Shown piece by piece: positions 1 through 64,000 of a DNA stretch of 64,000 bases. Where the stretch lies: the NCBI GenBank assembly GCA_009733575.1, contig ML769475.1, positions 1 through 64,000 on the forward strand, in the 5' to 3' direction. Below the pieces are notes generated by a model. It was not told the origin of the DNA, did no database searches, and worked only from the letters and a program-made list of their open reading frames with translations. This DNA is from Gymnopus androsaceus JB14 (taxonomy: Eukaryota > Basidiomycota > Agaricomycetes > Agaricales > Omphalotaceae). The position numbers were made by a program, and so were the translations under genes. Each line of letters opens with the position of its first letter. Position 1 is the stretch's first letter.

Positions 1-537
1 CATGGATAGGGAGTAGAGGCAAGACTCAGAAGTAGACTGAGTAGGTTGACGTGAGTTGATTGTACTAAAGTACAGGCCACAGTGTGGGAGGGCAGGAGAA
101 CTGAAAGTTGCGCTGAGCCTGTACATGATAGTCATAGGGCGCATTGAGAGTTAGAGTCTTAACTGAGCGCCCATGTGAGACTGCGCCTGTTTATCTCATG
201 CCGGAAGCACGTGTCCGTATAGACGCGCAAAGTAGGAATTGCGTTTCGGGGATGAACAAAGTAGATTACAAGCATTAGATGGGGTACTACTACACACAGC
301 CTACATCACAAGAATAGCACAAAACAGATCTGATCCCCCTCCCTCCAGACTACCCGATACCGCTTGCCTCACCGCACCAAGATAATCATTCAGTCTAGCC
401 CCCCGCTGTCACTGAAAAAGTCTTCATATAGCTTGTACTGCGAGTCGGCAACAATATTGACCAATTGTAACAGTAACTTGAGGTTTCTAATGCCCACAAT
501 CAGCGGTGCAATAATCAAGAAAACAGCATCAACATAC

Positions 538-1222
538 TCAGGAAAGCGATATCGCGAGTTGAACAGTGTAAAGCATAAGCGGATAACCAATTCGGGGATG
601 TATATCAGACATATTCGGACAAGAGCCCGCAAAAACCTTGAGCAGAGAGCCTCGGATTCCAAGGAGACTATAGGAGTCATCGCTCTCATTGGCAGTGTCG
701 TCAACCTTCAACGCCCAGCTACTATCCCAGTCTACCAGCATCAGTAACACCTCCAGGAAAGGGAGAAAGTCCGATCTGTAGTGTAGGAGGTAGGTCTTTG
801 AGATGATTGATTTAATGAGGGCGGAGAGCGCTCCAGCGGTTCCGCGAACGGGAAAGTTGCAAGAGTAATCTCGGATCCAGAATTCCAATAAATGGCAGAT
901 CCTATCCGTAGATGGTCCGTTAGAGTTTGCTGACGAAAACAATGTGCAAATGAACTCACTTCATCTGTGCAAAGCAGGCGAACATTAGATCACTGGACGC
1001 ATTATCCAACTGAAGCATCCGTTTCTGCATAGCAAGGAGCAAGTTACAGGGGCTCGCAAATCGACGATATGTCAAAAGGAAATGTGTGATGGAGGTTGGG
1101 TCTGAGAAGTAGAATTATTCATGATTATAAAATGACGAATGAGATGAACATACCATCACCGCTGACTGACAAAAATAGCAGCTTATCCAACAACTCATCC
1201 AGTGTAGCCATTGAGCAGGCGC
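538..1222 (-). CDS. RasGEF N-terminal domain gene (partial)
   Basis: A multi-exon gene read leftward, probably a Ras-family guanine nucleotide exchange factor (Cdc25/Bud5/Lte1 class), which would load GTP onto a small GTPase at the membrane. Three exons join in frame across good GT-AG introns: 1222-1154, 1101-960 and 901-538. The first two encode a MATLDELLDKLLFLSV-like start followed by THFLLTYRRFASP, the hallmark opening of the RasGEF_N domain. The third gives ICHLLEFWIRD and then GTAGALSALIKSI and LLHYRSDFLPFLE. A serine/proline-rich exon at about 1601-1293 on the same strand is a likely N-terminal extension, but its join was not resolved. After about 640 the frame degenerates: two competing frames, one stopping at 538 and one at 390. 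The catalytic RasGEF domain is not seen; it is lost or lies beyond the left edge. Domain call fairly sure, gene integrity uncertain. Confidence 0.65.
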
Positions 1223-1849
1223 CTGAATCAATCAATACAGCTCAGAAACCGGAATAAAAGGGTGGAAAGAAATGAAATGCATACATCTCTTTATCTTTAT
1301 CTTTACTCTCGACCTTGGCAGGTGGCAAAAGATCGTTCATGGGGGAATGATTACTGTTGTTGGGGATAGAGACGGCATTGATGGTAGGCTGAAGTGGTTC
1401 ATTGACTTCAAAATACTTTGACCTCTCTGAGAGCAGATCACCAGTAGATCGGGCACACTTAGGTGAATTGGGAACGGTAGTCGCGCGAGAGGCAGGAATG
1501 GTAGGTAAGAAAGATTGGACGGATATTGGGGCGGGAAGCAGAATATGGTTGATTGAAGAAGCTGAGGAAGCAGTCGGAGTGGCCGTCCTTGACCCTTCCA
1601 CTCGGTCCCATGGAGAATTGGTGAAGATGTCCGGAGAAGCAGGGTTCCGATAGTCTTCAGAAAAAGTCAGCAGCTCAAATCACGGAACCGTGGTGTGTTA
1701 GGCGCTCGCTGGGCCCGGTGACTGTTTTGGTAAAATATTTCCCATAGATGCCAAGTACAATTGTATAGTATAGATGACCTCATGGGTAATTGACTCAAGT
1801 GCCTTTCAACGTGAACTTCAATGTGAACTTCGTAATGAATAGGAAGCAC

Positions 1850-4130
1850 CTAGTTTCGAGGTGCCCTGCAGGATGCCCCCGGTGTCATACCAGTCCCGCT
1901 ATTGTTGTGTTGCTTTTCTCGAAGTACTCCTGTTAAAGCTGGTAAATTTAGAATCTTGTTTTCGGCTTCGCTTGTCCGCTGCAGGTGTCGAAGTGTCGGA
2001 AATGCGGAAGATTGAAGAACATGGCGCCCGGAGCAATAAGCGCTCGTCTCCGTTCAAGTTCTCTTGCTTGCACCACGATGCTCATTTCTCAAACTTCTAC
2101 GATATCTCCATCGACCGTACTCAGTGTTTGCTCTGGCTGCCGACGCAAGGCGCTAGCCATAACGCACCGGATTCAAAGCGAAAAAAGCAGCGAATGCGCC
2201 AAGTTTTTTTTCGATACGACGCCTTTCTTCGACAACGTCAACTAAATGTCAGTCAACAGAGGCTCAGGCACCAGCACTTACGCAGAACTATTTTTCTCGC
2301 CGCTAATTACCTTCAAACCTTCCGAAGTTACGACTTTGGGTTGCTAAAATCAACTCGATTCTTGGCTTTTAGCTGGAGGAGCAACTTGGATAACCGACCT
2401 ACCTCTGATGAATGCCTCTTCGAAACCTCTGTAATCAGACTCAACTCCCTCTAGATCGGAACGCTGTCAAGCCGTCGTTCATTCTGGGGCACATGGATGT
2501 TCTGTCTTTTCATCTCTTATCTCTTGTTTTAAACGTCCGTTTCTTGAATTCTTCCCTTCCATTCCCTTCCCTCCTCTATATACTACCCTTCCGCACCTCC
2601 ATATTGCGGCGGTAATTCCCCTCCTCTGCTCCCGCACCTCCCCTCCCCTCCTTCTCCTTCGCTCCGCCCATAAACACCTTTTCACTATTCCCTCCGCATT
2701 TTGGTATATCCAACTCGTGTAAACGACTCTTGGACGCCGCGAGACCATAAAAACCACTGAAAAGTAAGTGGAAGACTTTTATACGACATACGTAAGTAAC
2801 GACGGCGCATGTCCAACAGGGAAGTTGCAATCGTCGGTCTGGAAAGCAGGTAATGGGTAATGATTGCATTAAAGGTGCTCTGTGGTCACGTACAAGATGA
2901 TAAAATAAAAACCAATCCATCTGCGCATAAGCCTGCTTGAAGGGTGCCGTGGAGGCAAAGTAAGTATGCTGCACAATTTCTTGGGTAGGATGCAACCTCT
3001 CCTTCGGTACAAGGGTCGTCCGATGTCCGCAACTGCTACAGTAGTATTGACGCTAATTCCACGGGCCAGCTCGCTCCCTCCAAGTCACTAGAAGAAATTG
3101 GTAAGTGTAGCTCTATACGAATCATAACCGCGATGAGACTGACGGGATACAACCCAACCCTGTGTCATTTTTTGAAAATTCTCAGAAAATTCTAGGAAGA
3201 GGGGTTACTACAATAAATAAACCGGCGGAAACGTAATACTCAACTCAATTAGGTATAGGTGTATCCAATAGGTAGATTCAGAGCACCGTTGATGCTTCAA
3301 TCAAGGCCCTTTCTTTCGTTTAGGACACAGACAATGGTACGAAGATCAGCATTTCCTAGGAATTGAATCTTATGTTCCTTGAATTTATAGCTGCAGATCA
3401 CCTGGAAGACATTGTGCGAATTGAAAAAGTCGAGGGAACATGCTTGACGGTCACATTCGGACTTACTCTTCTAATACTACATATTCATAAATCTACAGTA
3501 CTGCCGTACTCGAGAGCATGGATTCTGGAAAATCCAAAGTGGGGAGCAGGTTTAATGCGGGGTAAATATACCATATAAGATTACATTTTTCGATGGCAAG
3601 TCGGCCTGCGCCTCCGATAGTTGAAACAGCTGCTAACTTAGGAGGCTGACGAATTTAGGCCTCTAGATCCTTGCTATCCTCGATAGACGTATGAACGTGG
3701 GTATCGGCCTTTCACTGCCGATTACACCTTTGGAGCTGAAAGCTGATGGGAGCAAGGGAGGACGGAAGTTAGAAGGAAAATTACATACGCCTCAAATCGG
3801 CAACCTTGAACTTGAAGACTTGATATTGTTTCTCTTGTCGGCATTTTTTTTCCTTATCCCTCTGCATCGGACCCCGCCAATGCTTTGCGATTGGACATGA
3901 GAATATCGGCGACGTCATGGTACAATCTTCTCCATTCGCAATTCTACCGAAATCCGAGATTCGGACAGCCACCGTCGTATACCGTTGTCCTGCACAGAAT
4001 CACACTTGCAAAAAAATCAATAAAAAATATCCAGTTAATATCCATGATGTCCCTTCAGACTTGGCCGCAGCGCCAGGTCACGCCATGATTTTAGTGCACA
4101 CGACGGTCAATTGCTCCCCGTCTTCAAACA
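1850..4130. other. Intergenic stretch, nothing recognised
   Basis: No gene could be supported. A 197-codon plus-strand reading frame at 1861-2454 resembles no family I know and has no clear introns or neighbours. A pyrimidine-rich stretch at about 2540-2700 makes long spurious purine-side frames on the minus strand. A T-tract lies near 3845. Confidence 0.5.
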
Positions 4131-4131
4131 C

Positions 4132-4139
4132 TATAAAAG
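4132..4139 (+). promoter_or_regulatory. TATA box of the Kre9-like gene
   Basis: TATAAAAG lies about 100 bases before the ATG at 4234, with a TC-rich leader between them, as is common in strongly expressed basidiomycete genes. Confidence 0.6.
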
Positions 4140-4233
4140 ACTAGATGTTTGACCATGATGCTCCATTCAACAGGTTCATCTCGTTGGATATCTCTTCGTT
4201 TCTTCTCTTCTATACTCTTTACACCTCTACGAT

Positions 4234-4804
4234 ATGAAATTCACGACTTCTCTCCTCGCTAGCGCTTTGGCCTACTTTGCTGTCTCCGTCAACGCTGCAC
4301 CGGCGGGTCGCAGTGCTCTCGATGTCTGGAACCCGACCATCACTTCTCCTACTGCGGAACCGTATGGATCGTTGGCTCCACTGTCAACGTCACTTGGTAC
4401 GAACACTTCTGGTCGGAGAAGGGATTGTTGGACTAATAATACTTCTATGCAGGAGCACCGCCAACGAACCCGCCGACGTATCAAACGGTGGACAAGTTGT
4501 TCTCGCAGTGGATGGACTTGCGAGTCCGTATCCCGTTTCCTTGCCTCCTTTGTACTGATGCTCATAGTCTGAGGGTTTACAGCCCAGGATTTGAGCCCCG
4601 TTTTTGACTTGGCTGCCGCCGATGGATTTTACACGGTCACTGTCCCCGACGATATCGCCCCTGGCAATGATTACCAGGTCGTTCGTGAGTGTACTCTCCT
4701 TCTGATCCATCCGAAATACAGTCACTAAATGATATGTGATGCACATAGTTTTCGGCGACTCTGGAAACATTAGCCCTTCGTTCACCATCGTTGCTACTTC
4801 CTAA
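4234..4804 (+). pseudogene. Kre9/KNH-like small secreted protein, one-base frameshift
   Basis: Encodes a small secreted protein of the Ser-Thr-rich Kre9/KNH type, a common basidiomycete family thought to act in or on the cell wall. Exons are 4234-4396, 4453-4534, 4588-4684 and 4749-4804, all with GT-AG introns of 53-64 bases. The start MKFTTSLLASALAYFAVSVNA is a clear signal peptide. The family core follows: DVWNPTITSPT, then GTVWIVGSTVNVTW, later DGFYTVTVPDDIAPGNDYQVV and the ending FGDSGNISPSFTIVATS. Between SPTA and GTVW, near 4353, the frame shifts by one base. The four exons sum to 398 bases, one short of 133 codons, as expected for a single deletion. All splice sites and the stop are otherwise intact. 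It could be a young pseudogene or a sequencing error in an active gene. Confidence 0.8.
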
Positions 4805-6104
4805 AGGATCTACTTGTGGATAAGCGTGAACGCGTTGAAGCCGAGCATTTTACCGATAGTTTAAATTTGGTGGACTGCTCGATGTTGGAATCGTTGAAGA
4901 AGTTGGAGTGGATTTTCATAACCACATAACGGACATTATTCATGACTAAAACTTGAAACTAAAGGACATTGCAATCGAATTCATTACGTTTCATACACGG
5001 AAGAGGGAACGAGATAGCAAGTAGAGGCAAGTAACTAAGTACGAGGCGACGTTTATCGAAGCGTTTTATATATACTAGTCGGGCAAGGAAACCATCCAGA
5101 CTGATTTGTGAATCAAGTACAAGCTTATCTGAGCCACGGTACAATCTTCTAGAACCTGGTCGCATCCAAGTATCGAAGAGCGTGCCAAGTTGCTAAATCC
5201 GAACAACGAAGCTCCGCCGCTCCAGTCAGTTTGCTTTTAGTACAGGACTTTCGATAGGACTTTCGAGGTCTCCGGTCGCAACTGATTTGCGGAAGGAACC
5301 TAAGAAGGAATTTTCATTACATGTACTGAATATGCGTACTTGCTCCTTGGAGTCTAAGTGAACTTTGAAACGAGAGGGTCAGTGCTTTTTGGAGTGACTA
5401 AAAGTTGGCGCCGAAGTAAAAATTGAAACAAGAGGGTCAGTGGAAGACGGTCATCCCTTCCCGTTGCCATCGTGGTCCAACCTATTCCTGAGCTGGTTCT
5501 CAGTAGAACAGCACTTAACACAAATAAACAATATATTTCAAAGAAAGGAAAATCCTCTGCATTTCCATGTTCAACCACCTGCCTGAGACTATAATAGATC
5601 TTCCATAAAATCAAAATCCTTATCTCATTCTTTTCAATCTGCTCCAAGGGTTGATATTACCCTTCACCTCAGGCTGCTCCCGATTCCGAAGCCGTATGAC
5701 ATACTCTCGTAGACAGTCCATTCTCTACTTCTCCTTTAAAGCCCCTCCCTCATGGTTCTTTGAAGCAGGAGCCGTGGGCAAATTTTTTACGTCCAACTCA
5801 GCCCGTGGCTTCGGCTGGCTTCCGGATGTCAATGTCAGCTCTGATTTCGCAGAAATCCTTGCCCTCGTCCGGGAGTCTGTCTATATGCAATACTAGTAAG
5901 GACATCACCCACAAATCCCAGACTCGACTCCAACTTGAAATGACTCAACTTAACTCATGGTACATATAGTCAACCAGTTCTTGCAAGTTTAGGTTTAGTA
6001 TAAGTTATCCATTACCCATTACTATTACTAAACTAAGCCCGGATAAATAACGAGTGCCAGTGTTACAAATTTACATACAAAGGATAATGAAGTTGTGGAA
6101 GTGA
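4805..6104. other. Intergenic, nothing recognised
   Basis: No supportable gene. A short direct repeat around 'GAGAGGGTCAGTG' occurs at about 5365 and 5430. Open frames at 5651-5896 and 5354-5647 show no known family. Confidence 0.5.
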
Positions 6105-7826
6105 TCAGGTTGAAAGTGGGAGGAGTGATACATCGTCAATCCACGCGAATGCCGGAGCAGGACTACCAACGAACTGAAGGATATCGTTTCCTTGTGCAAC
6201 AAGAGTCGTCTGATATCCGACCCACTGGGATTGGTAACCCGGGGTAATGGTGTCCACAGGGTTTCCGTTCCAGATAATCTCCAAACTAGCACCGGCTTCG
6301 TCTGCTTCCTCATCAGTGAAGGAGGTGGAGTAGAAGAATTGAAGGGTGTAGCTAACACCAGCCTCCGTCGTTATAGGGGCAGCTGGAGCGAGGGTTCCCG
6401 AAAGAGTGTCAACGTTCGTAGCCGAGCCCAGGAGCGCAACGGAATGCCCGGTGTGTGCGAACTTCGCGTCGTCGAAGATGGAAGCATCGAAGTTTCCGTT
6501 AAGGGGAGAAGTACCTACCCAGTTGGCATAGCTGGAAGTGGAGCAGGCGGTCGCACCCGAGTCACATGTGTATCCCTCAAAGCCGCCGTCAACGATAGCA
6601 TTCTGGCGCGAGTAACCTCGGGATTGTGTAACGACAAGGTCGCCTTGACCATAGTTGACGGCAGTGGATTCGTCGGCGACGAGATAATACTGTAAATAGG
6701 TGGGTGAGCATCTCTGTTAAAGCACATGTTTAAATGAGAATACGCACCATAGAGCAAGTATAAGTGGTAGGAATTCCATTGACAACAGCCCTCCAAATGT
6801 TGAAATATTGGCATGCTCCGCCTACGGGATCAGCACCGCGAGTATCACAAAGGGCGGCACATGCAGCGACGTCGTACTGGTCGAGAAAAGCGAATCCCTG
6901 GAAGGAACCGCGATGATTAGAATAGGTTTTGAAGCCAACTTCTGAAAGCGAGCAAGACTTACCATGTAGCCTGGAGCATTGTTAGCTCCTCCAGTGGGAC
7001 CAAATACTTTATCATAGCCTTGAGGTGCTGCGGGCTCTGGAAGGGATTTAAGAGCCCATCCACTGCTCTGTTGGATATAGTTGAGGGGAGCGGGAGCAGG
7101 ATAGAGCTGTTGTCCTCCAAAGTTGGTTTTTTCAATAGCACTATGAACGTCGGCGTAGACAGCACATTTCAAGTTGGATCCTTGAGAGAAGACCAAATCC
7201 AACAAAGGATTCTCAAATTCGTAATACAAATTGGCAAAAACTGTGAAATCATGTCAGTTTCACAACGAGAATTAGGATGTTGAACTACTGACCACAACCC
7301 TCTACGCTGTCACAGTAATCAAGACAGTCATCGACATCGTACGTGGCGTTGCTGACGACGGTGTAAGTCAAGTATGCAGTGCCTTCAATTGATGCATCGC
7401 GGTCACTGGGTCCTGTTCCCGTTCCCCCAAAGACCTGTTCATAGTTATCGTTCCGGCGGGAAATCTCGTACAGACCACGGCGAGAGGACGTAGTGGTCGG
7501 AATTGTCTGGTTGACTAGATCTCCGTCGATAGCAGTGATAATGGTGTTGGTGGCTGGTTGGTCTGGCGGAGCATCTGAACTTGCTCCGGACTTCTGGTCG
7601 ACTTGCTGAGCAGTCGAAACGATATCAGAGGTGTCCGTGGTGGTCCCATTGAGGTCAGGCGGGTCACTGGATGTAGCGGGAGTGCCCTGAAGTGCAGGAA
7701 TGAAGGCAGATTCTGTAAAGGCAACGTGAATGAGACAACAGTGAGGAAGCAACTCTGCGGAGAGAGTTTACCTGCGAGAGAGATCGAAAGGCAAGCAAAA
7801 GTTAAAAGACGTGATACTGAGAACAT
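6105..7826 (-). CDS. Secreted protein, 'fruit-body specific' type, intact copy A
   Basis: A complete five-exon gene read leftward: 7826-7772, 7712-7293, 7240-6963, 6897-6748 and 6689-6105. Exons total 1488 bases, exactly 496 codons including the stop, and every intron is GT-AG. The product has a short signal peptide (MFSVSRLLTFACLSISLA), a Ser/Thr/Asp-rich linker, a cysteine-containing apple-like region (DDCLDYCDSVEGC, YYEFENPLLDLVF), a second one (DVAACAALCDTRGA, GGACQYFNIW), and a C-terminal beta-rich domain with GGFEGYTCDSG, ANWVGTSP, SYTLQFFYSTSF and WIDDVSLLPLST. This matches what I remember of agaricomycete proteins annotated 'fruit-body specific protein', extracellular and of unknown biochemical role. 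Two decayed relatives lie at 56734-57459 and 62527-64000. This copy is the only one here without frameshifts. Family name from memory; structure directly seen. Confidence 0.8.
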
Positions 7827-7879
7827 TGTGAGTGGGATATTATCCTGTGGATGTTCTTGCTGTTTTTTCTCGTGGCTGA

Positions 7880-7886
7880 TTTTATA
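7880..7886 (-). promoter_or_regulatory. TATA box of copy A
   Basis: Read on the minus strand this is TATAAAA, about 55-60 bases upstream of the ATG at 7826. Confidence 0.6.
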
Positions 7887-9342
7887 GCTCTGGGAATTGT
7901 TCAATCATTGCGAAGCGCTGTAGTGCCCACTGTCCGCACGGATCTATGGGCGCTGAGCATCCGTTTCCTCAACGTGTTTGGGAAGTCTAATGGTTAAGCC
8001 AGGAGCTTTCTGATCTTGAAGCGATGCAGGGATTGAAGCCAAAGGAATGTATCTGAAATTTGTTAATTATTTATTTCTGACATGGAGAACGACGGACAAT
8101 ACGATGCCCGGCTGAAACCTTACTGAAGCAGCTCAAGGTCGGGGCCTTCGAACGTTGGAGAATCTCGAAGCGTTCCTATCATACTGAGAATTCAATATTG
8201 ATTACACGGCGAAGAAGCTCGAAGTTGAAGCACCCATTACTGTAGGTGAAACCAGAGAAGAAAAATAAACAAATATCCAAAATGGGAAAAAATTGCGCGC
8301 TATGTTTTGAAGGCCTGCATTGGTAGCTCATGATCGCCCTGTGTAATTGCAAAGCACTGCAACACACCTCTGGTACTGCTGGGTCCCCGTTCGGACAATG
8401 CAAGTCGGTAGTGTCTTGGAGTGACAATCCCAGTACTACGTGTGCCATTTCAGTGGCACTTGATAGACTGGTGACATTTCGCTTTGAAGAGTGCAGCCTC
8501 CGAGAAAGTCTAGATTAGGGACTTTTGTTCTCTGCAGTTCAATATTGAATATCTCCGCATACCTATTCTCCTCGATGACTTCGGAGGTTGCTCCGAGATG
8601 CTCTACTACTAGTAAGTAGTATGCATTGAATTTATTGACAGGTGTGTCTGGTTTTCTCTTGGCAATACCTCTCTGGTGCAGACTCAAAGTAGCTGGATTG
8701 ATGAAATCGTCCACAAGGCTAGTAGGCTGCTCTACACTTACTCCTTGAAACATTCTGTCTATCTTCAGTATCCGCCACCGGGCATACGTTTAGCCCGACG
8801 TTGAAAAGCCTCCCACATTGTGGGCGTCTAGGCGAGACTTTGCGGACAAGAGGCTCAATAAACTCACAAGGTTATTATTTCTAGGCCACCGGAAATAGTT
8901 TTACCCCGACGTGTATGAAAAATCTTCCGCGTTATGCTCAGCTTGACAATAGAGCAGAGAGCAGAGAGACCAGAGTTACTATGGCAAAAGCTTTTGACGG
9001 GGTATCCAAATCCGAATCATCTGTCTGCATTGTTCTGATCTTGGAGCCACTGAGTTGGAGGTTTCCGTATGAGCAGACGTAGGCGGAGGGAGTACGGGAG
9101 GGAGGACTAGGGAGGAGAGAAATGGAAACGGGACAAGAGGGAAAAGAGCAAGGACATCGACCGACCAGGGAGGGACTGGGAGGGGAGGGAGAGGTACGGA
9201 TCGTCAGTTATTGTACACTTGAAAATGAACACAGATGCGCACGAACCTGTCGATACTCGTGTAATTCGTCTGATATCAGCCGAGTCGTTTCGAAGATTTG
9301 TGGTGCAGATGTTGACGTCGAGGGCGGAGCGTCGGAATCTGT
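7887..9342. other. Intergenic; one unassigned reading frame
   Basis: No recognised gene. A 105-codon minus-strand frame at 8436-8753 has no known family and no supporting context. Purine-rich stretch at about 9080-9190. Confidence 0.4.
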
Positions 9343-9510
9343 TACAACTCGCGGCAAAACGCCAAATCATCCAACTTGTCCTTGAAAGTCTGAATATCCG
9401 TTACAAATATAGTACAGCTCGCGGCAAAACGTACTTTTCTTTTAACCCTACCCAACTCGGGTTCCTTCTTTCACCTTCCACAACTCGCTGGTCGAGTGCC
9501 CTGAATCTTA
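9343..9510. repeat. Dispersed repeat, copy 1
   Basis: About 165 bases shared in direct orientation with 48193-48352. Both carry CGGCAAAACGCCAAAT, then CGGCAAAACGTACTTTTC (or a one-base variant), and end in CTGGTCGAGTGCCCTGA. It begins in a region rich in short open frames but shows no coding signature. Nature unknown; possibly an LTR or SINE-like fragment. Confidence 0.6.
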
Positions 9511-9649
9511 TCTTTTCTCTGGTCGTTGATTGCTATCAGTGAGTTCGCAACGCTTTCTCTATCGAGACCATTGCTCAAACAATTACCGTACACTATAGCT
9601 GTCACGACGGGGGATTCGATTGCCCCCTCTAAAACATGAACTCAAGACT

Positions 9650-10140
9650 TCGATGCTGTTGTAGCGGGGTAGGAGTTGAAGTTGTTGTTATATGCGGCCT
9701 ACATACCCGTTGCGAGTGAATGTGTTATTCAGCGATGGTATATGTTTTAGTATTTACGTGGTGTAATTCAGGCCCGTTTCTCAAGTCTGGGTCGACAGCC
9801 AAAGGAAATGTGGTTGCCCACTTCATTCTTTGCACGTTGTCTTTGTTCGTAGTAGCCAATCCCTGTGGAATCGTCTTTCCTCTCTCTCTTTCTGGGCTTA
9901 TTGCATGCGTGTATTCCGTATCATTCCTCGTCTTTGTGCGTTATAACTTGCTGAAGGTTGGCTACTCAGATAGAACCCCGAAAATTTCGGCTGTTATACA
10001 TACTATCAGTTTTCACTGGGGCTTCTCTGTGCTTTCTCGTGTCAAGCTGGGCCTGAACTGGGCTAGATTTTAAGGGCATTCACCTGCATTCACTCTCATT
10101 GAAATTTGTGAATATACTTACAATATAGTTTTTTAGTTCC
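9650..10140 (+). repeat. Duplicated 3' flank of a peptide gene
   Basis: This stretch resembles, in the same order, the region after peptide gene 1 (about 10810-11265). Both share CATTGAAATTTGTGAATATA exactly, plus looser matches around GTATCATTCCTCG and GCTTTCTCG. It probably marks the 3' end of a former tandem copy whose coding part is lost or replaced. The 117-codon frame at 9720-10073 lies inside it and is likely spurious. Confidence 0.45.
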
Positions 10141-10328
10141 CGCTGTGAATCCTGCGCAGTACCAAAGATCCATTGAAAAGACTCTATCCGTGATATACGA
10201 GAGTAAGGGCCGCCAGGGTTCTGGGTAACAGAGCACGGGAGTGCTACATACTGGCTACATACTTAAGTATCGAGCAAATCGAACAGGCTATCCACCATTT
10301 GATCCCATATTCTTGAAGCTCAGCAGTC

Positions 10329-10797
10329 ATGTTTCGTTTCTCTAACCTCCGCGCTGTCTTTGCCATCCTCCTCTTGATTAATATCCAAGTTATGACTGTC
10401 CGCGGAGCTCAATGTAAGTGTATTAGTTTTGTGTAGACTCGGGACATAATACTTATCGATTCGACCATGTCTGTAGGCGGTTGGGATGGGGCTGTTAGTA
10501 CTCTCCTTTCTCTCTCTCCAAACTCGAGCTCACATTTGATTATTTTATGATACTCACTGCCTGCAGGAACCTTTATGTACGTTGTTCCAACTTCTCAGTG
10601 CATTGACCGTTGCTTACTACTTGGACTCGTATCGCAGGTGCTTCTGATGAAATATGCTGTGGACCACTGCTCGAGGAAGCTAATGGCACTGTTTACGGAA
10701 CGTGAGCACTTGGATCTTATTCCACTCCACACCTTCGCTCATCCAATCGTCCTCACTGTGTAGCTGCCACCCTGAAGGAGGCGCTTGCCCAGAGTGA
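10329..10797 (+). CDS. Tiny secreted six-cysteine peptide, gene 1
   Basis: A 69-residue secreted peptide made from five exons: 10329-10413, 10477-10493 (17 bases), 10567-10576 (10 bases), 10638-10701 and 10764-10797. All introns are GT-AG, and the exons sum to 210 bases, 70 codons with stop. A hydrophobic signal peptide begins MFRFSNLRAVFAILLL and ends near residue 26. The mature part is about 43 residues, with six cysteines spaced C-x9-C-x5-CC-x14-C-x6-C. That C-C-CC-C-C order is the one found in inhibitor-cystine-knot (knottin) folds; it is too short, with too few cysteines, for a hydrophobin. An N-glycosylation motif (NGT) lies between CC and the next cysteine. Two relatives are at 11371-11795 and 35126-35560. 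Function unknown: effector, defence or signalling peptide are all possible. Confidence 0.72.
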
Positions 10798-11370
10798 ATG
10801 CGATGCTTGATCTGAGTGAAGCTGGAAGTGGGAGTTGAGTATAATAGGGCGTCATTATTGCTGAAGCATTGGTACATTTTATGTGACCTAAGCTTCATCC
10901 CAGAGGTTGTTGTTCAGCGACCGTAGATGCCTTATTATGAATGTATGCGCTGTCTTTGCTTGTCGTCAATCATTGTTTAGTCACCTTGCTCCGCTCATTG
11001 CAGGACTCTTGCATGAGTGTATTGATACCATTCCTCGCATTGTGATGATACCTTCCTACTTCAATTTGATGAAATAAAAATTACTTTGCTTGAACAGCCC
11101 CGAAAATTCCGGTAAATAATTGGTATAATCATCGTTTAAATTCTTCTTTCGGGCTTTCTCGCGCCGTCAAGCGGGGGTGCAAAGCGGTACTCACTAGCTG
11201 GTATACTCTGGGTATATCTGGCCGCACTCATTGAAATTTGTGAATATACAGTATAGGTTTTATCTCCTGCCATGGATCCTGCATGACACCGCGACTGCAC
11301 CGCGGAAACGATATGATTCAAGCAATTTTCAAGAAAGATATAATGGCATCTACAACGAGTTCTTCTCCGT

Positions 11371-11795
11371 CTAACACTTAGGGCCAACACCGAACTTTAT
11401 CGGGGTGGCACATCTACAAGAATTGTTAGCTCAATATCAAGCGTTCTACACAATTAGTTTTACTCACCCTGTACCGTCACTGGAGAGGGCGGGGCAACAG
11501 ATTAAACCAGTAGCACCTAGAGAAGAAGGGGGTTTCGTTAACCGCATGAAAACAGTCCATGGTCACAAACTTACACTATAAAAGTAGCAAGCGAAAGAAA
11601 GCGGTTGAGTTCAGCGAATCAAGCAGCGACATACTACAAACTTACGTCTGTGTCAGTAATACCTGTAGTAGAAATCGTTCAGTATGTACTTGACAACTCT
11701 GGGCTCGAGCACGACTCACAAACATCGGCAGAAGCTCCCATGACAAGTGCTTGAACGAATACAAGCATGAAGATTGTTGAGATGAATTTGTACAT
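11371..11795 (-). CDS. Tiny secreted six-cysteine peptide, gene 2
   Basis: Read leftward: exon 11795-11720 encodes a signal peptide (MYKFISTIFMLVFVQALVMG), then 11662-11646, 11516-11468 and 11413-11371. The cysteines again follow C...C-x5-CC-x10-C-x11-C. The join before the second cysteine has two solutions: a one-base exon (T at 11575, flanked by AG and GTAAGT), or extension of the second exon by seven bases to a weaker GTAGTA donor. Both keep the frame (186 or 192 bases). The one-base exon uses better splice sites but would be extraordinary. Gene 1 lies 570 bases away and converges with it. Loop lengths differ from genes 1 and 3, so it is the most divergent member. Function unknown. Confidence 0.6.
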
Positions 11796-12951
11796 TATTG
11801 AAGAATATCGATGAGATACGGGTTTTTAGTAAGTAGAAACTTATAATGTTCCAGCTTGAGATGGTCGTTTAAATATCCCTTCCTTTCAATAGTAAAAGGA
11901 GCTCCGTCCTTCAATATGCAAATAGATGGATAGATTCAGTCGTACATCGTTCACCAAAACGAGGGACGCCCCGCAACCCTAGATTGTGTCATAGTATGTA
12001 GCATAATAGGTTTTGCGACGTTTCCAAGTCTCGTCTCTATTCAAGCCCCCGCTTCAATTTTGGGACTGAGATACATTGCGATCCGGAGTTGAAGTTTCGA
12101 CTCACTGGAGTAGCTTCAGAGAACTGCGTTGCCGTCAGGTCCAATTTATCTCTATGTACAGAAATTCATTTCGGAAAGACGGCAGTAATCCTATATATGT
12201 ACATACGCTACTGTAGTGGAAATTCAGTAGTACACCTCCGCGTCGTTCGACCGCGGAGTTCATGAGAAAACAATAGCATTCCCCCACCCTGCAGTCTCAA
12301 CTCGGGTACCAAGCCTCATACAACATACAAGTTCCGGCGTGTCACAGTTTTCAGTTTCGACGTATGTGTTGTGCATACAGCTCAGAGCTGCAGAGTCATT
12401 AGTGGTAAATCCGGTTCCTGATCTAAGAAAAGATGTTGTATAGAATCGTCGAAGTAAATGGTTGACTATGGCTCTTGAATAAGCCTGATATACTCATTTG
12501 TCAATGCCAGAGAAACGGATCCTATACGGATGTCCCAACAGTAGTCTAGATCACTTTACTTTCAGTTGAAGGGGCTTCTCGGGATTTTGCGAGATTTGTA
12601 TGACGGTATATAGCATACTGTATATGGAATGTAGCAGGAATCAGGCAGGAATGTAGTAGACGTTGACGGTTCGAGTTTCATGATATTATTCAGGCTTCAA
12701 TAATTAGGGGGAAGGCCGCAAGCGGCGAGGGCCGAACGGTAAGCCGCTGACTCAGTCCGAAACGAAGGGAAAACGATATTTGGGTAAACACTAATAAGGT
12801 ACCTGTGGAAATGGTCCAGAAGCAGGATTCACCCTGACAATTCTTGCAAGCAGCCAAACCTAAAGGTCTGGCGATAAATTCAAATCCTTTGGGCTCTCCA
12901 TTCTAGATCACTATCAACAGTATATAGTATGTAGAAGCAACGATTTGATCC
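11796..12951. other. Intergenic, nothing recognised
   Basis: Sequence between peptide gene 2 and the left end of the KDZ element. No gene supported. Several TATATAG-rich patches (about 12200, 12610, 12920). Confidence 0.5.
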
Positions 12952-12959
12952 CTTTTGGT
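12952..12959 (+). repeat. Candidate target duplication, left
   Basis: CTTTTGGT here recurs exactly at 35092-35099 just outside the right TIR, the 8-bp length expected of KDZ/Zisupton insertions. The outermost 6-7 bases of the two element ends do not match each other, so the call is provisional. Confidence 0.5.
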
Positions 12960-12966
12960 CTGTAAG

Positions 12967-13943
12967 ACAACCAGGTTTTGATTAACCAACTCAGATCTCA
13001 ACTGAATTTCCTTTTATATCCAAAACGATTAATTAGAATGACGACTAGAGCACTATTGATCCGCTTACCTTTGTAGGTGGTCAATCCGCAATTAGAGGTT
13101 AATCATTGTGAATGGTTAATCATTGTAAATGTAAGTGGTTAATTGTTATAAGTGGTTAATCCGTTATAAGTGATTAATCCATGCGTACGTAACTCATCCA
13201 TTATGACAGCCGTACCGACACCTTTGATGCGCTTCCGCGCTGTGCAACTGGAGCTAAAGGAGAGGCGGGGGATGGATGCGGGGAAATGATGGCGATGAGA
13301 TGAGTACAGTTGTCAGTAGATTATCCACTCACTGCGTACATGTTTCGCTCAAAACTCGTCCATCTGTTGCCTCAACCAAATGGAAAGTCAAAAGTACTTG
13401 GTGAAGGGCTGAAGCCAACTATCCAATAACTCCAATGACCTCTACGAGTTTTCGTGGTGGTTGTGGTGGTGGTTGTTGGGGTCATTCAGCAATGAGAAGC
13501 AAGAAGATGGCGAGGGAGAAGAAGAATGAAAGAAGTGGTTGATCCAATCTACTTGCGTGACTTGGCAAAGACTCGCCCGTCCCCCTCAAAATGGTTAATC
13601 AGAGCCTATTTGGAAAGTGGTTAATCCATTCACTTTTGCATATGTGACTTGCCCGTATGGTTAACCATTTGAAAGTGGTTAATCCACTCACTTTTGCGTA
13701 CATGACTTGCCCGTATGGTTAACCATTTGAAAGTGATTAATCCACTCACCTTTGTGTACGTGACTTAGCCCATATGGTTAACCATTTGCAAGCGGTTAAA
13801 ATAATCCACTTATTCTGTATGTGACTCGCCCGCCCCTTGGCCTACATTTGATGTGCCATCATTAATGGCGGAGGTTTTGGAAGCTTCTATGTGAGCGTTG
13901 TAGCCGATTCAACTGTGTGTTAAAATCAACCAGAAGTATATAT
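12967..13943 (+). repeat. Left terminal inverted repeat of the KDZ element
   Basis: Reverse complement of 34068-35085, collinear throughout, including the marker strings GTGCTCTAGTCGT read inward on the right arm and CCATCATTAATGGC near the inner end. Contains many GGTTAATC/GGTTAACC boxes. From 13560 to 13800 these fall in ~58-base tandem units also carrying a CCACTCA..GTACGTGACT segment. Such subterminal repeats are typical transposase-binding arrays. Confidence 0.85.
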
Positions 13944-14260
13944 CCAAGACAAAGCCATCCAAAAGTAGGTGAACAAAACAGAGATGCAGTTGAATACTGT
14001 GTGTATCATTCTGAGTGTAAAGAAACAGTGTGGTAGTTGAATACCGGAACAACGTCAAGAAAGGTCATGCATAAAAGAACAAACCATGAGGGGAGAATGA
14101 AACAAAACATATTATTGAAGATACTGAAGTAAAGCAACCTAGAAAAGAACCAATCGTATGGGGGGACATCCTACTTGAGCTTATCTTGATGAGGTGACCT
14201 GCGAACTGGCTCTTCGGCGAATCTCTTCTTCTGAAAGCGCGTGAAAGTGGCATGATCTTT

Positions 14261-17200
14261 TCAATAGAGAACATAATCTTTCCTTGAGAGTTCGCCATTA
14301 GGATTATTGTACCGGTCATACAACTTGACCACCTTGCCCTGCAGATGGACCCATTCCTCTATTTCCATCAAACATGTGAGGACTCTTGTATTGTCAAAAG
14401 CATCTAGAACAGCATAGCCTTTCCATGTCCCACAGGGCACACCATTCCTCCGAACGGGAATCCCATTGACATAGTAGTGTTGCTTTTTGGGCCCAGCTAT
14501 GTTCAACATGCCTTCTTCCATCGGATCAAGCTCGCGATGCATGCCCTCATAGGATTCATAGTGAACTTGAGATGAATTTGCCTTATCTCTGAAGGAATGG
14601 GGATTCGGTATGGTTGGGCTTGTTTGTTCATAAGGCGGGAATGATGGAATGGGAGCAGGTGGGGCTGGAGCTGGAACCATCACACCTCCATTCTTGGATG
14701 AGCCGTGGTGGAAGGATTCAGAGACATTCTCGGATGAGCCGTGTTTGTAGGATTCAGAAGAAACCGTCATGCCTCCATGGTCATAGGATTCAGAAGGAAC
14801 CATCTCACCTCCATTCTCGGATGAGCCGTGTTTGTAGGATTCAGAAGGAACCATCATGCCTCCATTCTTGGATGAGCCGTGGTCGTAGGATTCAGAAGGA
14901 ACCGTCTTGCATCCATTTATGGATGAGCCATGTTCGTAGGATTCAGAAGGAACCGTCATGCCTCCATTCTCGGATGAGCCATGGTCGTAGGATTCAGAAG
15001 GAACCATCTCGCCTCCATTCTCGGATGAGCTGTGGTGGAAGGATTCAGAGACATTCTCGGATGAGCCATGTTTGTAGGATTCAGAAGGAACCATCATGCC
15101 TCCATTCTCAGATGAGCCATGGTTGTAGGATTCAGAAGGAACCATCTCGTCTCCATTCTCGGATGAGCCATGGTGGTAGGATTCAGAAGGAACCATCTCG
15201 CATCCATTCTCGGATGAGCCGTGGAGTGAATTGTAAGCTGAGTTGATCTGCTCATAAGGCACAAATGAGGAGGCAGAAGGAAGAGATAATTGATTTGGGA
15301 AAGGATGGTTGATCCAGTTGTTGGAGAGGTTTGCATTCAACCTTTCCCAACCAAAAGTAGCTTTTGGTTCCTCAATATCGCTCATGGCAACATCAGGACT
15401 CCACCCAACACCATTGTGCTGACTTTCCTGCCAGCCTTGCTGGAAATTGCTATCCCATTGTCCAGCATTGGCCTGATATGCTGAACAAGATGCATCTGGT
15501 AAACCGTGAAGCATCTCTTCTGCTGCTGTATATGCAGCAAAGTCTACAGCGCCATATAACAAGCTTGAGTTCCTGATTCTCATTGGCGGCGGCGGTTGGT
15601 GATTTGAGTTTGGGTACATTGGAGTGACCATGGTTGGAGTATCCTGGCGCAACGACAACAAAATGTATCATTTTGAGCAGAAGTTGTGTTCATGTTCAGA
15701 GGGTAAGCCTTCATGGGAGTAGCAGTGGTTGGAGACAATGGAGCACTTTTTGGAGGCCAAGCTGTCATAATCATCGAGGAAGGTTTGACCGAGACCATTC
15801 CCTCCTTGCTGAGCAGGGTATCCTCTTGTGTCCCATCTTTTGAGTCTGGGTGTGTTGGAGTGATGCCATTTGGAGTATGCTGGCGCGACAACAACAGAAA
15901 GGTATCATTTCCATGAGCACAAGATGTATTCGTGGTTGGAAGGTAAGCCCCCATAGGAGTAGCAGTGGTTGGGGGCCAAGCCATCAAGGAAGATTCGATT
16001 GAGACAATTTGCTTCTCGCTGAGCGGGGTATCCTCTCGTGTCCCATCTTTTGAGTTTGGGTGTGTTGGAGTGATGCCATTTGGAGTATGCTGGCGCAACA
16101 ACAATGAAAAGATATCATTTCCGTGAGCAGATGATGTGTTCGTGGTTGGAAGGTAAGCCCCCATAGGAGTAGCAGTGGTTGGGAGCCAAGCTGTTGAGGA
16201 AGATTCAATTGAGACGATTTGCTTCTCGCTGAGCGGGGTATCCTCTCGTGTCCCATCTGTAGAGTGGGATACATCGCCCATCATTGCCATTTCTTCACCA
16301 GCTCTACTCTCATCTTCTTCCTTCACTTGTCGTTCCCACATGTTCCCTTCAATCACTTCCTTAGAAAAGAAACAGAAGTGATTATTGGATTCCAAGGGAA
16401 TAATGCTGAGTTGTTTGACGAGCTTCACTAGCTCCTCCCGTGTCATTGTCTCTGGCATCCTTAGCGGTACACATAACCCGTCGCAGGCGTAAAAGTCCTC
16501 AGGATTCTGCTCGATGGCCAACCACGGCGGTCCCGGCATATCCAATGTGGGTTGGCCATAGACATCATCTGTTCATCTTCACATCAGCTTTTGTGAACAA
16601 TTAATTGGCCTATGATAATCTCACCCCATGCATCCCGGAACAGGGCTTTCAATGTGTCTTGGAGGAGCTCCAGTGGCATTCCAGTCGGATTGAAAAGTGG
16701 CAGAACCACTTTCCCGTTGAGATTCTTAGGTATCTTCAGAATTTTCTCTGATTCCGGTAGCGCTAGAAGTTTCCTTTGTAAACATACTTTCTCTTTTGCA
16801 GGCATAATCACTCACTGGATAGTACAACCATCTTGCCAAGTATTGTGGAAAGTCCATCCATGAGCTCAGCGTGACCTGGGATCTTGACGCCTTTACTATA
16901 CCCAACGCAATGCTGGGATTGTTGCTCAATTGAGTGTTCTATCTGAGGGAAAGACCTGAGACTTACGAATATGCCTTGGCAACTTCATTGCCACCTTCGT
17001 CCTCATCCTCGCAAATGAGAAATGTAACCATTATACTTCTTTTTCCGAGCCATCCACCCTCTGCCATACTCATGTGCGAGCACCTCGTAAACTTCAAAAA
17101 ATTGTTCTGATTCCTATTTCAATCAATGAGTTGAGCAACGTAGACCCATTTAACAAGAAGGCTCTCACTTCAGAGTATTGCTGTTGATTACTCGTGCTTT

Positions 17201-17960
17201 CTCCTTGAACTCTTCCCTTGTCGTGAGAGGTAGCAATGTCCACACCTCCTTCTGGACCTCCTGGTAGATTGCGGCGCCATTGAGGGTTCCACTGCTTTCC
17301 ATTTGTTCAGAAAGAACCATTTTCCTCCACCCGCCAATGAGCTCCCCATATTCCTCCAGAAAAACTTCCCAATCTGTAATGCCACTGCAGAGTTTGTCGA
17401 GAACAGGAATTGCAGCTGCCAAAGATGAAGCGCCTTCATCAACCACTGGCGCAGCTTCATCGGTGGCATGTATTGTAGCCCAGGCCTCTTTGAAGCTTTG
17501 TTTCCTATAATTGTTGAAGGCAAGTTTGATCATCTATGAAAAGGAACATCAGCAACCATTAAACAGAACAACCATTATCAAGAACGTACTTTAGCAGCTA
17601 GAGCCAGTTGCTCATTATCCAAGTCCGCGAATGTGGGACCATTCAGTAACTCTGCTCTCTTCTCTTTGCTGTAAGTTTGACAATCTTTATTAACGTGTTT
17701 TCTGGATGGCAGTTTGATAACATCGTTCTCGTCTAGTACATTAAAGTACTCTCCCAGTGCGTGCTTGAGCTCCGTGTTCTGGGCGTTGGTGAGGCGGGTT
17801 TTGGCTCCACCTTTGCAGGATTGGGCATTTCCCTACAGTTGAAACACAGTCAGTAGCAGAACATTGCAAGCTTAAGCACTGTTACCTTCGATGCAACAGC
17901 TTTTGTTGTATTCAACTTTCTGCTTCCGTTATTCACCTTCGTTGTTGAAGTATGAATCAT
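14261..17960 (-). pseudogene. KDZ cargo gene A: large repeat-rich protein, one frameshift
   Basis: A multi-exon gene read leftward and not recognised. Reading frames join through GT-AG introns from an ATG at 17960: a basic start (MIHTSTTKVNNGSRKLNTTK), an acidic/helical part including AFNNYRKQSFKEAWATIH, a segment with SIMVTFLICEDEDEGGNEVA, then LPLFNPTGMPLELLQDTLKA. The long last exon (16545-14261) holds two internal repeat arrays. One repeats NGITPTHPxSKDGTxEDT three to four times. The other repeats HGSSENGGEMVPSESY-like units more than ten times. A frameshift near 15655 splits this exon: the fourth copy of the first repeat continues in another frame as LRQDTPTMVTPMYPNSN. The C-terminus (PVRRNGVPCGTWKGYAVLDA, WVHLQGKVVKLYDRY) looks folded. 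Probably one protein of over 1000 residues. Role in transposition or as cargo is unknown. Confidence 0.6.
14690..15235 (-). repeat. Coding tandem repeat array in gene A
   Basis: About a dozen imperfect 48-base units encoding ENGGEMVPSESYxHGSS variants, plus two shorter units encoding ENVSESFHHGSS. The open frame is kept through all units, so the array was under coding constraint or expanded recently. Confidence 0.85.
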
Positions 17961-18611
17961 CTGGTTGTCTGCTTAAAGCGGAAGAAAGATGTTTCCGAAA
18001 ATAAAAGTGGGAAGACAAGTAAGTCAAGACTAAGCCTAACAAAACACGGTCAGCTTGGTAGTCCCGCCCGGCTCAAGATAGTTGACAAATGTGCAATAAT
18101 GTCTGTCTACCCAGTGGTATGGCCGACCCAGTGGTATGGCCGGCCCGTCTGCATACTTACATATGGCCCCTGTTGTCATGCGGCCTTCAAAACAATGCTG
18201 TTTGCGCTTTGCCTTGTCTTCCCTCCCACTCTTGAAAAATAAATCGCTTTGCCTTGTCTTCCCCTCTCCCTCACTCTTGAACAATAAATATACATGTGTT
18301 TTAAGAGAGATGTAAATGATGCTTGAAATCATGGACTCACTTCTTGCTCGGTGATCCCACTCATCTGATTTGACATCGGCTCTTTTTGACATATATATAA
18401 ACTTTAGGCGAGCTTTAGGCGAGTACTGTGGGTCAAATCAGGTCTGATTGTAGGTTTAAGTCTCGCCTAAAGTAAAACATACCTTGAAATGATTAACCAT
18501 TAGCTAAGTTTCTTTCGCCTAAAACCCACACACCTTGAATTGGTTAACCATTAGCTGAAGTCCGTGCAGACTTAAAAGAACTCTAACGAAACTTACTTTA
18601 TTCTCCACACA

Positions 18612-19541
18612 ATGCAACGAACTCCGCTTCTTCGTGGCCGAAAGACCCCATCCACTGCTCAAACTAGGACACCTTCTACCAAACCATGTTCATTCTATGA
18701 ACAGCGGTACAAGGCTGCTGCGTGTATTTACACAGGCAATAAAGCGAGCAAGGTTCGACAGAACAACGCGCAGATCGTCAAATACATTGAGTCTGTCAAT
18801 CCCATTCCGCGAGACTTTGTACCCCCTGCCAAGCTCAAGGTCCGCGATCTAATCATTGACGCAGGCAAGTTGCATGAGGAGGGCTTAGGCAAACGGTACT
18901 GGCTGGTATTGTCCATCTCTTCTCTTCTCTCTTCCTGCACTGACCAAGTCTGGAAGGTCCAACAACACACACCACTTGGACCATGATTGCGCAAAGTCTA
19001 CTCGGATCTTCCTGGCCTGTATGATATTGACAAGACCTTGCTTTCAAAGGGCACACTTGGTACACTTCTGTCTTATCGTCTGCTGCTCAGTGTGTGTGTT
19101 GTCAATAGAACGCCACAGCAGAATGAGTTCCAGGTACCAGATGAGGAGGACGACATCATGTCTTCAGAACCTGAGCGCTCACCTGGATTCAAGAGTGAGT
19201 CTCAATCCATCACACTGTGGTTCTTTCTCGAGGTGGGTTTGAATCTTTCTATACATGTGGAGGTTGTAATATAGGCACTCCAATAGAATGGATCCGAGAC
19301 AGAAGAGTTGTATGCTGCTCCTATAGCAGGTCGCATTGTCCTGAAGAAACTGAAGTTGCAACTTGGTCGCTGCGGAGTTGAAGCCGTCGATGCCTTCGAG
19401 GTATTTCGTAAGGGTAAATTGGCTTGGACTCTGGTCTAATGGACCACTCCCATTCCGGCTGGACCAGGAAACATCTTGTTCTTCCGCAAAGTAGGAGTTA
19501 CATACATGCCTGGCTGGGACATTGATTGTCATTACTTGTAG
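18612..19541 (+). pseudogene. KDZ cargo gene B, unrecognised, interrupted
   Basis: Starts MQRTPLLRGRKTPSTAQTRT, a basic Ser/Thr/Pro-rich tail, then CSFYEQRYKAAACIYTGNKA and FVPPAKLKVRDLIIDAGKL. An intron from about 18908 leads, after one ambiguous junction, to RKVYSDLPGLYDIDKTLL and GTLLSYRLLLSVCVVNRTP. A last exon from about 19285 encodes GSETEELYAAPIAGRIVLKK, then a stop (TAA in LAWTLV-stop-WTTPIPAG) before GNILFFRKVGVTYMPGWDID. The coding character continues past that stop, so the gene is probably decayed. I do not recognise the family. It lies in the same orientation as gene C and divergent from gene A. Confidence 0.45.
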
Positions 19542-20109
19542 ATGATGGTTAAATTTCTATACGTACCATTGTGTTTCCTAATTCAACTCGTATACCATAT
19601 TCCTCACTCACTATTAAATCTGTTTTATAAATAACATTACTTTGTTTCTCCAATCATGACCAATTTGGCCTACCTTTTTGTCCTCCAGTATTGGAAATAG
19701 TTAACCAAATGATGGTTAACCACTGTTCAGGTCTGCCATAAACAAGTGTGTGTCAATAGTTTGACTGCAGATAATTGAGCTGGATTTCAGATCAGGCAAA
19801 TTGCGCTTGCTGTTGCTGACTGTGAGGACCATGGCCTAAGAATGAGGAGCAATACTTGAGGAAGACTCTGAAAGAGAGTTAAACGTCCGGCTTGTTGCCT
19901 GCCGGCAAAACTTGATCTTGCAGCAAAGTTTTCTTCACACGCTCCTTTGCTCTCATTGGCCTTCATGGCCTTTACAGTAACATCTCATCAATGACAAGTT
20001 TCAAAGATCAAGAATAATGGATTCAAACAGTTAATCAAACCTCCTCTAAATGATTAATCAAATCAAAGCTATAAGTCCCCCCCTTTCACTGTTTCTTCCT
20101 CGCTTGAGC

Positions 20110-21176
20110 ATGAACTACAAACTCTCTCCAGGAGCCCTCATTATTAGAGATGTTCTCTTGGGCAAAATCGATAGAGTCACCCCCAAGCCTCTGGAGCCCA
20201 CTCCACCGACCAACAGTGATTGTTCCTTCTCATGCTATATCAACAATGGTTGAGGCGACCTCAAAAGCTGCAGCACAGTCATTCGGATGGTGCGTGTAAT
20301 GTGTTGATTGATTTACAAACTAATCAAAAGCTCTGTCATTCTCAGTGTGTTGCCTACGGTCACCATAAATTTCCATGTGGTGTTGCCAAAGACCATACTC
20401 AGCCTCTCAGCCTTGTAGACCATGCCCTGATAATGGGTCTTGCTGTGTTTTTTGAGAGGGAAACCGGACACTCCTGGAGCATCACTCACCGTCCCACGCA
20501 AGCTTTTTGGGCCTGCTTCCCTGTAGAGCCACTTCCATCTCCCGACGACATCAATGCCTTCTTGGATGCAGTCCAAGAAAAGGTTCAGCGTGGTATCACA
20601 CGGTTCTCTAAAGAAATGCCAGGGGAATTGGCGGTCGCAGAAAGGATTCGACCCCCGCTTGAGGGTCTTCTTGGGTGGCACGGCTACTGGTCAGAGGACG
20701 GTTCATACAACTCTGCTGCACACACCTCAGTTGAGCAGACTTCTAATGAGCGCTTTTCGGAAAAGACTCGCGACACCGAATCATACAACCCCGATGTCCG
20801 CCGTAAGCCACCCAATGCGGCTCTCAAGTCCGCAAAGCAACCAGATCCTCAGCCATCCTCCTTGAAAGCACCTCCCAAGCTCGCAAAGCAACCGGACCTT
20901 CAGCCTTCCTCTTTGAAGGCGCCCAACAACGGGGTACGGAAGTCTTGTACATGTTTTTCTGTCTCAGACTGTGGCTTATGTCGCTAATGTGTCCATCTAC
21001 TAGATATTCCGAATGGTACAGCGATTCCTGTTGAGTACACTGAACTTCATAGTCGCAAAGATGCGGCTGCTGCTTTGGGCCGTAAACATTGATACAGCAG
21101 TACCATACTTATTCCTGACTCGGATGGTGAAGATGAGACTGAGCGCCGTTCAAAGAAGCCACGGGTCTCAGCTTGA
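20110..21176 (+). pseudogene. KDZ cargo gene C, unrecognised
   Basis: Begins MNYKLSPGALIIRDVLLGKI and continues, after a frame change near 20220, into a long exon with NVLIDLQTNQKLCHSQCVAY, HHKFPCGVAKDHTQPLSLVD, DALIMGLAVF-like hydrophobic text, then PSPDDINAFLDAVQEKVQRG and a proline/lysine-rich tail with two copies of KQPDxQPSSLKAP. After an intron at about 20934-20999 the end reads IPNGTAIPVEYTELHSRKDA, then GRKH-stop, then SDGEDETERRSKKPRVSA-stop, the final part being a possible nuclear localisation signal. The stop and the frame change suggest decay. No function can be assigned. Confidence 0.4.
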
Positions 21177-22744
21177 TTTGTTATATTTGTTAGCTGTTGC
21201 CTACTATTGCCTCCTACTATTGCCTGAACAAATTCAGTATACATATTCCATATGACGTTTAACCTGACTTTCTCTCTGAACAATGTTTGATTAACCAGAT
21301 GCCATAGCTCCAACATGTTCCGGAATAGCCACCCGTAATGGCCTGGTGTGTATTGAATTCGAAAGCATACCATGTCAGGGTACTACATGAAATTTCGCTT
21401 AAAATGATCACGACTCTTAACGACAATGACCTCACTCTGCAACATTCACCATGACCTCACTCTCCTCCATCTCTTCTCTACAGCAATCTACGTTGTACCA
21501 TTGCTGCTGCTGCCCTTTTGCACACCAGCCAATTATCTTACCCTCCCTGACATATTCTCACCATACTGGCATCAAAAGGTTGTTTTGCAACAACGATGAC
21601 TGCAGCACTAGTACTCTGCGTCTACCCTCCTTATCTGACGTCTGTGGACCACAGGGTGGTTGTATTATGTGAATCAATGAAGGATATCTCTCTGGGCCGG
21701 CTTCAGTGGAACCGAGGTGGCAATGGCTGGGCAATACAGCACTTGTGGACGTGTTTGCAGTGGAATTCTGAAGAAGACCAAGCTCCTCTGCAGTTGCTTA
21801 TTGGGCCCAAATGAGGCCTAGAGTAGTATGTAGAGAACTGTATTTTTCCATTGTCAAAGCTGATGGCAATTGATTGGACTAGCAATGCAATAGATGTGTT
21901 TCCAAAGGAAGACCGTGTGAGGGCAAAATAAATTCGCCTGCATGCCTGCAATGCGCCCATCACCAATGTTCCCGTGTTGAGGATGAGAGACGCTTTCGTG
22001 TCATGAACACGCTCCAGCTCTCACTGACCAACTACTTTGACCTCCGCTCAGTTTACATTCCTCAGGACGTGTAATTGAACAGGTTCCGCCCCGCTTTTAG
22101 GAGTGATTCTTCTTCAGGCGATTTAGGCAAGGAGAGCACTGAGATGTAGCAAGCGTAGTGGTATCTTTTCTTCTATACTGTCCATGTACTCTATACCACA
22201 TACTTTGTTGCAATGTTGTATTTCTCAAGATTTGGTAATTAATTCCTTACTGACTTTGCTTCCATTGTCCACGAAAAAAAGCCACTCAAGGTTAAGAACT
22301 TTGGTATCTGGCTGCAATGCAGCTCGCGGTCTGGTACGTGCAACACGGACAAGGAATACCATGGGCTTAGCATCAGGGTATGGCTTCTGGGCACTGTGCA
22401 AGGCTTGCCTTATCCATATACGTTCCTCAGTATTTCACTCTAGCAGAATCTTAGTGACATCCGCTTAGACACTACATGTCATGGAGATTGAGAAATCAGA
22501 GGACGTTTGCCAAAAATTAGTTGCAATGTTGTTGTTCATGTACTTAGGCTGGCTCTACTGCTATGATGACCTATGCTTTTACATGCTTCATTCAGCGATA
22601 TGAATTAGCTAGTTACGACAAGGTCTGATAGATTCTTGCTGGATATAGTAACTACTCATTCTCAGTATCAGTGCTAGGCCATACAATGTAGGATGAAGAA
22701 TGTAAGTAAAATGTAAGTGTAATGCAAAATCAAATCTAACGAAG
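21177..22744. other. KDZ interior, no gene recognised
   Basis: Several short open frames (21451-21672, 21596-21814, 22184-22468) do not join into a convincing gene and match no family I know. Confidence 0.4.
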
Positions 22745-23666
22745 CAGTAAATACTTGACTGACGTTGCGAATGTGCATCTTCGCGTGTTCAACGCCTTAC
22801 GTCTCACTGCGTTTGTATTGCTCTAGTGCTTCCTCTAGCTTTCCTGCTATCTTCGTGTGTTAGAAACAATAAAGATGGAGGTAAGAAGAAAAGAACGGAC
22901 TTGCTTCCAAAAACGGCAGCAAGGTTGAATGCGATCTCGGGATCCTCTGGGGATATTGAAGAGGCAATGCTAGATTATGTTGAGGGCAAAAGCTGAATAA
23001 ATGATACAGAACACGTACTGTAGGTGATGCAACGCGAGGTCTGGTCAAGGAAGGAGTGATACAATGTACGCGCTTGCTAGGTTGGTATGCGCATCCGGAC
23101 TTGCCGGTTATAGTTCAATGGACTCCTTCCATGCAGCAATGGCTTTGTCAAATTCCTTTATTTACATCTCATGTCAACAACTCGGCACTTGATTAGCTCG
23201 GAGAGACCCACTTTTAGATGGTAATGGGTGACACCTGGATTTCAAACTTCAGTTCACAGAGATATTTTATAGAGTGAAGAATTATAACCCCTAGTGCACC
23301 CAGATTAAAGAGCGAACTAGCATTCCGATTAATTTCTGCACTGCGCTTGTAGAGGGTTTTGGCGCCCTCAACATCTCCTTCTTCCAGAAGCCGTGTTCCT
23401 TGTTCGAGACAATATACTGCTTCGGACTCGGCAGGATCAGCAGCAGATGAGTGCGGAGTTGTTGAGGAAGCTAAGCCTGGATATCGGGGTGCAAATGACA
23501 TGCAGAGCAATCGAAAAACAATAAACGTACGCTTGTAGATTGAATAATAAATTGTGGAAGTAGACCAAAAAGAAGACTGAGTATTTCGGGCTATCCTTGT
23601 GATTTGACGAGCAATCGGACAAGCCAAAGTCAAACGCATCGCTTGAGAGGCAACTCTGGAGAACAT
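22745..23666 (-). pseudogene. Mitochondrial-type TPR repeat protein, decayed
   Basis: Read leftward from ATG 23666. The start MFSRVASQAMRLTLACPIAR is rich in Arg/Ser with no acidic residue, like a mitochondrial targeting sequence. It is followed by APRYPGLASSTTP and the TPR segment YCLEQGTRLLEEGDVEGAKT / LYKRSAEINRNASSLFNLG. Later exons give KEFDKAIAAWKESIEL, then PASPDAHTNLASAYIVS, PDLALHHLQ, PEDPEIAFNLAAVF and GKLEEALEQYKRS: consecutive TPR units in the right order. Stop codons interrupt after SIEL, after SLLP and after KRSET, so it is a pseudogene. It lies about 140 bases from a divergent TIM23 remnant, and both sit inside the KDZ element. The likely source is a host mitochondrial locus. 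Confidence 0.68.
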
Positions 23667-23805
23667 CTTGGTAGGAAGAACTCAAAGCAAGGAGGCGGAC
23701 TTCGGCAGCCTGCGTGATTAGTAACACAAACGGCCCGTGCATATCCACTCAAAATTTCTTTGCCACCATTGCCAGTGTTCTTTAACCTCTGCCATCATCT
23801 CCTCC

Positions 23806-24535
23806 AACCAAAACGCGTCACAGGCATCCTCCTCAAAGGATCCAGCTGAATATCTTTGTTCTGCTACCTTTTCAAAGTCTGAGGGTTCTTCCGTCTCACC
23901 TGAAAATGCTGTCACAGCATCAGACTTGCTGTTGGGTTCTTATGATCCTGCAAAACTACACCCTCTCGCCGACCTAGGTGACAAACTTGACTACCACCTT
24001 CTTGACAACGAAAAGACAAGTGAGCTCCCTGGTTCTGGGACAGCAATTCCTTCCCGGGGTTGGAGTGATGATTTGTGCTATGGTACCGGGACTATGTATC
24101 TCAGTGGTAGGTCCTAGAGATCTCTTTCAAATTACTGCTTTTGCGTTTTCTTAAACCATCATCCGGCCTCCTTTAATTCTGTGTACTTCTCTCACCTTAT
24201 CTGTCGCTTCGAGCAACCTGTTCTTGGATCCTCTTATTGTTTTTTGTTCATCACATGCTTACCCTGGGTTTACAGGCCTTGCTGTCAGTGGTGTATGGGG
24301 ATTGCGTGAAGGTGCAAGCAGGCCTTTGGCTGTATCAAATACCAGGCTACAGATCAACAGTGTCTTGAACTCAGTGACTTGACGAGGCACATTTATCAGG
24401 AATTCAGCAGGTGTACTGGGTCCGTTTGGTTTTCCACTCCATAAACATCTGTGCATTCTGACGTTGTCCCTAGCTCTCGTGTATAATGGAGTGAATTCCT
24501 CGATAGACACCGCGCGAGGAAAGATAGATAGAACT
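23806..24535 (+). pseudogene. TIM23: TIM23 mitochondrial import channel subunit, decayed
   Basis: TIM23 forms the presequence import channel of the mitochondrial inner membrane. Three exons are visible: about 23806-24106, 24277-24419 and 24474 onward. The first has an Asn/Ser-rich N-terminus, then LHPLADLGDKLDYHLLDNEK and SRGWSDDLCYGTGTMYLSG, the Tim23 signature. The second reads GLAVSGVWGLREGASRPLAV and TRLQINSVLNSVT, then TGA (24380-24382) where other Tim23 proteins have Arg, then RGTFIRNSAGVL. The third reads ALVYNGVNSSIDTARGK and soon loses similarity. The expected start codon before SSNQNAS is ATC rather than ATG. With no start, an internal stop and the C-terminal part missing, it cannot encode a working subunit. 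A functional copy should exist elsewhere in the genome. Confidence 0.78.
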
Positions 24536-25674
24536 AGTACCAAGACTCACTGTCATCATCTGAAGAGATCCATATGACTCTATTCTTAAATGAGAGTTTA
24601 CTAAGATGGATGTCAACTTTGACATGTACTGCACGTACCGAGTTTGACAAGCGGGTACAAGTCGGAGAGCTCGGCGGTACTAGAAGGAGTATCAGAGGAC
24701 ATTCCTCAGTGATAATGAAATACGCTTACTCTGACGCCTGGGATAAAACCGTTATTGATATTGCGAGAAGTTGAGCCAACAGAAGCTCTTGCTCTTGCTA
24801 GATAACTATCAGGAATGTTTTGCTTGTCCTCACCATTCGGGCGGTTTCTACACATGTGCATTGAGCATAAACTCTAACAGCGTTCAATTCTAATCGATCA
24901 CTACCTTCAAGTTGCGGCGTAGACTCAGTCTTCTCAGCCTTCCTTGGCATAGTAAATGGTGAAATAACTACTTAAGCAGTCGGTGAAGGGGTCGGGGGTT
25001 ACACCTGGAACCAGGGGAGCTGGGCCGTTTTGGCTGCTTTGAGCCAGCAGATTTTCCTGTTGCAGGCTTCTGAGCGGAAGTGCTTGTGCAAAAGACACCG
25101 CGTCTGGGAGCTGGCTACTGAACGCGTTTCAATCACGTGTAAGCATTGCCATTTGCAAGTTGATATCCGGTGTCAACGCGGATGCAGACAGTCCCTTTGC
25201 ATGATTCTGTTCTTCTTCCAGCTTGTACATCCCTGGAAACGGGAAGAGTTTAGCATTCTGATACCGTGCAATGGTATCAGATGTAGGAGGTATGCGAGGT
25301 CATGATTCCTGTCATGGCAGGAAGCCAAAGTTCCCGGACATAAAGCTACGCATTACCCGATCATGTGACCATTCAATGCGTCTTGCAGATGCGAAACAAA
25401 AGCAATGCATGTGTAGCCCCTAGAGGCAAGCACACAACAGATGATAAAATCAACTTGAGGACTGCCTATGGGACTGATTAGCAACTCTGGAGTAAATATT
25501 TGCATGGTTTGTGCCCAGGTAACTTCCAGTTGTGTTGCAAACATATCCAGGGGGTTCAATGTAGTACCCCCTGTGGCTTTCACCATACCTGGCTTTAAGG
25601 GAGGTAGTATGTCGCATGAAAGATACATGTTGAAGGGCAGGAAAAGAAGGGAAAAGTCACGCCGCACCTTTAAA
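24536..25674. other. KDZ interior, no gene recognised
   Basis: Sequence after the TIM23 remnant. Open frames at 24574-24774 and 25030-25305 have no recognised family. May include the junction between captured host DNA and element DNA, which I could not place. Confidence 0.4.
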
Positions 25675-25764
25675 TACTCACTACCCGGAAAAGTAACCGG
25701 AATTTTTGCCTGCCAGCCCGGCACCAAAAATTCCGGTCATTTTTATTTTTCCGGGTAGCGAGTA
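25675..25764. repeat. Short foldback (hairpin) element
   Basis: Two near-perfect inverted arms: TACTCACTACCCGGAAAA then CCGGAATTTTTG on the left, and CAAAAATTCCGGT then TTTTCCGGGTAGCGAGTA on the right, around a ~25-base loop. It lies just upstream of the dioxygenase-like gene, so it is either a tiny MITE or a structured upstream element. Confidence 0.7.
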
Positions 25765-25806
25765 GTCCGGAGTGATTTCCCACGGTTGATATGCCTCGAC
25801 CTTGCA

Positions 25807-28800
25807 ATGCGGTATCCTCCTGGCCACACCCGATACACCTTGCTCTCACCTCTCATGTCCTACAAATCCCCGAGCCCCTTTGCTGTTTACTGTGCTCCTC
25901 CAAAATATGAGGAGCCACTAGATAGTCTTCATGAGCTCATCAATGAAATCAAAATCCCTTCTGAAAATGACCAGAGTCGCAGAAATTGGGAATTGCAGTG
26001 GAAGACAGGACTCAAGGTATCATTAAAGAGTTCCATCCATTCTAAAAAGGTCAAGCATGAATATTGGATAACTACTTTTATTCTGACAGAGTGTGTTTAG
26101 GAAGAAATCTTGGAGTATATTTCCAGGTGCACTTTTCTTGCAGTGGAGGAAATTAAGCACAAAGACTTTACACTGGACTTGTTCTTTGATCTGATATATG
26201 AGAGAGAAAATAATGATCTGGAAGCTATCCACAGGAAGCTTCAAAACTTTCAGGTTCTAATATTATCCAAGGTGAGTCCAGTCACTCCATTGTTTTTCTG
26301 CAATTGTCTGGTCCTGATATTTTACACAGCACTATGTTGGATACTCTAATCCTGTTCTGAAGGATGCTCTGGGTGATGAATTCCAGGGACATGATGATGT
26401 TTCTGAAGGAAAGTTGTCAGATTTGACCAGCTTAGATTCTGATATAGAGATGGAAGATGGAACAAAATCAGGCATGGAGGTACTATTGCAAAAGTGTAAT
26501 GATTGCCTTGAAATCACATTTCTGAGTCTGGTAAGTAAAACTAGCTCTGGTTATTCATTGAATATCAATGTCACTACTTCAGGACCATTCTGAACTGCAT
26601 TGGACGATGTCCACTCTTACCTTACAGCCCAAAGGGCATTGGCAGAGATGTATTCTTGATCAACCACGGTTCCCAACTAAACTGGAAGCTATTAAATTGA
26701 TCAAACATGACATACTATCCAATGTCTTGGTTGAGCTCCGGAATATTCCCAAAGCAACCTACAATACACAAAAGTGGAGACAATTAGTCCAGGTATGCCT
26801 TAGTCTGTCAAGTTATACAACATTTAACTCTCTTTGGCTAGGAATCACATCTAGATCAGACTATCATGCACATTACTAATCCCCAATATCTGCTCCGTTA
26901 TGCCTCGGATGAAAGATTTACCTGGAGAGTAGAGATTCACAGAGAAATGGTGTTGAGGTTTGCTTTGGCAAATTTCCTTCAGATGTGGTCTCCCAAGGAT
27001 TTGCAAAAATCTTGGGTAGCTAATCCATTGCAGTATCAACCAATGGTATTTTTTTTTCCCTAGAATAGTAAATGCAGTGTATACTTATAAATTTTCAGCA
27101 ACCAGGATCTGTTTCCTTTCCTGAAAGTGCTGCAGGCTTCTTTTCAATCCTGGCAGAAAAACAAATTCTCCAGGTTGAAGCATTTACATTTAGTGTTTTA
27201 TTTCTACTGGGGAAGTATTCCAACTTTGACTATTGGTGGCAACACTCTATTGCTCCTGCACTATCATTCCATAACTACAAGGTATGAGAATATTCATTGT
27301 TTGCTTTGCCATTGAGTTTGATCTTAAGTATTGTATACAGCTTAAGGATATCAATCCTAGAAATATACACAGCAGGTGTCTACAGCTTGTGAAAATGAAA
27401 AAAGAAAAGCTGCAGACAAAAATAGGGCTCTTCACCGTATCCGTAGCCTACGGTATACGGCCGTAAAATACGTGACGTTCCGTACCGTCATGATTTTTGG
27501 TCATGGGACCGTACCCGTATCTGGTACGGTAATTCCCGTATTTTACCGTACCGTATACGGGAATACGGCCGTACTACGGAGGCTACAGGGAAGATTTCGA
27601 TAAAACTGTTGTATTAAAACGATTATTGAGCTACATACACTATATTTCAATCTTTAACATAGTATAGTGTTTCAGTTACTTCTGCCTCGATTTTGTGCTT
27701 CCAATCTTCAGGTTTTGGTGAGGATTGACCCAGTCACACAGTGTGACAGATGTGTTACCCATGTCTGTGTAGCGTTCTTAAGGGTGATTATCCTGACTTC
27801 ATACAAAAATATTTACTGGACTCTCAGAGTAGCAATTGTACCTCTTACAGGTGCATTATATGGATAGAAAAATGGTACTTAAATGATTGTGTTTGAAACT
27901 CCGTACCGTATCCGTATATGGCCGTATTTTTGCCGTACCGTACCGTGGAGCAAAAAATCAAACCGTATTCGGCCGTACCGTAGCTGCTCCGTACCGTATC
28001 ACGGGAAATTTTCACCGTACCGTATACGGTACGTACGGTGAAGAGCCCTAGACAAAAATAGCAGAACTTGAGCTGGAAAATGCTCCTCATGGAGAGCTGG
28101 TTAAAAAAATTATACAGCGCTCAAATCAATACTTCCAATCTGAAGAACAAATCAAAAAATCTCTCTACAAAAATCATGCTTCTGAAATAAAGGTGTGTAT
28201 TCTGCATCTTACAAAATTTGATCTAATTTATGGTGTAAAGACATCTTCTGCTACATTAAGGGAAAGCTATGATAGATGCACTCACTGTGCTAATCTACTA
28301 GAGCATGAAAAATGCACTCAGGTTATTCATGTCAATTTCAGAGAGCTGGAGGGACTGGAGAGGGAGTTTCCAGGTTTGAAGGGTGGTGGAGTATCCAGGG
28401 TGAATGGAGATAAAAAGCCAGTCTCTGTAAGTTTTTTTTTTTTTTTGTACTTTGAAAGCTTGTAATTTCCATGGTCTAGTGTGGTGCCCATACTATTTAC
28501 ACTCCAGAGCAACTGCACCTGGAACGTGTATATCAGGATCAAGCCAAAGTAACTAGATGTGGAAAGCATGTGTGGGTCCCTACCACAGGTGATCCTAATA
28601 AACCCAGGCAGCCAAATGACAAGGTTAGAATATTTATCTCATATTCAATCATTTTTATTGAATTTTTTAGGTTGAAATGGTCATTTACAATGCTTGGACT
28701 CAAAATGTGGTGGAAAAGTTGGTTAAAAATAACAATACCAGCAGCAATGTTTCAGCCTTGAACCGCCAGAACAATGTTGAAGGCTCTATGGAAGCTTTTG

Positions 28801-29492
28801 GAAACCGAGTTCCCATGAGTGGTGGCACAGGTGATGGACTCCGAGCATATAAAGGTATAGATGCCACCACAACAAGAGGTGTTGATGAGATTTTCAATAA
28901 AGCAGAGGTATAATAATATTGTACTTTTTCAAGTGTGGCTTATTTGCTGATGCAGTCCAGGATTCTATGGCCATGCAAGAAGTAGCAAGATACTTGGATC
29001 CTGATCTATTCAGGGATCTTGAAAAAATGACTGCAGACAGTGAAAAGCTGGGAAGACTTGGAAGTACACTTTTCACTGCTCATGGCTATATTGCCTTGCA
29101 GCATTTGGAAAGGTCTGATCTTTACCGGAGCTTTTGCTCACAGCTTGCATGGAGAGCAGAAAGGAAATGGGATGAATTTGGATTTGTATATGCTCAGATG
29201 GGCTATTATATTGCAACAGAGGCCAATATGCTTTGGTAGGTTGGACATTGAAATAAATTCTTGCTAACCAACTCTTTCCTACAGGACATTTGATGTCCGA
29301 TTGCTACATGGAACCATGCTCCCCAGTGAGAATACTGTATTCAGGATGAGAGGCGGTGAAGATGATGATGTTTCTGTGAGCAGTGGGTCCCACTATGCAG
29401 CAAGAACAAAGGACATTAAGAGGGCTTCTGAGCATGTTGCCGTGGAGAATTCTAGAATGGAAAGGGAAAGATACTGGAATAGAGAGGACTAG
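25807..29492 (+). pseudogene. KDZ-linked protein with putative 2OG-Fe(II) dioxygenase (TET/JBP-like) domain
   Basis: A ~12-exon gene whose exons mostly join in phase 0: 25807-26016, 26101-26271, 26330-26530, 26583-26792, 26842-27045, 27099-27281, 27341-28192 (with an insert), about 28241-28428, about 28490-28623, about 28672-28908, about 28962-29233 and 29286-29492. The N-terminal two thirds are unrecognised. The C-terminal part reads TAHGYIALQHLERSDLYRS, DEFGFVYAQMGYYIAT, NMLWTFDVRLLHGTMLPS, a layout I associate with mushroom proteins of the TET/JBP-type dioxygenases: an early His-x-Asp/Glu pair (here HLE) and a later His (LLHGT). Such genes accompany KDZ transposons and may oxidise methylated DNA. 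A CxxC-containing stretch (DRCTHCANL) lies earlier. Exon 7 is broken by a 626-bp MITE, which probably inactivates it. Domain call is inference. Confidence 0.5.
27424..28049. mobile_element. MULE-like MITE, 626 bp, 10-bp target duplication
   Basis: Inverted ends AGGGCTCTTCACCGTA / TACGGTGAAGAGCCCT flanked by perfect copies of AGACAAAAAT (27414-27423 and 28050-28059). Removing the insert plus one repeat rejoins the host exon in frame (LQTKI then AELELENAP). Both ends are packed with CCGTACCGTA and TACGG motifs. A 10-bp duplication points to the Mutator-like superfamily. No coding capacity. Confidence 0.85.
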
Positions 29493-30039
29493 ATTTCCAA
29501 GTTTTTCAAACATGTAAATAATAAAGTCTTGACTCCAAGTCACTCCTAAGTTAACTCAAATTGCAACCCAAAACTCATTCTAAATTTATTTTTGACCTAT
29601 ATTCATATCTTAGGGTCTCCAAAATACCACATGGGGTTTTAGAGTCTGGGTCTAGCATGTTGGACTAAATTGAAATGTGTGTGGATTGAATATATTTGAA
29701 TATTTGGTACATTCAAGTAATTGGAGACAATGGAGGTTCACAGCTAGTTTTGATTGAGACTGAAAATTAAGAAGAAATAAGAAATAAGAGAGAAACTGAG
29801 TCAATCAGCAAAACCTGGGTATTCATCTAGATCATATGCTGGATGGCCATGTGGTCACCGCCGGATGTGGTCTGTTCCGTTAATCTAATCAATCAAAACT
29901 TTGCTTGATCGATTCAAAAAACACTACTTTATCACATCCACCATCTACGTTTTTATCCAGTATACTACAACTGTTTCTTTTTTGGTAGATGGCATGTTTT
30001 AATGTCTGGAGATGGCACCCAGCTGATTTCCGCCTAGGA
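29493..30039. other. Spacer between dioxygenase-like gene and transposase
   Basis: A/T-rich, no gene. Short enough to hold the terminator of one gene and the promoter of the next, but no clear motif was identified. Confidence 0.5.
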
Positions 30040-33000
30040 ATGCTCAGAAAAAGCAAGAAGCGAGCTCGAACTGATAGCGGGGAGATCATTGAGCACATTG
30101 CCCCATTACCATGAGCACAACCAGCACCCTTGCAGAGTACGTGATCTTTCAACCCACACCGGCGCATCCAAAAAATCAAACTGAAGAGACGGAGGAAGTT
30201 GCAACGCCACAGGCAAAACCTGAAGTCAATGAAAAGACCTGGGTCAGTGTTCACCATCCGACTTGCTAAGATAAGCTTGCCATTAAACAACTTCACAGAG
30301 GGCCAAACTTGCTGAGCAGTATGGTACAGAGACTAAGAAGATCATTCATCTTTTTCTCAATCAACATGCAGCCTCTCGGATAGGCACCCCTTGCTCCTGC
30401 AAGAAAGGAGTACATATGGTCCGCTGTCGGAACTGTTATCAAAGGCCACCCTTGTGTTCCGATTGTTTCATCCGCGAACACAAATACATACCTTTTCACT
30501 GGGCGGAGCGATGGGATGAGGGCGGAAAATTCTTTAGCACCTGTGATATGTCCGCCCTGGATCATAACTGGGCACTCAATCTGGGCCACTCAGCTGAACA
30601 ATGTCCAAATGCAACAAAGACAATGCATATCAACATTATAGAGACGAGCGGGCCTCATGGGACCCTTGTCCGCTACTGTCAGTGCCACGGCTGTCCAGAC
30701 AAATGGCAGCAGTTGTTCGATGCACATCTTTTTCCAGGGTCAGTGTCGAACCCAGGTACTGCCTACACATTCAGGTTGATGCGAGAATACGAGGTGCATG
30801 CTGTTGCTTCCAAGAAAAACGCGTGGGATTACACAAAAGCATTGGCTCAGCTGGCCAATCGACAGTTTCCAGAGATGGTACCGGTGAGTGCTTTTGTTGC
30901 AGAACAGCTGTTCAGTCATCTGACAGATACACAGACCTTCTACGACCAGTTTCTCTTTGTAACTCGCCTATGGTCGTATCTGAAGACTAACATTTGGCTG
31001 GGACAGGGACACAGCATCGACACTCTACTTCCTCGGAGACTGAAAGGAAACCTGCGAGTCTACTGCCCAGCATGCCCAGAGGAATATTTTAATTTGGAGA
31101 AGGGCTGGGAACGGGCACCGCCTGAGTTGTTGTGAGTGGTGGTTCCTTTTGCCCTGCATTTGCTAACGTTTCTTTCCATTAGACATGTTCACGGTTTTCG
31201 TAAAACATTAGATGGGAATCACCAATTGTCTCATTTCGAAAAGAATTGTGATCAGAATGACATCTCTTGGTATATGGGCAACGCCTATTTTCCCAGCAGC
31301 TCAACCGAAAAAGAATATCTGCGAACAGTGCCACAGACTCAGAAAGAACGCAACGAGCGGCGCCCGAAAGCAGATCAATCAAAAGAGGGACTGCAAGCAT
31401 TTAAGGAGAAGCTGGTGAGCTTTTTTGGTTTCCTGATTAACCAGGAATGTGAGACTGACTCCTTTGCCGCAGGAGAAACAAGTATGCAGGTATCTGAATG
31501 TGCTGGCAGGCCAGGATAGAAAGAAGTTCCGTGGTATGGATGTTTCAGGCGTGGTTGCATTGCTCTGCGACCATGTATTTGCCTGGGCTCTTGTTGACAT
31601 GCAGTACAGAGAACGGTACCTCAGAACAATATTTCAGTACGTTATTATGATTTAGCTTTTCAAATTGCGATCTTGGTTTGGCAGAGGGTCTGAGACAACG
31701 CGATTTTGATAAGGGAAGGGCTCCATCTCAAACCCTGAGCTATGACTGTCAATGCAAGTATTGTCATCATTTGATAGAGCGTATGCTGGAAGCATTCCCA
31801 AGTCTAGCTCATCTCCTTCAAGACTTCCGTTTCACCATTCCCGCTGTGCATGTTCAGAACCACCTAGCTGTTTGCATGTGGTTGTTTGCAGCAGCCTACA
31901 AAGCATGCACGGGACGATTCCACGGCAAAACTGCTGAACAGATATGGGCGGAATTCAACTTGTTGGGGGTGGCAACTTGCCAGATGACAATGGGACATCG
32001 ACAGGACACCATCATACAAAGTTTGACTGGGTGGAACCTCCAAAAATTTGGAAAAATCGGCGAGTATAGAGGTATGTATCATTTTATGTGCTAAACAGAG
32101 TTGTATAGCTGCCCAGCTCCAAAAGGACTGCATGGATGCCATCAAGAACTACTACGAAACTTGAGATAATCTGGTATCTCTATACGGCATTCACAAGGCA
32201 AATCTCAAGGAATGGCTGGAAATGGATTGCTCTCCCCAGCCCAACACTAAAGCCAAGCTCAACGTGTTCTCTGTATACAATCACAACACCACTGGAGGTA
32301 AGGAGGAAGCTCATTGGGCAGGTTCAGACATTACTAACCAAGGTTTGTAACAGTGCTAACGTATCAGCAAGTTATGGATCGGCTCATCAAATCTCAGGCA
32401 AAGATTTCTTGTGCGAATTGGTGGGTGGCTGAGAGTGATGTTGCTCAGTGGCTGAAGGAGGCTTTACTTATGGAAGATGCAGAGTAAGTAATCTGATCCC
32501 TCATGAACTATCAGACAATAATCCAATTTGGTGAATTTACAGGGCTGATCTTAAACACAAAGAGAAAGGATGGGCCCCGTTTGGGTGGGGGTTGGATGAG
32601 AAGATGCGGGCAGACATGGATACAGCTGCCAAGAAACTGGAAGCTCGTTGGGAGTGCCTGTGCAAACATCAGCGTCTGCTGTTCCCCATGATAGTAGATG
32701 ATGTCGTACAAGTCAGGGACTCACAGGAAGTTTATCTTCCTTCTGTTTTGCCTAGCGCTGTTCGCGCACAATTTGGAATGGGGGATTACCCAATTAGAAG
32801 TTGAGTGTTGAACTCGTCTAGCTGTAAAATGTGTCATCAATCTCCAGGAGGCAATCCGAAATCTAGATGCTCTTGGGCAGTACAAGGATCTTAACGATAG
32901 AGGACAGGACCAAAATACGGAATCATTGCGAATCATGATGTCTTACAAACGGATGAGGGATGTTCTCATCAAGGACTATGGCCGGCACAGAGCAGCCTTG

Positions 33001-33986
33001 GTATCCCTGGAGGCCCTTTCGGAAGGATCATCCAATTTCCTGCCTCTCAATCTGAAAGACACCTGACGCAAGTCCACCATGTCAATTCGATCTGCCGGAA
33101 GCTCTAGACACCGGGATGCAGTGCTCTGGACGACGGGAGGGTATTCGGCTTTGACAGAGGGTAAAACACGAGTAGGGGCTGTGGTGGGTGGAAATAGCAG
33201 CAGTGGTGGAGAAGACAATGGAGAAGGATCTTTTATGGGTGCGACTGCAGCCTCTGCTTCAGCAGCTCTGACTCAGATGAGTAGACACCAGCCAATAAAA
33301 CGGGCAAAGCCAGATGGTCCACGCGAAGGCGAGAAGTCCCCGAAAAAGAAAGTGGAATCTCGGGAGAATGGGTGGATATGGCAAAGGAATGTGGTGATGG
33401 GTCAAACGGAGGACGAATGGGCAAAAGAACATAAGTCCACCACACTGTTGTTGTCAAACCTGTTGGACTGACTTGTCATACTCAGAGGAACAGGTGAAAT
33501 TTTTCAGAGATGAGGCAGAGATGGAACAATGGAGGGAGCAGGTGGAGATCAAGCATGCAGAGTTTGCCAGGATCATAAGAGTGTTCCAGAAAAGCAGTGA
33601 AATTTGGACAGCTCTCACCAATTCGACATCTTCAAGTCCTACTCCAGGGCATTGTGCTTAAGCCAACAAGGTTGTTGCCTGATATGTGCTAATGGAGAGG
33701 GATGCTCGAGAGCGCTTCAAGACATGCAGTATCCCTATTCTTCGAAACTTGGAAGAGGGACGGACTCTTGCTGACCAGATACTTGCCTGGAGAGCACGCG
33801 AAGCCCTGCAATTCCCGAGAGTGAAGTAGTAGGTCTATTCAATAAAACCTATCATTAGACAATGAACTCACTGTACTCAGTGTGCGTCCTCCATTTGTAG
33901 ATCCAACCAGTTCAATATTGGAGCACAAGGAGCTTAACCCGGATAGTTCGGATGATGAGGCGGAAGCTAAAGCAATGCTTGTTTAA
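30040..33986 (+). pseudogene. KDZ transposase with CxC2 cysteine cluster, decayed
   Basis: Transposase that would cut and move the element. The N-terminus MLRKSKKRARTDSGEIIEHI is typical, followed by a frame change near 30110. The CxC2 cluster follows: PCSCKKGVHMVRCRNCYQRP, LCSDCFIREHKYIPFHWAER, then the hallmark LGHSAEQCP and VRYCQCHGC. The core has FRKTLDGNHQLSHFEKN, SGVVALLCDHVFAWALVDMQ (a likely catalytic Asp), SYDCQCKYC, IPAVHVQNHLAVCMW and FHGKTAEQIWAEFNLLG, MGHRQDTII (a likely catalytic Glu). The C-terminal part has AIRNLDALGQYKDLNDRGQD. In-frame stops at 32162-32164 (KNYYET-stop-DNLVSLYG) and 33064-33066 (LKDT-stop-RKST), plus further breaks after 33470, make it a pseudogene. Both named stops are TGA, and CGA-to-TGA decay is a plausible cause. 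Family call is strong. Confidence 0.88.
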
Positions 33987-34067
33987 AGCTACGAACATTT
34001 CTTGAATGACCATTACACTCTATCTACCTACTTCCTTTCAGCACTGTCATGTCTCTTAGTTACTTTT

Positions 34068-35085
34068 TATATACTTCTGGTTCAAGTTTATTTTAATATA
34101 CAGTTGAATTATCTACAATGCTCATATAGAAGCTTCCAAAACCTCTGCCATTAATGATGGCGCATCAAAGGTAGGCTGAGGGGTGGGCGAGTCACATACA
34201 GAAAGGTAAGTGGATTAACCACTTTTTAACCATATGGGCAAGTCATGTACACAAAGGTGAGTGGATTAATCACTTTCAAATGGTTAACCATATGGGTGAT
34301 TCACATACACAAAAGTGAGTGGATTAATCACTTTCAAATGGTTAACCACATGGGCGAGTCACGTATGCAAAGGTGAGTGGGTTAACCACTTTACAAATAG
34401 TTGCTCTGATTAACCATTTTGAGGGGGACAGCAAGTTTTTGCCAAGTCACACAAGTAGATTGGATCAACCACTTCTTTTGTTCTTCTTCTCCCTCGCCAT
34501 TTTCTTGCTTCTCTTTGCTGAATGACCCCAACCACCACCACCACCACCACCACCACAAAACTTGTAGAGGCAATTGGAGTCATTGGATAGTTGGCTTTGG
34601 CCTTCACCAAGTAACTATGACTTTCCATTTGGTTGAGGCAACAGACAGACAAGTTTTGAGTGAAACACAGTCAACTGCAGCATTCAACGCAGTAGTTGAT
34701 CCACTCATTTTAAAATTTTCCAATACGACAGCCAGGAATAGGCAGATGAGTTTTGAGCGAAACATGTTCCATGCCCGCCTCTCCTTTAGCTCCAGTTGCA
34801 CGGCGCGGATCGTGTAGGAGGCGCATCAAAGGTGTTGGTACAGCTGTCATAATGGACGAGTTATGTACGCATGGATTAATTACTTACAATGGATTAACCA
34901 CTTATAATGATTAACCACTTACATTTACAATGATTAACCATTCACAATGATTAGCCTCTAATTGCGGATTGACCACCTACAAAGGTAAGCGGATCAATAG
35001 TGCTCTAGTCGTTGTTCTAATTAATTGTTTTGGATATAAAAGGAAATTCGGTTGAGATCTAAATGGTTAATCAAAACCTGGTTGT
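34068..35085 (-). repeat. Right terminal inverted repeat of the KDZ element
   Basis: Inverted copy of 12967-13943. About 58-base units (34200-34385) repeat GGTTAACCA plus a GGCGAGTCAC..CAAAGGTGAGTGG segment; a CCACCACCACC run at 34533-34556 matches the GGTGGTTGTGG run at 13452-13475 on the left. Confidence 0.85.
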
Positions 35086-35091
35086 ACTTCT

Positions 35092-35099
35092 CTTTTGGT
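35092..35099 (+). repeat. Candidate target duplication, right
   Basis: CTTTTGGT, identical to 12952-12959. See the element entry for the caveat about unequal outermost bases. Confidence 0.5.
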
Positions 35100-35125
35100 G
35101 TTCTATCGTTTGCGTTCAAAAAAAA

Positions 35126-35560
35126 TTACAATGGACAGGGTTCTGTCTTCAGGATGCAACTACGGGGAGGGATTCGTGGGAAGTAAAAACAAATTTTGCC
35201 AGAGACTTATCTTCCGACTGGGGTACTATTGTCCCCAATCTCCACAAAGAACGGACCACAACAATTGTATCCAGCAGGGCCTGCAAGTAGGTACCAACTC
35301 AATGTTCATTTGAGAATCCGGAGAAGGGGAAAAACTTACAGGGATTCTGTTGGTATCGTATCCGTCAGTAATCAGTGGTACATTCTGGTAGGAGGAAAAG
35401 AGCACAAACACTGTCGATAACACCTAACAGCGGAGAGTTAGTGATCAGAAAGAAAAGCACAAAATTAGAAACGTGTACAAGTTTGACCTTGTACTCCAGC
35501 CATTCCTTGGACAAAGAGGAGGATGGAAAAGACGACGACAATGTTAGAGAAACGGAACAT
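35126..35560 (-). CDS. Tiny secreted six-cysteine peptide, gene 3 (defective last splice donor)
   Basis: Read leftward: exons 35560-35479, 35423-35410 (14 bases), 35346-35340 (7 bases), 35280-35211 and 35159-35126. Exons total 207 bases, 69 codons. The signal peptide MFRFSNIVVVFSILLFVQGM is nearly that of gene 1. Cysteine spacing is C-x6-C-x5-CC-x16-C-x6-C, and CCGPFF parallels CCGPLL in gene 1. The last exon is 34 bases long, exactly as in gene 1. The last intron would start AT rather than GT (35210-35209), while its acceptor is normal. If it is not spliced, the frame stops just after and the last two cysteines are lost. The other splice sites are GT-AG. The gene ends 35 bases from the KDZ element. 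It is either a truncated family member or one using a non-canonical donor. Confidence 0.6.
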
Positions 35561-36176
35561 AAAGATGATTGCTGAATGAGTTGACAGTAGTGTGTAAGGG
35601 GTTTGAGAAAGCAGAAAATATAAAGCAGAAAATAATTGCAATACTTTTATACGCCGAGTTTGCAGGGGTTCAAAGAGCGGCAACTACTTATTACTTGTGT
35701 ATCGGAGGAATTTAAAAAAAATAAATAAACTCATGAACTGAACTTGAAAACCGAGATGTCCTAAGGACCAAGGTAGAGCCCAAGGGGGTCCGAAAAATTT
35801 AATTTTGTACCAGGGTCGGAAATTTTGGTTCATGGATTATGGCCGTGGAGGCTTATCGCGGCATTTGCCCAATATGGCAACTCCAATGACTCAATCAAAG
35901 TGTGATGACGAGACCTCCGGATTTCGGATTTCCGTCATGGGCCCATACACGCGCACATCTTAACATTGAGTATTCACATTGCGACACGCTTTAAGATCAA
36001 AGCCTTATATACTGAAAGTTATAGAAATGTATCCAGTGCTTATAGTTTATGATAGAACTCATATTCCATACCATAGACCAACGGACTCAGAATGAGTAAT
36101 TACTAAGACATACTCTCTTTCATACCACGACGATCTTACTTTAAAACAGTTAATACTCCTCATTGGCATACACTCT
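35561..36176. other. Intergenic, nothing recognised
   Basis: Upstream of peptide gene 3 on one side and of the exonuclease-type remnant on the other. No gene or clear promoter element supported. Confidence 0.4.
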
Positions 36177-37000
36177 ATGTCTATGGAATCATCTATTGGT
36201 CACGGTGGGAGGCGCAAGGGTTCTGGGCGCAAGAAGAAGAAAGACCTTTTTCCGAGTCAGACTCAATCTTCACATGCGGCAACTTCCATTTTATCACATC
36301 CTTTGACTTCAAATCATGCCCAGCAGCTGCATAGTAATCATGACACTATTTCAGTGCCAAATTCAGTATTTTTCACTGGTCAAATGACCACTTCTCAGAG
36401 CATTCCTCAATTGCATACTGCTGGCAAGTCTGACCCCTAGTTATTATGTTTCCTGACAAAATTGTTTATACCAATTCTGAGCTCAACCATCTGCGTAATG
36501 AGGTAGAGGAGGTTATGAATAATGATGAGTATGCAGAGATTAGGATCCAGGAAGGGCGAGTCATTGATGAAAGCATTTCTGATACTATGGATGATTCAAT
36601 GGAGGGCAATGCGGAGGCTGCAGCAGCTGAAACTGAGGAAACCAAGGCTGCAAAGCGCTCTGTAAATCACCAACATCTACTTGACTGCAGAAACAGTCTT
36701 CAAAAGCAGATTCAGAAATATCGGATGCCAAAATGCTATAAGGATGGCCAATTCTTGGTTCATCCTCCCCATCCTGTATTTGCACTACATCAAGCAGCTC
36801 ACACTTCCTTCTCTCCGGATCCCTTGTGTCTCCGTTCAATTTTTGTTTGGTTACCCGAATAGCTTCCTGGTTGTCTGGATTCATATAAATGTGAATGTGG
36901 TAGTTATTTGACAATGAATGGTTTGTTCTTTCTGCTTACTGAACTTTATTAAGTCTAAATCCATCAATCAAATAGTTACAATGATAGTCCTATCACTCTG

Positions 37001-38325
37001 CAGGATTGAATAAATGGAGGCTGGAATTATTTTAGGAAAATAGTTTGTAAATAATAAAGTTTTCCGCCACAAATTTCCATTGAAAAACAATGAAAATGCC
37101 ACCTGAAAAATAAATAGAAAAAGACCATCTTTTCCATGATCTTTTCCATGTGTAAAAGGTCTTGTAACCTTTGTTCTTTCCCAATTAGAATCTTTGTTTT
37201 ATTCCACCATCAACATGTGGTACCCAGTTACTGCCAGTTACTGCCCTGCACCGATAGCACCAGACATTAGTCAGCAGAGGGACAGGACGAGCTTTGTCAT
37301 CATTATGAGTGCTTAACTTCTTCTCAGCATGCTTGGGGCTTAGTTCTGGGGCAGCACAGTGGCAGTATTTAATATTTATGCTCTTTAATGTGTGCAAAAA
37401 ATAAATTACAATTCAAGTCTGTGGCTTTCCAAAGTGCCATGTAGTTTTGAGTAGTGCATTTTTATACATTTTTCTAGTATAATTAAGTGAAATTCCCCTT
37501 TGGAAAGGGAAACAGGGGATTAATAGCATGTTCTCATGGTAATCATTCAGTTGAAATGGCTCTCAGAATCTCAGGGCTCTATACCTAAGGTTTACTCAAG
37601 GTAGAAGAATAAGTATATGGTCCATATCAGCTTGAATGTACCATATCTGAGGCTAGGGTACAGTTTTGGAAAACCATTAGCAACTTTAATTTGGCTTGGG
37701 CAAGCTGATTTTGAGTGCTTACAACTGTCACAGGCAATATGTGATACTTATAAAATGGCTCTCAGAGAACCAGGGATCTGTTTTTAAGGGAGAACATCAT
37801 TTATCTGCTTCTGAGTGCATTGAGAAGATGAAGTTACGCACTCTAAATGATGACAAAGCTCATCCTGTATGGGACCCCCATCGAGGTATCCTCAGGGAAC
37901 CTTACACTGCAGACAGACACACATACTCGCGCAGACACATGACACAAAGCATACGATACAAGTACATATGAAAGGTGTTCGCTAACATATGCATACGCAC
38001 AATAGCGAATAAATTTGATTTAAAAAAAAAAAAGCTCATCCTGTCCCTCTGCTGACTAATATCTGATACCATCAGTTCAGGGCAGTAACTGGCAGTAACT
38101 GAGTACCATGTGTTGATTGCGGAATAAAACAAAGATTTCAATTGGGAAAGAACAAAGGCTACAAGACCTTTTACACATGGAAAAGACCATGGAAAAGATG
38201 GTCTTTTTTAAATTATTTTTTAGGTGGCATTTTCATTCTTTTTCAATGGAAATTTGCAGTGGAATATTTTATTATTTACAGACTATTTTCCTAAGATAAT
38301 TCCAGTCTCAATTTACTCAATCCTG
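37001..38325. mobile_element. Nonautonomous TIR element, ~1.3 kb
   Basis: Long inverted arms of about 300-350 bases. Outer ends read CAGGATTGAATAAA / TTTACTCAATCCTG, then CTGGAATTATTTTAGG / CCTAAGATAATTCCAG, further in ATGAAAATGCCACCT and its complement, and GCAGTAACTGGCAGTAACTG near the inner end. No transposase. A looser match continues ~15 bases outside these bounds. Target duplication not resolved. It lies inside the DUF6729-type gene. Confidence 0.75.
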
Positions 38326-39286
38326 TGGAGTGTATTGCGCATCATGTCCGGACATCTACTGGTCAAGATTATTATCTTTTCATCAATCGATTTATCTGTG
38401 ACTCGCGATGGATAAAGGATTCAGGATGTGGGACCAGTTATCAGGGAACAGACACGCATATCTTGGCACAACTTCCCTGATGGGTTCAAGAGGCATTCCC
38501 GGGTGGGTATATTAGCCATTCCTTGAATAAAAATTAATGTAATTTTTTTGCAGCATTTATCACTGCTCGTAGTGCTGTTGACAAGCATGTTATTGACTTG
38601 ATGAAGCCATGCTTTGCTGGCCGATTTGGGCCAGAGCCATTTTTGAAGATGCTTCTTGAGCTAAAAACTCTGCATCATAGTTGCCGTGAGCTCATGTATC
38701 TTGCAGCAGCACACTACTATGGGCTCTCAGGTAAAACACAAGTTCCCCAGTTTCCCAAGCTTGATGATCATATGAAATACACTGGAAATGCACCATCGGT
38801 TCGATATATCAAGTCAATCTGGACCGACTATCACGCTGGAATCAAAATCTATGTAGATTGCATCCAAGCATCACTTTCAGCCCACAAGCTTGCAGGTGAT
38901 CATACATTTTGGGCCAGTATACTTATTATTTTCTGCCCAGTTACTTTGATTCTCACATTCCAAAAACAGATTATAAGGCAATGGCCTGACTCAAAGCAGA
39001 ACCAACATTTGCAGCACTTTTCTCCCTAGTGAATGAGTAGGAAGAGATCCGTGCACAGGCAATGGCACTTACTAAAGGTTTCTCAATCCTTCCTGAGATG
39101 TTCAAGCAAGTTAGCATTGGTTTAAAAGAGCATGGTCATCAGCCTACAGCTTTGTACTACTGTGATAATCCCACTGGTATGCCTTTGAATTACTGACTTG
39201 TTATTTGCACTGATATAATTATCAGCTGAGCGTGATTTTCATGAGTGCATGGCTGAGTCACTAAGCTCTGGAGTTCAACACATTAT

Positions 39287-42200
39287 TAGTGATGGTTTCG
39301 GGTCAGGTTCGGGTTAAAAAATCTCAATCCAACCCGAACCCGGCCTGTGACCCGTTACCGACCAGTCGGATCCGGGTTTCCTGCCCAAACCGGGTTCGGG
39401 TTATCCCGAGACTTTCAGTGTAGCAAAATTCGACGCAGAGACAGCATTCATAACTATCTATATCTCTGAATGGTACATGATTAAACTATAAGAATCTCAT
39501 CATCTACAAAAGTGTCATTGTCCTCATCACTATCACCCTCTTTTAGCATTCCCTCGAGCTCCTGCGGCGTAAATAGATCAAGTCGTGGCCAATCCTCAAA
39601 ACACATCAAAGCGCAAATGGTGTTTGAGCAAAGGCGATTGCGCAAATGAGATATAAGGATTCGACCATGAGAAAAGGAGTGTTCAACAGAGACAGTAGAT
39701 GCTATATAACTTTTAAGAAATAATATATGAGTGACATAGGAAGAAGACATACCCACGACCAAATGAACGGAAATGCCGAGTTTCGATAAGTTGGGATACA
39801 CCTTATGATTCATAAGCCACCACTCCAGAGGGTTTTCCGTAGGTACAACACTATCCTTCAAATAGCGTTCAAGCTCATCTACTGAAACATCTGGCACGGC
39901 CATGTTGACTTGTGCACGAATATGCATTGCGAATGAGTTTTTGGATGTCCACGTTGATGGAATCTAGAAGTAAGAACAAATTATAAGCGAGTAAATGAAA
40001 AAGCTCTGACAGGTTACTCACTGAAGGACCTGGGCTACGAGAGTTGTTTACACCAACGTTCCCTGTTGGTTTATAGCGCTGCCAAGCATCACAAGTAATT
40101 TGAAGTGCCTCATTGATCCAGCTGTCACTCCAATTAAGTTGTGTAAAGTAGGTGGTTTTATAGGAAGGATGGAGAACTTCAGATATCTGAGTGAGAAGAC
40201 AAAAAGCAAAAGAAAGACAATCGACTTACCCATATAGATTTGGTAAATATCAGAGCTATCGGACAGCTCATAGTACTTGTTTATTGTCCACTTTCCGATG
40301 GATACGGCATGCTGAAGAGGCGCAGATAGAATATGGTTGTCAAGAATCCCAACAGCAAAATTTTTGTCCAGCTGATCCATAGCAGGGATAACTGCTGAAA
40401 TGTTTGGCGAGTTCGAGGAGAAGAATTTGGTAGCATCTTTCAGAGACTGTCGAGCAAGATAAGTTAGAAGAGGACATTATAAATGAAAAGTATGCGTACC
40501 TTCAATGCATGTACCAAATCTTCAACAGCTTTCCATTCGGTATCCGTAAGTAAATATTGCGTTAAACCGTTTGATGAAGAGTCCAGAAATATATCAACAT
40601 ATTCCTTCATTTCAATGAAGGCTGCAAGCATGTCATACGTCGAGTTCCAACAGGTCGAGACGTCCCACGGAAGGGTTCGATTGCGAAAGGCAGACCCAGC
40701 AACAGCTTTACGCCAGGAGGGAAGGGGGATGAACAAACTTACTTTGACAAGTGCATTGCAGAGAGGCATGTCTGCTACTGCCCACTCCTCCTTCTCCACA
40801 ACTGTCATCTCTGCAAGCATGTCCACAAACCCGTTGTCATTGTTGTTATCGCGGACACCATTCTCTTCTAGATCACGGATCTCCACCTGCAGTTCCTCTA
40901 TCTCAAGCTCATTGACAAGGCGAGCACCTGCGTGGTCGTCATCATTGTCATCCTTACCATTTTTGCTCTTCTTCACCTCAAACAGGTGAAGAATCCCTTT
41001 TGCAGCCAAGTTAACCGTGTGTGCCATGCACCAAACATGACCACGCCTCCCCCTAAAATTTGGAAGGAGCTTCTGGAGCTCATCAATCATTGTGTTGTTT
41101 GCAGATGCATTGTCAACGGTGATGCTCAGGACCTGAAGATGTAAGTTTCAATTTTTTTCATTACGCCGAAAGATCTGCTAACCTTATCTTCAATTCCATA
41201 TTCCTTTAGGACATCCGCTATGCAGTTAGCCATGTTCAAACCAGTATGTGAGCACGGGAGCGCAATGAAGTCCAGTAGGTGAGTAACTGGCACTTGTTTG
41301 CCATTGTCATCTTTTCGCAACCATGAGATATTAATTGACATCCAAGGTCGATGATTTGGAGAGGTCCAGCAATCAAGACTAAGGCAATGTTCACCGTCAT
41401 AGGCCTGGAAAATTTACAGGTAAGTGAGATGTTTAGCGCTAGGTCTGAATGTACTTGAAGCTCTGATGCTAGCCTCTCCTTTGCCTTTTCATACAGTGTC
41501 TTGACATCCTTCAAAACCTGCTGCCTCGGAGGTATATAACGATCTGGTTGCCCCTTGCGCTGCAGCCACTTATAGCAGCAACCGCAACTGTATTAAAAGG
41601 GCAACCTTCTTCAGCACACATACGTGCAGTCCCAACGCTAGCCGTTTCATTGTCAACAATAACTCAAGTCACATTAATCAACATCAAACAACATACCGCA
41701 GTGATTCTTTGGAGGGTCGTAATGTCAAGCAAAGTTTGTCCCATGTTTTTTTGATAGGCTTGTATAATAAGGTGAGCTTCGGCTGCTCCCCTCATTTTTC
41801 TTTTTTGAGTTCCTGACAAAGTTCATTGTTGCCAGTTTTATTGTCTAGTGCCATTACCCGGTCGACCATTTCCTTTCCCCAGCATTTCCGAGTGTGGAGG
41901 AGAAGGGCACCTAGCCAGTACGTGAGTACATATTTGGTGATGTAGATACGTTGACAACTCACCTGTTGATGCAGCGTCACTCCCACTTGCACCTTGTTTA
42001 ACAACAGCGTGACAGATGGTGCAATTGAAAATGATAAACTTGGGCTTGTCATCAGTGTCAAATTCAATGTCTGGCACCTGTCCAAAGAACGTGTAGGCAT
42101 TGGACCTTCTTTTTGCTACAGTGTCACCTATGCATGATAATGTAAGTCTGTTTAGGGGTCATCAATATAAACACTGACAAAGACATTTCTTTTCTTGTTC

Positions 42201-42752
42201 TTTAGCATTGTCTTCCTGGTCCGACTCTACAGTAAGATCAATGGATGCGGGGTCTGCATCTGGGTCAGTGATAGGATTCGAGGCGTTGGAGGTATTGGAA
42301 TGTTGTGAGGATCTGTCTTCGTCATTGGTACTGCTGTGATCATCATCTTTGTTTGTGTTATTGGCAGAAAACTGTATACATATGATTGAATTTGCTTACC
42401 TATAGCACATTTTGCCTTTTTATTTCATCAGCCTTGAAGGGTATTGATGGCACTTTTAATCTTGTCTGTGGGTGATGAGTTTCACTTCCGTTTACTTTTG
42501 CCTTTGTCAGGCATGATGGTGGTGAATGTTTGGGAGAAAAAATATGAGTAAATTTATTTTATACCTACAAAACATGAGCTGTATAGTGGTTAATAATACG
42601 GAAGCAAATTGAAGGGTGGCTCGTTCCAGCGCTTCTTGAGAGTCGGGTTGTTAGTTGGGTGTCGGGTTTGATAAAGCTTCACATGTCCTGGACCCAGACT
42701 GGCTGCCTGACCCGGAACCCGAAAAAACCCGGCCAACCCGATAACATCACTA
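39287..42752 (-). mobile_element. hAT transposon, 3466 bp, 8-bp target duplication
   Basis: Ends TAGTGATG / CATCACTA are flanked by perfect copies of CACATTAT (39279-39286 and 42753-42760). The subterminal regions are rich in CGGGTTCGGGTT and its complement. It carries a hAT transposase on the minus strand. Removing it with one duplication restores a continuous frame of the interrupted gene (VQHII then SEPGKNLPKFKL), confirming the boundaries. Confidence 0.9.
39481..42515 (-). pseudogene. hAT family transposase, probably decayed
   Basis: Transposase of the hAT class, which cuts and reinserts the surrounding element. Read leftward: a possible start MPDKGKSKRK near 42515; a BED-like zinc-finger part with FNCTICHAVVKQG and YLHHQICTH; a core with DCWTSPNHRPWMSINISW and FIALPCSHTGLNMANCIADV; RRGHVWCMAHTVNLAAKGIL; an acidic insert; LPWDVSTCWNSTYDMLAAFI; and the C-terminal dimerisation domain NPLEWWLMNHKVYPNLSKLG, ASTVSVEHSFSHGRILISHL, NRLCSNTICALMCFEDW, ending at 39481. 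Several short introns are implied. I did not prove an uninterrupted frame through the N-terminal half, so activity is doubtful though the target duplication is still perfect. Confidence 0.8.
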
Positions 42753-44768
42753 CACATTATCAGTGAACCAGGAAAGAATTTGCCCAAGTTCAAGCTGGAT
42801 CCTTGAACGGTGGCCATTGAGTATTTCAAAAACTCCATGCTTATCAACAATGCATGCAAGGAGATTATCGAGCATGTTGAACAACTGGCTGTTTCCGAAC
42901 AACTTGTCATTGGACTCTCCATATGCTGTATTACTGGTACAGACAAACTCAAGTCAATACAACTGCGAACTCCTGGAGAGAAAATTCATCTTTCATGTAA
43001 GTGTTTATTGCATTTGACAATGTTACACTTTCAAAATGATCATTTTATGCAGGTAATCCAACTTCAAACCAACAATATCCCTGCATGCTTATGCTCCCTT
43101 CTCACATCTCTGCGTATTATCAAGGCTGGTTACAATATTGGGAGATCTGTCTCAATTATTTCAGTTTCTTTCTCAATGGTGGAACTGCAGCCTGTCATTG
43201 GTCAATCAAAAGGGTCATTCCTTGATTTAGGTGAACTTATCAAGGTCAAAGGAGCAGTTGGTGACCCTTGTGCCACTGCCTCCTTATTGTATCTGCCATT
43301 CTAAAGAAACGGTATCTGTCAATACCAAGTATTGTTTCCAAAACATCACCTTCCAAGGAAGATACTAATGCACTTGTGACCGAGGTTGAATGTGTATGGC
43401 AGACCTACACCTGTATGTCTCAACAAGGTTCTGTAGGCTTACAGCTTCAAGCATCAGATGCCACAGTAGGTCGGCTTATTACTCTGGTTTTAGCTCGTAA
43501 AGAAGTTGCAGAGGGTACTATTCAAGATCACAATAGCTCTGCAGAGTTTATCATGGATGTAAAGGGCACCAAAACCATCACCAAAATCACATCCGCTTAT
43601 GTGCTTATTCAAATCAACAAAGTTCTTATTCCAGGTGCCATTCTCTCGAAACATTCATACTGTTCAATGGATGTTTGATCATGGTGGAAAGGCTGTTGTC
43701 CAAACACACACATTGCGTACTTGAAATGCTACTCCACTGCTTCCTCCAGACCCATTATCAAGCTCAATCCTTGGAATTCCAGCCCCTCTTCCAGCTTTCC
43801 TTACGGATATTGATCCCATCCTATCATTAGGCTCAACTGAAAAAATCATTGAATGTATTGAGCAAGATATCAGAAATGACAGCAAAGGTCCTGATGGTGA
43901 CAATGATTCAAACTTGGAGGATGATGAAAATGTTTGTCAAATTGTTATATCCAAATATAAATATATGCTAACTGCTCTTAAGCCCATGGAAGATGACGAC
44001 CATCAGCCAACATCCAAAGGGATAGTCATTGACACACTTCAATGTTGTCAAATGTTGCTGACACAATGCGCTGAAGAGTCCCAGAGTCTTCCCACTCAAG
44101 TCTTTGATGATATATTCCACTTTATGGACCGTCTCCTCAGAACCCTGCCCAAATCTCATTCTGCATTCAAAGAGTTCATTCATTTATTCAGTGAAACCAT
44201 TTTGATTTGGGATGCCAATGATATCAAGCTGTCAGGGCTGTACTCGAGAAGAAAAATATCTCTTGGAAATATGTTGTCCGTTCCCAGAAGGACTGGCTCA
44301 ACCACCATGTCTGACAATATGTTCCAGAGCCTAATAGACTTGAAGCTGATCGCAAGAGTCTTTTCAGTAGTTTTCAGGATGTTGTCTGCAGTTCTGATCG
44401 CAAGAATGGCCATGGTTGGTTTTTCTCAAAAAAGTCCCGGAAAGTCTGCGAATCACTGTTGGATAGTGTCCAGCGTGGATTCCTGTCCAATCCACCTGGA
44501 ATCCCACTCTATCATATCATAGGTTGGGATTGAGATAGACTTCCACTGTACCAAACCATTTGTGGCACAAATTCCATCGAGGGTGGAGTGCATATGGTCA
44601 TTTGCTGAATATTTGGTTCATTCACTTCAAGCATCTCCTGAGCTTAGCATTTCATTGCTCAGTAAAGGTCTGTTTGGTAGTTTCCACAGTTCAGTTCTAC
44701 ACACAGGAAGCGGAAATCAGATGGCAGTCCAGTGCCTTGGCAGGCCCACGGCAACCATTGTATTGTAG

Positions 44769-45771
44769 GTTCAATTGATTATTTACATCTTCCATGCCCC
44801 CCATTGCAATAATAGCAGCTGTAAATGAGTGGACATAAGCTGCTATTGAAATTACACACACCTCATAACATTTGCAGCAGCCCTCTATGCATCTACTGGA
44901 GTCAGCCCGAAAGGAAGCAAAAGGAACAAAAGGTGCAGAGGAAATGAACTGTTGCGTAACCAACCAGCGGTGGCACCTGTTTGAGCGCTTCTCAACTTGA
45001 AAACCCATTGGCTGGGGCTTATTGCAAATGGAGGGCCGTTTCAGACTTGCTTGAAATGAGATAAACCTTGAAAACCGTTCCGCCTGTGAAATGAATCTTG
45101 ATTTTGGGATTGCTCTTTTGATGAATAGTGATGCTGTAAGTGTACGGTCCGCTCTGAAACTTGTGATTTAGGTAGTTTAGGGTTCTAGACAAAACTCTCT
45201 CTCTTTCTTTCCTTTCTCTTTCTTTTCCCTCTTGAAAAAACTTGAAAACACCTGTTTCTCCACAGACATAAACCATAAGCCGAAATTTTTTTTCAGTCTT
45301 GGCGCTGGATTTGTTTCCCATAGGCAGACTCTCGCAAGTAAGCTTGCTATACTTTAAAGTACTGGCAATGCCTGCAATAGCCGTGTCCATTTGCACATGT
45401 TTGTTTGCCCATTCAATTCACAATCAGTGATGACACAGTAGCTCTTGAGCATATATATGGCTTTTATCCCACTTTACCATCTCCTGGAATCAATGAACCC
45501 AATCTATGAACCTTACAAATTATTCACACAAGCTTGAAGCACAACCGTGGCCCAGAAACAGGTGTTCTGAGATGTGAACACTCAAATTACAGCATTACAG
45601 CACACACTTCAGATGTGCTGCACTGACTGTTTGCCCATCAAAAGTAAATGCTAGATTCTGCTTCACCTGCTCAGTGGATTCTTTTAAGATATGAGAGGAA
45701 GTTGCAGAGAATTGAAGAGTACAGGGATGTATGGAGATGAACTTTTTATTCTTGACTACAATGACCAGATA
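44769..45771. other. Intergenic, nothing recognised
   Basis: No gene. A TC-rich tract lies at about 45198-45240. Confidence 0.4.
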
Positions 45772-46047
45772 CAGTGACGGCCAGATCAAATCCACACCCC
45801 GGATTTGGAAACCACTTATGTCACTGGTGCTCAAGTCCGTCTCCCCAATGCAGCTGTCACCAAAGGTGTTCAAAATGGGTTTGGACTCTGCTCATTGCAG
45901 TACATAATGATGGCCCACTGCTTTGTAAATGTTACTTCAACAGGAGGGAGCCCTGTAGGCTTTTTTTTTTGTTTGGGTGTTGCTGGGGAGAAGGACTTAA
46001 GCGCCGGTGACATAATCCGGGGTGTGGATTTGATCTGGCCGTCACTG
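45772..46047. mobile_element. Tc1/mariner-type MITE, 276 bp
   Basis: Inverted ends CAGTGACGGCCAGATC AAATCCACACCCCGGAT over ~33 bases, repeated as the complement at the right end, flanked by TA on both sides. No coding capacity. A T-run at 45961-45970 lies in the middle. Confidence 0.85.
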
Positions 46048-46773
46048 TATGTGCAATGGAATTTTGGGAATGTGCTAAAAATGAATGATAACAAAAATCC
46101 ACTTCCAAGGATCCCTATAACTTTTGTTTCTCTGCAACTTACTCCACCGAAACATATTCATCTGAGGGATGGATGAAGGATAAACAACCAAATACCACTT
46201 GAGCTGTTTTCATTGAGTATAGTAATAGAGTAGCAAACAAAACCAAACACCTGGGCATTCTGCAGGCATTACCAGTGCTCAAAATAATATTTAGAGTGCT
46301 GGTCCCTGGACCCCCCCTTCCCATCACGTGATTTTTTAGGTCATGTGATTAGCAAATAAGGCAACTATGAGACACTGATCACCATTTCACATTATTGTGC
46401 TGGTCTTTTGCTCTTTGTACATGCTCTACACAACTAATTAGCCTTTGTAAACTCTTCACCTCACTCTGGATGCCATATATCTCAAAATATATTAGTCAAG
46501 GTCAAGAACTGTAAGCACTCATGAAATGACCTAAAAAGGCAATAAAAAGGTATATACTCACTCTCCACAATGTAGCTGATCTAAATATACTTTTCAGGCA
46601 CTTCTTGGGCTTATTTGACTCATTTGGACATCACAATAATGCATTTTGAGGGTCAGTCAAAAAACATTTTTTGGGCCTCACAATGGACCCACCCTACCTA
46701 CCCCCGGTACAGGATTTCCCGGAGCTCACAAGCCTTATTAACACTTTGAGCAAATTTTGCAAAAAATTGTTAT
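46048..46773. other. Intergenic, nothing recognised
   Basis: A/T-rich sequence between two transposon remnants; no gene supported. Confidence 0.4.
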
Positions 46774-48105
46774 CACGCCAAAAGTGCAAAAAAATCCACT
46801 CAAACAAAATACTAACTGATTTATAAAATTTTGTATAAAAAATCACTTATGAGTGAAAATTTGAGTGAAATTGGATTATTCAGTCAAACAGTCTTGTTGA
46901 GTGAAACATACATATCAGTACATTATTTAGATAAACTGAAGAAGGGCCTGAATTATAGTATATCTGAGCTCCTGAAATGGTAAATGATTTGTTACAGTGG
47001 TGCCAGAAATTGACCGAACAGCATGTTTACCCATATAGCAAGCATCTAACAGTTTCAAAAAACTTGTAGATATATGTTTTTATGACCTGCGAGTTCATTT
47101 CTGAAGTCAGTTTATTGCCATATTTAGTAATTTCTGAGCTATAGGCAAATTTATAATGATTTTAAAAGGGTGCTCTGCAGGAACTGATTTTCAGCAAAAA
47201 TGAGTATCACCACTGAAATCTACATGAAAAATAGCCTAGGATAGCATTTTGTTTTATTCAAATTGATTGATGTAATGCTCCTCAATGTTGCTTCCAAAAG
47301 TCTCATTTTGGGCTATTTTTGCTCAAAATGCAAAAAATAGCCAACTTGCAGGTGGAATTTCTCCACAATGCATGTACAGATTTATATGAAACAAAATGCT
47401 ATCTTATGCTATTTTTCATGTAGATTTCAGTGGTGATACTCATTTTTGCTGAAAATCAGTTCCCGCAGAGCACCCTTTTAAAATTGTTATAAATTTGCCT
47501 ATAACTCAGAAATTACTAAATATGGCAATAAACTGAGTTCAGAAATGAACTCGCAGGTCATGAAAACATATATCTACAACTTTTTTGAAACTGCTAGATG
47601 CTTGCTATATGGGTATACATGCTGTTCGGTTAATTTCTGGCACCACTGTATATATTGCAAGTCAAATCATTCCAAGTGAAATATTTCCTTTCAGGTGTAT
47701 TTTCAGGCAATATGAAAAGTTGTGTGAATCATCATATTTCAGAATAACTGAAAAGCCACAAATGAATGTGGTTGAGGCTTTTCAGTTATTCTGAAAGATG
47801 ATTATTCATATATATTTTTATTTTGTCTGAAAATACACCTGAAAGGAAATATTTCACTCGGAACGATTTGACTTGCAATATATAACAAATCATTTACAAT
47901 TTCAGGAGCTCAGATATGCTATCATTCAGGCCCTTCTTCAGTTTATCTAAATAATGTACTGATATGTATATCTTCACACAACAAGACTGTTTGACTGAAT
48001 AATCAAATTTCACTCCAATTTTCACTCATAAGTGTTTTTTGACATGAAATTTCATAAATTAGTTAGTATTTCCTTCGAGCAGATTTTTTTGCGCTTTTGG
48101 TGTGT
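46774..48105. mobile_element. Large foldback element with ~550-base arms
   Basis: Left arm about 46774-47285 and right arm about 47393-48105 are inverted copies, with landmarks such as CACTTATGAGTGAAAATT, CTGAAGAAGGGCCTGAAT, ACCCATATAGCAAGCATCTA and TGAGTATCACCACTGAAATC matching their complements. The loop is about 100 bases. The right arm is longer because of the 232-bp insert at 47651-47882. No coding capacity. Confidence 0.85.
47651..47882. mobile_element. Foldback MITE nested in the large foldback
   Basis: Ends TATATTGCAAGTCAAATC / GATTTGACTTGCAATATA, flanked by a TA duplication. The left arm of the host foldback has the uninterrupted sequence at the equivalent position (complement of CACTGTAACAAATC), so the insertion is proven by comparing the two arms. 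A hairpin with CTTTTCAGTTATTCTGAA lies at its centre. Confidence 0.88.
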
Positions 48106-48192
48106 ATTAACAGGTGTGAGAAATGGCCCTATTGAGTCGAATGTGAGAAATATGTTAATAACTCGGCCATTATTTGCTCAGTAACGATCTGC

Positions 48193-48352
48193 TACAACTC
48201 ACGGCAAAACGCCAAATTATCCAAATTATCCAACTTTTCCTTAAAAGTCTAGTACAGCTCGTGGCAAAACGTACTTTTCTTTTAACCCTGCCCGACTCGG
48301 GCTCCTTCTCATTCACCCTCCACAACTTGCTGGTCGAGTGCCCTGATTCTTA
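48193..48352. repeat. Dispersed repeat, copy 2
   Basis: Direct repeat of 9343-9510; here the CGGCAAAACGCCAAAT box and the CTGGTCGAGTGCCCTGA end are kept with small indels. Confidence 0.6.
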
Positions 48353-48851
48353 TAAAACAAGTACCTGCGCAACTGAAGGAGACAAAGCTAGAGGTTCACC
48401 GGGACCGCTAGCCAGTCTCTTGTCCAACCTTATCGTTAGTAATAGGCGCCGTTAGTTGTCCTTAATCTCTTCGGCACTCACAAGAAGACAATCAAGAAAT
48501 CACCTTGTAGAATATGTTTCCCCCACTTGGGACGGTATATGAGACTTATGAAATGTAGAATACACATATCAGAGTGTTACTTGACACCCATTTAAATATC
48601 TTTACATTCTATCTTTAAAGGAGTTATTGAAAGAGTTAGCTCATTTTCAGACTGTATGTTTAATTCTTCACCCAAGTAACACTGTGAAGCTTATTCCTCT
48701 GAGATTCCATACATATGACATTATATCTCAAAATGCTAGGTCCTGTACACAATCCCAGGGGAGGAGAGCATTATATACGAGATTTTCTCTTGAGGAATTT
48801 GTCCGAATGTTGGATCATGTGATCTTTGTTGAGTTTGTGTTTTCCCTATCT
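48353..48851. other. Mostly unassigned; short repeat at 48420-48480
   Basis: The segment around 48420-48480 (TTAGTAATAGGCGCC, TTGTCCTTAATCTCTTCGGC) recurs at 59920-59980. No gene supported. Confidence 0.45.
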
Positions 48852-48992
48852 TAAAATGGCCTGATCCGCATGCTACTCGAGAGAGCTGTTAGTACTGGTG
48901 GAGCTGAATAAGAATGCCAGCTTTGAGGAGGAACATGGTTCCACTTGTACTAGAGAGGTTAATGGTGCACTAGCACACTAGTGCGTTCTCAT
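48852..48992 (+). repeat. Dispersed repeat, left half, split by a transposon
   Basis: Matches 60199-60335 almost base for base (AAATGGCCTGATCCGCATGC, GAGAGAGCTGTTAGTACTGG). It continues at 50564-50608 after the inserted element. The second copy at 60199-60380 is uninterrupted. Confidence 0.85.
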
Positions 48993-50563
48993 GGATAATT
49001 CTATTAACCAACCCTGCTGCCCAAACACAATCCCTCATTTTGATGCAAATCATAACAACCCGGCCCACAGATTGTTTTCATTGAAGTCATGAAGCGGCAG
49101 AGGTTCGGAGTGATGTGACTGATGACCGGTGAATTGGGCGCTAAACCACTCAAAATTCATTGTCATTGCGTTGGATAACGAGCAGCTCAACAACTACAGT
49201 ATTTAACCAGTCCTTTGGACATGATCACTTGTTTGAACAGTTACATTTTCTCAAGCTTTATGGCCTGCTCAGAGGCTAATAAGGGATTTTTTATATGTGC
49301 ATTGGTCCATTTCACAATATTCTCCACAGAAATGCTCTCTCTTACTGTTGGTGGCATTTTATATGTTGTTTTACTGTGTTGGAGAGATATCATCAAAAAT
49401 TTGAATGAGCTACCTACAGCTCTTATGTTTTCCTATTTCCATATGAGTCTTTCTACACTATACAGAACAATGAGATGAACTACTGATATCAATTTCACAT
49501 GAAGAGATGAAGAATTGCAAGTCCTGTAAACAAAATGCGATGCCAAGCGTGACAAATGTCATGTATGTCACGGCATCATTGCCCGCCAAATGTCACGCTG
49601 TTTAAACGAGCCGGAAACGCCGGTTTTAGGGCTGTCACCGTGCACCGCCCATTGCCATCGCTACATGCAGGCTACGTACAAGTGGTTTGGCACCAGCATA
49701 GCTCAGATGCTACCCAAGGATCCTAGATAGTTATTTTGATATCATACGCTCTGTGCCACGCTCAACAAAAAGATTCTATTTTGACTGTCCAAAGGACTGG
49801 TTAAATACTGTAACCTCAAAATCCTCACAAAAACTACACTATGTAACTTGGACTGCCTATAACTACTGATACCATCCGAATTCTGACCATTTTATGACAT
49901 TTTTCACTGACAATGCCCCCAAAAAACTCGGAGAGCTTAACATCGTGCCTGGCAAAAACAAGGGATTTTTGGACCAAGGGAAAGAGGCGAATGGGCTTTA
50001 GGGTGATAGGATACGCTAGAGAGAAGCTATTTGCAGCAGCTCAGTGAGTGATGTTGTGCCGAAGAGCAGGAAAAGTTCTGGGTTTCAGGTACGCATGCAG
50101 CCTCGATGTTTTGTGGTCCAATCTCACTTTTCATTATCCCTAGGACTACTGCATGATCTTCTACGCTATCTGCATGCCTTCCAAGGACATAATTCACCCA
50201 AATCTTCCTTCAGCAACATCTACAAGTTTTGGAAATGTAATTGCTGTTATCGCTCTTTTTCTGAGCTTTCTGGCTGTTTTTTCTGGGATATAGACACTCT
50301 GGGAAATTCTACACTAGACTATGTACATCGGAATATATAAAATCTCCTCAATGCATTACTGCTCGCCATTTCTCTCTACAACGACGATTTTTTCAGCATT
50401 TTAGTGCCCACCTTCAGTCCATCAGTTTTGGTCGCCGCCACTTAATTGCGGGAATCTGCAGAGGGTTCCGCATATCGCACTAGGGCTGCTCCAGAGGCAA
50501 CTCATTGAAGGAGGTTGTAGCAGGGTTGTGTTTGAGCAGCGGGGTTGGTTAATAGAATTATCC
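48993..50563. mobile_element. MULE-like nonautonomous element, 1571 bp, 9-bp target duplication
   Basis: Ends GGATAATTCTATTAACCAAC / GTTGGTTAATAGAATTATCC, flanked by perfect copies of CGTTCTCAT (48984-48992 and 50564-50572). The paralogous site near 60330 has one CGTTCTCAT and no insert, so this is a filled/empty site pair. No transposase seen; the open frame at 49215-49478 has no recognised domain. Contains a nested MITE. Confidence 0.9.
49197..49810. mobile_element. Nested Tc1/mariner-type MITE, 614 bp
   Basis: Inverted ends CAGTATTTAACCAGTCCTTT GGAC / GTCC AAAGGACTGGTTAAATACTG with TA on both outer sides, inside the MULE-like element. A second-level insertion. Confidence 0.8.
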
Positions 50564-50608
50564 CGTTCTCATTCTCTTATTATCACTCTATCTATCTTAT
50601 CTCCCCGG

Positions 50609-51189
50609 CATAGGGTGTGGAAAAAAAAAAAAAATAGTATGTAGAGATTGGTAAAAAGAAGATGCTTCTGTATAACTGCGGAAATTTACACATATTCTTA
50701 ATGTCGTCGTATCAACTCTCTGAGCCACGTCCCAACTATTTGTGGACGAATTGGGTTTTCCGCATCAAGAAGAATGCTTCAGGAGGAATCGTATTACTAA
50801 CATAGGCTCGTCTCTGTAGCTTCAGTGGATTCACTCAGGTCTAATAGGCGTAGATTTTCGAAACTTACGCCCTCTGTTTGCACATCCTCTCCTCTATCCC
50901 AAACGCTCTCGCGTTAGGTTGCTCGACTCGATCTCATATATTCTACTCAGGGTTTGGTTGATTTATTAAAGTTTGCTGTATTCTCATGGTCGACTGATGT
51001 AGAACATAAAGTATTCGTATCATAAGCATCCCTCTTTTTTCCGGTTATTCCCTTTTCGAGTCTCCTCTACGAACTTTCATTGTAATTGCTTAACGACCAT
51101 TTACGGTCCTTAATGCTTAAGCGGACAGTATTGGTACATCCAAATTTGGTGCAACGCGAAGGGATTGTTGGCATGAAACGGGCGATGTA
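50609..51189. other. Unassigned; A-run after the repeat
   Basis: Sequence similarity to the 60199-60380 repeat stops at 50608, followed by GGGTGTGG and a run of 14 A (about 50619-50632). No gene supported. Confidence 0.4.
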
Positions 51190-52237
51190 AGACCATGGCA
51201 GTCTACTACATGGCACAGGACGGTGCGCTCCTTATCACCTTACTTCCGTCGACGATCTCATATCCTCGCCATCCAACATAGCATTATCGATTTGGTCAAG
51301 TCCAAAACTCCGCAAAGTGTTCCGAAATTACCGACATGGCAAGATCCATTGGATATCTTAGGCATTGAAGTCAAAACGCAACCGAGCATTGCGCACCTTT
51401 CACCTTTCGCAGAAATCCTACATCGAGTCCATTGTCCGAACGTTTGACCTCCAGAATGCCAAAACGCTAGTACTATCGATATTCATAACCAACTTTCGAG
51501 CCTGCAGTGCCTCAGACTCCCGCAGAAGTCCAACGCCATGCGAAAACTTCCATACCGAGGCCAGTTGGCAGAACAATGTATGCCAACATTGGTACACGCT
51601 TTACTCGCTTACTGCCGTAGGCCATCCTTTTCGAAATTCCTCACAAATCCGGGAATGGCACATTTCAACAAGGAAGCGGTGCGTTTGCTACCCTGAAAGG
51701 AACCAGCAATTGGGGATTGTATACGGGGACAGGTGAAGGTGACCCAGACGGATACGTCGATGCGGACGGCAACATGTTTGAAATCGTCATGCAATCACAG
51801 GTTGGATTTTCTTGATGATGTGGTGCCATTAGCTGGAGCTCCTCGATCGCAATCACTCCGTCTCTCTCTCTACCACACAGATATTGGAATACGTTGCAGC
51901 AACCGAAGCCACCAATAGAAGGGCTTTCTGCTCCGGTCATTCATCACGCAAATGTTTCGAGCCCATCTTTACCATCATTCAGAACCCCACGGTACGCTAT
52001 TCTCCGACAATCAGCTGCTATTGCCCTCTCTCAGGATCACCAGTATCACGCTCGCATGAAGCATGATTGATACTGCGATTCCACTTCATTCCGTTATACA
52101 TCGAGGAAGGCAAAAATCAAAGCTGGTTTATTGTCGACGGAGGACATGATTGCTGATACGTCTGACAAAGCCGCTTTCCAGTATCGAAGCAAAGGCATTT
52201 GCAGCTGCAGGCGGACTTGGTCCAGTTTGAGGGGGAG
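51190..52237 (+). pseudogene. Ty1/copia retrotransposon pol fragment (RT end and RNase H)
   Basis: A decayed 3' part of a copia polyprotein, which copies retrotransposon RNA into DNA. Recognisable pieces in shifting frames: DILGIEVK, RNRALRTFHLSQKSYIESIV (late reverse transcriptase), GNMFEIVMQSQ-like text, EYVAATEA (the TEAEYVAATEA motif of RNase H), DNQSA and ALSQDHQYHARMKH (the copia SDNQSA / HxRMKHID segment), and near the end AKAFAAAGGLGPV. At least three frame changes separate them. The gag, protease, integrase and early RT parts are absent. A purine-rich tract TTTGAGGGGGAG directly precedes the LTR, as expected for the plus-strand primer. Confidence 0.8.
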
Positions 52238-52700
52238 TGTTGGATTTTTATTCTTATACACGGTCAGTTTACTTAATACTTATGGACTCTTACTTACAAA
52301 CACGGACCAAGTACCTTAATACCTATTTCCTTCTGCCTAGTTAATTCTTCCGCGGCTCACGACCTGATAAAACAAGTGATCCCTATGTCCGATGGCTATA
52401 TACGAGTACTTACGATCGACTCACCTTCCAGACGCTACTTTGTGCTTGGCGCGCTGAGGTGAGAGTCACTGAGACCGTTTACTTATTCACCTCCGTTACT
52501 TACCATTTTAGTCAGACCGTAACCGTTAGTTACAGGTAATACCAAACTAAGCACGCTAACTGGTGGCTTTGGCGCTGAGACCGTAACCGTTAATTAACTG
52601 TATCCCGCGTAGCGCCATCAGCACAAACCGAGTATATACAAAATCATATTACTGTGGTGTATATCTAAAGTGAGTAAGAAGACGTTACTCTTAAGTTAAC
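52238..52700 (+). repeat. 3' LTR of the copia remnant (solo right end)
   Basis: Begins TGTTGGATTTTTATTC right after the polypurine tract. A plausible end is ...TTAACA at about 52700, giving inverted TGTT..AACA termini and a ~463-base LTR. The 5' LTR is not in the window, so the right boundary is inferred. Confidence 0.6.
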
Positions 52701-52993
52701 ATGTAACGCTGACTCTAGGTCAATCTGGCAAAACCCTGATTGGTCTCCAGAGAGCTCCAGAGACCCCAGAGAGTATCTGACAGCTGTCGAAATAACGACG
52801 CGTCTCACAGGAGCTCTGGCATCTCCAGAGTCTCTTGGAAGCTCTCTTCCTTGGAATTGGGGTACCCTTGCTCCAGAGACACTTCCAAATGTATTGTGAT
52901 GGTACAGGTTTGCTGATGCATCAATATTTCATATCCCTGTCATGTTTCGTATCCCTGCGACCCATAGTACTGAATACCGAAACATTAGCTATA

Positions 52994-53211
52994 CTGTACC
53001 ATTTCGATCACTTCGTTTGGTCACAGGTCACAGGGGCCCCCAACGAAACGAAATGTCACGGTTTGTCCCGCGTCACAGCGTCCAGTGACGAAATTTTTTT
53101 GATTTTTGTGGGCGCCCTTTGGGCGCCTGACCCAGTTTGGGAAGAAAATTCCGTAAAATCTTCGTTTTGTCACAGGTCACACCCCCAAACAAAGTGCTCG
53201 AAGTGGTACAG
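52994..53211. mobile_element. Small TA-flanked MITE, 218 bp
   Basis: Ends CTGTACCATTTCGA / TCGAAGTGGTACAG, with CACTTCGTTTGG and CCAAACAAAGTG just inside and TA duplicated outside. Internal GTCACAGGTCACA repeats and a GGGCGCCCTTTGGGCGCC hairpin. Confidence 0.75.
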
Positions 53212-53594
53212 TAAGTATGGTCATGGTGACTTGGAGGAGGAAAGTCGGACAAAGAGTCGGACTTCAAGTTCATATGACTATTATTGGCAAATCAAATGAG
53301 CTCAAACGAGTTTCAGTAAGGAGTTAGTCCATTTTGAGTCATCCTCACAGCCTCTTATGATGGTCCTCATCAGCAAAACCTGGGTGAACTGTGGATTGCT
53401 GTGGATTGCTGTGGGTTGCTGTACAGCACTGTACAGAAGCCCCAATACAATCCACAGAAGCCACAGAGCTGTCCAGTTCTGTACAGAGGGGGACCTTGCT
53501 GTGGTTCTGCTGATGCTCTCAAAATGGAAGATTGATAGGTATAAGAATCAACACCAATGTACGCCTCCTGCAACTTTCAACTCCCCCGACAAAC

Positions 53595-54461
53595 ATGATG
53601 ACTCCATCTGAAGTTCAACTCCTTGCAGAACTAGGAAGCGATGTCTTTTTCGATATTGTGCAATTCATTATTTTGTGGGTCTTATATGGTGAGGATCTTC
53701 TCATGGAGTTAAAAAAGCGCATCATTCATATATACTGCCTTGCCTGCTATCTAACTCAGGAATTTTCATTGTATCTGTCACCATGGCATTCTATCTCCTC
53801 TTGTAAGAAGAGTATCAAGCTCTCCTGCTTTCAATTAGAGAATGTATCACTGAAATAAGGATTTTAGAAAGAAAGGGGGTCACAGGATACACCCGTAAAC
53901 TCATCCTCGTCTGCATGGTTCTGTTGGTTCTTGCAAATACATGGAACTTCATTCTAGTCACTGGTGGCCCTGTGATTCAGGTGAACTCTGCCCTCATAGA
54001 CACGTCCATTCAAGGACTTCAAGAACAGATTGCTGCAAGCTTTGAGATCACTCTTCCTTGGAATGCACAAATGACTTGGCCTGGAACCGTCAATGTGGGT
54101 ATTGAAAGACAATTTTGTCGCTAACCAAACTCACCAAGTTCTGGCAGTTAATGTTGAGTGATGGTATTGTTACGTGGAGAGCATGCGCTGTATGGCCCCA
54201 TGCAAAAATTCTTCGCCTTGTGCTTATCGGTCTTCTGATTGGAAATATCGGTAAAATTTATGCATTTTATATGTGTTACTTGTAATTCTCAGTATTTATT
54301 TTTCAGCTGTCAATCTGGCTGGTTGTAGCATGGGGGATATACAACTCAACTTCGTCACTGCGAATAGCCTTGATTTTGCTGCTATCTTCATTTCTTTGGG
54401 TGCCAATCTCATTGCAACAATGATGATTGGGCTAAAAGTCTGGTACAACTCAAGCATCTGA
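53595..54461 (+). pseudogene. Multi-membrane-segment protein, N-terminal part
   Basis: Start MMTPSEVQLLAELGSD is followed by FFDIVQFIILWVLYG; later exons give KLILVCMVLLVLANTWNFIL, NSALIDTSIQGLQEQIA, LSDGIVTWRACAVWPHAKIL, LVLIGLLIGNI, and after an intron at about 54252-54306 AVNLAGCSMGDIQLN and SLGANLIATMMIGLKVWYN. This pattern of ~6-7 hydrophobic segments with a 'D..W R.. V..P....' loop is that of uncharacterised seven-helix membrane proteins abundant in agaricomycetes. The frame stops at 54461, well short of the family's end. A matching C-terminal piece (IESGCLFCIVQ) lies at 57460 beyond the duplicated block. Exact introns in the middle were not all resolved. Confidence 0.6.
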
Positions 54462-54588
54462 GACCCACTTCTATTCTACTGATTCCTGATACCGTGCAAC
54501 TCTAGGTATCATCACCGCGCAACAAGAATATTATATTCGACCAGAAAAAACAAAATTTCCCCAACCAATCGCAAATACTACTACATTT

Positions 54589-54613
54589 NNNNNNNNNNNN
54601 NNNNNNNNNNNNN
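54589..54613. other. Assembly gap (25 N)
   Basis: Unknown bases. Sequence of the duplicated block starts immediately after the gap, so the order or distance across it rests on scaffolding. Confidence 1.
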
Positions 54614-55174
54614 TAGATTGCTCGATTGTCTGGCCTGGTCTCAGGATTAACGCCTCCAGAATCGAAAACTGTCTTCACTGGCTGCGAATTCAAGGGGTAT
54701 TTTCGAGATGAACCCTCTAAAACTCACAGATATTGATACCCAATTGAGACTTCTTCCACTCGGAGTCTGGTATAGTCACAGATGGCCAGAGTTTGAGCAC
54801 CAAGAAGTAAATGCGCTCGGTGAATTCTCTGAGACTGCTAGCATGCCAAAGCAACGCGCTTCGTCAACAACTCCTCGGGCAGGTCGTCGTTCTCGGTAGC
54901 CTTCCGGGCATGCTTCGAATTCGGCTGAGCTCCTTTCATACAGAACTATATTGATATCTTTAGTTTCATCTAGACGGTCACTGTTTGATTTGCTGTGACG
55001 TCCAGCGCGCTTTTGGAACCAAGATCACCGAAATACCCCGAAATACACTCAAAAATGCTCTTAACCAGCGTCGATTGCATCGATAAGGTAGACTGGTTCT
55101 CTTTTCCCCCTGCTGGACTCGGACACTCTTTCTACACAACTTGCATATTCCATCGTCGAAACTTCCACTTGACA

Positions 55175-55656
55175 ATGTTCATGACAACCAAATCTCTCGA
55201 GTTCATAGTCATAGCTCTCTGTATTATTTCGTCTGCGTATAACACTCTAGCTCTACCCATTACCAGACGCGATACACCCGCCGCCATTAACTGTCTGCCC
55301 GCCGTACAACATTGGCATCGCCACTGCTCCAGCGAACGGTACTCTCATTTATGGTATAATCCTAGAAAACGATGGAGTGCCGCTCAATAATCCCGGAGGT
55401 GCTCGGACAAGTGTTTGCGGGACTTATGATTTTGGTTCACTAGCAACTGTCACTTGCGATAGGTATGTCCTTGGAGTTGATGTGTGAATTGTGAATTAAT
55501 AAACATTTTATTGTATGTAGTTCTGGTTCCCCCATAGCAGCTTCCATCGCCGATAATACACAGCAGTGGACATGCTCATCCAATGGTAAAGGGGAGTCGT
55601 TTGAAGGCATGTTTGGCCAAACTACCATTGTTGCATGTTGTACCGGAGCGGACTGA
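55175..55656 (+). pseudogene. Small secreted cysteine protein, frameshifted copy
   Basis: Left-hand duplicate of the intact gene at 60953-61434. The signal peptide region (SLEFIVIALCIISSAYNTLA) and the dibasic LPITRRD are kept. One extra C near 55289 (ATTAACTGTC where the intact copy has ATTAATGTC) throws the frame off, and translation ends within 35 codons. The downstream exon, the intron and the last exon with TIVACC remain readable in the other frame, so decay is recent. Confidence 0.8.
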
Positions 55657-56733
55657 GTCCATTTTTGATTGTGTAGAAATACAGGTTGACCAAATATAAT
55701 CGGGTGAAGATATGCAATTCAAGTTCATTAGATCCTGGTTTATTTTGTTACCGAAAGATAATGATTGATACCGGAGTTAACTTCGAAGGTAGGTCTCCCG
55801 AAGGCGGAGGAGACGCCGCTGAGGTGAGCAAGTTTAGATTAGCACCAACAGCAATAGATGATTTTGCAGAAAAAGTAGAAGACTAAGTACTCGGAGGTCG
55901 ACTTCTTTCAACCGAGGATCTGGAAAGGAATCCACCAGTATGCGTAAAACGCTCTGCTCCGTCTGTCCATCAACTTCACGGTAAATTATCTGCAGAACGT
56001 CGAATCGATCACGCAATGCCACTTGCTAGTGGTTGCACTCTCAATGTGATGAGATAATTTCAGGATGGGATCCGTGGGCGGGACAAGACGGTAGGGGAAT
56101 CGAAGGAAGGAGCAGGGACAGGGCTTGGAGGAGGGTGTTGAATTAGAAGAATGATAGGCAATGGAAGGAGCATGTTCGAGGACTGCGTAGGGAGTTGTAA
56201 ATAGAATTGTGGATGGAAATGGAATCGGGGCTAGACGGGAGGGATGGAGGCAATGAGAAGGTGGCCGGAGGCTCAAGTGAGACCCAACGACTCCGACTAT
56301 GGCTTCAAAGGTAAATAAATGCAGCGCCAGCTGGTCTTGTCCTTTTTTCCTTTTCTCTGCTTCGATTCTAGTCATTTACAGCAACTTGATTCCACATTGG
56401 ACTATGATTTCTCGGAAATTCCTACATAGGCTTTAGCCCTTCCCTCCTAAGTACTTCCTTCATGAAAATGCAACTCCGACAACTTAGCCCATCTTCACTC
56501 CAAATCCAACTAAAAGCAACTCCACATGATTGAACTACGACCAGTTTGAACATACATTTCACTATGTATCATGTACATACTACATCGTTTTCGACACAGC
56601 TTAAATAATTAGTCCTTGCAAGTCTAGTTCAAGCCATCTATTACCCTACCACTAAAATAATCCCAAATAAATAATAAACGAGTGTGTCAGATATGTCTGA
56701 AAGAAAATGAACGTTGTAACTTGTGAAAGTGAT
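55657..56733. other. Spacer of the duplicated block
   Basis: Shared with 61435-62526. Contains a short stretch, KFRLAPTAID, readable in both copies but with no known family, and a GGAGGGATGGA-rich segment. No gene supported. Confidence 0.45.
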
Positions 56734-57459
56734 CAAGTTGAAAGTGGGAGGAGTGATACATCGTCAATCCACACGAACGCCGGAGCAGGACTACCAATGA
56801 ACTGAAGGACATCGTTTCCTTGTGCAACAACAGTTGTCTGATATCCGACCCACTGAGACTGGAAACCCGGGGTAAGGGTGTCAACAGGGTTTCCGTTCCA
56901 GAGAATCTCCAAACTGGCACCGGCTTCGTCTGCTTCATCATCAGTGAAGGAGGTGGAGTAGAAGAATTGAAGAGTGTAGCTGACACCAGCCTCTGTCAGT
57001 ATAGGGGAAGCCGGAGCGAGGGTTCCAGAAAGAGTGTCTGTGTTCGTATTCGAACCCAGGAGCCCAACGGAAATGCCCGGTGTGTGCGAACTTTGCGTCG
57101 TCGAAGATGGAAGCATCGAGGTTTCCACCAGCAGGAGAAGTACCCACCCAGTTGGCGTAGCTGGCAGTGGAGCAGGCGGTCGCACCCGAGTCCACATGTG
57201 TATCCCCAAAGCCGCCGTCAACGATAGGCATTCTGGCGCGAGTAACCTCGGGATTGGGTAACGACAAGGTCGCCTTGACCATAGTTGACGGCAGTGGATT
57301 CATCGGCGACGAGATAATACTGTAAATAGGTGGTGAGCATCTCTGTTAAAGGCCATGTTTGAATGAGAATACTTACCATAGAGCAAGTATAAAGTGGTAG
57401 GAATTCCGTCGACAACAAGCCCTCCAGATGTTGAAATATTGGCATGCTCCGCCTACGGG
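56734..57459 (-). pseudogene. Fruit-body-type secreted protein, truncated copy B
   Basis: Homologous to the last exon and part of exon 4 of the intact gene at 6105-7826, with the same splice sites around 57320-57377. The upstream half is missing: similarity stops at 57459. Frameshifts compared with copy A include an extra base near 57229 (NAYR instead of NAIV), a compensated pair near 57192-57205 (GDTHVD for EGYTCD) and an extra T near 57078 after AHTGH. It cannot encode the product. Confidence 0.85.
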
Positions 57460-57741
57460 TGATTGAATCGGGATGTCTGTTTTGCATCGTGCAGGTAAGT
57501 ATATTTAGTTTTTTTCACCAGACACCAAGAATGATTCTTGGAACTTTTACAGCTCTTGAGTGCTATTTTTCAACTTATTCAACTGCATACTGCAGAATTG
57601 TCTTTGCTGGGTATTGCCTTTGAAATTATCAACGAATTCTCCAATGGATTAATTGTGAGCTTATATTACTTCTCGATCGCGAAGGGCTTTGAGCTTATTG
57701 TGATGGTATGGCTCATTAGGCAATTTACCCTGTGGCAGTGA
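57460..57741 (+). pseudogene. C-terminal piece of the membrane protein gene
   Basis: Reads IESGCLFCIVQ, an intron with GTAAGT and an acceptor near 57552, then LLSAIFQLIQLHTAELSLLG and FSNGLIVSLYYFSIAKG, all hydrophobic. It fits as the final helices of the membrane protein whose N-terminal part ends at 54461. The two would then be separated by the duplicated block. Confidence 0.45.
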
Positions 57742-59507
57742 CCCTCATGTTGAGCGTAAACCGATTGGCACTCGACGAAACCTTTCACCACAATGATGGA
57801 ACTAGTATCAATAATGCATCATCCTCTGAGGGAGCATCGACGTTGTCAATTTGACAATCCTACAAGGGATTCCAACTGATTTCATTAGAAAATCTGAATA
57901 TCTACCATAATCTGTAGAGTATACAACTGGTGTAAGGATACATTGGTCTCTGGATCAACTCCGGTCATGTCCACAATTATTATTATTGTGATGATTTTAC
58001 AACTTGAATGTGTGTGTAGCTATTAAAATACTATTCCAAACAGCAAATTCTTTTTTAAGAAAATGAAAATGTTTCTTCAAGGTTCTAACTTAAAATGTTC
58101 ATGATCAACTTCAGGGATTTTCATGAGGAATTATTTAAAATGACTGGACAATGCGGCTTACAGTTAAGTATTCCAAGAAAAAATGAATTTGCACAATACC
58201 GTGTAAGTTGCCCAAAAAGTGAGCCATGCCTCCCAGCCTCATCTAGCTCAGATTTTGGCAGTTTGAAAGGGCAAGGCTAGAACCCAGGAAATGTAGTGCG
58301 GGTCGGGGGGCGCCTGTGGAGATGATGGTGGAGCACTTTCGCGGAAAGGAGAATGGGGACCATCCACGTTGGATACAAAGGCAAGTCTATTGGGTTCTCG
58401 GGTGAAAGCTTCAAGGAATAGGCGGTGGGAAGGTAAACGGAGAGAGGAGAAAACCGGCTCGAAAAAAGTTTTCTCCTCCGCGAGTATACATAGCCGTTGT
58501 CAGAGACGACTTGCTCTTCGAATCTTCGTTTCCACGCTAACGCTCACAGTACCTCGTGAATGAAGATATTGCTAAGCAGACTCAGCTCAGGTTTTAACGT
58601 CCCGAGGGAACATGATATGCATCCTTCTTTCCCAAATTGTCTAGTTCCTCTACAATCCTTCTTCTAAGCCACATGAAGAATGCAGTATATAACAAACAAT
58701 TGATGACCAAAGAAGAGAGCGGAGGGATGATTACTGTTTGAGATTGAGTTCGTTAGCATCGTGACCTACCACAGCCAGCTAGACAACAAACCAACGGAAT
58801 GAAAAAGCCGGAGAATCGTTCCCAGTAGCGACGCCCCATGTCCTGTCCGTTACCCGTCTCTCCCCGTGATTCCATTCGTACACGACTCTACCTAATCAGT
58901 ACCGCTTCATTTACTAGGGAAACTCCTATTCCCATTCCCATCGACGCCATCGACGCTACCGAAAAGATGAAGCCTCGCCTTGAAACGGCATTTGATGCAC
59001 TACTCGTGCCACTGCGTGACCCTGGCCCACTCTCCAGACATCGCACTTGAAGCGGACGTAAACGAAGTTATCGAAAACGACGCGGAAGTGGTGCCGCTCG
59101 TAGCAAGCGCACAAAACGAGGTGCAGGAAGATTAATTACAAGATGTTAGGGAGGATGTTATGGAGGAATTTGAGCTGGTGGAAGGGAGGGAGATGTGTGA
59201 TGCGGGGGTGGGACAACAGCACTGCGACAAAGAGAGGAAAGAGGGAGAGAAGAAGATTCAGTCCTTCGGAACGAATAAAGCAACTCTCGAGCCTCCTAAA
59301 CGAGTACCCAATGCCAATGCTCCGACGCCGTAAGACCATTGAACTAAAAACGCTAAACCAAGGAGTGTAAATGCAGGCCATGGAGTCGAGAAACGACGGA
59401 CTCTATATCCCCCAACGCCCGGCGCGCAGCAGCCAAACAGTCGTCTACCAAACTCCTGAACGGTTAAATCCAAGCAGCGCAAACCAACGCCCAAGTAATC
59501 GTTTACC
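57742..59507. other. Unassigned region, possible decayed coding pieces
   Basis: At about 59040-59330 an acidic reading (DIALEADVNEVIENDAEVVP) runs on past stops, suggesting a dead gene I cannot name. Frames at 58095-58280 and 58838-59050 are also unrecognised. Confidence 0.35.
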
Positions 59508-59906
59508 AGGCCCCCAGAAGCTCCTGCAGAACCTTGCCCGAAATAGCGTCATTTTGGGTCAGATTTCAGCAAAATCCTTGTCTTATTATAGCGTCATTTA
59601 GTGCCCAAAACCTGAATCCTTGTCCGCCATAGCGTCATTTGAGCTGGCGCACCAGCGCCGAGCCGAAATTTTGTACCCTTTTGGATCAATTTTGGATGGT
59701 AACGTTCCTTGGAGGTGTCTGGAGAAGCATGAATCAGGAATTCTAATACGTATAAGGCAATATTTTTGGATTTTCTGAGATTTTCGGCGCTCGTCGCGCA
59801 ATTTTTGGAAATTCACGTGACAATCCTTGTCCGAAATAGCGTCAATTAGGCCGAGATCATAGCGTCGTCAGGCCGGGCAAGGTTCAGTAGGAGCTTCTGG
59901 GGGCCT
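59508..59906. mobile_element. hAT-type MITE, 399 bp, 8-bp target duplication
   Basis: Ends AGGCCCCCAGAAGCTCCT / AGGAGCTTCTGGGGGCCT, continuing into GAACCTTGCCCG / CGGGCAAGGTTC, flanked by perfect copies of CGTTTACC (59500-59507 and 59907-59914). The interior repeats ATAGCGTCATTT or near variants five times. No coding capacity. Confidence 0.88.
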
Positions 59907-60198
59907 CGTTTACCAAACCTCTTCCAACCTTATCATTAGTAATAGGCGCCATTACTTGTCCTTAATCTCTTCGGCACTCGAAGCTACGAAAAGATCTTAG
60001 AGCATCTCGAAATCATGGGACTGGGGATGAGATCGATGAAAGTTGCTACTTGTGAGTCGTGTTCCTGCCAACCTTTCTTCTTTGAACGCAGTTCATTCCG
60101 TCTCCTTCTACCCTTCACTCACGCCTCCAGAGTCTAAATCTACTATAACCTTCAACGCGATGCGCACTGTATCAAACAAACTGCAAATTAACAAATAC

Positions 60199-60380
60199 TA
60201 AAATGGCCTGATCCGCATGCTACTCGAGAGAGCTGTTAGTACTGGCGGAGTTGAATAAGAATGCCAGCTTTGAGGAGGAACATGGTTCCGCTTGTACTAG
60301 AGAGCTTAATGGTGCACTAGTACACTAGTGCGTTCTCATTCTCTTATTATCACTCTATCCATCTTATCTCCCCGGCATAC
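60199..60380 (+). repeat. Dispersed repeat, intact copy (empty site)
   Basis: Uninterrupted counterpart of 48852-48992 plus 50564-50608; it holds one CGTTCTCAT where the other copy carries a 1571-bp element. Confidence 0.85.
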
Positions 60381-60952
60381 AGATTGCTCGATTGTCTGCC
60401 TGCTCTCAGGATTAACGCCTCCAGAATCGAAAACTGTCTTCACTGGCTGCGAATTCAAGGGGTATTTTCAAGATGAACCCTCTAAGACTTACAGATATTG
60501 ATATCCAATCGAGACATTTTCCACTCGAATTCACTGGCATCTAGGAGAGTCTGGATATAGTTACAGATGGCCAGAGTTTGAGCACCAAGAAGTAAATACG
60601 CTCGGTGAATTCTCTGAGACTGCCAGCATGCCAAAGCAACGCGCTTCGTCAAATCTCTGGGACAGGTCGTCGTTCTCGGTAGTCTTCCGGGCATGCTTCG
60701 AATTGGCTGAGCTCCTTTGATACAGAACTATATTGATATCTTTAGTTTCATCTAGACGGTCACTCTTGATTTTCTGTGACGTCCAGCGCGCTTTGGAATA
60801 AGATCACCGAAATACCCCGAAATACACTCAAAAATGCTCTTATACCAGCGTCGATTGCGTTGATCAGGTAGACTGGTTCTCTTTTCCCCCTGCTGGACTC
60901 GGACACTCTTTCTACGCAACTGCATATTCCATCGTCGACCTTCCACTTGACA

Positions 60953-61434
60953 ATGTTCATGACAATCAAATCCCTCGAATTCATAGTTATAGCTCTCTGT
61001 ATTATTTCGTCTGCGTATAGCACTCTTGCTCTACCCATTACCAGACGCGATACACCAGCTGCCATTAATGTCTGTCCGCCGTACAGCATTGGCATCGCTA
61101 CTGCTCCAGCGAACAGTACTCTCGTTTATGGTATAATCCTAGAAAACGATGGAGTGCCGCTCAATAATCCCGGAAGTGCTCGGACAAGTGTTTGCGGGAC
61201 TTATGATTTTGGTTCGCTAGCAACTGTCACTTGCGATAGGTATGTCCTTGGAGTTGATATGTGAATTGTGAATTAATAAACATTTTCATTGTATGTAGCT
61301 CTGGTTCCCCCATAGCAGCTTCCATCGCCGATAATACGCAGCAGTGGACATGCTCATCCAATGGTAAAGGGGAGTCGTTTGAGGGCATGTTTGGTCAGAC
61401 TACCATTGTTGCATGTTGTACCAGAGCGGACTGA
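60953..61434 (+). CDS. Small secreted cysteine protein, intact copy
   Basis: Two exons, 60953-61239 and 61299-61434, with a 59-base GT-AG intron; 141 codons including stop. Signal peptide MFMTIKSLEFIVIALCIISS AYSTLA is followed by LPITRRD, a dibasic site that may be cut by a Kex2-type protease. The mature part has VCPPYSIGIATAPANSTLVY, SVCGTYDFGSLATVTCD, a WTC and a terminal CC (IVACCTRAD): six cysteines, so up to three disulfides. Two N-x-S/T sites are present. I do not recognise the family. It is about 140 residues and clearly extracellular. ATG 60953 is chosen because the upstream in-frame TTG is not a normal start. A frameshifted duplicate lies at 55175-55656. Confidence 0.8.
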
Positions 61435-62526
61435 AGTCCATTTGATGTGTACACTGTTGACAATATCGGTGAAGATATGCAATCAATCATAGATCTGGTT
61501 TATTTTGTAACCGAAAGATAATGATTGACACCAGAGTTACTTCGAAAGCAGGTCTCCCGAAGGCGGAGGAGACTCCAGCTGAGGTGAGCAAGTTTAGATT
61601 AGCACCAACAGCAATAGATGCTTTTTCAGAAGAAGTAGAAGACCAAGTACTTCGAGGTCAACTTCTTTCAACCAAGGATCTGGAAAGGAATCTACTGGTA
61701 TGCTCGTAAAACGCTCTGTTCCGCTTGGCCATCAACTTCACGGTAAGTGATCTGTTGCAGACCGTCGAATCGATCACACAATGCCACTTGCCAGTGGTTG
61801 CACTCTCATTGTGAGGAGATGATTCCAGGATGGGATCCGCGGGCGAGACAAAACGGTAGGGAAATCGAGGGAAGGAGCAGGGACAGGGCTTCGGAGGAGG
61901 GTGTTGAATTGGAAGAATGATAGGCAATGGAAGGAGCATGTTCAAGGACGGCGTAGGGAGTTGTAAATAGAGTTTTGAATGGAAATGGAATCGGGGTTAG
62001 AGGGGAGGAGGGATGGAAACAATGAGAGGCGGCGAGAGGGCGGCCGGAGGCCCAAGTGAGACTCGCAAAATCCAATGACTCCGACTATGGCTTCAAAGGT
62101 AAATAAATGCGGTGCCAACTGGTGTTTTTCCTTTTTTTTCTTTTCTCTACTTGGATTCTAGTCATTTACAGCAACTCGATTCCAAATTTGATCGTGATTT
62201 CTCGGAAATCCCTACATTGGCTTTAGTCTTTCCTTCCTAAGTGCTTCCTTCATGAAAATGCAACTCTGACAACTTATCCCAGCTTCATTCCAAATCCGAC
62301 TAAAAGCAACTCCACTTGATTGAACTACGACCAGTTTGAGCATACATTTTGCTATGTATCATGTACATACTACATCGTTTTCGACACAGCTTAAATAATT
62401 AGTCCTTGCAAGTCTAGTTCAAGCCATCTATTACCCTACCACTAAAATAATCCCAAATAAATAATAAAAGAGTGTGTCGGACAGATACGTCTGAAAGAAA
62501 ATGAACGTGGTAACTTGTGAAAGTGA
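61435..62526. other. Spacer of the duplicated block, right copy
   Basis: Matches 55657-56733. A 62-codon frame at 61521-61709 includes EVSKFRLAPTAID, also readable on the left, but no gene is supported. Confidence 0.45.
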
Positions 62527-64000
62527 TCAAGTTGAAAGTGGGAGGAGTGATACATCGTCAACCCACACGAACGCCGGAGCGGGACTACCAACGAACTGAA
62601 GGATATCGTTTCCTTGGGCAACAACAGTCGTCTGATATCCGATCCACTGGGATTGGTAGCCCGGGGTAATGGTGTCCACAGGGGTTCCGTTCCAGAGAAT
62701 CTCCAAACTAGCACCGGCTTCGTCCGCTTCCTCCTCAGTGAAGGAGGTGGAGTAGAAGAATTGAAGGGTGTAGCTGACACCAGCCTCTGTCGTTATAGGG
62801 GAAGCTGGAGCGAGGGTTCCCGAAAGAGTGTCAGCATTCGTAGCCGAGCCCAGGAGCGCGACGGAATGCCCGCTGTGTGCGAACTTTGCGTCGTCGAAGA
62901 TGGAAGCATCGAAGTTTCCGTTACAGCAGGAGAAGTACCCACCCAGTTGGCGTAGCTGGAAGTGGAGCAGGCGGTCGCACCCGAGTCACATGTGTATCCC
63001 TCAAAGCCGCCGTCAACGATAGCATTCTGGCGCGAGTAACCTCGGGATTGGGTAACGACAAGGTCGCCTTGACCATAGTTGACGGCAGTGGATTCGTCAG
63101 CGACGAGATAGTACTGTAAATGCATGGGTAAGTATCTCTGTTAAAGCCCATGTTTGAATGAGAATACTTACCATAGAGCAAGTATAAGTGGTAGGAATTC
63201 CGTCGACAACAGCCCTCCAGATGTTGAAATATTGGCATGCTCCGCCTACGGGATCAGCACCGCGAGTATCACAAAGGGCGGCACATGCAGCGACGTCGTA
63301 CTGGTCGAGGAAGGCGAAGCCCTAGAAGGGAGAACGAGGATTAGAATGGGAAATCCAACTTGTAAAAGCGAGCAAGACTTACCATGTAGCCTGGAGCATT
63401 GTTAGCTCCGCCAGTGGGACCGAATACTTTACTATAGCCCTGAGGTGCCGCGGGCTCTGGGATCGATTTGAGAGCCCATCCACTGCTCTGTTGGATATAG
63501 TTAAGGGGAGCGGGAGCAGGATAGAGCTGTTGTCCTCCAAAGTTGGATTTTTCAATAGCAGTATGAACGTCGGCGTAAACAACGCATTTCAAGTTGGATC
63601 CTTGAGAGAAGACCAAATCCAACAAAGGATTCTCAAATTCGTAATACAAGTTGGCAAAAACTGTGAATTGATGTCAGTTTTACACCGAGAATTAGGATGT
63701 TGAACTACTGACCACAACCCTCTACGCTGTCGCAGTAATCAAGACAGTCGTCGACATCATAGGTGGCGTTGCTGACGACAGTGTAGGTCAAGTACGCAGT
63801 ACCTTCGATTGCTGCATCACGGTCGTCGGGTCCCGTTCCCGTTCCCGAAAATACCTGTTCATAGTTGTCGTTCCGGCGGGCAATCTCGTACAGACCACGG
63901 CGAGAGGACGTCGTATTGGTCGGAACCGTCTGGTTGACTAGATCTCCATCGACGGCAGTGATGGTGGTGTTGACAGCTGGTTGGGCTGGAGGAGCATCAG
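62527..64000 (-). pseudogene. Fruit-body-type secreted protein, copy C (frameshifted, runs off window)
   Basis: Closest to copy B and collinear with copy A. The last exon is 63113-62527 and the exon before it ends at 63172; further exons continue to the right edge, where the Ser/Thr-rich linker region is reached. The last exon is 587 bases, two more than in copy A. The difference lies at about 62921, where ANWVGTSPAV continues in the wrong frame and soon stops, while the remainder (AHTGHS, SYTLQFFYSTSF, WVDDVSLLPLST) is readable in the original frame. The upstream exons seen here are intact. Whether the frameshift is real or a sequencing error cannot be told. Confidence 0.8.

Follow-up and report, generated by a model that had tools for sequence, protein, structure and literature searches.

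Twenty loci in the genome of Gymnopus androsaceus JB14, a litter-decomposing mushroom, share a five-exon gene grammar with two internal micro-exons, and in ten genes exon 3 appears to be a single base, AG-T-GT, which completes the codon of the second cysteine (Cys2). The best explanation, which we hold to be very probable, is a secreted six-cysteine peptide family with four shared introns and constitutive, sequential splicing, in which exon 3 has shrunk, in one branch, to a T. Models rebuilt from the sequence bear out an earlier note that described three related genes with signal peptides in the window, the whole 64,000-nucleotide stretch of DNA analyzed here. Each has five exons, with internal exons of 17 and 10 nt in gene 1 (69 amino acids), 17 and 1 nt in gene 2 (61 amino acids), and 14 and 7 nt in gene 3 (68 amino acids), and in all three the exons total whole codons and encode the cysteine order C..C-x5-CC..C..C, as had been claimed. 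The proposed micro-exons of 17, 10, 14, and 7 nt, said to sum to whole codons, stand up in the models and against the decoys and shuffles described below, and the exon of "perhaps" one base is borne out by the sequence and recurs in nine further genes. The original observation is confirmed, and the family is larger than noted.

Table 1. Exons of the three micro-exon genes in the window
Feature	Length (nt)	Position	Strand	Support
Gene 1 exon 1, signal peptide MFRFSNLRAVFAILLLINIQVMTVRGAQ and first base of Cys1 codon	85	10329..10413	+	P0001 88% identical over protein
Gene 1 exon 2, micro-exon	17	10477..10493	+	Paralogue C696 same length; residues in its protein P0001
Gene 1 exon 3, micro-exon, last base is the T of Cys2 codon	10	10567..10576	+	Conserved in C696
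Gene 1 exon 4, C-x5-CC core	64	10638..10701	+	Rebuilt model
Gene 1 exon 5, Cys5, Cys6, and stop	34	10764..10797	+	Rebuilt model
Gene 2 exon 1, signal peptide MYKFISTIFMLVFVQALVMGASA	76	11720..11795	-	Relatives C369, C184
Gene 2 exon 2, micro-exon	17	11646..11662	-	17 nt likewise in C369, C184 relatives
Gene 2 exon 3, single-nucleotide exon T, ATAG-T-GTAAGT, first base of Cys2 codon	1	11575..11575	-	Recurs in nine further genes
Gene 2 exon 4, C-x5-CC core	49	11468..11516	-	Rebuilt model
Gene 2 exon 5, Cys5, Cys6, and stop	43	11371..11413	-	Rebuilt model
Gene 3 exon 1, signal peptide MFRFSNIVVVFSILLFVQGMAGVQG	82	35479..35560	-	Rebuilt model
Gene 3 exon 2, micro-exon	14	35410..35423	-	Residues found in paralogue protein P0003
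Gene 3 exon 3, micro-exon	7	35340..35346	-	Residues found in P0003
Gene 3 exon 4, followed by ATAAGT in place of a GT donor	70	35211..35280	-	Rebuilt model
Gene 3 exon 5, Cys5, Cys6, and stop, reachable only via an AT-AG intron	34	35126..35159	-	P0003 C terminus matches

Eleven of the 12 introns of the window genes are GT-AG introns of 54 to 73 nt. Only the final intron of gene 3 departs from this; it is 51 nt long (ATAAGT..TAG) and, if left unspliced, leads to a stop directly after VGR and a product with four cysteines, so that gene 3 would be full length only if this AT-AG intron is spliced. A GT-AG alternative exists, with an exon 4 of 28 nt, a 93-nt intron, and the weak donor GTTCTT, but it loses a segment that the paralogue P0003 has.

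Across the family, exon 3 measures 13, 10, 7, or 1 nt, with 4 nt in a truncated copy, and is always 3n+1, while exon 2 is 3n+2, so neither micro-exon is symmetric. Four introns are common to every gene, lying in phase 1 within the Cys1 codon, in phase 0, in phase 1 within the Cys2 codon, and in phase 2 before Cys5; these phases (1-0-1-2) hold in 16 of 16 completed models, and none of the six cysteines varies among the 13 aligned proteins. Exon 3 codes only for the end of the Cys1-Cys2 loop and the first base (T) of Cys2. The peptides are small and mostly acidic, with about 33 to 50 residues counted from the first cysteine, and family members carry a signal peptide, sometimes followed by a short pro-segment.

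The genome also contains decayed or truncated copies (C696:18894, C383, C420, C184:39723, C369:49557, C783, and C43). C783 and C43, recognized by exon-1 matches, are decayed, as is C369:49557, and a grammar model sought at C783 and C43 was not found; further exon-1 matches on C124 and C355 lie at the contig edge and are truncated by it. Two loci allow close alternatives, since exon 2 lengths of 14 and 23 nt score alike at C170:129066, and exon 3 lengths of 10 and 13 nt score nearly alike at C184:28414, where P0002 supports 13. The automatic search for exon 5 missed two of 18 loci, C150 (L056:7080) and C184:43422, the latter having a GCAAGT donor and needing a GC-AG intron.

Nine of the ten one-base-exon genes were found without using the AG-T-GT junction. 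The ten comprise seven listed junctions, C184:43422, and a pair on C117 found from exon 4 (the reversed-pattern control gave 0) and exon 1. A complete open frame with six cysteines is obtained in seven of the ten only when the T is included, and in both sub-branches the two splice sites flanking the T have remained strong despite divergence of the introns. When a chain lacking exon 3 was sought in seven of the ten, none was found in six; C53 has one such alternative, with the weak donor GTATCT. C170 contains a second T, ACAG-T-GTGGAA, that could serve as a one-base exon.

Database searches with gene 1 and two family alignments retrieved annotated G. androsaceus paralogues, and window genes 1 to 3 were not among the matches. 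The suggestion that the family may be unannotated is in part mistaken. Of the paralogues, P0001 and P0003 contain the residues encoded by the micro-exons; P0001 equals the spliced C696 model over all 67 residues, micro-exons included. P0002 and P0006 seem to have been spliced wrongly. For C53:5910 the database gives P0005 (BT96DRAFT_918202), which reads FTTC where the one-nucleotide model reads FTSTC, a difference of one residue, and none of the canonical chains tested for it reproduces P0005. P0006 (BT96DRAFT_923610) is not reproduced by any of the GT-AG chains tested with none or one micro-exon, but only through noncanonical junctions; the simplest are three single-intron solutions that each add one genomic base at the one-nucleotide site, a pattern that would be expected if a transcript with one extra base had been forced onto the genome. 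The contig of P0006 has 149,960 bases in the database versus 145,287 for C170, and no other copy was found. The six-cysteine pattern is common to database proteins of three other mushrooms, and the Rhodocollybia butyracea models derive from an RNA-seq-aided annotation (PMC8480192).

The whole pattern could be a chance fit of exons to a wished-for cysteine pattern, given that any sequence contains many short AG...GT intervals and that the C-x5-CC motif served to pick the exon-4 candidates, but we consider this extremely improbable. Splice-site scores were hand-set. With first, tighter limits the five-exon grammar finder gave a model at 14 of 18 family loci and missed four; it was then relaxed to allow introns of up to 125 nt and an exon 1 of up to 130 nt, and the decoy and shuffle controls used these relaxed settings. 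The finder now gave models at all 18 exon-4 sites of the family, with top scores of at least 10.7, against 3 of 1,458 decoy acceptors, two of which score below 0 while the third, C420, is a family copy judged by its signal peptide. One-nucleotide models arose at 8 of the 18 family sites and at none of the 1,458 decoys. Shuffling the intervening sequence yielded any model in 22 of 2,000 cases and a score of at least 10 in 0 of 2,000. A ranking by splice-site strength, blind to frame and cysteines, put the model chain on top, alone or tied, in 18 of 20 genes and in second place in the other two, and the exon 3 length of the top chain equaled that of the model in 20 of 20. On the strength of decoys, shuffles, and frame-blind ranking we reject chance fitting of the micro-exons, and the same residues appear in database models of this and other species.

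It is also unlikely that only the larger micro-exons are real and that the one-nucleotide "exons" go unspliced, in genes that are dead or make frameshifted or intron-retaining protein, with AG-T-GTNAGT either left over from a longer exon or marking a site of recursive splicing. Such a reading draws on the many decayed copies in the genome, the disagreement of P0005 with the one-nucleotide model, and the GC-AG intron needed at C184:43422, but it has to contend with the seven genes whose frame requires the T, the strong sites around the T despite intron divergence, and the single extra base that keeps the frame of P0006 at the one-nucleotide site. It is further opposed by selection on the spliced frame, where dN/dS was 0.36, 0.38, 0.22, 0.12, and 0.43 in the five pairs computed, with 0.38, 0.12, and 0.43 belonging to three one-nucleotide pairs; in one of seven paralogue pairs, C53/C170, exons are no more alike than introns (0.62 versus 0.63). 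At the level of sequence, the architecture, its recurrence, and purifying selection on the spliced reading frame are in place. Schistosome micro-exon genes (MEGs) are multi-copy genes for secreted proteins whose very small exons, mostly multiples of three, are alternatively spliced to give protein variants. That the mushroom micro-exons are comparable switches, with a double skip giving a five-cysteine isoform, is distinctly unlikely. The lengths of exons 2 and 3 add up to a multiple of three, and a transcript lacking both would stay in frame and have its split Cys1 and Cys2 codons fused into one; with exon 1 ending in T and exon 4 starting with GY, this holds for every completed model. Unlike those of MEGs, however, the mushroom internal micro-exons are each non-symmetric, with the frame kept only by the pair; single skips shift it, and all aligned proteins conserve the six cysteines.

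Returning to constitutive splicing of a shrunken exon, we think it likely that the lengths 13, 10, 7, 4, and 1 nt form a shrinkage ladder that ends, in ten living genes, in a constitutive one-T exon handled by the ordinary spliceosome through sequential intron definition. The Cys1-Cys2 loop would have lost codons stepwise, so that exon 3 shrank in steps of three until, in one branch, only the T was left. The T could not be dropped because it restores both frame and Cys2, and its place at the start of an essential cysteine codon would be the sole reason why it is kept as an exon. We infer the actual splicing, the order of intron removal, the disulfides, and the extracellular role from the sequence: splicing would rely on intron definition across the short introns on either side, with one intron leaving first and the other site used afterward, because a single base does not let both sites be occupied simultaneously, and the six cysteines would presumably pair into three disulfides in peptides that act outside the hypha.

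The cysteine order had been likened to that of knottins (inhibitor cystine knots), in which disulfides 1-4, 2-5, and 3-6 form a knot. Both groups have the order C..C..CC..C..C and a small secreted size. The order holds, and a knottin fold would be putative: for P0001, AlphaFold2 produced a low-confidence model (pLDDT 62.7, pTM 0.35), Foldseek with this model gave no match at E ≤0.001 (best E 6.4), and a PDB profile search reached a best E of 0.72, to a non-knottin, with no sequence match to a solved knottin. UniRef labels P0002 and P0006 "CBM1 domain-containing," and a C-G-G..C-x5-C stretch does align, but the family has two extra cysteines. A CBM1 origin is not supported, as Pfam CBM_1 gave no match at E up to 5 in 11 family members or up to 10 in seven database proteins, and hhalign against one CBM1 sequence gave a probability of 6.5% over 17 columns. 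The Pfam families WAP and Lustrin_cystein each matched two of 11 members weakly (best E 0.0023 and 0.001), and membership was rejected, P0003 reaching 15.1 bits for Lustrin_cystein against a curated cut-off of 27. Hydrophobins have eight cysteines in the order C-CC-C-C-CC-C and were rejected as well, the family having six cysteines and one CC pair and PDB hydrophobin matches being only at E 3 to 6.7.

Single-base exons are already known from plants and Fusarium, and what is new is a ten-gene set beside a length ladder. The printed cases found are single genes (APC11, VPS55, and Fusarium CYP621A); the mushroom exon would appear to join very few such cases. APC11 of Arabidopsis and rice and plant VPS55 have an experimentally confirmed 1-nt exon between two introns, with strong GTRAGT donors noted for VPS55 (PMC4674806, PMC8831610). 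As in the mushroom genes, this exon is needed for the frame and was missed by annotation, but APC11 and VPS55 are one conserved housekeeping gene each, whereas the mushroom set, known from sequence, consists of ten paralogues from a single basidiomycete that belong to a family of small secreted peptides and stand beside relatives with a homologous exon of 7 to 13 nt. Fusarium CYP621A, called by its authors the first such case in a fungal gene (PMC12940212), is likewise a fungal nuclear gene in which a 1-nt exon completes a conserved codon. It differs in that a single P450 is concerned, represented by orthologues within one ascomycete genus and backed by SRA reads, and a paralogue length ladder is not described in the available part of that paper (PMC12940212). 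In potato invertase, a 9-nt mini-exon shortened to 1 nt is reported to have been still partly included, with 33% skipping (as related in PMC4674806); this was an engineered shortening in one gene, while the mushroom genes form a natural length series at one homologous exon. Literature searches on Omphalotaceae with small secreted proteins found no joint paper, and those on Agaricomycetes knottins and fungal micro-exons found nothing on the mushroom family.

The peptides of these genes form a class, secreted and fungal, whose defining residue, Cys2, is where gene finders appear to go wrong in splicing. One base is the lower limit of exon size, and how the spliceosome joins such an exon is the question at stake. 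The ten one-nucleotide paralogues and their relatives of 7, 10, and 13 nt differ in exon length but agree in position, phase, and selection, and this ready-made length series makes both the evolution of small exons and the order of flanking-intron removal testable.

Rebuilt gene models recovered what the earlier note had described, three genes for secreted peptides assembled from very small exons: all three encode a signal peptide followed by the order C..C-x5-CC..C..C, and 11 of their 12 introns are GT-AG. The exception is found in gene 3, whose final intron runs from ATAAGT to TAG, and since the full C-terminus is present in P0003, an annotated paralogue, gene 3 would either be spliced via an unusual AT-AG intron or be losing its last exon.

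Features of the window and genes with a modelled single-base exon 3
Feature	Position	Strand	Details
Gene 1	10329-10797	+	exons 85, 17, 10, 64, 34 nt
Gene 2	11795-11371	-	exons 76, 17, 1, 49, 43 nt
Gene 3	35560-35126	-	exons 82, 14, 7, 70, 34 nt
1-nt exon 3 genes	gene 2; C53:5910; C369:48554; C170:129951; C184:41641; C184:43422; C184:45567; C150:122039; two on C117
~22-kb element	12993-35060		between genes 2 and 3; right end ~70 bp or less from gene 3 stop codon
Its terminal inverted repeats	12993-13236; 34817-35060		244 nt, 94%
Its CxC2 domain ORF (KDZ transposases)	30416-31135		E 1.1e-22
Gene-like region, three copies	6090-7231; 56718-57434; 62512-63651		first copy: minus strand, signal-peptide-like start; 91-94% similarity for most pieces, 60% in one stretch
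51-bp tandem repeats	14673-15275	both	within long ORFs
Nested inverted repeats	46774-48104		87-271 nt, 87-97% complementary; window's most AT-rich stretch

No target-site duplication of the ~22-kb element was evident by eye, and a Pfam search with the minus-strand ORF of the 51-bp repeats gave no match.

The single-base exon, the least certain item at the outset, has become the best-supported novelty, as judged from sequence models: the same junction, in which AG, a lone T and GT follow one another where exon 3 belongs, is modelled in ten genes. Nine of these (all but gene 2) were located via exon 4 or exon 1, independently of the T junction, and frame-blind scoring chooses the 1-nt exon in 10/10. 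The form AGTGTNAGT occurs 15 times in the 340,252 bases scanned, and seven of the ten junctions take it in those loci. When 23 proteins are placed in a tree, these ten genes fall on one side of a weakly supported branch (77/87; 74% of bootstrap trees), so a single origin seems likely. One of them (C184:43422-43817) has the exon 4 donor GCAAGT instead of GTAAGT, giving a GC-AG intron.

Mitochondrial cases of single-base exons are reportedly on record. Such exons are described in APC11 (PMC4674806) and in APC11 and VPS55 (PMC8831610); that of Fusarium CYP621A is presented as the second such case, and as the first from a fungal gene (PMC12940212). Fungal micro-exons are called little studied (PMC11121469). 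In the literature searched, with subscription papers mostly outside reach, we found neither a family with recurrent single-base exons nor these peptides.

A finder for the five-exon plan returned a model at 18/18 family sites and at 3/1458 decoy acceptor sites, one of which is a family copy on C420 (score 15.5) while the other two scored -2.9 and -0.9; under the first, tighter limits it had recovered 14/18 family sites. Models with a 1-nt exon arose at 8/18 family sites versus 0/1458 decoys. Shuffled sequences gave any model in 22/2000 and a score of at least 10 in 0/2000. With splice scores taken from consensus weights set by hand, frame-blind ranking over 20 genes placed the model uniquely best in 11, tied best in seven and second in two.

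Relatives were sought with the signal-peptide pattern of genes 1 and 3, by searching at the DNA and protein levels, and by scanning retrieved loci for C-x5-CC, which located them on contigs C53, C150, C170, C184, C369 and C696; two more, on C117, were added by a pattern for exon 4 and by a protein match to exon 1. At least 20 loci thus carry a model (the 18 sites of the finder test plus those two), a lower bound from non-exhaustive searches, besides decayed or truncated copies at C696:18894, C383, C420, C184:39723, C369:49557, C783 and C43. Members with long and 1-nt exon 3 are co-located on C53, C93, C150, C170, C184 and C369. Intron phases are 1, 0, 1, 2 in 16/16 completed models, with exon 2 of 3n+2 and exon 3 of 3n+1 nt. 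Two related copies (C420:12521 and C383:43920) have an 8-nt exon 2, an exon 3 of 4 or 10 nt and an early stop in exon 4, and either encode shortened peptides with four cysteines or are pseudogenes. None of the six cysteines varies across 13 aligned proteins, including Collybiopsis luxurians P0004 and Rhodocollybia butyracea P0007; Mycena floridula P0009, judged by eye, has the identical pattern, and the Rhodocollybia model P0008 as annotated lacks the last two.

Database proteins of G. androsaceus carry several of the modelled residues. P0001, a hypothetical protein found with the gene 1 protein and encoded on C696 of the assembly to which the window belongs, equals the spliced C696 model over all 67 residues; it contains the residues of the 17/10-nt exons, and P0003 those of the 14/7-nt exons. 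P0002 reads QEPYC, which requires a 13-nt exon 3, and differs from its model at the C-terminus. P0006 matches the C170 model apart from Gly replacing Cys2. None of the GT-AG chains with no or one micro-exon tested at C170 reproduced it; three single-intron solutions do, each adding one genomic base via a non-canonical junction, which hints that P0006 may be the trace expected from a transcript with one extra base forced onto the genome. P0005 reads FTTC versus FTSTC in its 1-nt model, a discrepancy the model does not account for.

The spliced frame gave dN/dS values of 0.36, 0.38, 0.22, 0.12 and 0.43 in five paralogue pairs, and exons were more similar than introns in 6/7 pairs, the exception being C53/C170 (0.62 versus 0.63), where C53 exon 5 extends beyond the usual stop.

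The earlier likening to knottins holds for the order of the cysteines but draws no backing for the fold from the predicted structure, which is of poor quality, and a Pfam search of the family showed nothing above the cut-offs examined. Counted from the first cysteine, the peptides have 33-50 residues; with gene 3 left aside, 15/15 completed models have a negative net charge (-1 to -8) and 3/15 contain N-glycosylation motifs. Because the peptides are acidic, a typical cationic antimicrobial role is disfavoured, and we regard them as probably extracellular, disulfide-stabilised peptides.
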